Shown: positions 1-64,000 of the stretch, one piece after another
Numbering within the stretch: position 1 is the first letter of the stretch
How the letters are laid out: the number at the start of each line of letters is the position of its first letter
Source of the DNA: Mya arenaria
Lineage: Eukaryota > Mollusca > Bivalvia > Myida > Myidae
Length of the DNA: 64,000 bases
Direction of reading: 5' to 3'
NCBI RefSeq assembly: GCF_026914265.1
Contig: NC_069135.1
Location: 5,287,001 to 5,351,000, forward strand
Notes under the pieces: model-generated
What the model was told of the DNA's origin: nothing
The model's input: the letters and a program-made list of their open reading frames with translations, nothing else
Databases searched by the model: none
Translations under genes and position numbers: made by a program

Positions 1-129
1 GAACGAACCCTAATATTAGCTACTATTAAAAATATTTTAGATGCAAATGTGTACTGTTTATGTTGTTTTGAATATTTTCTGACAGTGTTGTTTTGGTTGT
101 TTTGTATATTATCGGACTATCTGTGTGTT

Positions 130-2092
130 TGGTGTATTATCTGTCTGTGTTGTTTTGTATATATTGTTTGTCCGTGTTGTTTGGTGTATTGTCTGTCTGT
201 GTTGTTTGGTGTATTGTCTGTCTGTGTTGTTTGGTGTATTGTCTGTCTGTGTTGTTTGGTGTATTGTCTGTCTGTGTTGTTTGGTGTATTGTCTGTCTGT
301 GTTGTTTGGTGTATTGTCTGTCTGTGTTGTTTGGTGTATTGTCTGTCTGTGTTGTTTTGTATAATGTCTGTCTGTGTTGTTTTGTATATTGTCTGTCTGT
401 GTTATTTTGTATATATTGTCCGTCTGTGTTGTTTGGTGTATATTGTCTGTCTGTGTTATTTTGTATATATTGTGTCTGTGTTGTTGTGTATATATTGTCT
501 GTCTGTGTTGTTTTGTATATATTGTCTGTCTGTGTTGTTTTGTATATATTGTCTGTCTGTGTTGTTTGCTGTATTGTCTGTCTGTGTTGTTTGGTGTATT
601 AACTGTCTGTGTTGTTTGGTGTATTAACTGTCTGTGTTGTTTTGTATATATTGTCTGTCTGTGTTGTTTTGTATATATTGTCTGTCTGTGTTGTTTTGTA
701 TATATTGTCTGTCTGTGTTGTTTGGTGTATATTGTCTGTCTGTGTTGTTTGGTGTATTGTCTGTCTGTGTTGTTTGGTGTATTGTCTGTCTGTGTTGTTT
801 TGTATAATGTCTGTCTGTGTTGTTTTGTATATTGTCTGTCTGTGTTATTTTGTATATATTGTCCGTCTGTGTTGTTTGGTGTATATTGTCTGTCTGTGTT
901 ATTTTGTATATATTGTGTCTGTGTTGTTGTGTATATATTGTCTGTCTGTGTTGTTTTGTATATATTGTCTGTCTGTGTTGTTTTGTATATATTGTCTGTC
1001 TGTGTTGTTTGCTGTATTGTCTGTCTGTGTTGTTTGGTGTATTAACTGTCTGTGTTGTTTGGTGTATTAACTGTCTGTGTTGTTTGGTGTATTAACTGTC
1101 TGTGTTGTTTTGTATATATTGTCTGTCTGTGTTGTTTGCTGTATTGTCTGTCTGTGTTGTTTGGTGTATTAACTGTCTGTGTTGTTTGGTGTATTAACTG
1201 TCTGTGTTGTTTTGTATATATTGTCTGTCTGTGTTGTTTTGTATATATTATCTGTCTGTGTTTTTTGCTGTATTGTCTGTCTGTGTTGTTTGCTGTATTG
1301 TCTGTCTGTGTTGTTTGGTGTATTAACTGTCTGTGTTGTTTGGTGTATTAACTGTCTGTGCTGTTTGCTGTATTGTCTGTCTGTGTTGTTTGCTGTATTG
1401 TCTGTCTGTGTTGTTTGCTGTATTGTCTGTCTGTGTTGTTTGGTGTATTAACTGTCTGTGTTGTTTGCTGTATTGTCTGTCTGTGTTGTTTGCTGTATTG
1501 TCTGTCTGTGTTGTTTGCTGTATTGTCTGTCTGTGTTGTTTGGTGTATTAACTGTCTGTGTTGTTTGCTGTATTGTCTGTCTGTGTTTTTTGCTGTATTG
1601 TCTGTCTGTGTTGTTTGCTGTATTGTCTGTCTGTGTTGTTTGGTGTATTAACTGTCTGTGTTGTTTGCTGTATTGTCTGTCTGTGTTGTTTGCTGTATTG
1701 TCTGTCTGTGTTGTTTGGTGTATTAACTGTCTGTGTTGTTTGGTGTATTAACTATCTGTATTGTATTGTATATAGTCTGTCTATGTTGTTTTGTATAAGG
1801 TCTGTCTGTGTTGTTTTGTATATTGTCTGTCTGTGTTGTTTTGTATATTGTCTGTGTGTATTGCTTGGTATTTTTTATATTGTCTGTCTGTTGTCTGTCT
1901 GTGTTGTTTTGTATATAGTCTGTCTGTGTTGTTTTGTATATAGTCTGTCTGTGTTGTTTTGTATATAGTCTGTTTTGTATATAGTCTGTCTGTGATGCTT
2001 AGTAATGTTTTTTGTTTTTTGTTTGTTTTGTATATTGTCTGTATGTTATCTATATGTGTTGTTTTGTATATAGTCTGTCTGTGTTGCTTAGT

Positions 2093-2123
<31 letters not shown>

Positions 2124-2520
2124 GTAAATTGTCTATCTGTTATCTGTATTTGTTGTTTTGTATATAGTCTGCCTGTATTGCTTAGTAAATTGTTTTTTTG
2201 TTTTTTTTTGTAAATTGTCTATCTGTTATCTGTATTTGTTGTTTTGTATATTGTCTGCCTGTATTGCTTAGTAAATTGTTTTGTTTTTGTTTTGTATATT
2301 GTTTGTCTGTGGTGTGTCTGTGTTGTTTCGTATATAGTCTCTCTGTGTTGTTTCGTATATAGTGTGTCTGTGTTGTTTTGTATATTGTCTGTCTGTGTTG
2401 TTTTGTATATTGTCTGTCTGTGTTGTTTTGTATATTGTCTGTCTGTGTTGTTTTGTATATTGTCTGTCTGTGTTGTTTTGTATATTGTTGTTCGGTGTTA
2501 CTCGGTGCATTGTCTGTCTC
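130..2520. repeat. T/G-rich 25-27 bp minisatellite array
   Basis: A tandem array of a roughly 25-bp unit built on TGTCTGTCTGTGTTGTTT plus either GGTGTAT, GCTGTAT or the longer TGTATATAT ending. There are some 90 units, which decay after about 1750 and become interspersed with T-runs (2098-2122 is pure T). A higher-order layer is visible: the ordered variant series at about 361-605 recurs at about 805-1049, a shift of about 444 bp. Because the base unit is not a multiple of three and lacks stops on the plus strand, it gives long open frames rich in Cys, Val and Leu. These are repeat artefacts and not genes. Confidence 0.95.
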
Positions 2521-3323
2521 TGTTTTTTGTATAGTGTCTGTTTTTTTTGTATAGTGTCTCTCTGTGTATGACTCTCTGTGTATGGCGTTGGTTTGTATAT
2601 ATTGTTTTAGTATTCGGTGTTGCTTGGTGCATTGTCTGTATGTGTTGTTATGTATATTGTATGTCTGTGTTGTTGGGTTAACGGTTTATCTGTGTTGTTT
2701 TGTATAGCGTCTGTCTTTGTTGCTTTCTATAATGTCTGACAGTTGTTTGACATATTGCTGACTGCGCTATTTTGTTTACTGTCTGTCTGTGTTATTTTTT
2801 TTTATTTTATGTCTGTATTGTGTTGTTCACGTTGAGTGTTTATTCTAGACTGCCATAGTGCCTAAATAACAGGTTTATTGCTACTGGGCTTGTCCCTGTA
2901 GTATCTTTGCAAGTAAGGACACAGTAAATTTGTCGACAAAGTTTATTTTTAAATGAAAAAAATGATAACATGTATCGATTGACAAATAAACTAAAAATGG
3001 ACAAACAATTCATAAAGATCAAATATATGATAGTTGGTGAATGAAAAAATTAAGTTGATCCTTCTTAAATGAAACAGCAGAGATTTGCCCTTAAATTAAA
3101 TTGGCATTATATATACCACTCGTATTTTATCCTTCAAACTCTCTGAATCACATCAGCACAAATAAAAAACATTGTAATAACGTTTCAATGATAACGTTTG
3201 TTATGGGATTCTCCACAAAATAGAATAAAAACACTGTTAACAGTAGCACATGTATAAACCTTGCTGAGTCTGCATAAAACGAACCCCAGTTTTATTTTGT
3301 AATTACAAATTCAATCATTGAAC
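2521..3323. other. Decayed repeat tail and 3' flank of gene A
   Basis: Up to about 2815 the T/G-rich repeat is still recognisable but degenerate. From about 3150 the sequence resembles the 3' flank of gene C (about 33640-33806), sharing for example AGAATAAAAACACTGTT, so this is the left edge of the duplicated block. A minus-strand AATAAA at 3291-3296 (seen as TTTATT) lies 28 bp beyond the stop of gene A and may be its polyadenylation signal. No gene is seen here. Confidence 0.6.
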
Positions 3324-6300
3324 CTATTCTGTGTCTGGTGTAGACGTTTTGTCTGACACAAGGATTACTTCCCCTTTCACCATAAAGCCTGTTTTGCTTT
3401 CCTCCAGCTCGACGGAGGGCCATACAACCATATGGACCGACCCTTCAGGGTGTTTAGAGCTGGTGACATTCTCCTCAGTTGCTATGGCAACAAATCTGTT
3501 TTCAAGATTCTCGTATTTCTGTCCTACAACGTTAAAGTTGAGACACAGCGATGGCTTTGATATGACCATTAACCAGCAGCATTCAGAAACATCTTCAATG
3601 AATTTTGTGAGCATGTGTTTTGTGTTCGCTGACATCTTTTCACATGTTGTAATACGTTTCGATGCTTGTCCATCTAATACGGCATCCGTAATCGTCTATA
3701 ACGAATGAAAACATGTTTCATCAAATGATTATGCTCTGCACACAAATCCATAACATAATATAAAGAAGTGGTATTCATATATTTGTTGGCCAATTTTCGG
3801 CAACAACATTAAGCAAACCCGCAGGATTTATAGAAATTTCAATAATACAATATCTCGTACAATGTTTAATGTTGTGGACACAGTTGATAAATATACTACT
3901 ACAATGTTCAACTGCCAAATATTTCAAGATGATACAACGCTAAGAGAACTATCTTACCTGCTTCACAGTAGCTAACACCGACTCCTTCTGACCATAAATG
4001 CGTCTACACTTCAGGATGGCAGCAAATTCCTGTTGAATATAATGAATCAGGTTATATATTAGCCTTCATATTCCAAAGCATACATGTAATTGTTTATATT
4101 ATATCGTTGGCTTCTTCTGACAATACACGATTACATAAAACACCGAAGGTTATCGAGGACTACGGATTTCCAACTAGTTGAAGATCAGGCAATGTAGTTT
4201 TGTATTAATATAAAATATGTTAAGCTCCAAGTACATTCATTGCAAGACTAAAGAAGTCAGCTTTTTATAAATTTGTTATATTTCATTACACTTACATTTG
4301 AAGAAATATCAGTATTTTCTGCACGGTTCGGCAATGACTCTTTTTCTCCAAGAAAGCAAAATTGTCGAATGTGCTGATCAGCTCTGTCTTTGCATCGTTT
4401 ATAGACATCCTGAAATTAGCCATTTTTCAGCATCATTACAAATATTTTACTACATAATAAATGCCGTGTTTGCGTTTGCTTTTGTTTATGCATAATGTTC
4501 AGGCACGGTACCAAATACATGTATATATGTACCTTCATGATTTCAGAAACCATATGCAAACGATGAACCTCGCTAATGGTTTGGTCGTCGTCAACAATCG
4601 CCTCGTTCAAATCCTCCCATAGCTTTTTAATGTCACCGTCGAAGTGTTGGGCTAGTTTTGTGTTGGAGAACTTGTCGTCCAAACGTTCCAACTTGTCACT
4701 TCCTTCCAGTACACATGCCATCTTCCTAGTAAGTATCTCGGACCTGAAATGTATCCATGTTTATCGTACTACCGATGTTTATTGTATTTGCATCAATGAG
4801 CGCCAGTCCTAGCAATGTTGTATTAGAACAGAACAGAACAAAACATATTTGATTGCACGTGAACTTTTCAGATTGTGTGTGTTAGATGAATATATCAATT
4901 AATATCATTACAACTGTCACATGCAGTGTGCGACTTATATTATTGGCATATAAAGGATGAACTTAAAATAGTACTACTGCAAATTGAAAATCATCGAAGT
5001 AATTTAGAACAATAACTTGATTTGATTGTAGTATACCAACATTTGACTTACTAAAATAACACATATAGTATTCAATATCCAGACATGATGGTAAACCATG
5101 ACTATGATAGTCTTAATGCTAACGTTACAAACCACTTATTACGATACATTACCTAATATTGTTGCCTTTAATATATTCATCAATAAAGTATATCACATCT
5201 TAAATGTTTTCGATACATACAGTATTTATCTGACATAAATGCTTCCGGTTCAGATGAGATAATGTTGTTTGATTCTAAAATTATATGATACAATAGTTGT
5301 ATAAATAATTAAAACACAATAAACATTCAAGTGATTTAAATGTGGTCCAATGCTTTTGGTATTCATGTACAGAACTTAAAACAAACGTTACTGAAAACAT
5401 ACGCCTCTTTAAGCTTCTCATTCTTCACATCTAGGTGTTCTATAGTGTCAAGGTATGTCTTGCATGCTGCGTTCAGCTCATGTGTTGTTTTCTCATGGGC
5501 TCGTAGTTCTTCCTGAAATAATTGCGTCATAAGGAGTCATACAATCATGGTATAACATGAAAGCTTAAGACATTACAAAGATAATAACAAAGATACATTT
5601 AATAATAGCAAACCTATAACATTGACATTTTAAACACTTTATGATATTGTATAAAAGGTTGTTTCCTTGTCATGTATTGGCATTGCCTGTTCTTAGTCAT
5701 ACCATTAGTATGCATGGTTTGCTGCCAGACTTTTCAATGAAGTGACATTATATCGATACTACCTGCTTGTCCGAACGTAATAAGTACTAATAACGTTTTA
5801 ATACTTGTTTACAACATACTTAAGGTTTACATGTAGGTAAACGTTGTGAATAACTTTTTAAACTCGAAGGTATTTATTTGAACGATAAATTCTTAATAAG
5901 CACTTGTAAACAAAGACTTTAAAGCTGCACTCTCAAAGATTGAACGTTTTGACGACTTTTTTTTCTATTTTTAGTTTTTGAACGAGCCAATTTTTGCGAA
6001 AATGCATTGAAACCAGTTATATATCTTTTTTTTATTTTGTGTCTTGGATAAAGCCTTCTTTTGCGAAAATATCTGCAAACCAATGATAAAAGATTGTTGA
6101 CAAATAATAGATCGCAGATATTTGTATTTAAGTTCAAAAATTGATATTTTATGCATTTTTCTTAAACCGTTAGTAACGGTTTTAGCCATAAAACAGCCGT
6201 TTTCGAACGGAAAATTAAAATCTCCGATCTGATCTTTTCACAGCAATCTTTTATCATTGGTTTGAAAATATTTACGCAGAAATGGCTTTATCCAAGACAA

Positions 6301-7188
6301 AAAAATAAAAAAAAGTAGTTGTAAGAACGAATTGTCAATATGTGAGAGTGCAGCTTTTATAGAGAAAACAACAAAATCGCGACTTCGTGCGGTCTTTGTA
6401 TTGGACATAATTTTCTTTTAACTGTTCTTATACTACCTTCGATTAGACCATGTTTTGGTGCACGCTTATCGTATACAGACAACTTCTAACCTTTTTCGCA
6501 CTTTCAACAAACGTTTTACTCAAACAAACATACAAGCATATTATCTTACGTATTACCTTATAGTCTTTGCACTTTTGGCACGAACTTTCACGTGTCCTGT
6601 AAGAATAAAGCACTGATCAGTAACGACACTGCTAGTATGACTAAGCTACCCGACATTTATCAAAAGTATGACGTTAGATGGGCGCATTCGGGGATAAATT
6701 TAGTGCGTGTCCCGTCCCTGACGAAGGCAATTTTGATATACTTGAGTGTAACATCGTTTCAAGGGTGCCATGTACAGAAATATTTAGTGGTGTGAGTTCA
6801 TTTCAGCTTTTATGTCCTTCAAGGTCAAAATTTAATTAACGTTTTTAATGTAATGATATTTAAAATTTTCTTCTACAGAAATAATTCTTTCAAATGATAC
6901 CAAAAATGAGGGTTCAGGATGCACGAAAGTTTACATTAAAGATGCACTGTTACTCCCAAATAAGATTTACCATATTTAATACCATAATTCAAGTGTTTTA
7001 ATTTACGAAAAAGGATTAAAAATGTCGAAAACAATTGTTCTTAATGAGGATACTGTGTTTAATTTGAAAGAAAGGTGCAGAAAACACGGTATTTCTACCT
7101 TATGAAACAATAGTAGATCTGAGGCCAAATAAAAAAATAGGTGTGTTTCAGGTAATACTGCCAAAATAAATAGGGAAGGTAGGTCGGA

Positions 7189-7220
<32 letters not shown>

Positions 7221-10200
7221 GATATATTGATTTCAATAACTGTTGACTCAGACTGTAACAAAAATAAAAATCATCAATTTTTAGGTTTATCAGCAGTTTT
7301 TAAACATGTTCCATGCTTCAAAGGAAACATTCTTTATTTGTCTGGTTAAATACTTTGACAATGATGGTTGGATTTCAACTATAAAGTTATGATACACCAC
7401 TCTGCTATTATCTAAGACTTTCCAGGAACGGTTTTACTTTTCTTTATGTACCCTTTTGCTTTCAATCACCCTCTGAAGTATGCTAACCTTCCTGTTACAT
7501 AATTTCATGGAGAGTGGGACAGCAAAATTACCATATAAGCCATCCGCCAAGGAAACCTCAATGCTGTCAAGAGGACCTGGGGGTTCAGATTTGAAGAACA
7601 AGTAACATGCAGGTTTTGTTGCCAAAATTACACACTTAAGTCTGACATATAAATCCGAAAGTCAGTATCTGACACATTTGTATCTGACAAGAAAATATAG
7701 TTCAAGAATTGAAATATACCTGCCACACACAGACGCGTAGGAGCTGGGGCCGCGACCGCGGCCCCAATATTCTGGCTAGTAACGGCAATGGGGCCGCGAA
7801 TATTTGATACCAAATTTCCTAATAATCGTATTTTAAATAAAGCTACGCGCATATAGATCAGTAGCAGTCATACACGATATTGAATAAACAGGTCACCATG
7901 TCATAATTAAACCTGTGACCATATAGCTAATTTGCGTGTGAATGGCGTGAAAACAGTCGGCGGATTATTAAAGACGGGTGATTGGAAGATGAGGCAATAA
8001 GACAATAATTATTTGTATCGTTTTTGATGTTTCAAAAACTGTAGTTGAAGAACTGAGAAAGGAAATGAGTCCCGCCACACCTGGATTTAGAGTGCTGTGC
8101 CCGACTAGATGGACTGTTATGGCGGAGTGTTTGAAAAGTGTCTTAGACAATTATTCAGTTCTCCAGAAAATGTGGGATACCTCTCTGTTAGACCACAGAA
8201 GACACAGAGACCAGAGCGCGCATTGTATGTGTGTTGGTGTTAAGAGTCAGAATGCCTCATTTGACTTTATCTATGGTGTGACACATGGGTATGAACCGTT
8301 TAAGCACAATGACGACCTAAGCAGGTCTCTGACAAAGACATGTCATCTTCTGAAGGTCACGATCTTGCCCATGTGTCAGTGTCTAAATGCAATAGTGAAT
8401 GATTGTTACTAAACGATAATAGGTTTAACCAATAAAGGTTTAGATAAAAACATGAAAATAATACCTGAACTCACTGGAAATCGAGTCTTACAATGCTTAA
8501 AATTGAAAAAATCTCGAAGGGAGGGGACACCCCTCCCGAGCCCACCCCTTTCGCGGCCCCAATGTCAACTTCCTACCTACGCGCCTAACACAATCACAAA
8601 ATAACCGTAATTCACCTTAGAGTTTGGACACTCAAAAAATTCGGACACCCATTATTATTTTCATTTTTTTTTTATTTTGCGTACCTAATTTTCGGACACC
8701 CAAAGGACATCGATTATAACTTTTACAGTTACTAAGTCTCACAGACAAAGATTATTGATCTTTATCCTTAAAATGTATTTGCCTGGCTAGATTACCTAAC
8801 CGTATACATCCCTGTGACAAGTTAATTAGTTACTACCTATCCTAAACAAACAAAAACAAACGATTTATTGCCTGTTGAAAGCAAAGTGTGATATAATTAA
8901 TGGAGGAATTAAGGGGTAGCCAGATTTAAGGAACAACAAGGGCAATCAAGGGATTAAGAAAAGACAGACATGACATGTTTGTAAAACGATCCGCCAATAA
9001 ACTTTGAAACTTGTACCGCACTTTCAATATAGACTTTATGAAGCAATAATCGTACAGTAATACTCATTGAAACATCAATAGAACAATACAATTCAACACA
9101 TTCAATGATACAGGTAACTATTTAATGTGATGAATTAAAGTTAGAAATGCAATACTAGTACTTAAGTTACAATCGAAAACACCACCCAGACACATTAATC
9201 CTGCATAACAATATCCATGCTCTCCATGAGATCCTCGTGGGTACAACTGCGAGTTATGTGACGTCACACAGTGTGACTGTTTGATCTGAAGCCGACAGAA
9301 GGTGTTTATTCATTTCAATGCATGTATAAAATGTTGTTGAATGGGATTTTAATTAACTTTGTGAAGGAGTTACTCTTATAGGCGTTATAACCATTGATAA
9401 CTACGGATAAATTAATAAGTGGTCAAATGCAGACTTGAAGAAGAAAGGCAGGTTTAACATAGATGTAAATAAAATGTAAATATGGTTATTTTCTATGAAT
9501 TCGGACAGCGAAAAAAATATTATTTTAAGGTGTCCGAACTCTAATGTGATTACGGTAAATACAATCAGAAATCCAACTCTAATATTGTCAACTTTTCTTA
9601 TACATTTCGTAACAAATGCTTTTCGTACCCAAAAAACATTTTTTTTCAGGGAAAAATAGGTTAGGGTCGGCGGGAAAAAATAGGGTCGGTCGGGTAACCT
9701 GAAACGGACCTATTTTTTATTTGGCCTCATGTAGTAAATCTTTCAGCATTCACCAATCATTTAATATTTTTGCGTTTTCAGCTATTTAATATTTTCCATA
9801 AATGCATTATTTAGTAAACAGTTGAAGGTTTATTACTCAAAATTGATGTTTGTTAAACATGTGTATGTATTGATTTTGAATAAGAGTGTCACTTTAATGT
9901 ACATCAGATCCCTAAAGTATATACCCAGAACAAGATAATGGACGAAAAGTTTGTTCATAAAGAAAAATTTACACTTGTTAAATCTTATAAATACCTATGG
10001 TCGCCGTAAGAAGTAGCCCTGTCATCCTGTCCAGAGGTGCCTCCGTCTTGTAAAATAGGTGGAAAAACATCTTGAATGGGTGAAAACTTTTAAGTGTACA
10101 CACGTCATATATAATGGTTACTGTAACACTTTGCCTCAATGTTGTTGAATACATATAATATATATCATAAATAAAATATTGCTGTTTTTACTTATTTACA

Positions 10201-10507
10201 TAAAATTATGTACATCCAATTGTATTTGTACTTTTCACTGTTTCTTACTCCAATACTTTTAGTTTATCTATCATATCTATCACGAATATTTAGTTATAAT
10301 TTTTTGTCCGATAAATGTTACCCAAACGTTTATCTTAAATAAAATCCTTTTTTCTAACAGTTAAACCCATCGAAAGATATGTTTATGGATACATTACAAA
10401 TTTTACAAAATTTACTTCCTTTTTTCAGACAACATCTGAAATCTCATTATAAAAAGAACAAGCTCACCCATTTGATAGCACCAATAGGTTGCCGAGGGAA
10501 TAGCCAT
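3324..10507 (-). CDS. Gene A: CxxC/coiled-coil protein with Mieap-like C-terminus
   Basis: Eight coding exons, in transcript order 10507-10468, 10046-9995, 6596-6557, 5512-5403, 4743-4533, 4409-4296, 4029-3958 and 3695-3324, total 1011 bp and give 336 residues. Every junction is GT-AG and intron phases are 1,2,0,2,0,0,0. The start ATG (10507) is inferred from the donor ATGG|GTGAGC, which alone gives the required phase. Visible parts are a single CxxC (C37, C40), a coiled-coil exon (about 45-80), a conserved core with KLWEDLNEAIVDDD (81-151), a DVYKRCKDRADQHIRQF segment (152-189) and a C-terminal exon with CCWLMV, VVWPSVEL and KGEV. Those last motifs resemble the C-terminal domain of mitochondria-eating protein (Mieap/SPATA18), which acts in mitochondrial quality control. 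That assignment is from memory and moderate, so the function of this paralog is unknown. Closest relative in the window is gene C. Introns 2 and 3 carry MITEs. Confidence 0.75.
5921..6358. mobile_element. MITE with AAAGCTGCACTCTCA ends (intron 3 of gene A)
   Basis: The left end reads AAAGCTGCACTCTCAAAGAT and the reverse complement of the right end reads AAAAGCTGCACTCTCACATA, giving terminal inverted repeats. A second inverted pair lies inside: TCTTGGATAAAGCC near 6045 against GGCTTTATCCAAGA near 6290, and the neighbouring AACCAATGATAAAAGATTG, so the whole element can fold back. It has no coding capacity. Short open frames inside are by-products. It is a non-autonomous DNA transposon of undetermined superfamily. 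Confidence 0.75.
7734..8583. mobile_element. Decayed DNA transposon carrying a hAT-like remnant
   Basis: The ends share CGCGTAGG (left 7734; right, reverse-complemented, 8583) and both carry GGGGCCGCG about 15-25 bp inside. The left one is itself palindromic (GGGGCCGCG, ACC, GCGGCCCC). The unit encloses the transposase-like fragment at about 8045-8412. Target-site duplications are not clear, so the boundaries are approximate. Confidence 0.45.
8045..8412 (+). pseudogene. hAT-like transposase fragment (ZMYM/THAP-hAT type)
   Basis: An open stretch encodes about 115 residues with FRVLCPTRWTVMAECLKSVL, then SVLQKMWDTSLLD and VGVKSQNASFDFIYGV. This resembles the middle of hAT-superfamily transposases of the kind domesticated as zinc-finger MYM-type or P52rIPK-like proteins (a 'CPTRW' motif, then a conserved FDF...G segment). 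No DNA-binding zinc finger, no N-terminal catalytic region and no dimerisation domain is present. It starts without a good initiation context and ends at a stop just after the recognisable region, so it is a relic. It lies antisense inside intron 2 of gene A. Confidence 0.6.
8602..9557. mobile_element. About 955-bp MITE with TTACCGTAAT-type ends
   Basis: The left end TAACCGTAATTCACCTTAGA, followed by GTTTGGACAC, pairs with the right end, which reverse-complements to TACCGTAATCACATTAGAG then TTCGGACACC. Similar flanking words (ACAATCACAAA on the left, ACAATCAGAAA on the right) may be a decayed target duplication. The interior is AT-rich and non-coding. Confidence 0.65.
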
Positions 10508-11441
10508 TGTAGTCGATATATTAAAGTTACAATATAATAAACTAATCCATAAACTGTTTGAAAACTTAACCATAAAAATGACAAATTGGAAAATGTTATA
10601 AAATCCTACTTTCTATTCCCTAAACAATCACACGCGATAAACGGTCAAGGTCAGTCTTGATAGTGTGTGTAAAATTACCTTTAGAAGCGCACACCAGCCT
10701 TTTTAAACGTTTCATCATTCTAGTTTTCTTGTCTTACATAAAATTTAAATTATGCACCTTGTCCGACTCGCTTCACCGAAAATAGATTGTATTTAAACAC
10801 TCCGGTTACAATACTCCTTCATATGAATTTATTTATTAATAAGGTATCAGGTATTCAAGAATACTAGTCTACTTTCGTTTTCCATACATTAACCGTTGAC
10901 GATCAGATACAGCTATTTTCTGTGTTCATTTGTAGCTCGACTATTAGAAGAAAAATAACAGGCTTGACTACTCGCTCAGCGTCGGCGTCGCGGTTGGCGT
11001 CGGCGTTCGGTTAACGTTTTAGGGCAATTTAGCATTTTCACTTATACATGTAACTCCAATACCGTACCCTTATTTAATGTATACCCATGTATGCGTCCTA
11101 ATTATTGCATGTGTATTTTGATCTATCCGTTTATCATGTTACGTTTTGTATTGTGTAGTTAGTTATAAATATTTACTAGTTTAACAAACATGTATGATAT
11201 ACTTTTACATAGAAGTACTGTTACATAAGTGAGTGTTCAGCTTTTATTATATAGTAAAAAAATTCAAAGTGATAGTTGCATAAATGATGTATGCAAATAC
11301 TTCTGGTGAAGTATCTCTACCTAAAACAAAATAAGTACGCTTTTAAAATTACGCATGATTGCTTAAATCTATAAGTATTTATTAAATATAACTTTTCACT
11401 TTGACACACACTTTCTATCTGTATTGTTACTAGACTGATTA
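10508..11441. other. Upstream region of gene A, with a truncated repeat
   Basis: No gene is recognised. At 10933-11024 there is a short piece beginning AGCTCGACTATTAGAAGAA and containing GCGTCGGCGTCG. This is the left end of the same element family as the full copy at 29567-30640, truncated soon after its GGCGTC microsatellite. A possible acceptor (TTTTCAAACAG) sits about 50 bp upstream of the start codon of gene A, hinting at a 5' UTR exon further right. The rest is AT-rich and featureless. Confidence 0.5.
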
Positions 11442-12650
11442 GTATACTTATGATCGGAAGTAGAGCAGCAACTAGGGCAAGCCCGTAGTGGATGTCCTAT
11501 TACCCATCATTTCAATCGAGGAAAACATAGCCTTTTCGATATTTATTTCATTTTCATTGTCTTTATCTTATGTTTGGAAAATAATGGGCAAGGCTCGGAC
11601 GAAGAGTAGATAAAATATCAACGGTTCTGTCATGGTATATCTATGATCAGATCCGACCAATCTATTTAAATACTACAAATTGTCCATAAACAGTTCTTTG
11701 AGAGTTGCCAATCGCCGAGCAAAAGAACATGCTGAGGAAGCGGTATACTACTCCCTCTGAATACTCAGCTGCTAGGTATGATTGAAATTTAAATCGTCAG
11801 AGCCTTACCAGAGAAGAAGAAAAAATACAAAGCAAAAAAACAAAACAAAAACGAACAAAGCAACATCAAAATATTGGAATGGCAAATAGCAAAGGAAACA
11901 CATTAGGAGCAGCACATCTTGAATTGGAATCAGTCAGCTGGAATTCGGCATGAGGTAGAAAGCCGAGTGGTCAGCCCGATGTGCAGTAAGATTTCGTTTG
12001 TAACTTCGAGTCAATTTCCGAATTTACTAAAAATATATATAGCAAGCAAGCAGAACACATGTATCGAAAAAAGTATCATTCATAACATATATGCATGTAC
12101 GTAGGCGAAGCATGGGGTCTTGGGAGGGTGGGAAAAATAAATCAGAATTTAATATAAGAGCTGCCAAAGACTAACCTTTCTCTCACAATAGTCAGAGCAA
12201 AAGAGGCCTGAATAACCATGTGATTTGTAGGGGGCGCGCACTGCGGCCAATCAGAACAGTGTACTAAGTTACGTCATGCGATGCTGGCGATATGGTTGTA
12301 GAGCACTATTAATTAGATGTATTACCAAGATACCAATAACGAAAGCTATCCTTAAAGGGATAACTTGAATTATTGGTATACTTATGATCGGAAGTAGAGC
12401 AGCAACTAGGGCAAGCCCGTAGTGGATATCCTATTACCCATCATTTCAATCGAGGAAAACATAGCCTTCTCAATATCTATTTCATTTTCATTGTCTTTAT
12501 CTTATGTTTGGAAAATAATGGGCAAGGCTCGGACGAAGAGTAGATAAAACATCAACGGTTCTGTCATGGTATATCTATGATCAGATCCGACCAATCTATT
12601 TAAATACCACAAAATGTCCGTAAACAGTTCTTTGAGAGTTGCCAATCGCC
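11442..12650. repeat. Direct-repeat pair (2 x 275 bp) around a 659-bp spacer
   Basis: The 275 bp at 11442-11716 recur in the same orientation at 12376-12650 with only scattered differences. Both begin GTATACTTATGATCGGAAGT and end GAGAGTTGCCAATCGCC. The 659-bp spacer has no long reading frame. The arrangement could be a short element with terminal direct repeats, or a local duplication. The ends do not clearly show the features that would settle this, and no family is assigned. Small open frames on the minus strand within copy 2 are not credible genes. Confidence 0.75.
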
Positions 12651-13413
12651 AATGAGAGGCTGAGATAGTAGAAGCCGATCTGACCAAAAAAACAAAAAAA
12701 AAAAAACAACACCACCAAATACTAAACTGAGTGGGTCAAATATGTTGGATTTTTTTTGGCTTGGCAACACGAAATGTTACAAATGGAGCGTGCTGTTTTT
12801 TTTTGCAAAGCGCCAAATATGTTATGCACATAGTAAAATGACTTTGTAACGGCTGTAGCAAACATAGCATAGCGTAGCCGACATGCATACATATATGTAT
12901 AAATAAATTGCGTAATGAAGAGCATAAGCATTCAAGCATTTTGCAAGATTTAAAAGCTGAATGTTGCATATCTGTTTTATACCCATCTTAATCATGTATT
13001 GCAAAGAGATGAGGCCGGGCCAAAGTAGCCTCAGGAAAGTTTTAATAATTGTGTCACCTGCCAATAATTTGGTTGGCGTTTTCATGGTGACGCGATAAAT
13101 TTGCAGCAATATGATTTTGCATAAACAAGTATAGCGTACAATGAGTCTTGCTAGCATAGCAGGCAAACATAGCATAGCGTATATAATGACATAGCATAGC
13201 GTATATAATGACATTGTCCGTCTGCTGTTTCATGCTTATTATTGTATTGTTAATGTTTCTTGCGCAAAAGTGTTTCACAGCAAGGCACTTCGAAGTAAAA
13301 TAGTTAAAGCATGGTTCTAATGTAAATATATGAAGCTGGGACAAAGTAAGTCATTTGCAACACGCAATGGAATATACGTGGAAGTTGAAATGCCCGCGCA
13401 TGTATTATGCAAA
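12651..13413. other. Intergenic; short CATAGCATAGCG repeats
   Basis: AT-rich DNA with no gene. A 22-bp unit, ACATAGCATAGCGTATATAA plus TG, occurs in tandem at about 13167-13213, with single echoes near 12862 and 13150. The overlapping minus-strand open frames here share no recognisable domain and are not reported as genes. Confidence 0.5.
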
Positions 13414-15133
13414 TCATAATGAGCTGAAGATTTCAAGAAGTTTAGACGCGGTGGCATTTATGAACAAGTCGTTTCCTTCCGGCGTAAAATGAACGCCGTC
13501 GGGAAGTAGGTGAGAGCTATTAACTGTATGGGAAATGTAGAAACCGCCTTTTGACAGAGTGGCGTTTTTACAAAAACTACTAAGGCGCCGCCTCGTTTTA
13601 TTCATAGCGACGTTATTGGAAGAATGACGTCATCGGGTTCGTGGTAAAATTTGAGAAAATACTACTTTAACGTTAGGAAGTAAGCGGTTGACCTTGTCGA
13701 GCAAAGAAATGTATTCACCCATCTCTACTTTTAGTTTACGTTTTCCGATGTCATTACCGCCGCAGTGGATAACCAAGACGGATGGAGGGTTAGTATTAGC
13801 GCGGACCAAGTGTTGTAGCTTTCTTCCGACATCCATTAATCGCATACTACCGTATCCTTGCCACCATATTTCACATTTGGGAATATGAAGATTTATGTTC
13901 TTATTTCTGGCGTGGCAAAACGCTGATTTTATGATTGAGGAGCTCACAATCCACACGTGTCTGACACCTAAATGAGAAGGAGAGAGTTAAATCAATTTCG
14001 GGATAACTCCAGAAGTAGTTGCTTGAATATACGACTTATATGCCCCTGATTTCCATCTTCCCGCAGCCTTTATTGTATCCGCAGAGCAGCCTAGCATTGC
14101 GGCGGTTGCTGCAGCCCCAATACGAAAGGAATGAGTGTTGTATTTTCCAAAATCGACGTTTAAAAGAATCAACGCTTTCTTTAAAACTGTAGAGAATTGT
14201 GTACGAGTTAATGGCGTGCCATTTGGATAACAAAACAGTGTACCGCTTACTTTCGGTCTGCGTATCGCGTATTGTTCAAAGCTAATTATTGGACAAAGTG
14301 ACTTTCCAGTTTTCTTGAGTTTGATGACCTGCCCTTTTGATTGTTGATCGGTTTTGGACCTCTTTAAAGTAAGCAAAAGCGCATCTTCGACAGGATCATA
14401 CGATACGTCCCTGTTGGACAGAACCCTATCACTTAAGCCCCGGCTGGTTAAAGCTATTTCGCCGACCCTGAAGAACCCAAAGAATGCTAACGTGAAAGCA
14501 GCGGTAAACAAACAGCTCTCATAAGCATTATGGCAGACTGATGGTAAGTTCCGAACAATGTCCGTAAGCAGATTGACGGTAATTGGTAATCTTGTTTTTA
14601 TTGACGGCTTTGATCTCTGAATACCTATTAATACTTTGTTCACAATATAGTTATCTGTTATGTCATCATGACCTAACAGCTTACATTGGCATCCTATGGC
14701 GCACTTATATTGTCTGGCGGTGTTATGCGACACCCCTTCCAAGGACAGTGACGATAGGAACAAAATAATTTCCTCAACTGTTGGAGGCCAGGCTTGAGAT
14801 AGTTCATGCTTAGTTCTAAATGTTTCGAACCGCCTTACACCTACAGCGTAAGATGATAAAGTATTTTCTGACAAGGATGATTTAATTAGTCGTTTAACTT
14901 CATTCCGGAGATCATTTTCCGAAAAGCATCTGGGATTACTTCCGGAAAGGTTGACAGCGGCACGCTGTGGAAGAGTCTGTCCCACTGTTAACGGAAATAA
15001 AATCAGCGATAAAATTGTGTTTAGATGTAATATGGACAGCCTTAAACAGCATATTTTTGCGCACGCATGCCAATACAAATTGACTGACTAAATGCATTAG
15101 TCTTTTTGACTTTGACGACTGACTGTTTAACAC
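13414..15133 (-). mobile_element. Ngaro/DIRS-like tyrosine-recombinase retrotransposon fossil
   Basis: Reading along the minus strand, three parts appear in order: the tail of a reverse transcriptase/RNase H region (about 15133-14936), a tyrosine recombinase of the phage-integrase fold (about 15078-13987) and an SGNH/GDSL-type hydrolase region (about 13956-13414). A reverse transcriptase, tyrosine recombinase and SGNH hydrolase together are known from Ngaro-type members of the DIRS order. The element is 5'-truncated and broken, with a few breaks; the parts lie in separate frames. The recombinase part is long and open, so the copy is probably not very ancient. The terminal repeats were not identified. 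Confidence 0.7.
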
Positions 15134-15894
15134 AGATACTAGTGCTTTATTGTCAATGTCCTCATAAAATCATAAATTTAATTTGCTGGGACGTTTATAG
15201 GATAACAGAGTAAAATACAGTCGAAAATAGTGATACTTTTCCCTGTTGTGGTCCTTGACAGGGAGGCGACTCCAGGGAAGTCCAATATACGTATTTTGTC
15301 ATTAGCGACTAATGACTGATTTCGGTTTTGCACATGATACGGTTTTAAGAAGCAATGTTAATTCATATTTTGACTTGTAATTAGGCCATTCAGACAAACC
15401 TAAAAACAAACATTCAGGAATATCGCAAATTTCTTATATTATTATCCTATTAATCTACTGTTAATGAATAACATCCGAATGGCTAAATCAATATTTAGTG
15501 AAAAGGCTTGATAATTCATCAAAATCAAAATGCAAACTGCATTAATTGTAAAACTATTTGATAACAAACCAGGTGTCCTTAGATTTTACAGAGCATAGTC
15601 CTGGAAAATCTATGACTGAAGAAGGGAAGTAGGCTTTTGTAATAAGGTAAGGTATGTAATTAATTGTTTTAATCAAAATGTCTTTAGCATTTTTTTACGC
15701 ACACACAAAATCAGCTAAAGATGTGTTTGAACTGTAAATTCACAAATTGTTAAATAAATAGTTCTGCCCAAGCCGGAGTGATGATGATAAAATGTTATCA
15801 TCAACCAATACATTTTCCACGGTTTCCCCAATATGTGTCAAATAAAACAATAACATAATCGTCACCTTCAGTTATTCTTAAATAATTTAAAAGA
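15134..15894. other. Intergenic between the Ngaro-like fossil and gene B
   Basis: About 760 bp of AT-rich sequence with no gene or clear repeat seen. The part nearest 15895 is the 3' flank of gene B. Confidence 0.4.
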
Positions 15895-18800
15895 TTAAGA
15901 TTTCGTCACAACCACTTCCCCTTTCTTCCAAATATTGGCAAAATCCTGCAATTCAACTGATGGCCATGCAACGCATTTCACTGTTCCAACAGGCTGAACC
16001 TCATCTTCAACTTCATCTTGGGTAGCATACTCTACATAACGGTCTTTGATGTCATCATAGGGTCTGCCCACAGCATCAAATCTCAGCACCATTCGAGGGG
16101 TTGCCACTGTCATGAGCCAACAATATAAGGCGAACTTCTCGACGAATTCCTGTAACGACGTGGTAGCTTCGCATGAGGTGTCTCTGACCAACTCCTGATA
16201 ATCTTCTGTTTGTTGAAGGGAGGACCTTATTTCCTGTTAATACAAAAAGCTGAAGCATACGGGAATGGTCAGAATAACAGGTTGAATACCGAATGAACTA
16301 TAACGTTTACACAATGATAATGTCATTCAGAATAAGATAAAGTACACGTACCAGTTTGATTTTGTTTGTAACTGTCTCATTATGTGCAATGTTCTTCCTT
16401 GTCGAATAAACGCCAAGGTTCTACGAAGCAAAAATAAACCATTTGAATAAGAAAACGCATTCGGAGCTCCTCGGCCTTTTTTTCTCGAAAACAACCTCGG
16501 ATGTATTTGGACAGTTTACATACGCAAACATTGGTCCGTTTAAGTCCGCTGCAAGTAGATCACGTAGGTATTTTATTTAGAATTTAAACTTTATGACTTA
16601 ACTCTTAGGACTCTTAATTATGTTTGCAATAATACACTGCACTGGCAATCAATTCAAACTAAGATCAATAAATACATCTCAAAAACACTACAATTGATTA
16701 ATGATATAATTCAAACATTTACGAACTACTTCAACTGATGTACCGGCATACATCCGAGGTTGTTTTCGATAAAAATGGCCGAGGAGCTCCGAATGAAAGA
16801 AAATGCGACACTGTTCACAGTGGTAATACAAAGGAGGTATTTGATTAGTGGCATGCCTCCAGAGTACACAACACCTGTTCCGATAACTTTGTTTAAGTTA
16901 TTATAACTACTAACCTTGTAAGATTATTGTGTATTAACTTTTCAAATAAAGATGAAAAATAAATGCACTTCAAACAACCCAAACAGATCCGTTACAGCCA
17001 AAGTTGCGAGGTACGTAAAACTTATACGTACATTCTTCAAAAAGGGAAGATCATCACCAGGGTCAAGGAAGAGGAACTCTCTAATATGGTTATCGGCCTT
17101 GTCATAACACATCCCATGAATACTCTGAAGAAATGAGATTTTCAAATATGTCCGTGTTTATATCTCAAAATATGTGTTTCAATAATACAAAATTGATACT
17201 GATGTTAAATTTCATAATTAAACAAAGCAAGCTTGTATTTTGCAAAACAAAAGCTATGTATAAATTGAAATTCGGACATTCTTTCGTATTTAAAAAACAC
17301 ACGACTGGTTTACCTGCATCATGTTTGAAAGTTTTCTGAGCACTTCTACTTCAGAGTGATCACCCTTTTCATCCACGATATTCTCACATAGATCTATCCA
17401 AAGGTTGTTTCTAATGTTGTTGTCAAATTCATTAGCCAGTTTTGTGTTGGCAAAGGGATCATTCAAGCATTCTAGATCTCCACTGTTGGCGGACACTTCG
17501 GCCATTTTGCTCGTCAGGTAGTCAGAACTATGGAATGATCATAAAACGTTTCATTTCAATCTACAGCTGTTCATCAAAGGCCACGATACTTCTGTGTAAG
17601 CACATATATGCTATTTAATAGTCCATGTTAGTAATGTTTTACGTTTGGGTGTATTATAATAATAGTACAAGCTATGAGCTTATTTTTAAAATTCATTTGT
17701 TGTCAAAATCCATTTAAAGGGACATATGGTCCCGAATTCGGAAAAATATGTATTTACGCACAACAATCTTAAAATTGTAAGAATCTGGCTATAAAACATT
17801 TACATGATTAAAAGCATATTCGCGACAAGAATGTTGTCAAACACCTTGCAGGTCACGTGATCTTCTCACACACTAACTTGTCATAAACGATTTGGCCAAT
17901 ACTCATTTTAAGCGGTGTTATCATTGCCGATATTAATCTGTCGGGCTCTTTGCACTGTCCGGCTTTTTTGATAGCCATGTTTTGTGTAGATTTCTTTAGT
18001 ATGTTAAAGAAACGTGGTGAAATTCAATGACTGTATCGACGTTATAAGTGCAAATTTAAACTAACTGGGTATATTTACCAACTAAATTTGAATTTGAAAA
18101 ATACGCAACAACCGCGAGGGCTAAATGTGTCGAAAGCGACGTGGTACACCAGTTTGTAATATATAATGAGTTGTACACAACGATTTATCTTTTATGCAAG
18201 TTTTTGACATGTTCTGTTTATTTTGCAATTATATCATCTGGTGCCTAGTCCAAGGTAATTGTATATTACCTCTCCTATTCAAACAATTGATATGGCTATC
18301 TAGATTCTTCACGAATTATAATATTTCAATAAACTAAAATACGTGTGCCATAATAATAATTATATACTTACTGTTTCTGTAAAGCAATGTAGTGTTCATA
18401 CAAGCTATCGTATTTTGATTGTAGCGATACCAACTGTCTCTCCGTTGTCTCATCAAGTTGGTCATATCTTTCCTGCAAAATCTGAAGTTGGTCATGATTT
18501 TCTCGTGGATGTCCTTCTTCTAGACGATCCTGTCGATGAAACACAAAATTAAAAGAATTCTCTCTTTTTATGTTACTTATTCTATTTTAAGGTAGTCACA
18601 TGAACGAAATACTACAGGGTGTTTCACAGAACATGATCTAACTAGATCTTATATAGAAACTCGATAGTCTGACAAATTGTTAAACGCTATAACATTATAC
18701 AATAATACTGTTTAGTTGCAGTGGGTACAAATTTCACGTTCTAAATTCTCCAGACCGCATCATATCAAAATGCAATGCAAGTTAACAATTGGTAACAATA

Positions 18801-21800
18801 GCCCTATTGACTGAAATTGACATTAAAGGGGTTGTACTAGGAAATTTTGAGTACTGATTCAACCCAGGAAAAAATGTTTTCCGTGTATGGGTGATTTACA
18901 TAGACCTTATGCAGGAATCAAGTATTTCTTAAAAAAAGGCTAGGGTATCACACAGGAAACTCCGTGTATCTCGTTTGGTGTCTTCACTTCTGATAATATC
19001 TAGACGTAAGTCATAATTGTATCCACTTGTTTCTGTCCATCAGTTTCTGATATCATTTATGGCATTAAAACACCGCTTTAAGTCGTAATTTCGTCGCTGC
19101 GGTTGGACCCATATTGCAGATAATTGGATGCGGGCAGACCTTCATCTTCACTCTTAGAAACAAAAACATGGCAGAAAGGTGCCTTTTGCATTTTTGAAAC
19201 AAACGTTCATTAAGCCAAATAATATGTTATAAAAGTAAACACGTAATGTGAATTTCTTGTTTAAATACTCAGTTCCTAGAAATTGTATAGCACTGCACAC
19301 ACTTTTAAACATCGTCTTTGGTACCTGTGTACGTTTAAGTCTCGCTCGCATAGTCTTCAAAAAGTACCTACTTGTAAGTCAATGCATCTTCCACATATGT
19401 CCCTCTGATCTAGTCCTAGTGTTCCAATCCATCTGAGTCATATAGAAATACTGGAATGATACTACTCCACTCCACTTCTTAAGCGCAAAGTGCTTGCAAT
19501 AAAACAACCAAAACAAGACTGATCGCAATGATATAGTGGCATAAAGATGTTATGTGTGAATATGTTTTTTTATCTTGCAGCCACGACTTACAAATTACTT
19601 CAAACATCTTAAATAATACGAAGTCGAGGGAATCATTTTACTTCTCTAAGAAGGCAAACACAAATATGCTGACCTAAATTCCTTAACACATCTATTATTT
19701 GCAGATGTTTGTGTTTAATCATATTAGTAGACGTCCAAATATTTTTTTCTAAGCATCATCTGGCTTAACAAATCATTGAAATATCTTGTTGCAAAATCAA
19801 ACCATGAAACACTAAACGTCTTTATATATATATGATACAGTCATGTATTTACCTGAACGCACATTGAATGGATCGGAAACAACTAGGGAACACGTGGAAG
19901 ATGCTACTGAAAGGAAAACATCCCTCTCTTTTCACTGGTAATATCGATCTTTTAACAAGGGCCATCCGATCCTCGTTTTCACTCGAACTGAAAGCAGCAA
20001 AAGCATTTTAAAAACTGAAATGGTTAGGAATATAAGGTTGTACTTCTCGGGCTGGAATGAAATTACATTTCGTTTATTGACATATTTCCGAAATATGATG
20101 TACAAATCGAGTAAAGTGCAGGCAATAAGGTGTGACATAGGTCTCGGATGTGTTTTTTTCTAAAAAATGATGACATTTTTTTGTGCGTGTGTTTACTTTG
20201 TGCATATTTTTATAAGGTTTCAAATTTATCTATTTGCGGAATTATGGCTGCATTATAAACATATTTATGCGAAAAGCTGCAGAAACAAACACAGCAGCAA
20301 AAAAGTTTAAACATAAACCCGGTTTAATGACACTGGATAAACGCCAAAGACATGGAACATAAAAACAAAAAATCACTACCAAGAAACATGGAAGAACCGC
20401 ACAAAACTCCACAAACAGCACAGTGCATTCATACTATATATAAACAAGAGGGCCATGATGGCCCTGTATCGCTCACCTGTAGCTTTGCTAAATAAAGTGA
20501 ACATTCTGACCTATTATCATAAAGATCCAATGAAAAGTATGGCCCCTACTAATTGACCTAGTGACCTAGTTTTTGACCCGGGTTGACCCAATATCGAACC
20601 TGACCTAGCATATGTTAAGATGATCATTCTGTCCAAGTTTCATTAAGATTAGGCTAAATTGTGATCTCTATTGTGTTCACAAGGTTTTTTTACTAATTGA
20701 CCTAGTGACCTAGTTATTGACCGCGGATGGACCAATGTCGAACTTGACCTAGATTTTATAGAAATGATCATTCTGACCAAGTTACATTAAGATTAGGCTA
20801 AAATTGTGACCTCTATTGTGTTCATAAGGTTTTTCTAATATCTGACCTAGTGACCTAGTTATTGACTGCGGATGACCCAATATCGAACATGACCCAGATT
20901 TTATAGAGATGATCATTCTGACCAAGTTGCATTAACATTAGGCTAAAATTGTGACCTCTATTGTGTTCACAAGGTTTTTCTACTAATTGACCTATTGACC
21001 TAGTTATTGACGGTAAATGACCCAATATCGAACTTGACCTAGATTTTATAGAGATGATCATTCTGACCAAGTTACATTTAGATTAGGCTTAAGTTGTGAC
21101 CTCTATTGTGTTCACAAGGTTTTTATACTAATTGACCTAGTGACCTAGTTATTGACCGCGAATGACCCAATATCGAACTTGACCTATATTTTTCTAGAGA
21201 TGATCATTCTGACCAAGTTGAATTGAGTTAAGCCTAAAATTGTGACCTCTATTGTGTTCACAAGGTTTTTCTACTAATTGACCTAGTGACCTAGTTTTTG
21301 ACCTGGGTTGACCCAATATGGAACTTGACCTAGCTTATGTTAAGATGATCATTCTGACCAAGTTTCATTAAGATAAGGCTAAAATTGTGACCTCTATTTT
21401 GTTCACAAGGTTTTTCTAATAATTGACCTAGTGACCTAGTTATTGACTGCGTATGACCCAATATCGAACTTGACCCAGATTTTATAGAGATGATCATTCT
21501 GACCAAGTTGCATTAAGATTAGCCTAAAATTGTGACCTCTATCGTGTTCAAAAGGTTTTTGTACTAATTGACCTAGTGACCTAGTTATTGACCGCAGATG
21601 ACCCAATATCGAACTTGACCTAGATTTTATAGAGATGATCATTCTGACCAAGTTGCATTGAGATTAGGCTAAAATTGTGACCTCTTTTGTGTTCACAAGG
21701 TTTTTGTACTAATTGACCTAGTGACCTAGTTATTGACCGTGAATGACCCAATATCAAACTTGACCTACATTTTATAGCGATGATCATTCTGACCAAGTTG

Positions 21801-24800
21801 CATTGAGATTAGGCTAAAATTGTGACCTCTATTGTGTTCACAAGGTTTTTCTACTAATTGACCTAGTGACCTAGTTATTGACCGCGGATGACCCAATATC
21901 GAACTTGACCTAAATTTTATAGAGATGATCATTCTGACCAAGTTGCATTGAGATTAGGCTAAAATTGTGACCTCTAATGTGTTCACAAGGTATTTCTACT
22001 AATTGACCTACTGACCTAGTTTTTGACCCCAGATGACCCAATATCGAACTTGACCTAGATTTCAAAGAGATGATCAGTCTGACCAAGTTTCATAAAGATT
22101 AGGTCAAAATTGTGACCTCTGTTGTGTTCACAAGGTTTTTCTAATAACTGACCTAGTGACCTAGTTATTGACTGCGGATGACCCAATATCGAACTTGGCC
22201 TAGATTTTATAGAGATGATTATTCTGACCAACTTGCATTGAGATTAGGCTAAAATTGTGACCTCTATTGCGTTTACAAGGTTTTTGTACTAATTGACCTA
22301 GTGACCTAGTTGTTGACCGCGGATGACCCAATATCGAACTTGACCTAGATTTTATAGAGATGATCATTCTGACCAAGTTGCATTGAGATTAGGCTAAAAT
22401 TGTGACCTCTATTGTGTTCACAAGGTTTTTCTACTAATTGACCTAGTGACCTAGTTTTTGACCTGGGTTGACCCAATATGGAACTTGACCTAGCTTATGT
22501 TAAGATGATCATTCTGACCAAGTTTCATTAAGATAAGGCTAAAATTGTGACCTCTATTTTGTTCACAAGGTTTTTCTAATAATTGACCTAGTGACCTAGT
22601 TATTGACTGCGTATGACCCAATATCGAACTTGACCCAGATTTTATAGAGATGATCATTCTGACCAAGTTGCATTAAGATTAGCCTAAAATTGTGACCTCT
22701 ATTGTGTTCACAAGGTTTTTGTACTAATTGACCTAGTGACCTAGTTGTTGACCGCGGATGACCCAATATCGAACTTGTCCTAGATTTTATAGAGATGATC
22801 ATTCTGACCAAGTTGCATTGAGATTACGCTAAAATTGTGACCTCTATTGTGTTCACAAGGTTTTTGTACTAATTGACCTAGTGACCTAGTTATTGACCGT
22901 GAATGACCCAATATCGAACTTGACCTACATTTTACAGCGATGATCATTCTGACCAATTTGCATTGAGATTAGGCTAAAATTGTGACCTCTATTGTGTTCA
23001 CAAGGTTTTTCTACTAATTGACCTAGTGACCTAGTTGTTGACCGCGGATGACCCAATATCGAACTTGACCTAGATTTTATAGAGATGATCATTCTGACCA
23101 AGTTGCATTGAGATTAGGCTAAAATTGTGACCTCTAATGTTCACAAGGTATTTCTACTAATTGACCTACTGACCTAGTTTTTGACCCCAGATGACCCAAT
23201 ATCGAACTTGACCTAGATTTCATAGAGATGATCAGTCTGACCAAGTTTCATAAAGATTAGGTCAAAATTGTGACCTCTGTTGAGTTCACAAGGTTTTTCT
23301 AATAATTGACCTAGTGACCTAGTTATTGACTGCGGATGACCCAATATCGAACTTGACCTAGATTTTATAGAGATGATTATTCTGACCAAGTTGCATTGAG
23401 ATTAGGCTAAAATTGTGACCTCTTTTGTGTTCACAAGGTTTTTGTACTAATTGACCTAGTGACCTAGTTGTTGACCGCGGATGACCCAATATCGAACTTG
23501 ACCTACATTTTATAGAGATGATCATTCTGACCAAGTTGCATTGAGATTAGGCTAAAATTGTGACCTCTATTGTGTTCACAAGGTTTTTCTACTAATTGAC
23601 CTAGTGACCTAGTTTTTGACCTGGGTTGACCCAATATGGAACTTGACCTAGCTTATGTTAAGATGATCATTCTGACCAAGTTTCATTAAGATAAGGCTAA
23701 AATTGTGACCTCTATTTTGTTCACAAGGTTTTTCTAATAATTGACCTAGTGACCTAGTTATTGACTGCGTATGACCCAATATCGAACTTGACCCAGATTT
23801 TATAGAGATGATCATTCTGACCAAGTTGCATTAAGATTAGCCTAAAATTGTGACCTCTATTGTGTTCACAAGGTTTTTGTACTAATTGACCTAGTGACCT
23901 AGTTATTGACCGCGGATGACCCAATATCGAACTTGACCTAGATTTTATAGAGATGATCATTCTGACCAAGTTGCATTGAGATTAGGCTAAAATTGTGACC
24001 TCTATTGTGTTCACAAGGTTTTTGTACTAATTGACCTAGTGACATAGTTATTGACCGTGAATGACCCAATATCGAACTTGACCTACATTTTACAGCGATG
24101 ATCATTCTGACCAATTTGCATTGAGATTAGGCTAAAAGTGTGACCTCTATTGTGTTCACAAGGTTTTTCTACTAATTGACCTAGTGACCTAGTTGTTGAC
24201 CGCGGATGACCCAATATCGAACTTGACCTAGATTTTATAGAGATGATCATTCTGACCAAGTTGCATTGAGATTAGGCTAAAATTGTGACCTCTAATGTGT
24301 TCACAAGGTATTTCTACTAATTGACCTACTGACCTAGTTTTTGACCCCAGATGACCCAATATCGAACTTGACCTAGATTTCATAGAGATGATCAGTCTGA
24401 CCAAGTTTCATAAAGATTAGGTCAAAATTGTGACCTCTGTTGTGTTCACAAGGTTTTTCTAATAATTGACCTAGTGACCTAGTTATTGACTGCGGATGAC
24501 CCAATATCGAACTTGACCTAGATTTTATAGAGACGATTATTCTGACCAATTTGCATTGAGATTAGGCTAAAATTGTGACCTCTAAATTGTTCACAAGGTT
24601 TTTCTACTAATTGACCTAGTGACCTAGTTGTTGACCGCGGATGACCCAATATCGAACTTGACCTACATTTTATAGAGATGATCATTCTGACCAAGTTGCA
24701 TTGAGATTAGGCTAAAATTGTGACCTCTATTGTGTTCACAAGGTTTTTCTACTAATTGACCTAGTGACCTAATTATTGACCGCGGATGACCCAATATCGA

Positions 24801-26416
24801 ACTTGACCTAGATTTTATAGAGATGACCATTCTGACCAAGTTGCATTGAGATTAGGCTAAAATTGTGACCTCTATTGTGTTCACAAGGTTTTTCTACTAA
24901 TTGACCTAGTGACCTAGTTTTTGACCCCAGATGACCCAATATCGAACTTGACCTAGATTTTATAGAGATGATCAGTCTGACCAAGTTTCATAAAGATTAG
25001 GTCAAAATTGTGACCTCTATTGTGTTCACAAGCAATTGTGAACGGACGGACGGACGGACGGACGGACGGACGGACGGACGGACGACGGACGAAGAGTGAT
25101 CACAAAAGCTCACCTTGTCACTACGTGACAGGTGAGCTAAAAACCTGGGTATTGTTATTAAGGATTGTTAGGTGCCGCATGTCTTAACCTATCGTTCTGT
25201 GTCGTCTTGCGTTCCTAAACAATGATAGAACATTAAGACAAAAGTGCAACCTTCTTTTGCCAAATAATGCATTACAAAAACCTAATTGGTGTCCAACAGA
25301 CACTTGATTTCTTTATTGCTACCTTATTAAAGTAAAAAGCTTTAAATTACATTAAAAAGAGGGTATCATTCCTATGAAAAATATCTTCACTTGAAAAGCA
25401 AATTTTCCAAAAATTCCACAGGCCTCCTTGACACTTCTACCAAAATGACTTTTTAGCTTTAGCACAGTAGTAACAAGTCAAGAAATAATAGATATTTAAG
25501 GTATAAAAGCTTCAGGGCTGATGACATTTTTAATTTGCATTGTATTGAGCATGTGAAACATGGCTATCACACACACAGCCTTCATTATTGAGATTATCTC
25601 ACAAACTGGGATGGGTAGAGGGTGGAGGGCACTACGGACCATTGTGCCCCCGCTCGATCATCCTCGGCACCCAGCGTATCATAACCTATATGAGGTGGGC
25701 CTCATGCTACCAATCAACCGGCTGGATTTCACCTTATTAATTATTCATGACTTTCATGAGTACGAGATTTTTACAGCTGTTTTGCACAGGGTATCATATA
25801 GGTTATGATACGCTGAGGTGCCGAGGATATCATATAGGTTATGATACGCTGGGGTGCCGAGGATATCATATAGGTTATGATACGCTGAGATGCCGAGGAT
25901 ATCATATAGGTTATGATACGCTGAGGTGCCGAGGATATCATATAGGTTATGATACGCTGAGGTGCCGAGGATATCATATAGGTTATGATACGCTGAGGTG
26001 CCGAGGATATCATATAGGTTATGATACGCTGGTGTGCCGAGGATATCATATAGGTTATGATACGCTGAGGTGCTGAGGATATCATATAGGTTATGATACG
26101 CTGGGGTGCCGAGGATATCATATAGCTTATAATTAGCTGGGTTGCTGAGGATATCATATTGGTTATGATACGCTGGGGTGTTGAGGATATCATATAGGTT
26201 ATGATACGCTGGGGTGCCGAGGATATCATATAGGTTATGATACGCCGGAGTGCCGAGGATATCAGATGCCGCTCGATGCGCTACTGGAACGGATGCTCAA
26301 GGATATGTTTCATAGCACTGGCGAAATTTCTCATTTTTTTGCAATTCCACCATATTATGATCATGATAATATATACATGTATAACTATACCTCAACCCAT
26401 CAGTCACATGAGCCAT
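15895..26416 (-). CDS. Gene B: basic leader, CxxC, coiled coil, Mieap-like C-terminus
   Basis: Eight coding exons, in transcript order 26416-26391, 19987-19853, 19432-19372, 18529-18372, 17527-17314, 17124-17032, 16420-16352 and 16233-15895, total 1095 bp and give 364 residues. Intron phases are 2,2,0,2,0,0,0 and all borders are GT-AG. Exon 1 is short (MAHVTDGL) and is supported by the matching exon of gene D. Exon 2 adds a Lys/Arg- and Phe-rich leader starting near MALVKRSILPVKREG. A single CxxC (C67, C70) follows, then a coiled-coil exon lengthened by a repeated HDQLQ/YDQLD heptad, a core with LNDPFANTKLANEFD, and a C-terminal exon with YCWLMTV, VAWPSVEL and KGEVVV. The last exon suggests the Mieap/SPATA18 C-terminal domain. 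The leader could be a mitochondrial presequence, but this is inference. Intron 1 (about 6.4 kb) contains the pearl-like satellite element and the 36-bp minisatellite. Gene D is its closest paralog. Confidence 0.75.
20443..25141. mobile_element. Pearl-like element with an expanded satellite core
   Basis: The left end carries the palindrome AGGGCCATGATGGCCCT and GCTCACCTGT. The right end has an (ACGG)n microsatellite (25042-25090) and the perfect hairpin AGCTCACCT...AGGTGAGCT (25107-25138). A repeat core, tetranucleotide microsatellite and 3' hairpin are the hallmarks of bivalve pearl elements, regarded as non-autonomous Helitron-like elements. The core consists of about 31 tandem units of about 144 bp, each with GACCTAGTGACCTAG, ACCCAATATCGAACTTGACC and GATGATCATTCTGACCAAG. 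The core length is far above the few units usual for such elements. It lies in intron 1 of gene B. Periodic 71-residue minus-strand open frames are shadows of the repeat. Confidence 0.85.
25671..26265. repeat. 36-bp minisatellite with one inverted founder-like unit
   Basis: From about 25790 to 26265 a 36-bp unit (ATATCATATAGGTTATGATA then CGCTGAGGTGCCGAGG) repeats about 13 times with few changes. A single unit in the opposite orientation (CCTCGGCACCCAGCGTATCA...) lies at 25671-25702, about 90 bp before the array. Since 36 is a multiple of three and neither strand has stops, long open frames appear on both strands; they are artefacts. It lies in intron 1 of gene B. Confidence 0.95.
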
Positions 26417-26457
26417 ATCCAAGATTGTTTTACACGTAATCTTCCTTCCGGTCGTTC
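26391..26457 (-). promoter_or_regulatory. First visible exon of gene B (5' UTR and start codon)
   Basis: An acceptor-like TTTCTATCTACAG precedes an exon starting GAACG on the minus strand at 26457. The exon includes the start ATG at 26416 and ends at donor AG|GTATAG. The corresponding stretch of gene D (54987-54928) has the same acceptor and GAACG start. The preserved acceptor implies a further, unidentified 5' UTR exon to the right. Confidence 0.5.
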
Positions 26458-29400
26458 CTGTAGATAGAAATATCCATGGAAATACACAATCTTACTTCCT
26501 GGATTAAACCGATTCATTTAAGTAAACTTTATGAAATAGATTATTAGAAGGATATCATAAAGCATGCAGTCTACCTCGAATACTATTATGTTTCCATTAC
26601 AATTACAAAACTGATGTGGGTTTTCCCATGTTGTTTCGATTTCTTAAACTATCGTTATCAACGTATCCCATGATAACTTGTCAAGTCAATACTAGACTAG
26701 TTATAAAGTTCATGTTGGAAAATGAACGTCTTTGAATTGAGGTCATGCGTCTAATCGGCATCGATCGATATATGGCTTATAACTATAAGATATAGACATA
26801 ATTAAATGTCCATGTATCTATTTACACAAGTTACAACGGCAGACATATTAACTGATTATATACCAACTTTATCATTATTTTCACATACTTGTACTAGCAA
26901 AGATAAACAAATTACTTTTATCTATACTATACAATAAACTGTTATCTCAACACTTAAAAGGTAATTATTGCACTATCCCAGTGAGACACACTTAGTTCTT
27001 AAGTACATACGACACATTGACGTTCTCTTAATTTAATTCACATTAAATAAATACAAAAACGTATGTGTGGACTATAGCAAGAAAATGACCAACCAGACCT
27101 ATTCAGTTTGGTCCCATTGTTAATCTAATGCATCCAAATGAACAAATAACATGGCAAAACATCCAATTAAGAAAACTGTTCCAATCTGTAGTTCTATGAC
27201 ATAGCTATATATACATCCACTTCAATACAATTGTTAACGAAACAAACTATATGCATACATGTAATACATACATATAATGTTGATGTGTTTTTTATTTTAG
27301 CTTCGGGGAATTTACATGGAGTGACCCGATAAGGCAGATGACCTTTAAAAGCAGGTGGCCTGAACCAGGTTTGACTGTGCAATACAACACCAAAACATTA
27401 GGACCTAAGTTTATGGCACTAAGTTTTATAACAAGTAGATAAATATCTAATTATAAATTACAAAAGAAATTCCGTTGTTTGTTTCCAAAGAAGGTGACAT
27501 ACTTATGATATGATGACAAGAACGACACAACAAAGAGTCGGCTGCAGACGTCACTAGGGTCGGGGTAATGATTTGGCCTTAAGGGGTGCCAATTCGGAGC
27601 ACAGCTAGGAAAATACGCCAATTTCCGAACAATACATGATTTTAATGGGTTTATTCGGATATTGTTCTAAAGAAAACATTTAGTCATTTAAACCTAAAAT
27701 ATTTTTTAAGCAATACCAAAGGACTGAAGGGTCATACTTTAGTTTCCAAGCTATGAAACGTTCACCTATGGATCAGATCGTTGGGGGGGGAGGTTTAAAT
27801 GTAAATGACGATTTGGATATCTGTCACACTTTGCATGTACCTCCCCCCCACGTAAGCTTCAAGTTTATCATCATTTTTTGGCCATTTAAAGTTTTCATTT
27901 TTCACAGTCGAAGTACTCCTGGAATATTGGAGTATGACTGGCTACGCGCCTGGTGCCGAGTCGACTAAGTGCCGAATATATATGTGTGCCGAATTGACCA
28001 GGCTATTTAGTGCCGAATAGTTACTGATTAAAAGGGCCAAATTTGCAAAAAAAGTGTTGTTTGATCTTTTCTTGGTGAGTTTAAACAAAGTTATTGGTGT
28101 ATCTCAATAATCTGGCTTTAAGGGAACAAAAGAATGTCCAAATGTTCCCTATTAATGACGATTTATTGTGGCTTACTTGGATACAGCTTAAACTACAGTA
28201 CATAGTAAATACTTTTAAAAAGCATAGCCATATGAACTTCTGATTGCCATGAGTTATCCATAAAGCTAATGTGCTTAGAGATAGGATCCACTGCCATTGT
28301 TTGTGTTCAGGTAGTGAAAATAATTGTATGTGGATGGATTGTTTTAAGATTTTTACATGGCAAAGCCTTCACATACAAATTGTTTTGTTTAATTTGGGCC
28401 ATTCATTCATTCTGATTTGTATTCGGGGTTAAAGCATATTTCGTCTGTTAAAAATCATGTAAAAAGCCAAATTTCTAGTTTAAATAGTCTCCTGTCAACC
28501 TTTCTCTTTTTTCATGTTTCATAGTTTTATCAACTTGTTACGTAATTGATAGTTCAAACCATTCAGACACCTATATTTTGTCTGAATTTGTCCATTAACC
28601 TATATCATTTGAACCGTCCATTTCGGCTGGGGCCAGTTTTGATTGATAATCCTGATTTCATGTCTGTTAAGATACATTTTAAGTATAAAAATGCAGTTCA
28701 ACGGTGAATATGAACAGGGGTTACATTTATGGGTGTACGGACGTATATAATATACACATTTCGTCTCCATACGTCCCAAAATCCAACTCCGAACGTAAGC
28801 CAGACTTCCTAAATCATAGTCAGAAAGTTCAGACTTCCACTTTTTAAAACTTAATGGAACCTCTGGATAAAGTAACTTAAATGCACCCATCAGTGACGGC
28901 CATTACAAAGCACTAACTGAAGCAGTCTCACAATCCTTAAGTTTTTATTTTCGTTGTAAGGCATGTAGAACTGCCCCAAATGCGATTTTTTCTGGGTAAA
29001 TATGAAAACTCAGCAAATACTGTATTTCAAGTCACAGCTGTTTTTGTGGCTGTCTAGTACAGTCAATGGGAATGTCCAGCGGACAGCCGACATGTCCGGT
29101 ACATTTTCATTTTTACCGACGAAACTTCTGTTATGGCAGACCTGTGAACCACTGGCTGTGCCAGAGAATTAGATTTGTTTCTCCAGAGAGGTAGATATGT
29201 TTCTCCAGAGAGGTAGATTTGTTTCTCCAGAGAGGTAGATTTGGGTCCAGAGAGGTAAAATTTACGGAATGTGCATATTGCGTGTTTTAGGAACACTTTA
29301 AATGATATTTTGTCGTATATTACCTCATTGCTATACCTTTCAGGTATCTACTGATGGAACTGACACTTTATTCTTAAGTAATAATGTAAAAGAAAATAAT

Positions 29401-29566
29401 ATGAATGTGTATCATATGCTAAAAACAGTACATAAAATATATATTCATGATCAATGAATAAGCCTCAATTTATATTCACAATCACATTGATTGCATTTAC
29501 TAGATGGAGTATTCATAAAAAATTAAGGAATATTTATAATAGAAAATACTTTTTAATCTCCTTTTA
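26458..29566. other. Intergenic; right end of duplicated block 1
   Basis: From 26458 to about 27690 the DNA is recognisably related to 54990-55240 and 56690-57550 (for example GTATGTGTGGAC.ATAGCAA and GCAGGTGGCC...GGTTTGACTGT). This is where duplicated block 1 ends. A small hairpin with G7/C7 arms lies at 27783-27850. Three to four 22-bp copies of GTTTCTCCAGAGAGGTAGAT lie at about 29172-29260. A 96-residue minus-strand open frame at 28890-28600 shows no recognisable domain. No gene is called. Confidence 0.5.
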
Positions 29567-30640
29567 AGCTCGACTATTCAAAGAATAAGGAGAACTATAC
29601 TACTCAACCAGGCGTCGGCGTCGGCGTCGGCGTCGGCGTCACACCTTGGTTAAGGTTTTGCATGTAAGCACCTTCAAGTCATTATCTCAGCAAATGCATC
29701 ATGTATTGCATTAAAACTTAAGATACGTATTCCCAACTGTCCAGCCTACTTACTTAATCAAGATAGATAACACTAATTTAAATATAATGCAAATTATGCC
29801 CCTTAATATTTCGACTTAGAAATTCTGGTTAAGGTTTTGCGTGTAACCACTTTTAAGTCAATATCTCAGCAAATACAACATGTATTGCATTGAAACTTTA
29901 GACATGTGTTCCTAACTATCCAACATACTTAATAAATAAGGTTTGATAACTCTATCATTTATATAACCATATTTTGCATATAAGGCAAATAATTGCCCTT
30001 TATTTATCAACATAGAAATTCTGGCTAAGGTTTTGTATGTAAGCACACATAGGTTTATATCTCAGCAACTACTTGATGTATTGCATTGAGACTTAATTCA
30101 ACGATATTCAACCATCCAACCTACTTAAAAACCAAGTTAGATTATTGTGTTTTGCAAATGATGGCCCTTAATTATTCGACATTGAAATTCTGGTTAAGGT
30201 TTTGCATGTAACCACACTTCAGTCAATATCTCTGCAAATACCTCATGTATTGCATTGAAACTTGATGCATGTGCTCCCAACCATTTATCCTTCTTACTTA
30301 ATCAAGTAAGATAACTCTATCTTTCATATAATATAAATTTTGCCCCTTTATTATTCGACTTAGCAATTATGGTTAAGGTTTTGCATGTAAGCACATGTAA
30401 GTCAATAACTCTGCAATAACTTGATGTATTGCATTGAAACTTTAAACAATCAAGTATGATACCTCTATCTTGCATATAATACAAATTTTGCCCCTTTATT
30501 ATTTGACTTAGAAATTCTGGATAAGGTTTTGCATTTAATCTTATTTCACAGTGATCCATGCATGTTTCACTAAATCTGCAATTCTTATCTTAAAAGCGGC
30601 GGAATAGTCGAGCGCGCGGTCTCTGTGACAGCTCTTGTTT
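29567..30640. mobile_element. Second pearl-like element (AGCTCGACTATTC ends, GGCGTC microsatellite)
   Basis: The left end AGCTCGACTATTC pairs with GAATAGTCGAGC at about 30602-30613. Just inside is a (GGCGTC)n run (about 29612-29640). The core is about five to six tandem units of about 150-185 bp, each with GGTTAAGGTTTTGCATGTAA, ATCTCAGCAAATAC and CATGTATTGCATTGAAACTT. The right end finishes GACAGCTCTTGTTTG. This is the same general plan as the element at 20443-25141, but a different family. A truncated left end of this family lies at 10933-11024. Confidence 0.75.
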
Positions 30641-30654
30641 GTATTGTCAAACTT

Positions 30655-31020
30655 TATTTTATCATAAAAAACATTTTAAACAAGAAAATAAAACAAAGTC
30701 AGCAAAGCATTTGAAAAAAATCAGAATGGCCTAAATACCTGTACTGTACCTGTAATTTTTAATATGCTGACATTTAGGAACAAAATGACATTTAAAATAA
30801 CTGTCATTGAAGGCATTTCATTAATTCAAATAGAAAGTTGGAAAAAAACTGCGATAATTGTTTCTGACAAGCCAGCGCTCTCGCAGAAAATTCAATTTTC
30901 TGACATCGACTTGATATTATAAGAAAAATACTGATAGTTCTCGTAAACCTTCCATACAGCATAGTCAATGATTTTGTGGTTACAAAACACTTTTTTATCA
31001 TGATTTTTTCACAAATAAAC
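30655..31020. repeat. Diverged copy of the interior of the 52366-53812 element
   Basis: Several words recur in the same order here and at about 52700-53120: AATATGCTGA.ATTT, AAAATGACA.TTAAAAT.ACTG, GTGG.TTACAAA and ACAAATAAACTTTCAA. This is probably an older, end-less copy of the DNA transposon in intron 1 of gene D. Confidence 0.45.
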
Positions 31021-32878
31021 TTTCAATCATTTGTCATTTGTAAATTTGTGATGAATTCGTTTACTGTGCTTACACTGCCATGGGGCAATTTCCACGAGGT
31101 GTAAGCTTCTGTTTTTCTTGATCAAGGCCTTTAACTCACCCTAGTACATGCAAGTTAACACTGTATTAACACTATGAAAACAATGGCCCAATTTGACCAA
31201 TTCACCGATTATGCTAATCTCTGCCGACCAGCAATGTGTGACAGGTTGACTGCAGTTTCATTATGACCAATTAATGACCTTACCGCACGTTAAATGCAAT
31301 TTTAGGCATGCATTTTTCATAAAAGCGGTAGATGTTGTGTTTGATTTTGACTTGTAGACATATTCGTTATATTTTATAACGTAATCTTTAATTTGAATAT
31401 AATTAAAAGAGTTAGATCTAGCTTTTACATGGTTGGGCGATCATGAGGAGGACTAACATTATATGATTTTTTTGGGAGGAAAGGCAGGAAAGAATGATGA
31501 TTTTAAGGAAGAAGGAGAAGACAATTTCCTAAATATTGATTCCTTTTGTCTTGATGTTTAGCTTAAATAAGCGGCTTAAGATCAAGATTTAGGTTGATGT
31601 TTTTGAAAACTGTTTGAAACATTGCACCTTGACCATTTAATGTGATTTCCATATAGAAAATATTACCAATTTAAGTCCCAGCCCTGATCGGCATACCTCT
31701 TCACTTCAAAAGATAGCCCAGGCATACGGACGCACAAACGGTCTTAATCTGTTGACTATGTGCTTCACCAAAGAAATTATTGAAACATAAATATCAACTT
31801 GACAAGTTTAATATATATGTTTCAAAAAAGAAAGGTCTAACTGATAAAATAATTGATCCTGAACAATATCCTTCTGACTTTAGCTATAGAGATGCTCTTC
31901 GACATATGAATGTCGACCAGTGTTGACTACCAGGGATGAACTAGTAACGTGTAAGTTTACTTGTCCTGACTGCCAAATATTATATTATGTTAATGCTCGG
32001 AATCTACAATACTTATTGTTTGATCTATGTTTTTTATCTTGGTATCTTATATGGCTATTTGAAATTGGTCAAGGCAAGTAGTTTTAGAAAAAACTTGCCC
32101 GATAGGTCCAATGGCTAAAACAGTTAATGTCAAGGCGTGAAGCTACGAAATTGAATTATGTTTTTAATTGGGGTTTACACTATTTATGTGCGGTGCTCCC
32201 GTAAATCTAAAAATATAAAAACTCTGGCCTAAGTATTGTGTACTTTTGTGGCATTTCATGACTTGTCATATCTGTGGTTTTCACAAAAGTGTTAACTTCA
32301 GACCAAGCATTTCGATTTACTATTGGACAATAATGGAATTTTTATAATATCATTTGGGAATACATTCTTTATACATAGTATCATCTTGATTAGTTATTTA
32401 AATAGTTAACCTGGATTCTGTATGTGATGCTTTTTGGAGTATGTAGTTAATTTTCATAAACGTTTACGGTCTTCAACAATAACTTATGTAAGAGCATGAC
32501 AAAAAATCATATATATAATAATTATAATTGTACATCAGCTGCAAAATGATGCACACAACATCAGATAAGTTATCTTAGCATTTTATCTATGTAAAAGCAT
32601 ATTTGATAGTTGCTTACCTTCAATAACCTGTTATATTGAAAATTAAAAAAACCCATTTAGGTCCTCATCAAATTGATATATATATATATTGAAATATCCA
32701 AAAAATAATGGGGCGAGCAAGCGAAATAATAAAAAAAAAATGTTTTGCATTTAACAAAAAAGAGGAGCGAGCGAAGAGCGAACACATACATATAGTCACT
32801 TTGACTCAAATTTATTCACTTATTTACAAAACAATGATATTTTAAACAGTACAAGGATAACATCCGAGTGAAAGAATG
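31021..32878. other. Intergenic, no feature seen
   Basis: AT-rich DNA between repeat copies. A short (AT)n run lies near 32671-32690. No reading frame with a recognisable domain and no clear repeat was found. Confidence 0.35.
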
Positions 32879-33115
32879 ATAACAGGTCTCCTGGGTCCAT
32901 GTTGAGGTAGTCATAGATGATGTCATTCACCTCATCTTAAATGTCTTTACTGGCAACCTCCTCAAGCCCATGTATGAGTCTCTTGGTCTCTAGATCAATA
33001 ATTTTGTATGTAAGGGCCAACATTTTTTCATCCTGTTCATGAACTGTTTGGTTAATGTTTTTCACATTGTCTTGTATTTGTTCTATACTCGTTTGAGATT
33101 TCTATATGCCATCAA
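32879..33115 (-). pseudogene. LINE ORF1-like fragment
   Basis: The minus strand reads, with two internal stop codons (near 33107 and 32939), a coiled-coil-like stretch (QTSIEQIQDNVKNINQTVHE) followed by RLIHGLEEV and DEVNDIIYDYLNMD. A coiled coil followed by a 'L..GL.E....V..I....L..D' segment resembles the start of the RNA-binding domain of L1/Tx1-type LINE ORF1 proteins. The match is short and weak. No reverse transcriptase is found nearby. Confidence 0.35.
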
Positions 33116-33806
33116 TCATGAAAATAATATGTTGATTTTGTCATGTAGTGACATACTCTCAATAGAAGAAAGTTCGACGCTACCTGTGGAGTCCCGTTAT
33201 CTCTTGCAGTTGTGTGACTTGAAGGCAATGTAAAGGGGTTGTTCCAAAAGTAGCAACTAGATGTGTGACTAAGGACAATATACAAGGGATGATCTGAAAG
33301 TAGCAACCAGTTGTGTGATTGAAAGGCAATGTACAGGGAGTGTTAAAAAGGAGCAACAAGTTCTGTGACTGTAGGGCAATAGACAGGAGGTGTTTCAAAA
33401 GAAGTAACCCGTCGGTTTTCCAAAAGTGTTTTTAAATCAAGTAATCTATCAAACATTCCAGTGAAAATATATATGGGCAAAACCACTCATAGATCCTCAA
33501 TTATGAAAGAAGGTGAATGAAAACATGCAGCTGATTTAGGAGGACCCAATCCCTTCGTGTAACGATAGACGATTTGCTCTTAGATAGGTATACAAATGGC
33601 GTTTTAGATACCACGTGCGTTTTATAATTCAAACTAATCGACTCTTATAAACACAAATACGAAACATTTTAGTCTAGTGCAATGCTTTTGTTTGGAATTC
33701 CTCCATAATACAGAATAAAAACACTGTTTACACTAGCACGGATAAAAAAAAACATGTCGAATCTGCATATTACAAAGCCCACAGTTTGTTTCATTCTAGT
33801 CTTTGT
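33116..33806. other. Short intergenic repeats and 3' flank of gene C
   Basis: At about 33215-33410 a 50-60 bp motif around GTGACT..AGG.CAATGTACA repeats about four times (GTTGTGTGACTTGAAGGCAA, and so on). From about 33640 the sequence resembles the 3' flank of gene A, marking the left edge of duplicated block 2. No gene seen. Confidence 0.5.
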
Positions 33807-36800
33807 TTAATTCGGATTTTTCTCTGACACAACGATTACTTCCCCTTTCAGCAAATAGCCCGTTTGTCTTTCCTTCAGCTCGACGGAGGGCCAAACAACC
33901 ATATGGACCGACCCTTCAGGGTGGTCAGAACTGGTGATATTGTCCTCAGTTGCTATGGCAACAAATCTGTTTTCAAGATTCTTGTATTTCTGTCCTACAA
34001 CTTCAAAGTTAAGACACAGCGATGGCTTTGAAATCGCTATCAACCAGCAGCATTCGGCAAGTTCTTCAATAAATTTTGTTAACAATGTTTTTGATTTCTC
34101 TGAACTTTTTTTATTCAATGTTCTTGATGATAGTGCGTCCAAAACTTCACTAGTTATGTCCTGTAAATAGAATACCATTATTTGTTGTATATAAACAAAT
34201 GAAAACATAAACATATTCATGTACTAATACTCATCATGGCATTCATGTCATCGCTGTTTCATCACTTTACTCATTTCTGATTTTTTTTATACAATAATAT
34301 TCAAATTCTCAGTCTGAATCGTTACATTAACATATCATTAATGATATTTTTAAAGTAATAGTAAGATGACATGAAGTAAATTCTAAATGAAGAACAATGG
34401 GTGGAGTGAGCGTAGCGAACGAGTCCTTCTTAATCATTAAGAAACTACTTCAGGTAATGTTAATGATAAAGAATATAACTTCATTGGCTGATACATTGAT
34501 AACGCAAAATCTGAAGCAGGGTGTGTGTTTCGGATGAGTGGCAGTAGGCGGACCTTTAAACACACGCGAAAGGTGAAATTCTTAATGAATAAGTCTAATA
34601 CTTACATGACTGCAATTTGATTGGCTTAAAATGTAGGTTGTTTTCTAATTTAAGTATAAGGCCTTTTTTAATAAATTGGTTAACGGATTTTTTGACATTT
34701 TTTTTTTTTAAATTGAAAAAAGTAAATCGTTTCTGTGCACATGAAATGATGTAAAACCTGTTGCCTGTTTCTTTGCACTATAGGGATCGGTTTTAAAAAT
34801 TGTTTTCAAAATGGCGGCCTCAATGAGCTGGGATCATACAAACGTACATTCTTATTTTTAACATACCATCTGCATCTAAACGATTTTTTGGTAATAACTG
34901 ACATCAAGGCTGATGTCTGTATCAATGGTAACAAATCACATATAAACCAGAGTTATTGTTAAAATATATTGTCCTGTGTTTGTCCCAGGGGGCATTTATT
35001 ATTAAAATAATTATATGGAGACCACTCCTCAAGTAATCAAAACTTGGGTAACTTAAATTTCGTTAAAGCTACAGAGAAATATCTTAACTTCAAAGAATGC
35101 ATTGCTGAATATAAAATCATTTTTATTATTTAAATTCCTTTATTCCATTTAAAAAATAATTGCATGAGTCAGTGAAATTTGCTACAATGTGCTTATTCTG
35201 TTGAGAAAAAGTAGTGCCCAGCATAAGGAGACACATGCATATTCATTGTAAGGATATGTGGAAATAGGGCTGCAAATAGGAAAACTCTTGCAGTCAGGAT
35301 GTGCTTCAAAAAACATCAGCAAAAAGTGACACTAAAACTGAAAGTTTGTAATAATATTGACTTTAAATGTGACATTATTTTTAGGTGGAAGTGTATAAAA
35401 TGCTTATATAATGATTACATAAATTCAAATTTGAAATTGGCAGGTGAGAACATTGGACTGCAAAGCCAATTATATGTGTAAGACAAAGTTAGCATTTGAA
35501 CATATCAATATTCATTATAATATTGAGGCATTGCAGACATTCTGCTGCATAGAAATCAAAACAAACTTAAGCATTTCAAATGTCATTCATAAATTCATAT
35601 TAATCTATGAACATGTCTTTCCTGTTTGTTGTTATTTTGATCTTTTGGTTCTGGGTTTCGCCACAAACGCTATGAAAAATGCATGTGTTGTAAACAAAAT
35701 TGTATTGATATGAAATCCTTTTTTTTATTTCGCTCCACCCATCATTTTCAAAAAAATACGTTAACCAATTAATAAAAAAATGGCCTAAGTTACCTTTCTC
35801 ACATCAGCTAACGTCGACTCCTTTTGGCCATTTATGCGTCTCCACTTCAAGATTATAGCATACTCCTGTCGATAACAATTCATTTTTCAGATAAACGTGG
35901 GATCAAAATGCTCCGTAATCAACAGCTTAAGAAATGCATCTTAATATTCACGTATGTCACAAAACTAACCGTATTATCAATGCAAATGGCAACACGTTTA
36001 CCTTCATCTGTATGCATTTTAAAAAACTATTCTTGATCAAACAAATGGTTTCAAATACACTCAAGACACTTACGCTATTCTCCATCAGATCAGGCAGTTG
36101 TTCGGATTTTTCAAGAAAACAAAATTGTCTGATGTGTCGATCTGCCCTGGCTTTGCATCTTTCATAAACATCCTACAACACGTTATAACCTATAACTTGA
36201 ATTCAATTAGAATTACACATATTGTGCTCGGTATTGTTACAGAAAATGTAATTAAATATAGACGTTAATGACATGTGAACCTGCAGTTTATCAACCATAT
36301 AATAATCATATGTTTATTTAATGCAAAAATGGTAAAATCACTAAAATGTTATTCTAATTTTCCTAAGTATTTCAGGTATAACAAAATCGGATATTGAGGA
36401 TCAGTGTGACCTTTGACGTCACGACCACTGGATACCGATATACAAAGAAAGAATACCTTCATTATATCGGAAACCGTTTGTAAACGATGAATTTCACTAA
36501 TGTCTTGATCGTCATCAACAATCGCCTCGTTCAAATCCTCCCATAACTTTTTGATGTCTGAATCAAATCGACCAGAAAGTTTACTGTTCGCAAATTCATC
36601 GTCCAAACGTTCTAACTTTTCGCTGTTTTCCAAAACGTTTGCCATTTTCCTAGTAAGTTTTTCGGAGCTGAAATCATACGAATAATTTTATTAAAATCTG
36701 ACGTTCCTAAACTAAATCATCACGGTTATTTTACGACTATACGATTATATAGTAAAATAAATAAATTTAAATTGTATATGGATAGATAAGAAAGATACAA

Positions 36801-39800
36801 AGACAAATGTTCCGTCGGCAGCTTGATTATAACACATTCCTCTGGTTGTGTTGTGATGGACGCCAAATCGGAGCCACAGGTTTATCTACCAGCATATTGC
36901 AAACAAAATTTAAAACAAAGCTTCAAACTTTTATTTAACTGACAAGAAACGTTCAAGAATAGTAACTTTTACTATAATTATATTGATTTTTCTGTGAATA
37001 TACACAAATATTGCTTGGCTGGAGAACGACTTTAATGTCGTGGCATTACAATGATGATACATGACATGTTAATCTGCTCAATAAATTTCGTTTATAATCG
37101 TATTGTTCCGACAAACAAATATCATTTTAAGCTATATCACGCTTCCAACATGAATTGTGGAACACCATAAGTCCAGCAGTGGCCACGCGGTGACCCCATA
37201 TATTTCCAAATCGGGTCACTAATCTCTAAATCGTTCTAAAAAGACGTCTATTGTCCGATTCAATCGTGAATAAATGAAGCATTTCCCAGGTTGTGCTGGC
37301 TTCTTGATAAATGTAAACAGGTTGTCGACGTGATATATACGTTACGGGGTTAGTAGATGACCCTAAATGGGATGAACGGCGGCGCTGGAAACCACATTTT
37401 TGGGTTATTGCTTTTACACAAGTATTGTGAAAATGGTTTGTAATTGGTGTTTAAACACTTTCAGACATCTGCATTTTTGAGCCTAGTGTCAGACTTGACA
37501 CCATTCCATACTGATCACTGGGTGCATCTTTAAACATACGCAGCATCGTTTGCCTATATTTCCATTGAACTTGGATTTGTTGATTAGAGTCTCGAATTTC
37601 AAACTCAGATTCAAAATGCTATGAATATGGGCCAAGCTTATACACATAACGTCTTGTTTGATGCAAACTTTTAAAATGTTGCACGTTTAATGATATTTAT
37701 TTTGCTTATTAAAAGACCAAACATATCAACTGGAAACATACGCCATCTGTACGGTGTGGTTGTGTTCATTCAGCTCATTTATTTCTTCAGCGAATTTATG
37801 TTTTTCATCGACCATATTCCTCATTTGAATCTCACGGACCTTTAGTTCTTCCTGCAATAACGTGACCACAGCAATAAGTCACACAATCATCACAATAAAC
37901 AATTAGTGTTGCCCTAAGGCTACTGGTTGCGGATGTGTTTTCACATTTATCTTTATTCTAATTTTGTCCAAAAGTGGAGAAAATGTGTTTACACGTTATG
38001 TAGAGTAGACCACTATGAAGGTCACAGTATGCTGCTAGATATTCAAAATAAAATAATTTCATAAAATATATTTATCATGACATTTCATTCATCATATTTT
38101 GAGTCATATTGGAATTTTGACAAAAAACACCAACACAACACACGTTAAGTACTACAATAGAACTAGAACTGTTAAAGTATATCTTACCAAATATGTTTTG
38201 CACTTGGGACAATCTTTTTCGCTGGTCCTAAAAAAGATAAAATAACAACACGTTTTTACATCAGTGTTAAACCCGCTCTCATTACCCCGGTTTTGGCTAC
38301 GATTGCCCACGGGTTATATTTCGAGGTACTACTTGACATGCCGTGAATACATATGTATCTCGTAATCATGAATTCATGAGTCACGGGTGATCCTGTTGAA
38401 TCGTGAAGCACCACAACATTTGTGAAGTGTTCAAAACTGTCACGGTGCAGCTTTTGGTTTTTTAAACCTTAACTCAATCGGGTACGTTCGTACCACCATC
38501 GTTTAGGTTGTTCGTGGGTAATTGTGGATGAGAAACGCTACTCTATGACAATTAAATACGACTAGTCAAGACGGGCCTCCGCACTAGTTGAGACTTGTTA
38601 CGAATACTTATACCTGTAGAACTACGAATACATCACGATTATCTACGTTGGTTACACGACTATCATCGAAGCAATTCTTCGTGCACTAGCTCATTGTTAA
38701 AACATAACAGAAAAATCAGCTTTGGTTTTCTGTTTCACTCCGAAGTACTAGCAGCTAGGCAACATCATTGTCATTTTACGCAATGACTCGGGGGCATGCC
38801 CTGCAGTCGGCTATGTGACTATAATTAACCGTAATCCGAACTAGACTGTGATCGTAACGTAAAGTGGAAAAGTCGTTAGGAATCTGCTAAATTCCGCCAC
38901 AATAGTCGTACGTAATTGTTGATGTTCGTATTCCCGTCGTAGAGAAAACGTCGTGTTTCGTTAGGAGGTGACCTCGGGTCCCATGGCAACCGACTCAACT
39001 ATTTCCACGGCTACCTCCAAGCCGGATGTATTGTAGCCAGCACCGGAATAGTTAGAGTCAGGCTTTAAGATGCAACTAACATAGGTTAATATATGGATGT
39101 TCGTGTTATTTTTAAGTTATTTGGTTCCAGTTATCGTAAGAAATAATATTCATTATAAAAGTAAGTTATTTCGTATCAGCTTAGCATAAAGAATGTTTAA
39201 ACATACGGTTACACGTTAACTTTTCTCATGATTTGTGATAAGTTGGTTGTATGGTCGTTGCTTAAACGCGTTCAACACATACCGTCCTCTTTCATCGTAA
39301 GTCGAAGCGGGTGCGCCGTCATGTCCATCGCTTTTTTCTGCTGGAAAAAAATTGACGTCAAAGAATAAATCTGAATTCATACTAAGTCTGATCCAGACAG
39401 TAAGCACGATACAATGTCAGCAAGCAATATTAAATATTTACGTAAGTAGCACTTCCGCACTTATATTGTATTAACACTTAAAATTATCCACGAATGTGAA
39501 CTTAACTATTCATTTTTTTCCATTATATTATATAGATACACCATACGATCTTTTTGCGGTATCAAATTCCGCTTATCACACTTGATAATTATCTTATCAC
39601 AGTTGCCACAGTCCACATTAAACTACTGCTATGTTGTGTGCGAAGATGTCGTTATATAGACTTTGACATAAGTACAAATGATGGACTAGCGATACTAAAA
39701 CTAAGCTGATATGACCTTATAAAAGGAAATTCTTATACAGAATAAAGCACTTAAATGCCTTGTGTTAATGGCAAGGGCCATAACCTATTCATGTATGTCT

Positions 39801-41738
39801 GACTTACGATTAAAAAAATGTGAACTATATTATGCATTTAAAAGGGGCGAATCCAGGAATGGAAGTTAGAAGAGGCATATCTTAGGGTAGAAATTTTTAG
39901 ATTAGCGCCCCTACCTCGAAACTGGAAATTATTTGTTTTAAAGTGTTGGCATGGCGGTTTGGGGGTACTTCCCCAAGATTTTTTTAAACAATTTCTTGTC
40001 CGAAATGGTGCATTACTCCCCCCGCCCTAATTTGAAATAAAAAAATAAAATTGGATGATTTGTGGGGGTGGGGCGACGGATGCGCCTCTCCCCTGGAATC
40101 TCTAGTACATTATAAACTTCTTTTTGATAGGTAATCTTTATATTGACGTCAACATTTAACGTTGCGCCGGATGTGTACGTCTGCCTATACTACTAGTGAG
40201 CAAATACAACGTAATCTAACAGAAGGCTATTATAACGATAAACGTAATGAGTAAGTAATTAGAAAAGACATTTAATGTTTGATCATAAAAGGGAATATTA
40301 CAGATTTAAAAAAACAAAACAGGTCTTGTAAGTCGAATAACATCACTGATTATTAAAGCGTTGCTATGACATCGGACACTACCTATATGAGTAAATGAAT
40401 TTGCATTATTATTTTTTTAGGGATTAACGGGAATACATTTCTATATATATATGCATTTCTTAAAGATGTACTCTTACTCCTAAATAAGATGTACAACAAT
40501 TAATACATTTGTTATAATTTACAGAAAAGGATGAACACATATCGAAAACAATGGTTTTAATGATGGATACTGTGTTGAATTTTAAAGAAAGGTGTAGAAA
40601 ACACGTTATTTCTACTTTACGAGACGATTGTTGATCACTGTAAATATTTTAGGACTCACCAGTTCTTTTATACTTGTGCTTTTTCAGCTTTTAAATAACA
40701 ATCTTGTTATCAGTAATAAATATTTTCATAAATGCATTATTTAGTAAGTAGTAAAAGTTAATCACTCAAAGTTTACGTTTACTATACATGTGTATGTATT
40801 GATTTTAAATACGAATTTCACTTTAATTGATCATGCCTCGACTTCGTCTTTTTAGTCATTTTCTGCATCCATGAATTATTTGAAAAACACTGCTGCATAG
40901 TTCATACATCTGTGAAGGCATTGGGTTTTAAGGAATTAACAGCATTATTTATATATTTTTTTCATATCCAATTTATTATATTCATTTTATTTTAATTTTG
41001 TAGCTATATTTGTTTAGTTCCGTGTGTGTCTTGGTCATATCAGTATTTATTCAATGTGTTAATGTCCGAAGGCAATATGCCGGTTTTCCAATAAAAAAAA
41101 ACCTTGTTGAAATAAGTAAAACCTTTCTTAAATAGGCTTACGTTCATAAAATACACCATAAACACCAGGAAGTAGTCCAGAATTCCCTCTCTATATTTAA
41201 GATTGAGAGGGGGTACTTCAGAGTGATATTTTGTTTAAGTCTGAGTGCTGCACATAAATTATGGTTTGTATACTCTTAATTCAGTTCGACTGAATAGAAG
41301 GATGTGATTATTGTCATTTATTGTTCATATTTTCTACTATAATGATATGCAAATTTATAAATATAGTATTCGAGGTTCTTTAATTAATCGGTTAGTGAAA
41401 TTATCATTATAGAAGCTTAGCTTTGATTAATCAATTGATTAGTCATTATATCCAAATTAGTTTTGTTTAATTCATGTTGAAACTTCGCAGTCATAACGAA
41501 ATTTGCAAATTAACATGATGTCAAATCTGTATGAGATTTATATATGAATACATCTTTGAGTTCAAACTGTGTGGCATTGCATCATAAATATAATCGTCTT
41601 CAATGTACTTATTAACTAGCTACGATTTTTTGTTATGGTAAACCAACATTTACTGTCCGGTTTAAAGTATGTTCTCAAAAACTTACCCAACTGGTTGTAA
41701 CGAGCTTTCGCGCACGCCATATCTAATGTACAAGACAT
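33807..41738 (-). CDS. Gene C: CxxC/coiled-coil protein with Mieap-like C-terminus (paralog of A)
   Basis: Eight coding exons, in transcript order 41738-41687, 39340-39283, 38227-38188, 37851-37742, 36667-36457, 36172-36074, 35865-35794 and 34160-33807, total 996 bp and give 331 residues. Phases are 1,2,0,2,0,0,0, exactly as in gene A. The first ATG after an in-frame stop is at 41738; a second at 41720 has a better context and would give 325 residues. An acceptor TTTATTTCAG places the 5' edge of exon 1 at 41768. Parts are one CxxC (DCPKCKTYL), a coiled-coil exon, a core with KLWEDLNEAIVDDD, DVYERCKARADRHIRQF, and a last exon with CCWLIAI, VVWPSVEL and KGEVIVV. The last resembles the Mieap/SPATA18 C-terminal domain. 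A 5' UTR exon probably lies in the left arm of the palindrome just upstream. Introns 1 and 7 contain MITEs. Confidence 0.77.
34397..35742. mobile_element. MITE-like unit with ATGGGTGGAG ends (intron 7 of gene C)
   Basis: The left end reads ATGGGTGGAGTGAGCG and the right end CGCTCCACCCAT, an inverted pair 1.35 kb apart. A second, overlapping inverted pair lies at 34659-34690 (AAGGCCTTTTTTAATAAATT) against about 35757-35786, outside the right end. Nested or composite insertions are therefore likely. No transposase is seen; the small open frames within have no recognisable domain. The corresponding intron of gene A lacks it. Confidence 0.5.
39843..40104. mobile_element. Possible short MITE in intron 1 of gene C
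   Basis: About 260 bp bounded by GGGGCGAATCCAGGAATGG and, at the right, CGCCTCTCCCCTGGAATC. The ends are similar in inverse orientation but imperfect. The interior has a G-rich and a C-rich stretch typical of such small elements. Boundaries are approximate. Confidence 0.35.
40460..40826. mobile_element. MITE family M1, copy 2 (intact length)
   Basis: Begins TTAAAGATGTACTCTTACTC and ends with the inverted CTTTAA. It matches the two outer halves at 6934-9900 continuously, which shows the uninterrupted form of the element. It lies in intron 1 of gene C and has no coding capacity. Confidence 0.8.
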
Positions 41739-41863
41739 AACACTATTACTTAATAGCTATTAAAAAGCCTGAAATAAAGATTGGTTAAGGAGTATTCCTA
41801 CTTTCGATTTAAACTAAAATGCGCAGTATGTACATGACGCTCGATTCCTATCCTGATAAAAGC

Positions 41864-43080
41864 ACAGGCATCTGAATCATTGTTTGTCACTTAAATGTTG
41901 TTTAAAACCATTTTGGGTACATACAATGAGATAAACAACACATCTGAAGAGATTTAGTGTCTTTGATATACAAAAAAGAAACAAGGTATGTAACTCAAAC
42001 TTACCCGATTTCACGGTAGAGTCCAGTTTTATGTAAATTTCTCAACCAACATATAAACAATCCATTTTTAAATAAGTGACATGGAAAGAAGAGTCAATTA
42101 CCTTTAAAATGGTGTGCGATAAGTTGGTATAACTATATTGTCTTTAGACAAACAAGCATAATTCAATGTCAAATTCTCATGTTTTTCTTTAGTCGGAAAG
42201 AGTACAGCAAATTAAAATCTTCAATTTTCCCCGTGTAAACAGTACTAAACACAGACCTATTAAAGTTATTTTATACTTCAGTGTACAGATAAATTAATTC
42301 CATTCCTTTATATCACAATAAGACTAACACCACAGTTTAAGAAAGTACCGTATCAGTCTTCAAATTAAATCCACTTCACAATTTTGTTTGAGGCGGACAT
42401 TTTCCTGACAGCGCTCAGATGTTTCTGATCAACCTCCAAAGAAGAGTATTTGACCCATCCAAGCTTGTGTGGCTCACATTCAAGCCGGTACAAAGATGTT
42501 AAATGTACATGTCAATGACATCATCTGGGCGCTTGTCGGTAAAATGGCCGGGTGCCTACGAAATTTAAAGAGGATTTAGTTTAAAGACGAATACAGTTGT
42601 TTCTAACATTGTGATGTTAGTCTTTTCGTGATATTATGGCATGGAATTAATTTATCTGTACACTGAAGCATAAAATAACGTTAATAGGTCTGTGTTCAGT
42701 ACTGTTTACACGGGGAAAATTGAAGATTTTAATTTGCTGTACTCTTTCCGACTAAAGAAAAACATGAGAATTTGACATTGAATTATGCTTGTTTGTCTAA
42801 AGACAGTATAGTTATACCAACATATCGCACACCATTTTAAAGGTAATTGACTCTTCTTTCCATGTCACTTATTTAAAAATGGATTGTTTATATGTTGGTT
42901 GAGAAATTTGCATAAAACTGGACTCTACCGTGAAATCGGGTAAGTTTGAGTTACATACCTTGTTTCTTTTTTGTATATCAAAGACACTAAATATCTTCAG
43001 ATGTGTTGTTTATCTCATTGTATGTACCCAAAATGGTTTTAAACACTATTTTAATGACAAACAATGATTCAGATGCCTGT
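41864..43080. repeat. 1.2 kb near-perfect palindrome upstream of gene C
   Basis: Arms 41864-42421 and 42522-43080 are inverted copies; paired positions sum to about 84,944 along the full length, so almost no indels have built up. The outer boundary word is ACAGGCATCTGAATCATTG. The unpaired centre is about 100 bp. Arms agree almost fully in their outer 440 bp and less so near the centre. Each arm carries CTACCGTGAAATCGG|GTAAGT, a strong splice donor: in the left arm on the minus strand (exon edge 42005) and in the right arm on the plus strand (exon edge 42939). The left one can splice to the acceptor of gene C exon 1 at 41768, so the arm plausibly holds a 5' UTR exon and promoter. It could instead be a fold-back transposon, although no target duplication is obvious. 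Confidence 0.9.
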
Positions 43081-46000
43081 GGATAAAAGTGACGGAAACA
43101 AACCTGGGTTTTCCATTTTGATTTCTTCCGCATCCGTTTTTGGTAAATTGTATTTAGAAAAACACAGAAGGTTGCTATATGGTCGCGGCATAATCATGAA
43201 ACCGTTGAAGCGTTCATTAATGAATTGAAATATAGTTTAATTTACTGAACTGAATATGCTCTCATTTATAAAGAGGGATTACAATGCAAACCCCATTACA
43301 CTTTCGTTTTCAAAACTCGAATAGTTTTATCAGTTTGTTGAGCTGATCTTTGGACCTCATATCTTTCTTTCAGTTAACATCGCGTTACGATTTATTGTAA
43401 ATGGCTCTTATACTGTCTAGGTCAGACACCACTAAATAAACTTCCAATATATGCTATTATAATAAATTGAACACGTTGCAAGCGAGATAACACCGATCTC
43501 CAGTGTTTCACGACCCTAACCACCATACATAGAGAAAGTTCTGAAGTACTTGTGTGCAATACATTAAGCGTTCACAACAATATTTTCTTTTAAGGAAAAT
43601 AAAATTGGTTACTACTGTGTTACGTGACCATATCCGGTGTACGAGTACAAACAATACGGTGAAATGAAACCAAAAAAGGGTTCAGTCTGTTTATGAAATT
43701 ACAAACCATTCAGCTTCAAAACATATAAAGATGGAAAGTAGCCAATGGTCTGAGATGATATAACCCTGCTTTGATTCGCTGGCACGTGTCAATTAAATGA
43801 AATCAAGGCATGTAACACTAAGTAATCACTTCCGATATAGATATATATATATATACCAAAAAGAAACACAATACTCATTAGATCACATCAACATACACCG
43901 TTTCAGACTTAAAAAGCCAAATAAGTACTTGTAGAGAGACCAAAAAGCACCATAACCACATATGAATCACATATAACGTTCGGTTACGTGTTCGGGGCAG
44001 ACGTCCCCTGTATTTTGAAAAGTAGTCTGTTCAAGTCATGCCACTTTGGTCAGCGTTGCATCCCCATCACTCGACTACAGCTACTAAGGTTCTTCATATG
44101 ACAAGTGGGTCGGACTTACAACATGTACTCTCGATTCAACATTATTGAAGGAATTAACTGATTGGTAACCGCCAGCCACCCCAGTTAAATTCCGCGCGTC
44201 CTCAAACTGCGTTTGCTATTTACTAATAAAGTTTCAGTGTACCAAAAAATACATGAACCAACAACTCATCCAATCGGTCGGTTTTCATTTTTCAAGAAAA
44301 TTTAAGACGTTTATAGAAACTCAAATCTAACTAAAAAATGAAGATGACATACTGTTTCTTTCAGTAGTCGTAGGGGTATTTCTACCAAGTATAATAAGGT
44401 ATTTCCCCGTCTGTACATGACAGGATTTTCGTTCATTTCACGATCATTTTCCAGTTGTAAAATAAATATTTTTAAAATCATTTACAAACTAGTCTCTTTT
44501 TATCAGAAAGCATTCTTATGGTGGCATGCAACTGCCGAAAGATAACATGTTTACGTTTGCGAATTGTTTCGTGTTAATCACTTAATTTTCGCCATAATTA
44601 TCTAGCTAACTAATTAATATTCGCGTTACTTTTTGGTAAGATTAATATCATTAGACTAAAAACTTGAAAGCTTGAAAGTGCCCAGAACTGCCACCTTTTA
44701 CCTTTTAAGCTGTACAACACTAATTGGCGATTTTATTCCACTTAATAAGTAATATACTAAATGGTTAACGTAATAACGGGCCCTGTTGTACTACTAACAG
44801 TCCTCTACAGTACTGTTTGTTTATTCAGACTTTTAAAAGTATTCTTGCAAACTGTTGACTATACATACAATCACGTGAATTTTATTTCAAATATCATAAA
44901 TTCTCTTTTTCGAAAATAAATACCATTTCATTTGTTATAATTGCTTTGAATTTCTGTTCTCATATATGTTCCTGGGCTGGTATTCATAAAACATTTTGAG
45001 AAATATCCTTATCCGTATCTCACTTGACATCTGATTTAATAACTTAATACTATCTACGATACTTTATTTTCATTAATTGTATGTAATCATATAACTTTAT
45101 GTGAATAATACTTGCATAATTTCCTTATTTTGACCATGAACATTTCAGGACATCGACTTAAGTTAAGGAATGACTTCAGATGTTTGATGAATGCTAGCTC
45201 AGTTTTTATTATCATGCCCCTTATAAACTGAAAGATTATAGATTTTCTCTTATTCATCCAAAGATTGCGTCACACTTAACACTCATAACTAAACACATTA
45301 AACCTTAAGTTTATAATTGTTTGTATTATAGCACTTGGGATTTGAATCCCACAAGGGGGCATAACATTATAGTTATCTGATCTTCTGTCCGTCCATCAGT
45401 CCGTCCCCACGGTTTCCGATCAATATCAGAAGAACGCTTAAACCAGAAGATACATCCTATAGATTTCGAGGTCAGTTGATCAAAGGTCAATATGTCGTGG
45501 TGATCTTAAGTTGAAAATCAGTTTCCGATCAATATATAATGAACACTTAGGCCCAGGGATCTTAAACTTACGAGGTATGAATGTCAATACCATGATATGA
45601 ACTCAGTCGATCAAAGGTCAAGGTCGTGGTGATATTGAGTTCAAAATAGGTTCACATTCAATAGATGAAGCTTTGACTCAGGGACTTGGTAGTATGATTG
45701 GTCATGACCAGCAGATGGCCCATATTAATTGTGAGGTCTGTGGATCAAAGGTCAAGTTGGTTATGACCTTAAACTGAAAATCGGTTTCCAATCAATATCT
45801 GAAGAAAACTATGGCCCAAGAATCTCAAACTTTGTAGGCAGGTTGGTCATGACCAGCATGAACCCTTTTGGTTTTGAGGCCAATGGGTCAAAAGTCAAGG
45901 TCGTTGTGACCGTAAGCTGAAAATACGCAGTGTCATAACAATAGTTGAAAAAACCCGCTTAAGCCTAGAGACCTCGAGCTTTGTAGAGGCCCCTAAAACT

Positions 46001-46639
46001 TGACCAGGACCCTAACTATTTTAAGTCAGTTGAAAATCCGATTTTCGTTCAATAACGGAAGAATGCTTGTATCCAGGGATCGTCTTCAATTAGAGCATGC
46101 CCTTTGGTTTGGATTGGTTCCGCCTGTGGTTAAGATTTTTCTTTAAAACCCTTCTCAGTTTGAACTTCAAAATTCGTTGCCTATTACTACTATGCTACGC
46201 AATTATATATTTCCGAAAAAATGATTTGCTAAGAGAATTTTACTATTAATGTTCTACTCGCTTCCATACGGTCATTGCTCTGATACGCGTAGGGGCTCGT
46301 TCTTAATAAAACAAATCATACTCTCATACTCATTTTTTATTCAGATAACACTAAACATACATACAGACATGCATACAGCCATACATACATACAGACATTA
46401 TACACGCACGCACAAGAACAAGTTCAGAAGTTTTCCTAACTTATCAGACGTTCATCGATGGAATGTTTCCCAATGCATAGACATGATTCACTTTAATCGT
46501 TATTTCAAAGTGCCAATTTAAATGAAGTTAATGAACTAGCATATTTGAAAAATAGCGTAACATAAATTAAAAACCCTTTTTTGTCACCATTTAATTTACA
46601 GTTCAGTCTAGTAGTCAAATTGTTCTAACTCAAATGTTA
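43081..46639. other. Intergenic between the palindrome and gene D
   Basis: About 3.5 kb without a recognisable gene. Near 45353-46140 there is a degenerate tandem repeat: after GGGGGCATAACATTATAGTT, units of about 150 bp share GGTTTCCGATCAATAT, AAGAA..CTTAGGCCC and ATCAAAGGTCAAGGTCGTGG. A GTCCGTCC run near 45390 and the modular plan suggest another repeat-bearing mobile element. A CATACATACAGA run lies at 46359-46395. The 90-residue plus-strand open frame at 46249-46521 includes that run and is not credible. Confidence 0.5.
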
Positions 46640-49600
46640 TCAGTCCTTGACAATATTTTCTTTAGTGACAACAATCACCTCCCCTTTCTTCCAATAAGTG
46701 GAATCAGTTTCCAATTCAACTGATGGCCAGGCAACACATTTCACTGTTCCCATAGGCTGAACTTCATCTTCGACCTCCTCTTGGGTAGCATACTGTACAA
46801 AACGGTCTCTTATATCAGCATAAGGTTTGCCTACAACATCAAACCTCAGGACCATTCGAGGGGTTGCTACTGTCATAAGCCAACAATAGGTGGCGACTTT
46901 CTCGACGAATTCTTGTAACGAATTGGAAGCATCGTCTGATATGTCCCTTGCTAACTCCTGATAGTCGTCTGTTTGTTGTAGGGATAACCAAATTTTCTGT
47001 AAAGACAAACTTGTAATGGAGCATACGGGTGTTGTCAGAATAACAGAATGGCTACCCAATAAACTACAAAGCATCATTCAACATTGATAAAGATATGATA
47101 ATAAGTATCTTTCATGGCCTAGAGTTTTAATTAAGTTCATCCGAACCTGGGCGTATGGTGTTTTGTGGAAACGGGGTTTACCGAGCGGCAATGGTAGATG
47201 CTTTTTCATCAACCTCAGTTAAAAAAAATATAGTAAAAAGTAATTTTTCGCTGGAACTATTTTGATTCATAATATGTAAATAGTCAAATCGCTCAGTAGG
47301 AAGTTATGAGGGGAGTGCAGCATTATTTCTTAATTGCAGCATGACAACTTTTTTATGCCAAACGATTTATTTGAATTTCAATTTTTGCCACAAGACAATG
47401 TTTTCACGCTGCTACAGAATACGGTCTTCTTCAACAATCGAGGTAATTGTGTGGTGACAATAAAAAGTAGTTCCATCCGGGTAGTTTTTTATCTTTGCCC
47501 TTAGGCAATTTCAAGCATGGCCAAATAGTTGAATATACATGTACTTATCATGGATGGAAGAAGAGGATATCCAGCATGGCCAAATATTTTGTCTACTTAT
47601 CATGGGTGGTACATAAAGATAGATATACAGGTGCTGATAAACAGTTAGAAAGAACTACACGTACCTGTGTTACCCTGTTTATAACTGTCTCATTCTGCGC
47701 CATGTTCTTCCGCGAAGAGTAGGCCTCAATGTTCTTTTAAGAAAAATAAACTTTAAAAACAAGAAAAAATTGTATCTTTTACAACGGCCTTGAAGAAAGG
47801 TGAAAACACCGAAACATGTCTTGGATGAATTAATTGAGTCTATATTTCACAATTCTTCTGAATATTTTTATCAATTAATCAGTTATTATACTAACTGGAC
47901 TTTTACTTTTATTGTAATAAATTGTAACGTCGTCTGTGAAAATAAGTCAAGTTAAGGTTTTCACGTTAACAACAAAAGTGACAAAACAATTTTTAAGATA
48001 GAGATATGATTATTAAACAAACTTCCAACAATGTCTAAAATTTTAATTAAATAACCTTTTCAAAAACATATAAATTCACCTATTATTGCCTGCTTGTTAG
48101 GCACGAACCTCAGGGGGCAGAAACAAATTATGTTCTTATATGTATATATAAAGAGAGAAAATATATATACTTATAGGCTTAAATAAACAAAAACAATTTG
48201 TTTCTGGCCTCTGTGGCACGAACCAATGCAGAAGTGCGAACGACCATGTTTTCTCCGCAATGCTCATTTTCGCTGACTTTGTCACTCACTAGTTTTTACA
48301 GCACGAAGATGAGAAAATAAATGGGACTCAAAACTGCAGTAGCTTACCACTTACAGCAAACATTAAGAGGAAGGAAAACACATACGTACATCTTTCAATA
48401 AGGGAAGATCATCACCAGGGTCAAGGAGGAGGAATTCTCTCAAACTGTTATCGGCTATTTTATAACACATCTCATGAATACTCTAAAGAAATGAAAATTT
48501 TAAATATATTTCTAAAAAATGTGTTTTATTAACACAAACAAATGTCTTATTTCAGAAATTTTATTAAAAATTGATAATAGTCAAAATGTTTTTTTTAATT
48601 ACTGTATGGTAGTGGCAAATAAAACAACAAAACAATGTACGAGTTTCGGATATTTTGTCATATTATGATAAAAAATGGCTATCTATACCTGTATGATGGT
48701 TGAAAGTTTTTTGAGCATTTCTACTTCAGAAAGGTTTTCACACACGATATTCTCACATAGATCTATCCAAAGGCTGCTTTTAATGTTGTTGTCAAATTCA
48801 TTAGCCAATTTTGTGTTGGCAAAGGGATCATTTAAGCATTCTAGATCTCCACTGTTGGCGGACACTTCGGCCATTTTGCTCGTCAGGTAGTCAGAACTAT
48901 GGAACGACATAATCGTGAAAGGATACATTGTAATATATTCATACAATAATTTCGTTCAACAAAAGCCTCGATAGTACATGCTTCTATGTTAACACATATA
49001 TATGTTTATTGTCCATGCGAGATATGTTTCACATCCAAGTGCATTATAATACAGGTTATGATTTTGTTTCTATATTGCTTTAGTTATCAAACTTCATTCA
49101 TCCAGGTAAACTTAAACATCGATTGGGTGTCAGAAAAATTAATCGAATATTTTACTTATTTCGAGTTTTTCGTCGTTAGGCCAAAACAAATTAATGTTAA
49201 GTATATGATGCTCATGTATTAAAAACGAGGAGAAAGCGAGGATTGTATTTTACCTTACTAATTTTAAACATTATTTCTCCCCCGAAAGTGTCAATTATTT
49301 CTATATAACATTATCATATAAAGATATTAGAAACATAGAAAAAATGTTTTCAACTTTGTTAAAATATGATAATAAATAAACTAAGTTAAAACACAATACG
49401 AATGTCTTGAATACATTTGTCTTCGATTGTAGGATATTTCAAACAGTCTCACAAAAGTATTTCAAAAATATTTTTTTATTAAGAAGTAAACAAAGGTGGC
49501 ATGTTCTGAATATACTTAATCATTGTTTTGAGACATCCTTTTAAAATCACATGCGGCGGTGCCTGAGAAAAATATTTGAATTTAGCCTATCCTATGCAAA

Positions 49601-52600
49601 TATGCAATTAATACGATTTTTCTAGAAAAGGTAGTCAGAATCATACTTGAATGAACTGAAAATCAATATGCCATAATATGTACTTACTATTTCTGCAAAG
49701 CATCGAAGCGTTCATCCAACGTCTCATACTTGAATATTAACGATTCCAACTGTGTCGTAGTCGTGTCTAGTTCTCCGTTTTTCCAATCAAGCTGTCTCTA
49801 AACATTAAGTAACAATTTATCTCAGTTTTACTTTGATGTACTTCTTATTTTGTTGGAAGTCACAGCTACGAAAAATAACAACGTGTTTTAGAAATCGTGA
49901 TGAACGTGATTCTGTTTCTCTGCAGACACTTGCAACTCATGTCATGCATGACATACACTATAATACAAGTCGTGATGACGTCACTGCGGACAGAGCATTA
50001 ATACAGCCAATGGGCGCGGGCAGACCTTAATACACTCTAAGAAACAAAACCATGGCAATAAGGCGGGAGGTGGAGGCCCTAAAAGTCAACTAAGCAAACA
50101 TACATGTAACATAAACATATATGTAATTAGTGTCCCTATCCATAATGTGCTGTCTTTCTGGTTTGAATATACATCATCAGTATGGCGTTGAACATATTTT
50201 AACCCCCCTATTTGGTACCTGTGTTGAATTCACGCTCGAATGGACTTCAAATAAGACTTACTTCTAAATTCATGCAGCGTTCGCATTTTTTCTGCTCAAT
50301 TCCAAGTGTTCCCATCCATCTGTAACATAACGGAAATGCAAGAACTATACTCCTTTCTTATTTCGTTTTATAGCGCAAAGTAATTAAAGCAATAAAGTGT
50401 GATCGGAATCAAACGGTGGCATAGAGTCGAATGTGTGAATCATCTCTTAGCAACCACAAACAAACTTTTTCCCATGACTTAATGGACGGTGACCACACGA
50501 TAACATTTATCATACATGACACTCTACGCCACTTCAAATAGCACCCAGAATGCATCAAAGAGGGTGTTAATTTGCACCGCGGTAACTACTCTAAGAAGGG
50601 ACATCAAAATATGCTGACCCTAACGTTTGAAGTCATCTCCGTAACTTGTATTGTTTACGGATACATGCAAATAAAATGACTTTATATGTTGTTTTTTTCA
50701 GCATCTGGCTTAACAAATCGTTCATAAATCGTGATAGAGATCGTCCTATGATACGCAAAGGCCAATTGTTGTGAGTCAGCTCGATCGCCTGGCAAAGAAA
50801 TGAAACAGCATCGTCAAATACCCCCGATTCACTACCGCGCTATGCTTCGTGGAATATTTGTCTAGGAAACTGTCGTAATCTTAAATAATTTAAAAGGCAG
50901 TTTCATTGGCTCCGAAAGGTACCAATAATTATGCACACACTAGCGGATCCGGGGGGGGGGGGGGACCCGGCCCCCAATCCTTTTCCTAAAAAACGTCCAA
51001 GTTTACCTTTTATGTCAATATAGGAGAGAAACATAATAAACATGCTAAAATTAAACCATTTTGGGCTAGAAAAGGTTAAAATTACCTTCGGGGAGTACAC
51101 CGACATCTAAACATTTTAAATTTCGGTTCTGAGGGAGGGGCGGGTGTCAAAAAGTTGTGTCGCTTAGTTAAGTGCCATCTTACTTATTTTTTGGATCCAC
51201 CACTGGCACAGACACTTACACTAATGTTTTCCCGTAGAAATAGTATTCTGGCGAAAGCTAGAATATATTTCGATCCGCCTTATGCAACAGTCAATTGTAC
51301 ATTGTACCCCCCCCCCCCCCCTCCCCCCAGGTCCGGTGGTATACGGGGCTAGCCGGGGAAATGGGCCGTGTTTATACCTTCCAGTTGGTCCCGCTATGCC
51401 GGGTGAATGCGGTGGTTTTGTCTTCGCGCCAAAAATATCAGGGAATGGACCTTACCTAGGGTCCCTTTGGTGCGGGGGCATTTGGTGGGGATTTTATCAG
51501 CAGTTCGGGAATTTTTTTACCCGGGCTTGGCTGGACCGGAAGTCAAAGTCCCCGCTATTCATTATCACTACAAAATTTAAACAGCCAGTTAGACCACTCA
51601 CCTATGACGACAACTATCAATACTGGGTTATTGAGGAGTAATCAATTGTAACATGCGTTTTCTTTGGAAGACGAGTTGTCTATCCTGCCTCATGCATATA
51701 AATAAATTCATTAAAACGAGATTTTGTCAATCATTTTTTCCAATGTGAGTATGAATTGGCTCGGAATAAAGTACCCCGGTTGTCGACGATGGGCAAGTAT
51801 CGTTTCACTCAATTTGACAAGGTTGTGACAAAATCAAACCTTGTAACACTCAACGTACAATGTGGTCATATAAACTTAAAAATATAGTGCGTTTCATTTT
51901 TCATTTAACTTTGTTTTAAAAATGTGTGATGTTTAATCATTTGAGGATACAAATATGTTTACCTGAACGCATATTGAAGGGGTCGAAAAAAATAACAGAA
52001 CACGTGGAAGGCGGTTCTGACTATCGAACATCCCCATTTTCTCACTTGCAACATCGGTCTTCTGACAAGATCCATCCAACCCACCTTTTCATTCACACTG
52101 AAAATGTGGAAAGTATTCTAAAAACTGAGATAATAACCAGTTAAGATGTAGATAACTTCTGATATGTTGAGATATCCGATATTTTTTTCTGAACAGTCCA
52201 ATTTAGCTCTTTTCAGTCGAAAAAAACAAACATAATGTAACCCGGTGCTAATTTGCCGTTTTTACTATTTCCTTGATATAATATTATGTTGTAAAATTAG
52301 CGTTTTCACGCACGGAGATTTTCGTGAGATGTTCTCACTTCAAACATTACTGTTGGGTCATCTTGCAGTGCTCCAGCCAGGATTTGAAAAGGGCAGGGTG
52401 GAGTTTTGAAAAGGACAAGCTACATGAGTCATGTAGGGGTGATTGGGGGTGGTTGTGGGAGGAGTCCACCCCTGTCAGAAGGTGTTTTTTTTGGGGGAGG
52501 GGAGGTCTCGCCCTAGAATTTGTTTTGTTTTTATACTCAATTTAAATCATTTTCCATGATTTTCAGACTTGAACAAAATGGGTTTTTTTCTCAAAATTTA

Positions 52601-54956
52601 GAAGGGTGTGTTTTAATATCAAAATTAAAATTTGTCTTATTGTCTGTGGTATAGTGTGATTGTACTTGACTGGAGTCTTCTTTAGTGCAATGTCACATAT
52701 TTCTCCTAAAAATCATGTAAAATGAAGAAAAAAACAAAGACAGTTAAACATTTGAAGCAATCAAATAAATAAATACACAAAAAACAAATATGGAAGGGAC
52801 GAATCTTAATTTGGTACGTTCAGGATTGGGTACGAATGTAACATTCAGCCTGGCTGTTATTTAATTGTCTTTGGTAAAATAATGTTTAATATGCTGATGT
52901 TTTAGAATAAAATGACAATTAAAATCACTGCCCTTTCTTAAAAAGTCACTGATAAAACATATAACATTGATAAAATAACTCCGAAATTCGGTCTGACAAA
53001 ATGGCGGTTTCGGCGAATTTTGACAAGATCGTGGATATGATAGGTAAACACTTCATAAAGCATCAACATATTTTTGTGGGTTACAAAGAAATTTTCATCA
53101 TCAATATTTTACAAATAAACTTTCAAAACATTTACTGAATAAGTGATGTATATGATTGTGTTAGCGCCACTTTTCCTGTGTTTATAAATCGGCAGTGACC
53201 GTCTGCTTCAAATCAACACTGTTTAAAATGGCGAGTCTCGTCTGTACAATACAATAAACAATTATTTAAAAACATTTAATTGTGCTTGACAACATTTTTC
53301 ACCATCCCCTCACATTTTCTATCGCATTTTACGAACTTTCATCATTGAATAAACGAGTTCTCAATGTATATTCTGATTGGCTGGTATTCAATAGCTCCGC
53401 CTCCTGCCGATGTTCCCTATTTGGCTTTTCCTAATTATCGGATTAAAAGATGACCGGTTATGAAAACACAGGTCGTCTGCTCACTACACAAATACACAAT
53501 TAGCTGTCATATGACTTGGACAAGGCACATGGGAAGATGAAAGGGCAGTACGGCATATTTTAAGCAGTCGGCAATGGGGCAGCATGGTGACACCTAGCGA
53601 TAACACTATTATCATAAATATTACGTAATTTGTCTCAATTATGACAGCGGCTGCCGTTTTTAATAATGATTTCAATAGTAAATAGGGCACTAACGAGATA
53701 ATTGGCGCTAATAGAGCATTTGTGAAAAGGGCACTACTCAAAAAAGGGGCAGGGCGGAAAGAAAAGGGGCACGGGCGCTGCGCCATTGAAAAACGGGCTA
53801 GCTGGAGCACTGTCTTGTATTGTACTTTTTAAAGTTAGGAGTTTTAGCATTATGCTATTTGGTATGTATTGGCCCTTTATTGTTTAATTCTGCATTTGGT
53901 GCAATGAGTTGTATTGGATGCTTTGGTTGTATTTTCGGAGCAATTCATGTATTTTCGTGGTTCTGGTTAAATACTAGTTCAAGATAGCAGTGATGTGTCT
54001 GTCTTGTCTTTGTTGCACATTTTGCACATGTTAATAATCTGTTGATTTACAGCTTAACAGTACACTGACACCACGGTTATGGGATGAGATTGGAGACGTT
54101 CCGAGAGATTTATAGGACATTTGGTTCCACATACCTGTAAGTTTTCATTGTGTTTATGTTAGGTCATATCATACTGTTTTAGCATTATACCTTGTTACGG
54201 CCACTAGACGTATTACAACTTCAGTATTATTTGTGTACAAGATATAATGAAGTAACATGTTTATTAGTAAAAGTATAAACATGCAATGTATAATTATAAC
54301 TATTATAACTATGTATTAATTGTTATTCCATTGTCTATTTTCAGTATGTTCAGTTAAATTATAGAACAACACGTCGTGATTGTTATACCAGTATCATGGA
54401 ATACAAATGTGATGAAAGGAACTTGTAGTTGATGTTTTATTCACTTAATCCTTAATCCACCTGGACATTATTTATACCCGAACCCTACGCGTCGACGCTT
54501 AACTTTCTGATTACCGGAAATGTCGGCCTGTTACAATAATAAGCTGGAATGTTATAACATGCCCACGTTCTGTTTACAAACAATCGTCAAATTTTGTTGA
54601 TATGTTATATAGTAGTTCTCTGATGTTTTAACACAAACAAAATTCTCACTGTCCGAGATCTACTCCTAAACTGCTATTAACTAGCATATAAAATATAAAG
54701 TAATTTATTATTATGATTCAAATAATGACGGTGACGACGATGTTATTGTTGATGCTGCTGCTGCCGATAATTTGTAGTTAGTAATAGAAGTGGTATTAGT
54801 AGCAGTAGCAATAGCAGCAGCAACAGCAGCAATATCAGCAGCAGCAGCATCAGCAATAGTAGTAGTAGTAGTAGTAGTGGTAGTGGTAGTGGTAGTGGTA
54901 GTGGTAGTAGTAGTAGTAATTGTATACCTAAACACACCGGAAGTCCTACTGTCCAT
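46640..54956 (-). CDS. Gene D: basic leader, CxxC, coiled coil, Mieap-like C-terminus (paralog of B)
   Basis: Eight coding exons, in transcript order 54956-54928, 52097-51963, 50318-50261, 49797-49688, 48896-48689, 48482-48390, 47733-47674 and 46996-46640, total 1050 bp and give 349 residues. Phases 2,2,0,2,0,0,0 match gene B. Exon 1 encodes MDSRTSGVF. Exon 2 has the same 135-bp length as in B and continues with a basic, aromatic leader (MDLVRRPMLQVRKWG...). A CxxC (C67, C70; KKCERCMNLE) follows, then a coiled-coil exon, a core with LNDPFANTKLANEFD, and a final exon with YCWLMTV, VAWPSVEL and KGEVIVV. The final exon resembles the Mieap/SPATA18 C-terminal domain. The gene stands head to head with the HSPA12-like gene. 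Intron 1 holds a DNA transposon and a triplet microsatellite ending 8 bp from the donor. Confidence 0.76.
48110..48214. mobile_element. 105-bp MITE with a 10-bp flanking direct repeat
   Basis: The ends TCAGGGGGCAGAAACAAATT and, reverse-complemented from the right, ACAGAGGCCAGAAACAAATT form an inverted repeat. Both sides are flanked by GGCACGAACC (48100-48109 and 48215-48224), a probable target-site duplication. The short middle is (AT)-rich. It lies in intron 6 of gene D; gene B has no such insertion there. Confidence 0.7.
49930..50040. repeat. Dispersed repeat with GGGCGCGGGCAGACCTT end
   Basis: The stretch ending TACAGCCAATGGGCGCGGGC AGACCTT recurs inverted at about 59950-59985 and in diverged form at about 19085-19140 in the equivalent intron of gene B. 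The inverted copy adjoins a tRNA-derived SINE, so this may be the tail part of that SINE family. Confidence 0.45.
50938..51208. mobile_element. Small MITE-like unit with G-run
   Basis: Ends CACTAGCGGATCCGGGGG (left) and TTGGATCCACCACTGG (right) are inverted relatives about 270 bp apart. A run of 15 or so G lies just inside the left end. It sits in intron 2 of gene D and is non-coding. Confidence 0.4.
51300..51641 (+). other. GC-rich island with a poly-C tract and a short open frame
   Basis: After a C run (51307-51328, ending CCCCCCAG) the base composition rises sharply against its AT-rich surroundings, and a frame stays open to 51641 (end ...DDNYQYWVIEE). No domain is recognised. It lies antisense inside intron 2 of gene D. 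It may be a captured fragment, an exon of an unknown gene or chance; it is not called as a gene. Confidence 0.3.
52366..53812. mobile_element. hAT-like non-autonomous DNA transposon (CAGTGCTCCAGC ends)
   Basis: The left end is CAGTGCTCCAGCCAGG and the right end reverse-complements to CAGTGCTCCAGCTAGC. TCTTG immediately precedes the left end and follows the right end, a probable (partial) target duplication. CAGTG-type ends suggest the hAT superfamily, although hAT duplications are normally 8 bp. The 1.45 kb interior has no transposase. A 108-residue minus-strand open frame at its right end is a by-product of the GC-rich terminus. It lies in intron 1 of gene D. An older relative lies at about 30655-31020. 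Confidence 0.7.
54780..54919. repeat. Triplet microsatellite beside the first donor of gene D
   Basis: On the plus strand GCA-rich triplets pass into (GTA)n and (GTG GTA)n. The run stops at 54919, 8 bp from the exon 1 donor of gene D at 54928. On the minus strand it reads (TAC/CAC)n and (TGC)n. Open frames of poly-Val, poly-Thr and poly-Leu are artefacts. Confidence 0.95.
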
Positions 54957-54987
54957 TTCCGATAATGTTCCTACCTTGCCCACGTTC

Positions 54988-55776
54988 CTGTAGAAAGAAA
55001 TATCCAAACAATTACACAAACCTACTTCCTGGTTTAAAACTGATTTATGTCATTAATATTATTAATATTATTTAAAAGATAAGATATAATGGATAAATGA
55101 TAATAAAAATGATTATGCACTATGAATTTATAAGCCTATATTGAAGAATATACCATTTGCAATTACAATCACGACACTTATGTTGGTTTTCCCATCTTGT
55201 TTCGATTTCTAAAAATATCCCACGGTTATCAAAGTATCACATGATAGAAAAGTTTAATGAAATAATCATGATACTTTAATAATAATATTTAATATGAACA
55301 CAATGAACTTCTTGTCTGGTTTACATAAAATGAAGCAAAACAAATACGATTGTTTATAAGGCAAACTTCTAAATTATTTACATGTTGAATTACGAAATAT
55401 TCGTCGTATTATTAGTGTGTTTCACAAGCAAGGCTAATGGTGAAAACAAGTTCCACGGTCATTTATAAATATAACTTAATCTAACGTCTGAAATGTCGTT
55501 ACAGTATATTGTAAAACATCACGAATTACTGGATTCTAACATACATTGCGAGTGTGATTAATTTTCAAAAAATAACTTTCGTTTTCTAATTATAGTAACG
55601 TGGGTTTTTCCAATGAAATAACATGACTATAGCTGTTTTGCGTTTGTTTCAAACTGAAGTTATTTGTGCTTACTTAACTTTTGTTGAAGAAAAATAATTA
55701 ATGTAATGAACACTCTTGCTACGATGGGTAAACATAACTGATCTTAAACGTGTTTAAATCTACATTCTATTTCACT
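54988..55776. promoter_or_regulatory. Divergent region between gene D and the HSPA12-like gene
   Basis: About 790 bp separates the acceptor edge of gene D's first visible exon (54987, minus) from the HSPA12-like start codon (55777, plus). It is AT-rich and has no other gene. No TATA box or heat-shock element could be identified with confidence. The arrangement suggests a shared or overlapping promoter, but an acceptor in front of gene D's exon means its true transcription start lies further right, perhaps inside HSPA12-like intron 1. Confidence 0.4.
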
Positions 55777-58700
55777 ATGGCCGTCAGTGTCAGCAAAACT
55801 AGAACAGATTCATTCGAGTCTTCGCTGTCTTTAAACACGGTAAGTACCTTTACTAATTTTTCGTTATTATATGCAGTTTTTTTTGCATTCTCTTCGAGTT
55901 TTTCATCTATTTTTGTATGTAACTCTAACGCCCAGTTTTGACACTTATAATAATGGGCATTATAGTGTCAATGGAATGCTGTACATGTATAACAATTATA
56001 AAAGTATGTGTTTATAATGATTAAGATTTAAATAACAAACAAAAAAAACAAAACAATAATGGTGTCTATGTACGTGTATTCTTCTGATTGTTGTTAACAA
56101 TGAAAGGAAGTAACACTGCTGTTGGAATGGATAATTGTTACGTGGAAATAACAAGAGACATTACTTGGGATCCCACAGGAAAGAAAATATGACATGACTT
56201 ATCTGCCCTACATAGCTTGTTCAAAGAGATAAGCTGTCGGGACATTAGATGACATACATACATACTATTCGTTTCTTTATTGATGATAATGAACAATGAG
56301 CGTATTAACTACATAATATAGCAACAAAGCCAGTCTATATATTTTAAACAATGATCAAATGATGTAATTATCTATCCCTGGATCAAACTTTTATGGTCTG
56401 TTCATCACGTAATTGGACAAAATACAGAACAGATACACACGCAAGCACCCACGCACGTACCCACAGAACCACGCACGCACGCACGCACGCACAAACGCAC
56501 CCCCCACCACACACACACACACGATCAATAATAACATACAAAATTACATGACATGCGATTTAACTGATTTTTGTAGTCGATGTATAGCTTTTTAAGCTAT
56601 AAAAATTTGAATCATTAGATTATGTAACTCAGAAACTGTATAAATTGCGAAAAGCTGTAGAATGCAACATGCAATGAGCTATAATTATCCATACCCACAG
56701 TCCGTTCTGTATGAATATGTCGAAACCTATTTTCAATCAAAAGTATACAACATCTTTATCATACAAGTACAATATTTTCACATACATGTACTAGCAAAGA
56801 AAAACAAATAGTACTATAGTATCTATACGTAAACAATGACTGACATAAGAGTGATCTCAACACCTTTAAAGGCAATAATAGAACTAGCCCAGTTAGACAC
56901 TCTTAGTTTTTACGTACATACGGCTTCTTGACGTTCTTTTCATTTAGATATCATTGAATAAACACGAGGACGTATGTGTGGACCATAGCAATAGAGTTAC
57001 CAACCAGATGAACCGAATTTGATCCCATTGTTAATTTAATGAATCGAAATAAACAAAGTGGCAAAACATCCAATTAAGCAGAATGTTCCAATCTCAAGTA
57101 CTTACGACACAAACTATGTTAACACATGTATACATTTAATATTGATGTGCTTTTTCTGATCATTTGAGCTTTGGGGAATTTGGAGTGGCCCTATACGGCA
57201 GATGGCCCTATAAAGCAGGTGGCCCCTCAACCGGGTTTGACTGTACAAGGCAACGCCAAAACTTTAGGACTAAAGTTAATAGCACTAAGATTTATAACAA
57301 GTGTATTTCTTATTATTTTTAAATAACAAAAGGAATCCCGTTTTGTTTTTAAAGAAGATTCTTATGATATGATGACAAGAACGAAACAGAGAGTTGGCTT
57401 CAGACGTCACCAGGGTCGGGGTTATGATTTGGCCTTAAAGAAGAGCACTTTGGGAGCACATCTAGGAAAATACGCCCATATCCGTACAAAACATAGTTTT
57501 AATGGGTGTATTCGGACTCGAGGTTGTTGCAATGAAAACATTTAGTCATTGAAATCTGAAAAAGTTTTTTCAATGGCATTCTTTTCGTATTATAACTCAG
57601 ACATCAACATAAAAAAGTATTTATTTTTGTTTGAGGGTGCGCGCGCCGGGTTCAACTTCAATTTTTTATCCGATAGTGATCACTGCAATCATGTTTCCAT
57701 GGTGACTGCTCTGGCAAGTTTAGAAGTAACACTTACATTCACAACTGCTGAAAGATAAATTTAAACTAATAATAAGTGCAGCATAAGTAGCACACGACCT
57801 GCCCAATAATGTTTTTATTTTTATTCGATTCAGACTATAGTAATTTTCTTAAAGTTTAACTTACCGACGATTCGATAGCTTTATCCTTAGACTCTCATTT
57901 TCTACAGGTTGGCTCCACTCCAAGACTTGTCATAGCGATCGACTTCGGTACCTTTGCAAGCGGATACGCCCTTCAGTGGAGGAGCGACTTTGATAATGAC
58001 AGACTGAGAATACACACGAATACAAGATGGAATAATGGTGGATTTTGTACATACAAGACTCCCACAGCGCTGCTCTTAAGGGTAAGATGACAACGTTTTA
58101 AGGCAATGTTCTAGTGATTACCAGGCTTAAACAATGGTCGGATATTCTAACCCCTTTCCAATGTGATGGATTTTTTTAAGTCGTACATATTTACTAATTT
58201 AAAGTTTGTCTTCCAGTGTTATTTTCCAGTTCAATGATTTGAGAAGTCAAATGACACAAAAACAGATTCGAATATGTGTTCCTAAATTTCTTGTAAAGGC
58301 CTACAGGTTGTCGTTTCAGTAAATATCTAAGTCGATATCAGTAACGACTGAAATCCTTTACTGAAACGACCTCTGATACTGATATCAGATAATACATAGC
58401 TCGAGATGTTCGAACTTCCGGATTTACGTGAAAAGGGATAATACTCTCTTATTATTGGCCTTTGAAATATTTTCCTATCATGTTTTAGTTGAACAGTGGT
58501 GAAAAAAGAATACATGCCAGTAATATCCTAGTCATTTGTTTTTTTTATTGCTTTTAGTGTTTGTTAACAATGATTTGTCATGAACTGGCAATACCAAAAA
58601 GACATACTATCCCTACTCTTAAAGTGACACTCTTATTCAAAGTCAATACATACACATGTATAACAAACATGAATCTAAACTAATAAATCTCTAACTACTT

Positions 58701-61700
58701 ACCAAGAAATGTATTTATCGAAATTATTTTTTTACTTATAACAAGATTGTAACCGTGTATTTAACAGCAGAAAGCGCAGAACTATTAAATGATTGGTGAT
58801 TGCTTAAATATTTAGTGTGGTCTACTATAGTATGATAAGGTAGAAATACCGTGTTTTATGCTCATTTCTTTCAAATTAAACTCGGTATCCTTCATAAGAA
58901 CCATTTGTAATGACATGTATTCATTCTTTTGAAATATTGAAACAACATTATTAATTGTGGTAAAAATTATTTGGCAGTAAGAATAAATCTTTAAGCTTTG
59001 CATTTTCTTGTTCCCTTTACCTACTTGCCTCGTTGTTTAAACACGTATAAACTACATGTGCTTTTCACATTAGTTTAATTTAATTTATGTTTATATCCAA
59101 TCGTAAACTCCTATTGCAGCCCGATGGGGGAGTCGAAGAATTCGGTTACAAGGCAGAAACTCGATACTATGAACTGGAAGACGAAGGGCACAACCCGGAT
59201 GACTGGTCCTTCTTCAGAAACTTCAAAATGGTCCTCTACCGGGCAGATGTAAGGCACATGAACAAATCATGTTATCAATTGATTTAATATGTCAGTGAGT
59301 TGTAAATCATTAAACTAACTTGTTCTTAAAAAGGTAGTCACTTATCGTATAACACTTAAATATGCATATTCACTCAAATATTTAATGATACTGTACACGA
59401 GTTTTTGGTCAAATTCGCAAGAAATTGTTAATAGTGATCTTCTTTTTTCAGTTTTACCTGTTTTTCCGTACGTGCTTGTACTAGGGAAAGTTTATTAAAT
59501 GGAACGATGGGGCAACGGCGGTGCTCCGCCACTTAGTAAAAATAAAAGTCAAACTTAAAACTAATCCCTATACACATGCATATAACGCGATTCAAAACAT
59601 GTGACCAATAATTTGCTTAAACTACCCTTATGGCTTCTCTCCACTAAAGCTATGTTTTGTTATGTCTTACAGGGTAACATAGACTCTGAAACGTTCGTTG
59701 AGGGAGCAGGGGGGAAGCATATGAAGGCCATCAATGTATTTGGCAAGTGCATTGAGTATATGAAGGATCATGCGATATCCCACCTGGCAGAAAATGGCCT
59801 CCCGTACCCGGAAATGGAGACCAAGTGGGTCCTTACGGTGCCTGCTATCTGGGCTGATCCTGCAAAGTCCCTCATGAGGAAAGCTGCTGAATTGGTTCGT
59901 ATGTGTTTCACTGACTGTTCCAAGACAGTGTTTGTTTATTTGAGTTTATCAAGGTCTGCCCGCGCCCATTGGCTGCATTATGGCTTGAATTGTGTTTTAA
60001 TGCCATAAGTGACATGAGATAGAAGTGACAGCAATTCGCAGTCAAATCCAGACATTGGAAGACTTGAAGAAACAGAGTGAGATACAAGAAATCCGGGTCC
60101 TAGCTCTTTGCGAAGAGACCTCTTGGTTCTTGAACGTGCTCGGTGTAAAGCACCGATACACGGGATGCAACTTTCCTGGGTAGAACCAGTACTGAGTACA
60201 CCACTTTCCCAAGCACTACCCTTTAAATGCCAAGCGCCAGGCAAGGGAGCTACTTGAACCAGCTTTTAACGTCTTTCGGTATGACGCGGCCCGGGATCGA
60301 ACCCACGACCTCCCGCTCCGTAGGCGGACGCTTAACCACAAGGCCACGGAGACAGTAACCAACACATTTGCTTATATAAATATTTGGAGGCATGCATGCA
60401 TGACGTGCCTGTGTCAACACGTACGTTGTGTGTCTTTCGTTCAGGATTTGGTGGGCTTTGACATTGTGCTTGTTGAACAGGTACATCAATGTTTGGCTAC
60501 TGGGTTTGTCCCTGTTTTTTTTCGATTAATTATCGGATATCGTTGTCATGGCAACCTCAATCATTTTGCCTTTGAACAATATTAGGATTAGAACTACAGG
60601 GACAAGTGTTGAAGTTTAAAACATAAATGTAAACTCTTTTAAAAGCCACAAGGTGAAGAGCCTAACGACATTGAGCAGGAGACACACGCGTACAAACACC
60701 GCAAAAGGCGACATACATTTACCAATGAATAATGATGATGTGATAGCCGCCTTGAAAAAGTCAATGGAACACAAGTTCACTGTCAAAAGTTGGCGTTATT
60801 TCCCTTGTGTCATTAATTAGCAACTAGAGGCATGACATCCTACATTTGTTCTTGCCTAGTTCGTATGGCTACAAGATTATTAATTGTTTGACGAACTTTT
60901 CCATTATTACAGGCAGGGATACGAGGTGAGAATTTAAGTATCGCTCTTGAACCGGAGTGTGCAGCGATATACTGTAGTCAAATCCCCGCCAATCAGCTGG
61001 AGATAGAAGGGGATGGCGGCCGTTTGAGGCATGTTGCTGCGCCCGAGTCTGTTGTTATGGTGATAGACATGGGAGGTAATTATATTTGTATAAGTTTGAA
61101 TGAGACATTAAACAAACTCATGGAAGGTGTTTTCCTGATGTATGTCCAATGCTTACAAAAGTCACGTAAATGTAAATAATTGTTTTTTAACTCTTGTAGG
61201 AGTTTTCTTACGTAAATCATTTCAAAAACATTCATGTTTAACCTTAAAACTGAAACAACAGGACATGGACACCACTTACATGTATGCTATCCACAATAAT
61301 ATCACTAATTCTACAGGCGGAACAGTTGACATCACGACCGTCAGGATTAATAAGGACGGTACAATGGACCACGTCCAGATCACAGGAGGAGGCCCCTGGG
61401 GAGGGACAAGGGTGGATGACAAGTTCTTTACGCTGTTGAGGGATCTGATTGGCCAGAAAGTGATGGAGGAATTCTGCACCAAACATCCAAATGACGAATA
61501 TGATTTGAGAATGGATTTTGAAGCCCGGAAACGTGAGGTTAGTAACAATAAAATATATGAAGTTCCCTGGCTTAGTTTGATTGAGACCAGTAAAACAACA
61601 TAATAATGTCATTTTGCAATACATTTGTCATTTCAAGTTTTTATAAGGGAATATGTATTTATGATAAAAATGGCATCCCGATCCCCCCCAAAAAATAAAT

Positions 61701-62700
61701 AAAAATAAATAATAAAATGATAATAAATAAAATAAAACAAAGAGTATTCTTATTATTAAGACTTTACCATTATTGAAATTTGTTGATGCGAATCTTATAA
61801 AGTGTCTCATATTACATTCGTTTTCTTAAGGTGAAATATAAGGACGACCCTAAGGGGATGGAGAGATTCCGAATCCGTCTGCCAAATTCGCTAAAGGACA
61901 TCTGGGAAAGGCACGAGGGAAAGAAAATCGGCGAAATTTTAAAAGGAGAAGAATTCACAAACAGAAGCGTTCGGTTTATGTCTGGCCGACTGTCGTTCGA
62001 TCCCTCAATCATGGCAGATTTCTTTGAAGATTCTGTAACAGACATTGTCAACTATATAGGCACAACTCTCTCCGATCCAAACGTCGAGGGCTTGATTATC
62101 AATGCAATGATTGTTGTTGGGGGATTTGCGATGTCGGGTTATGTGATAAAGGGCATTCGTAAAGCGTTCGAGCCCCGCGGTATTCCTGTGGTACGTCCAC
62201 AGGCTACGGAATTGGCTGTTCTAAATGGAGCAGTTTTGTTTGGACAGAATGAAGACATCATGACCTCTCGGATCATGCAACACACTTACGGGATTGCTTT
62301 CACGATGGAGTTTGACGAAACAAAACACATGGAAGAAACAATGTATGAAGAGAGTGGAAAGAAATGGGCAAACAATGTTTTCAGAAAGCACGTGGCAAGA
62401 GGTCAATCCGTCAAACTCGGCGAATGGATTATTGACAAGGAATACTATCCCGTGGACGATACTCAGACGTCAGCAACCGTTTACGTTTACGCCTCAAACC
62501 AGGCTGACCCTATTCACACCACCGAGTCGGGCTGTCGTTACATTGGGAACTTCGATGTTGACTTTCCTCTGCCTCAGCCTGGAGTGAAAACCAGGCGTGC
62601 AATTAAAGTAGCCATGCGATTTGGAGGAACAGAGCTTGAAGTAAAAGGCGTCAATGAAGCAACAGGCAAAACCTACAAAAAGAAGCTACGTCTGGCCTAG
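55777..62700 (+). CDS. HSPA12A-like protein (divergent HSP70 family)
   Basis: Seven exons, 55777-55839, 57908-58081, 59120-59248, 59673-59894, 60913-61075, 61317-61537 and 61831-62700, total 1842 bp and give 613 residues with GT-AG introns of phases 0,0,0,0,1,0. The fold is the HSP70 actin-like ATPase as used in HSPA12. Phosphate-1 motif AIDFGTFASGYAL lies at about residues 31-43, KWVLTVPAIWADPAKSLMRK in exon 4, phosphate-2 motif DMGGGTVDIT at about 248-257, and adenosine-loop motif IVVGGFAMSGYVIKGI at about 418-433. A C-terminal half of mostly beta strands ends KKLRLA. The length is close to that of HSPA12 proteins. There is no signal peptide or membrane segment. HSPA12 genes are known to be greatly expanded in bivalves and linked to stress and immune responses; the client of this one is unknown. 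The 21-residue exon 1 is inferred from ATG, donor quality and phase. Confidence 0.9.
56410..56525. repeat. CA/CGCA-rich microsatellite in intron 1 of the HSPA12-like gene
   Basis: Impure ACGC and ACAC runs (CACGCACGCACGCACGC, then CACACACACACAC). The short open frame spanning it is an artefact. Confidence 0.8.
56690..57550. other. Right end of duplicated block 2, inside HSPA12-like intron 1
   Basis: Related over most of its length to 26840-27690, with GTATGTGTGGACCATAGCAA, GCAGGTGGCCC and GGGTTTGACTGT as landmarks. The exon 1 region of the HSPA12-like gene (about 55240-56690) has no counterpart in block 1. The rest of intron 1 shows no other feature. Confidence 0.6.
58619..58994. mobile_element. 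MITE family M1, copy 3 (inverted relative to copies 1 and 2)
   Basis: Begins TTAAAGTGACACTCTTATTC and ends CTTTAAG. Internally it reads the reverse complement of copy 1, for example CAATACATACACATGTATAA and CGTGTTTTATGCTC.TTTCTTTC. It lies in intron 2 of the HSPA12-like gene. Confidence 0.8.
59945..60358 (-). mobile_element. tRNA-derived SINE (minus strand) in HSPA12-like intron 4
   Basis: The minus strand starts with a tRNA-like head: box A-like TGGCCTTGTGGTTAAGCG (60346-60329) and box B-like GGTTCGATCCCGG (60303-60291), followed by GGCCGCGTCATACCG. The body continues for about 250-300 bp. The left boundary is uncertain: 59945-60010 matches a dispersed unit also seen near 49990 and 19100, which may be the SINE tail. 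The 88- and 79-residue minus-strand frames here are not genes. Confidence 0.7.
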
Positions 62701-62760
62701 AGTCAAGGTCATGGGATAGAAACTGTGTAATTATGGTAAAATATGATATGACGCCAAGTC

Positions 62761-62766
62761 AATAAA
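62761..62766 (+). terminator. Polyadenylation signal of the HSPA12-like gene
   Basis: AATAAA lies 61 bp after the stop codon, followed by a GT-rich stretch (GTTGTGTACGTTTATC), as expected for a cleavage site just downstream. Confidence 0.7.
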
Positions 62767-63275
62767 GTTGTGTACGTTTATCGGAAATGTGCCATTGCTA
62801 TAGCGACAGATACGTGTTGCCAAATCAATTGTTAACTATTAATATTATTAACAACATTCTTTTTGAAAAATTGATTAAAAAAAAACACCTTGAAATATGT
62901 ATAAAGATCATGCTTGTGTGTAAGCAAGGATACTATAAGAACATCCTGAAGATCTTTATCTTAAATTATCCAATTGCTTCGTGTTACATGTATATTATTT
63001 TCATTTCTTTATATGGTTGTTTTTTGCGGGCACTTGTTTTGTCATGTATATTTCCCATGTGTTGCATTTTATTGACTTTGCATATCAATTTCTTTCTAAA
63101 AGAATTATGGGATGATTTATTTCTGATTAAATCTTGCTTAAATTATTAAATCTTGCTTAAATTTTGTCTTTTATTGCATAATCAATTAAACCGAACATTT
63201 ATGGTCTGGCCCTGTTCGGTGATATTATATATATTAGTTTAGTCTATAATGCTTAAACCATTTGGCTCTCAACGG
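62767..63275. other. Downstream flank, nothing seen
   Basis: AT-rich DNA after the HSPA12-like gene. A 120-residue open frame rich in hydrophobic residues has no recognisable domain and an AT-driven composition. Confidence 0.4.
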
Positions 63276-64000
63276 ACGGGATCTTCGTTAGACATTTGTC
63301 GGCAGGGCCTGTGTCTTTAAACCTGATCTTCGTTAGACGTGTGTCGACAGGACCTGTGTCTCTAAACGGGATCTTCGTTAGACATAAGTCCACAGGGCCT
63401 GTGTCTCTAAACCTGATCTCTGTTAGACATTTGTCGACAGGGCCTGTGTCTCTAAATCTGGTCTTCGTTAGACATTTGTCGACAGGGCCTGTGTCTCTAA
63501 ACCTGATCTTCGTTAGACATTTGTCGACAGGGCCTGTGTCTCTAAACCTGATCTTCGTTAGACATTTGTCGACAGGGCCTGTGTCTCTAAACCTGATCTT
63601 CGTTAGACATTTGACTACCTGTGTCTCTAAACCTGATCTTCGTAAGATATTTGTCGACAGGGCCTGTGTCTCTAAACGGGATCTTCGTTAGACATTTGTC
63701 GACAGGGCCTGTGTCTCTAAACGGGATCTTCGTTAGACATTTGTCAACAGGACCTGTGTCTCTGAACGGGATATTCGTTTGACATTTGTCGACAGGGCCT
63801 GTGTCTCTAAACGGGATCTTCGTTAGATATTTGTCGACAGGGCCTGTGTCTCTAAACGGGATCTTCCCTTAGACATTTGTTGACAGGACCTGTGTCTCTA
63901 AACCTGATCCTGGTTAGACATATGTCGACAAGGCATGTGTCTCTTTACGTGATCTTCGTTAGACATTTGTCGACAAGGCATGTGTCTCTAAACCTGATCT
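63276..64000. repeat. 46-bp minisatellite running off the window
   Basis: About 16 units of GATCTTCGTTAGACATTTGT then CGACAGGGCCTGTGTCTCTA and AACCTG (variant ending AACGGG), each containing a GTCGAC site. One unit near 63605 is shortened. The array continues beyond position 64000. The plus-strand frame of about 131 residues is a repeat artefact. Confidence 0.95.

Follow-up and report, generated by a model that had tools for sequence, protein, structure and literature searches.

Four related genes, here called A, B, C and D, lie in a tandem row, all on the minus strand, in the window, i.e. the whole 64,000-nucleotide stretch of Mya arenaria DNA that was analysed. Gene A resembles C (188 of 294 aligned residues identical) and B resembles D (202 of 291), and the mixed pairs (A or C with B or D) have 94 to 101 identical residues out of 282 to 290 aligned. 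Judging from the gene order, this suggests a single duplication of a two-gene block. At the DNA level the likeness between B and D extends over part of the introns, and that between A and C covers little more than the exons, plus one repeat that also stands at a third place in the window (6936-7119 with 9734-9898; 40460-40827; 58619-59003) and of which the copy upstream of gene A falls into two parts ~2.6 kb apart, perhaps through a later insertion. Upstream of B and D, positions 26873-27707 and 56770-57569 could be aligned over 863 columns with 74% identity, and may be a promoter region or else flanking DNA shared through the duplication. A tblastn search of the window for further copies gave 66 matches, of which three, with E = 0.20, 0.36 and 0.64, fell outside the modelled exons. 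No bacterial or viral relative was confirmed among 23 viral-contig and 33 genome-contig pattern matches.

The remainder of the window holds several repeats and a few other open reading frames (ORFs). A satellite of ~31 copies of a 145-base unit (90% match) occupies 20546-25032 and would sit in an intron of gene B if that gene starts at 26416. Tandem arrays with units of 25, 36 and 45 bases are found at 120-2797, 25788-26264 and 63280-64000, and the long ORFs inside them look like repeat artefacts. On the minus strand, a tyrosine-recombinase-like ORF at 13630-15087 (Phage_int_SAM_1 above cut-off) adjoins a GDSL-lipase-like ORF (E = 4.8e-4, below cut-off), and the two probably belong to a mobile element. 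The plus-strand ORFs at 59586-62700, which look like an HSPA12-type HSP70 gene, gave no match of that kind in Pfam and PDB searches. The HSP70 family, like the Mieap family considered below, is tabulated as expanded in bivalves in PMC8382680. Over the whole window, neither a tRNA scan nor an Rfam search at gathering thresholds returned anything.

Each of the four genes could be modelled with six exons in identical phases: a CxxC exon, a coil exon, three core exons and a last exon (Table 1). In all four, the CxxC exon takes one base in and passes none out, and the coil exon passes two bases out. With exon borders picked at AG and GT, all 24 modelled exons are open, acceptors (24/24) and donors (20/20) fit, and the last exons end at stop codons. 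The modelled part of each protein comes to 294 to 310 residues, as against 538 for human Mieap. The core motifs LE.L.D.FANTKLA..F and ..LW.DL.E.IV of the original prediction stand as described in the four-gene alignment, and so do the C-terminal motifs CWL, WPSVEL and KGEV.

Table 1. Modelled genes, their exons and the candidate 5' exons, in positions of the window.
Feature	Positions	Strand	Basis or remark
Gene A, modelled part	3324-6596	-	
Gene A CxxC micro-exon (TRESSCQKCKDYK)	6557..6596	-	phase 1 in, 0 out; micro-exon scan
Gene A coil exon	5403..5512	-	exon model; weak heptad support
Gene A core exon 1, probable front of MIEAP domain	4533..4743	-	exon model; alignment to human Mieap
Gene A core exon 2	4296..4409	-	exon model
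Gene A core exon 3	3958..4029	-	exon model
Gene A last exon, MIEAP C-terminal part	3324..3695	-	PF16026 below cut-off
Gene B, modelled part	15895-19432	-	
Gene B doubtful first exon (ATG)	26391..26416	-	in-phase ATG..GT only
Gene B doubtful 5' exon, 135 nt	19853..19987	-	AG/GT borders, one open frame
Gene B CxxC exon	19372..19432	-	exon model; micro-exon scan
Gene B coil exon, exceeding those of the other three genes by 48 nt	18372..18529	-	exon model; heptad score
Gene B core exon 1	17314..17527	-	exon model
Gene B core exon 2	17032..17124	-	MIEAP profile match begins here, at profile position 48
Gene B core exon 3	16352..16420	-	exon model
Gene B last exon, MIEAP C-terminal part	15895..16233	-	PF16026 below cut-off
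Gene C, modelled part	33807-38227	-	
Gene C CxxC micro-exon (TSEKDCPKCKTYL)	38188..38227	-	exon model; micro-exon scan
Gene C coil exon	37742..37851	-	exon model; weak heptad support
Gene C core exon 1	36457..36667	-	exon model
Gene C core exon 2	36074..36172	-	exon model
Gene C core exon 3	35794..35865	-	exon model
Gene C last exon, MIEAP C-terminal part	33807..34160	-	PF16026 above cut-off
Gene D, modelled part	46640-50319	-	
Gene D doubtful first exon (ATG)	54928..54956	-	in-phase ATG..GT only
Gene D doubtful 5' exon, 135 nt	51963..52097	-	AG/GT borders, one open frame
Gene D CxxC exon	50262..50319	-	exon model; micro-exon scan
Gene D coil exon	49688..49797	-	exon model; heptad score
Gene D core exon 1	48689..48896	-	exon model
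Gene D core exon 2	48390..48482	-	exon model
Gene D core exon 3	47665..47733	-	exon model
Gene D last exon, MIEAP C-terminal part	46640..46996	-	PF16026 below cut-off; membership mainly via paralogs

The overall pN/pS ratio is 0.45 in both A/C and B/D, so that the genes look constrained as a whole. Individual exons gave 0.20 (A/C core 1), 1.03 (B/D core 2) and 1.15 (A/C coil). In pS, the A/C last exon has 0.29 vs 0.68 for core 1 (3324-4743, 33807-36667), and in B/D core 1 has 0.10 vs 0.42 for the last exon (15895-17527, 46640-48896); such exon-to-exon variation hints at gene conversion. The highest of these pN/pS ratios, together with the strong differences in pS within one gene pair, are what would be cited for the four genes being decaying pseudogenes, a reading that we consider highly improbable in view of the 24 open exons with usable borders and matching phases and of the low overall ratio in both pairs.

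The CxxC exons were first found through a listing of minus-strand ORFs with a CxxC together with a comparison of paralog ORFs (E = 0.010 for A/C and 5e-8 for B/D). Both cysteines are invariant in the four-gene alignment and are encoded, in every gene, by the eighth and fifth codons from the 3' end of the exon, with four codons between the second cysteine and the donor. A scan for upstream micro-exons of the right phase, which was not blind since its filters were written once the CxxC exons were already known, yielded 36 candidates (A 6, B 12, C 7, D 11). Cysteines at both set places occurred in four of these, a single one in each gene. The CxxC exons were also the top pair in five of six upstream-region comparisons, the exception being C vs B. 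A chance occurrence of the motif was ruled out by its exact place in the exon and by the retention of both cysteines in all four genes.

Conservation of the CxxC among the four paralogs had been predicted and holds for the residues and their place in the exon, but not for the numbering. Positions 67/70 in B and D follow from starts at 26416 and 54956 plus the 135-nt exon, in which the two genes share 18 of 44 residues with a pN/pS of 1.52, i.e. no coding constraint. For A and C, where 37/40 had been given (in C counted from its second ATG), the required 5' exons could not be rebuilt: for a single first exon of the required 92 nt, A offers one weak candidate and C has none, and there are two candidate second exons in each. 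Within the CxxC exon itself, D has two in-frame ATG codons, one of them before the CxxC, and A, B and C have none.

The N-termini bear on one explanation of the motif, namely that the CxxC is half of a larger zinc finger formed within a single chain, the remaining ligands lying in further upstream exons. B and D do share one cysteine in the doubtful 135-nt exon, and the head of gene C has a weak zinc-ribbon match in Pfam (E = 0.022, below cut-off); against this, the 135-nt exon shows no constraint and the search upstream of A and C gave no exon with support, and we rate a single-chain finger as unlikely. In the comparison of the four head pieces to Pfam none was above the cut-off of any family. 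As had been predicted, the head also differs from that of vertebrate Mieap, the human protein not being known to carry a CxxC.

The predicted coiled-coil exon was borne out in part. A home-made heptad score, for which the scored stretches take in the first residues of core exon 1, was compared to 2000 shuffles of each sequence; it was reached by only 2 shuffles for D and 18 for B, clear in both, but by 227 for A and 234 for C, which is not clear. B and D can thus reasonably be said to have a coiled coil, and for A and C the term is tentative. When the four-gene alignment was compared to solved structures, four weak matches were obtained, the best to an autophagy-related protein 16-1 chain (E = 0.036, model positions 8-108), and all were set aside as driven by the coil.

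The C-terminal part points to the identity of the genes. The original prediction had noted a Mieap-like C-terminus, to be checked with the Pfam MIEAP profile on all four translations, and at a loose limit PF16026 does match all four last exons, above its cut-off of 27 bits in C (ORF 33807-34223, E = 1.3e-8, 35.5 bits) but below it in the last-exon ORFs of A (E = 1e-4, 22.8 bits), B (E = 0.0014, 19.1 bits) and D (E = 0.02, 15.4 bits, profile 120-162). Taken singly only C would be assigned, and A, B and D join through their likeness to C. All four joined models match MIEAP at a loose limit of E up to 1, the best with 1.6e-7. For gene A the joined model (E = 0.0011, 19.4 bits, profile 108-193) scores lower than the lone last exon, and the trimmed models gave E = 5e-4 for B, below cut-off, over profile 48-166, and 32.8 bits for C over 88-194. 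No single gene spans the full profile. NCBIfam gave nothing better than E = 0.017.

The core exons can be placed by way of a working version of the human sequence, which scores 255.6 bits over the whole MIEAP profile with the domain at 298-488. Aligned to it, the four-gene profile matches with its last-exon part only (human 415-488, E = 0.0017), and core exon 1 aligns ungapped to residues ~291-315 (E = 0.024), right where the domain begins; the score of a profile of core exons 1 and 2 was reached by none of 200 shuffles of the human segment. The hhalign probabilities are low (15% for the four-gene profile and 2% for core exon 1), so the argument for the core as the front of the domain rests on order and place. 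For profile positions 1-47 the evidence is this weak, ungapped alignment of core exon 1. On the ground of order and place, the LE.L.D.FANTKLA core most likely forms the front part of the MIEAP domain rather than a separate module, and the three core exons together its probable front and middle. AlphaFold predicted three helices for core exon 1 at middling confidence (pLDDT 70, pTM 0.31) and no usable structure for the last exon (pLDDT 41). Each gene ends in a divergent MIEAP domain that follows a short head of CxxC and coil exon.

The same data bear on the proposal that the four proteins form an undescribed family whose C-terminal likeness to Mieap is due to chance or is remote. That C alone passes the Pfam cut-off and that no head piece is above any would agree with it, but every one of the four last exons shows at least some match to MIEAP, the core stands where the front of that domain would be expected and in the expected order, and an expanded bivalve Mieap family has already been published. 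We therefore give very little credence to this proposal and regard the claim of a new family as unsupported; on sequence grounds A-D very probably belong to the Mieap family.

In PMC8382680, the Mieap orthogroup OG24 comprises 807 genes, with an average of 53.1 genes per species in 15 bivalves and of 0.6 in 17 other molluscs, and three Mieap duplications are retained in all bivalves studied. A-D resemble OG24 in the presence of many copies, a comparison of copy number and not of sequence. Elsewhere, Mieap-named proteins are over-represented among the gill-enriched genes of a mussel (PMC5549309) and, on exposure to cadmium, change in abundance in two Dreissena species, with opposite direction in each (PMC11036304); Mieap proteins have been linked to the repair of mitochondrial damage and the removal of oxidised proteins (PMC8382680, PMC11036304). 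The best explanation, which we hold with moderate confidence, is that A-D are tandem, short members of the Mieap (mitochondria-eating protein) family of a bivalve type. That they act in mitochondrial quality control seems slightly favoured.

The likeness to Mieap/SPATA18 covers the C-terminal MIEAP domain, the coil-like part ahead of it and the order of the domain end and its probable start. The differences lie ahead of the domain and behind it. For human Mieap, PMC10845071 places two coiled coils, along with three disordered segments, within 92-311 and a further disordered tail at 499-538; all four disordered segments are positively charged and rich in arginine and serine (R/S). In A-D a single short coil exon runs straight into core exon 1, 5 to 13 residues follow KGEV, and the net charge is -10 to -24. 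No R/S-rich segment was seen in A-D, where R+S reaches at most 0.27 per 30 residues vs 0.60 in a 40-residue segment of the working human sequence, and condensate behaviour may thus differ from that of vertebrate Mieap, which is characterised by mitochondrial condensates that take up cardiolipin. The delta-275 mutant forms condensates in human cells that are found outside the mitochondria, a location for which its authors propose the C-terminal hydrophobic region to be decisive (PMC10845071). As far as can be read from the sequences, the C-terminal domain is conserved between A-D and vertebrate Mieap and the part concerned with assembly differs.

It is this combination, a retained C-terminal domain and a different assembly part, that leads us to put forward, with low confidence, the CxxC as an assembly device. 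In the mechanism that we propose, the coil would pair two chains, and the MIEAP domain, by analogy with what has been suggested for the C-terminal region of human Mieap, would carry the protein to damaged mitochondria by way of cardiolipin-type lipids, the paralog copies possibly serving to repair mitochondria in stressed cells. Standing ahead of the coil, the CxxC might then join the two chains, either through one zinc bound by four thiols or through disulfides, though this is a guess that we hold only tentatively. That the CxxC and short coil have replaced the R/S-rich segments, with metal load or oxidation switching assembly and hence mitochondrial repair, is a bolder and rather improbable extension.

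A known arrangement that bears comparison is the Rad50 zinc hook, in which the CxxC is at the turn between two coil arms. Here too a CxxC stands beside a coil, and two chains could share one zinc. The CxxC of A-D, however, comes before a single short coil, unlike the apex of two arms in Rad50, and the zinc hook profile (PF04423) matched just one of the four heads, below its cut-off (E = 0.019, 15.2 bits vs 24.3). The CxxC is also a common redox motif, and may act as a redox switch, through a disulfide within or between chains, instead of as a metal site. The link of Mieap proteins to mitochondrial damage repair and oxidised protein removal, as stated in PMC8382680 and PMC11036304, speaks for such a switch; no thioredoxin-family match occurs among the listed Pfam matches of the joined proteins and heads, which for so short a motif is weak evidence against it. 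A redox switch without metal appears to us about as doubtful as the single-chain zinc finger.

What was supposed to be a new family is now placed within a known and strongly expanded bivalve stress family, and most of the gene structure is fixed. The conserved CxxC head is the one part of these proteins for which we found no description in the searched literature, a search poor in subscription journals. Should this head turn out to switch in response to metal or redox state, it would offer a clue to the way in which the numerous Mieap copies of bivalves detect stress.
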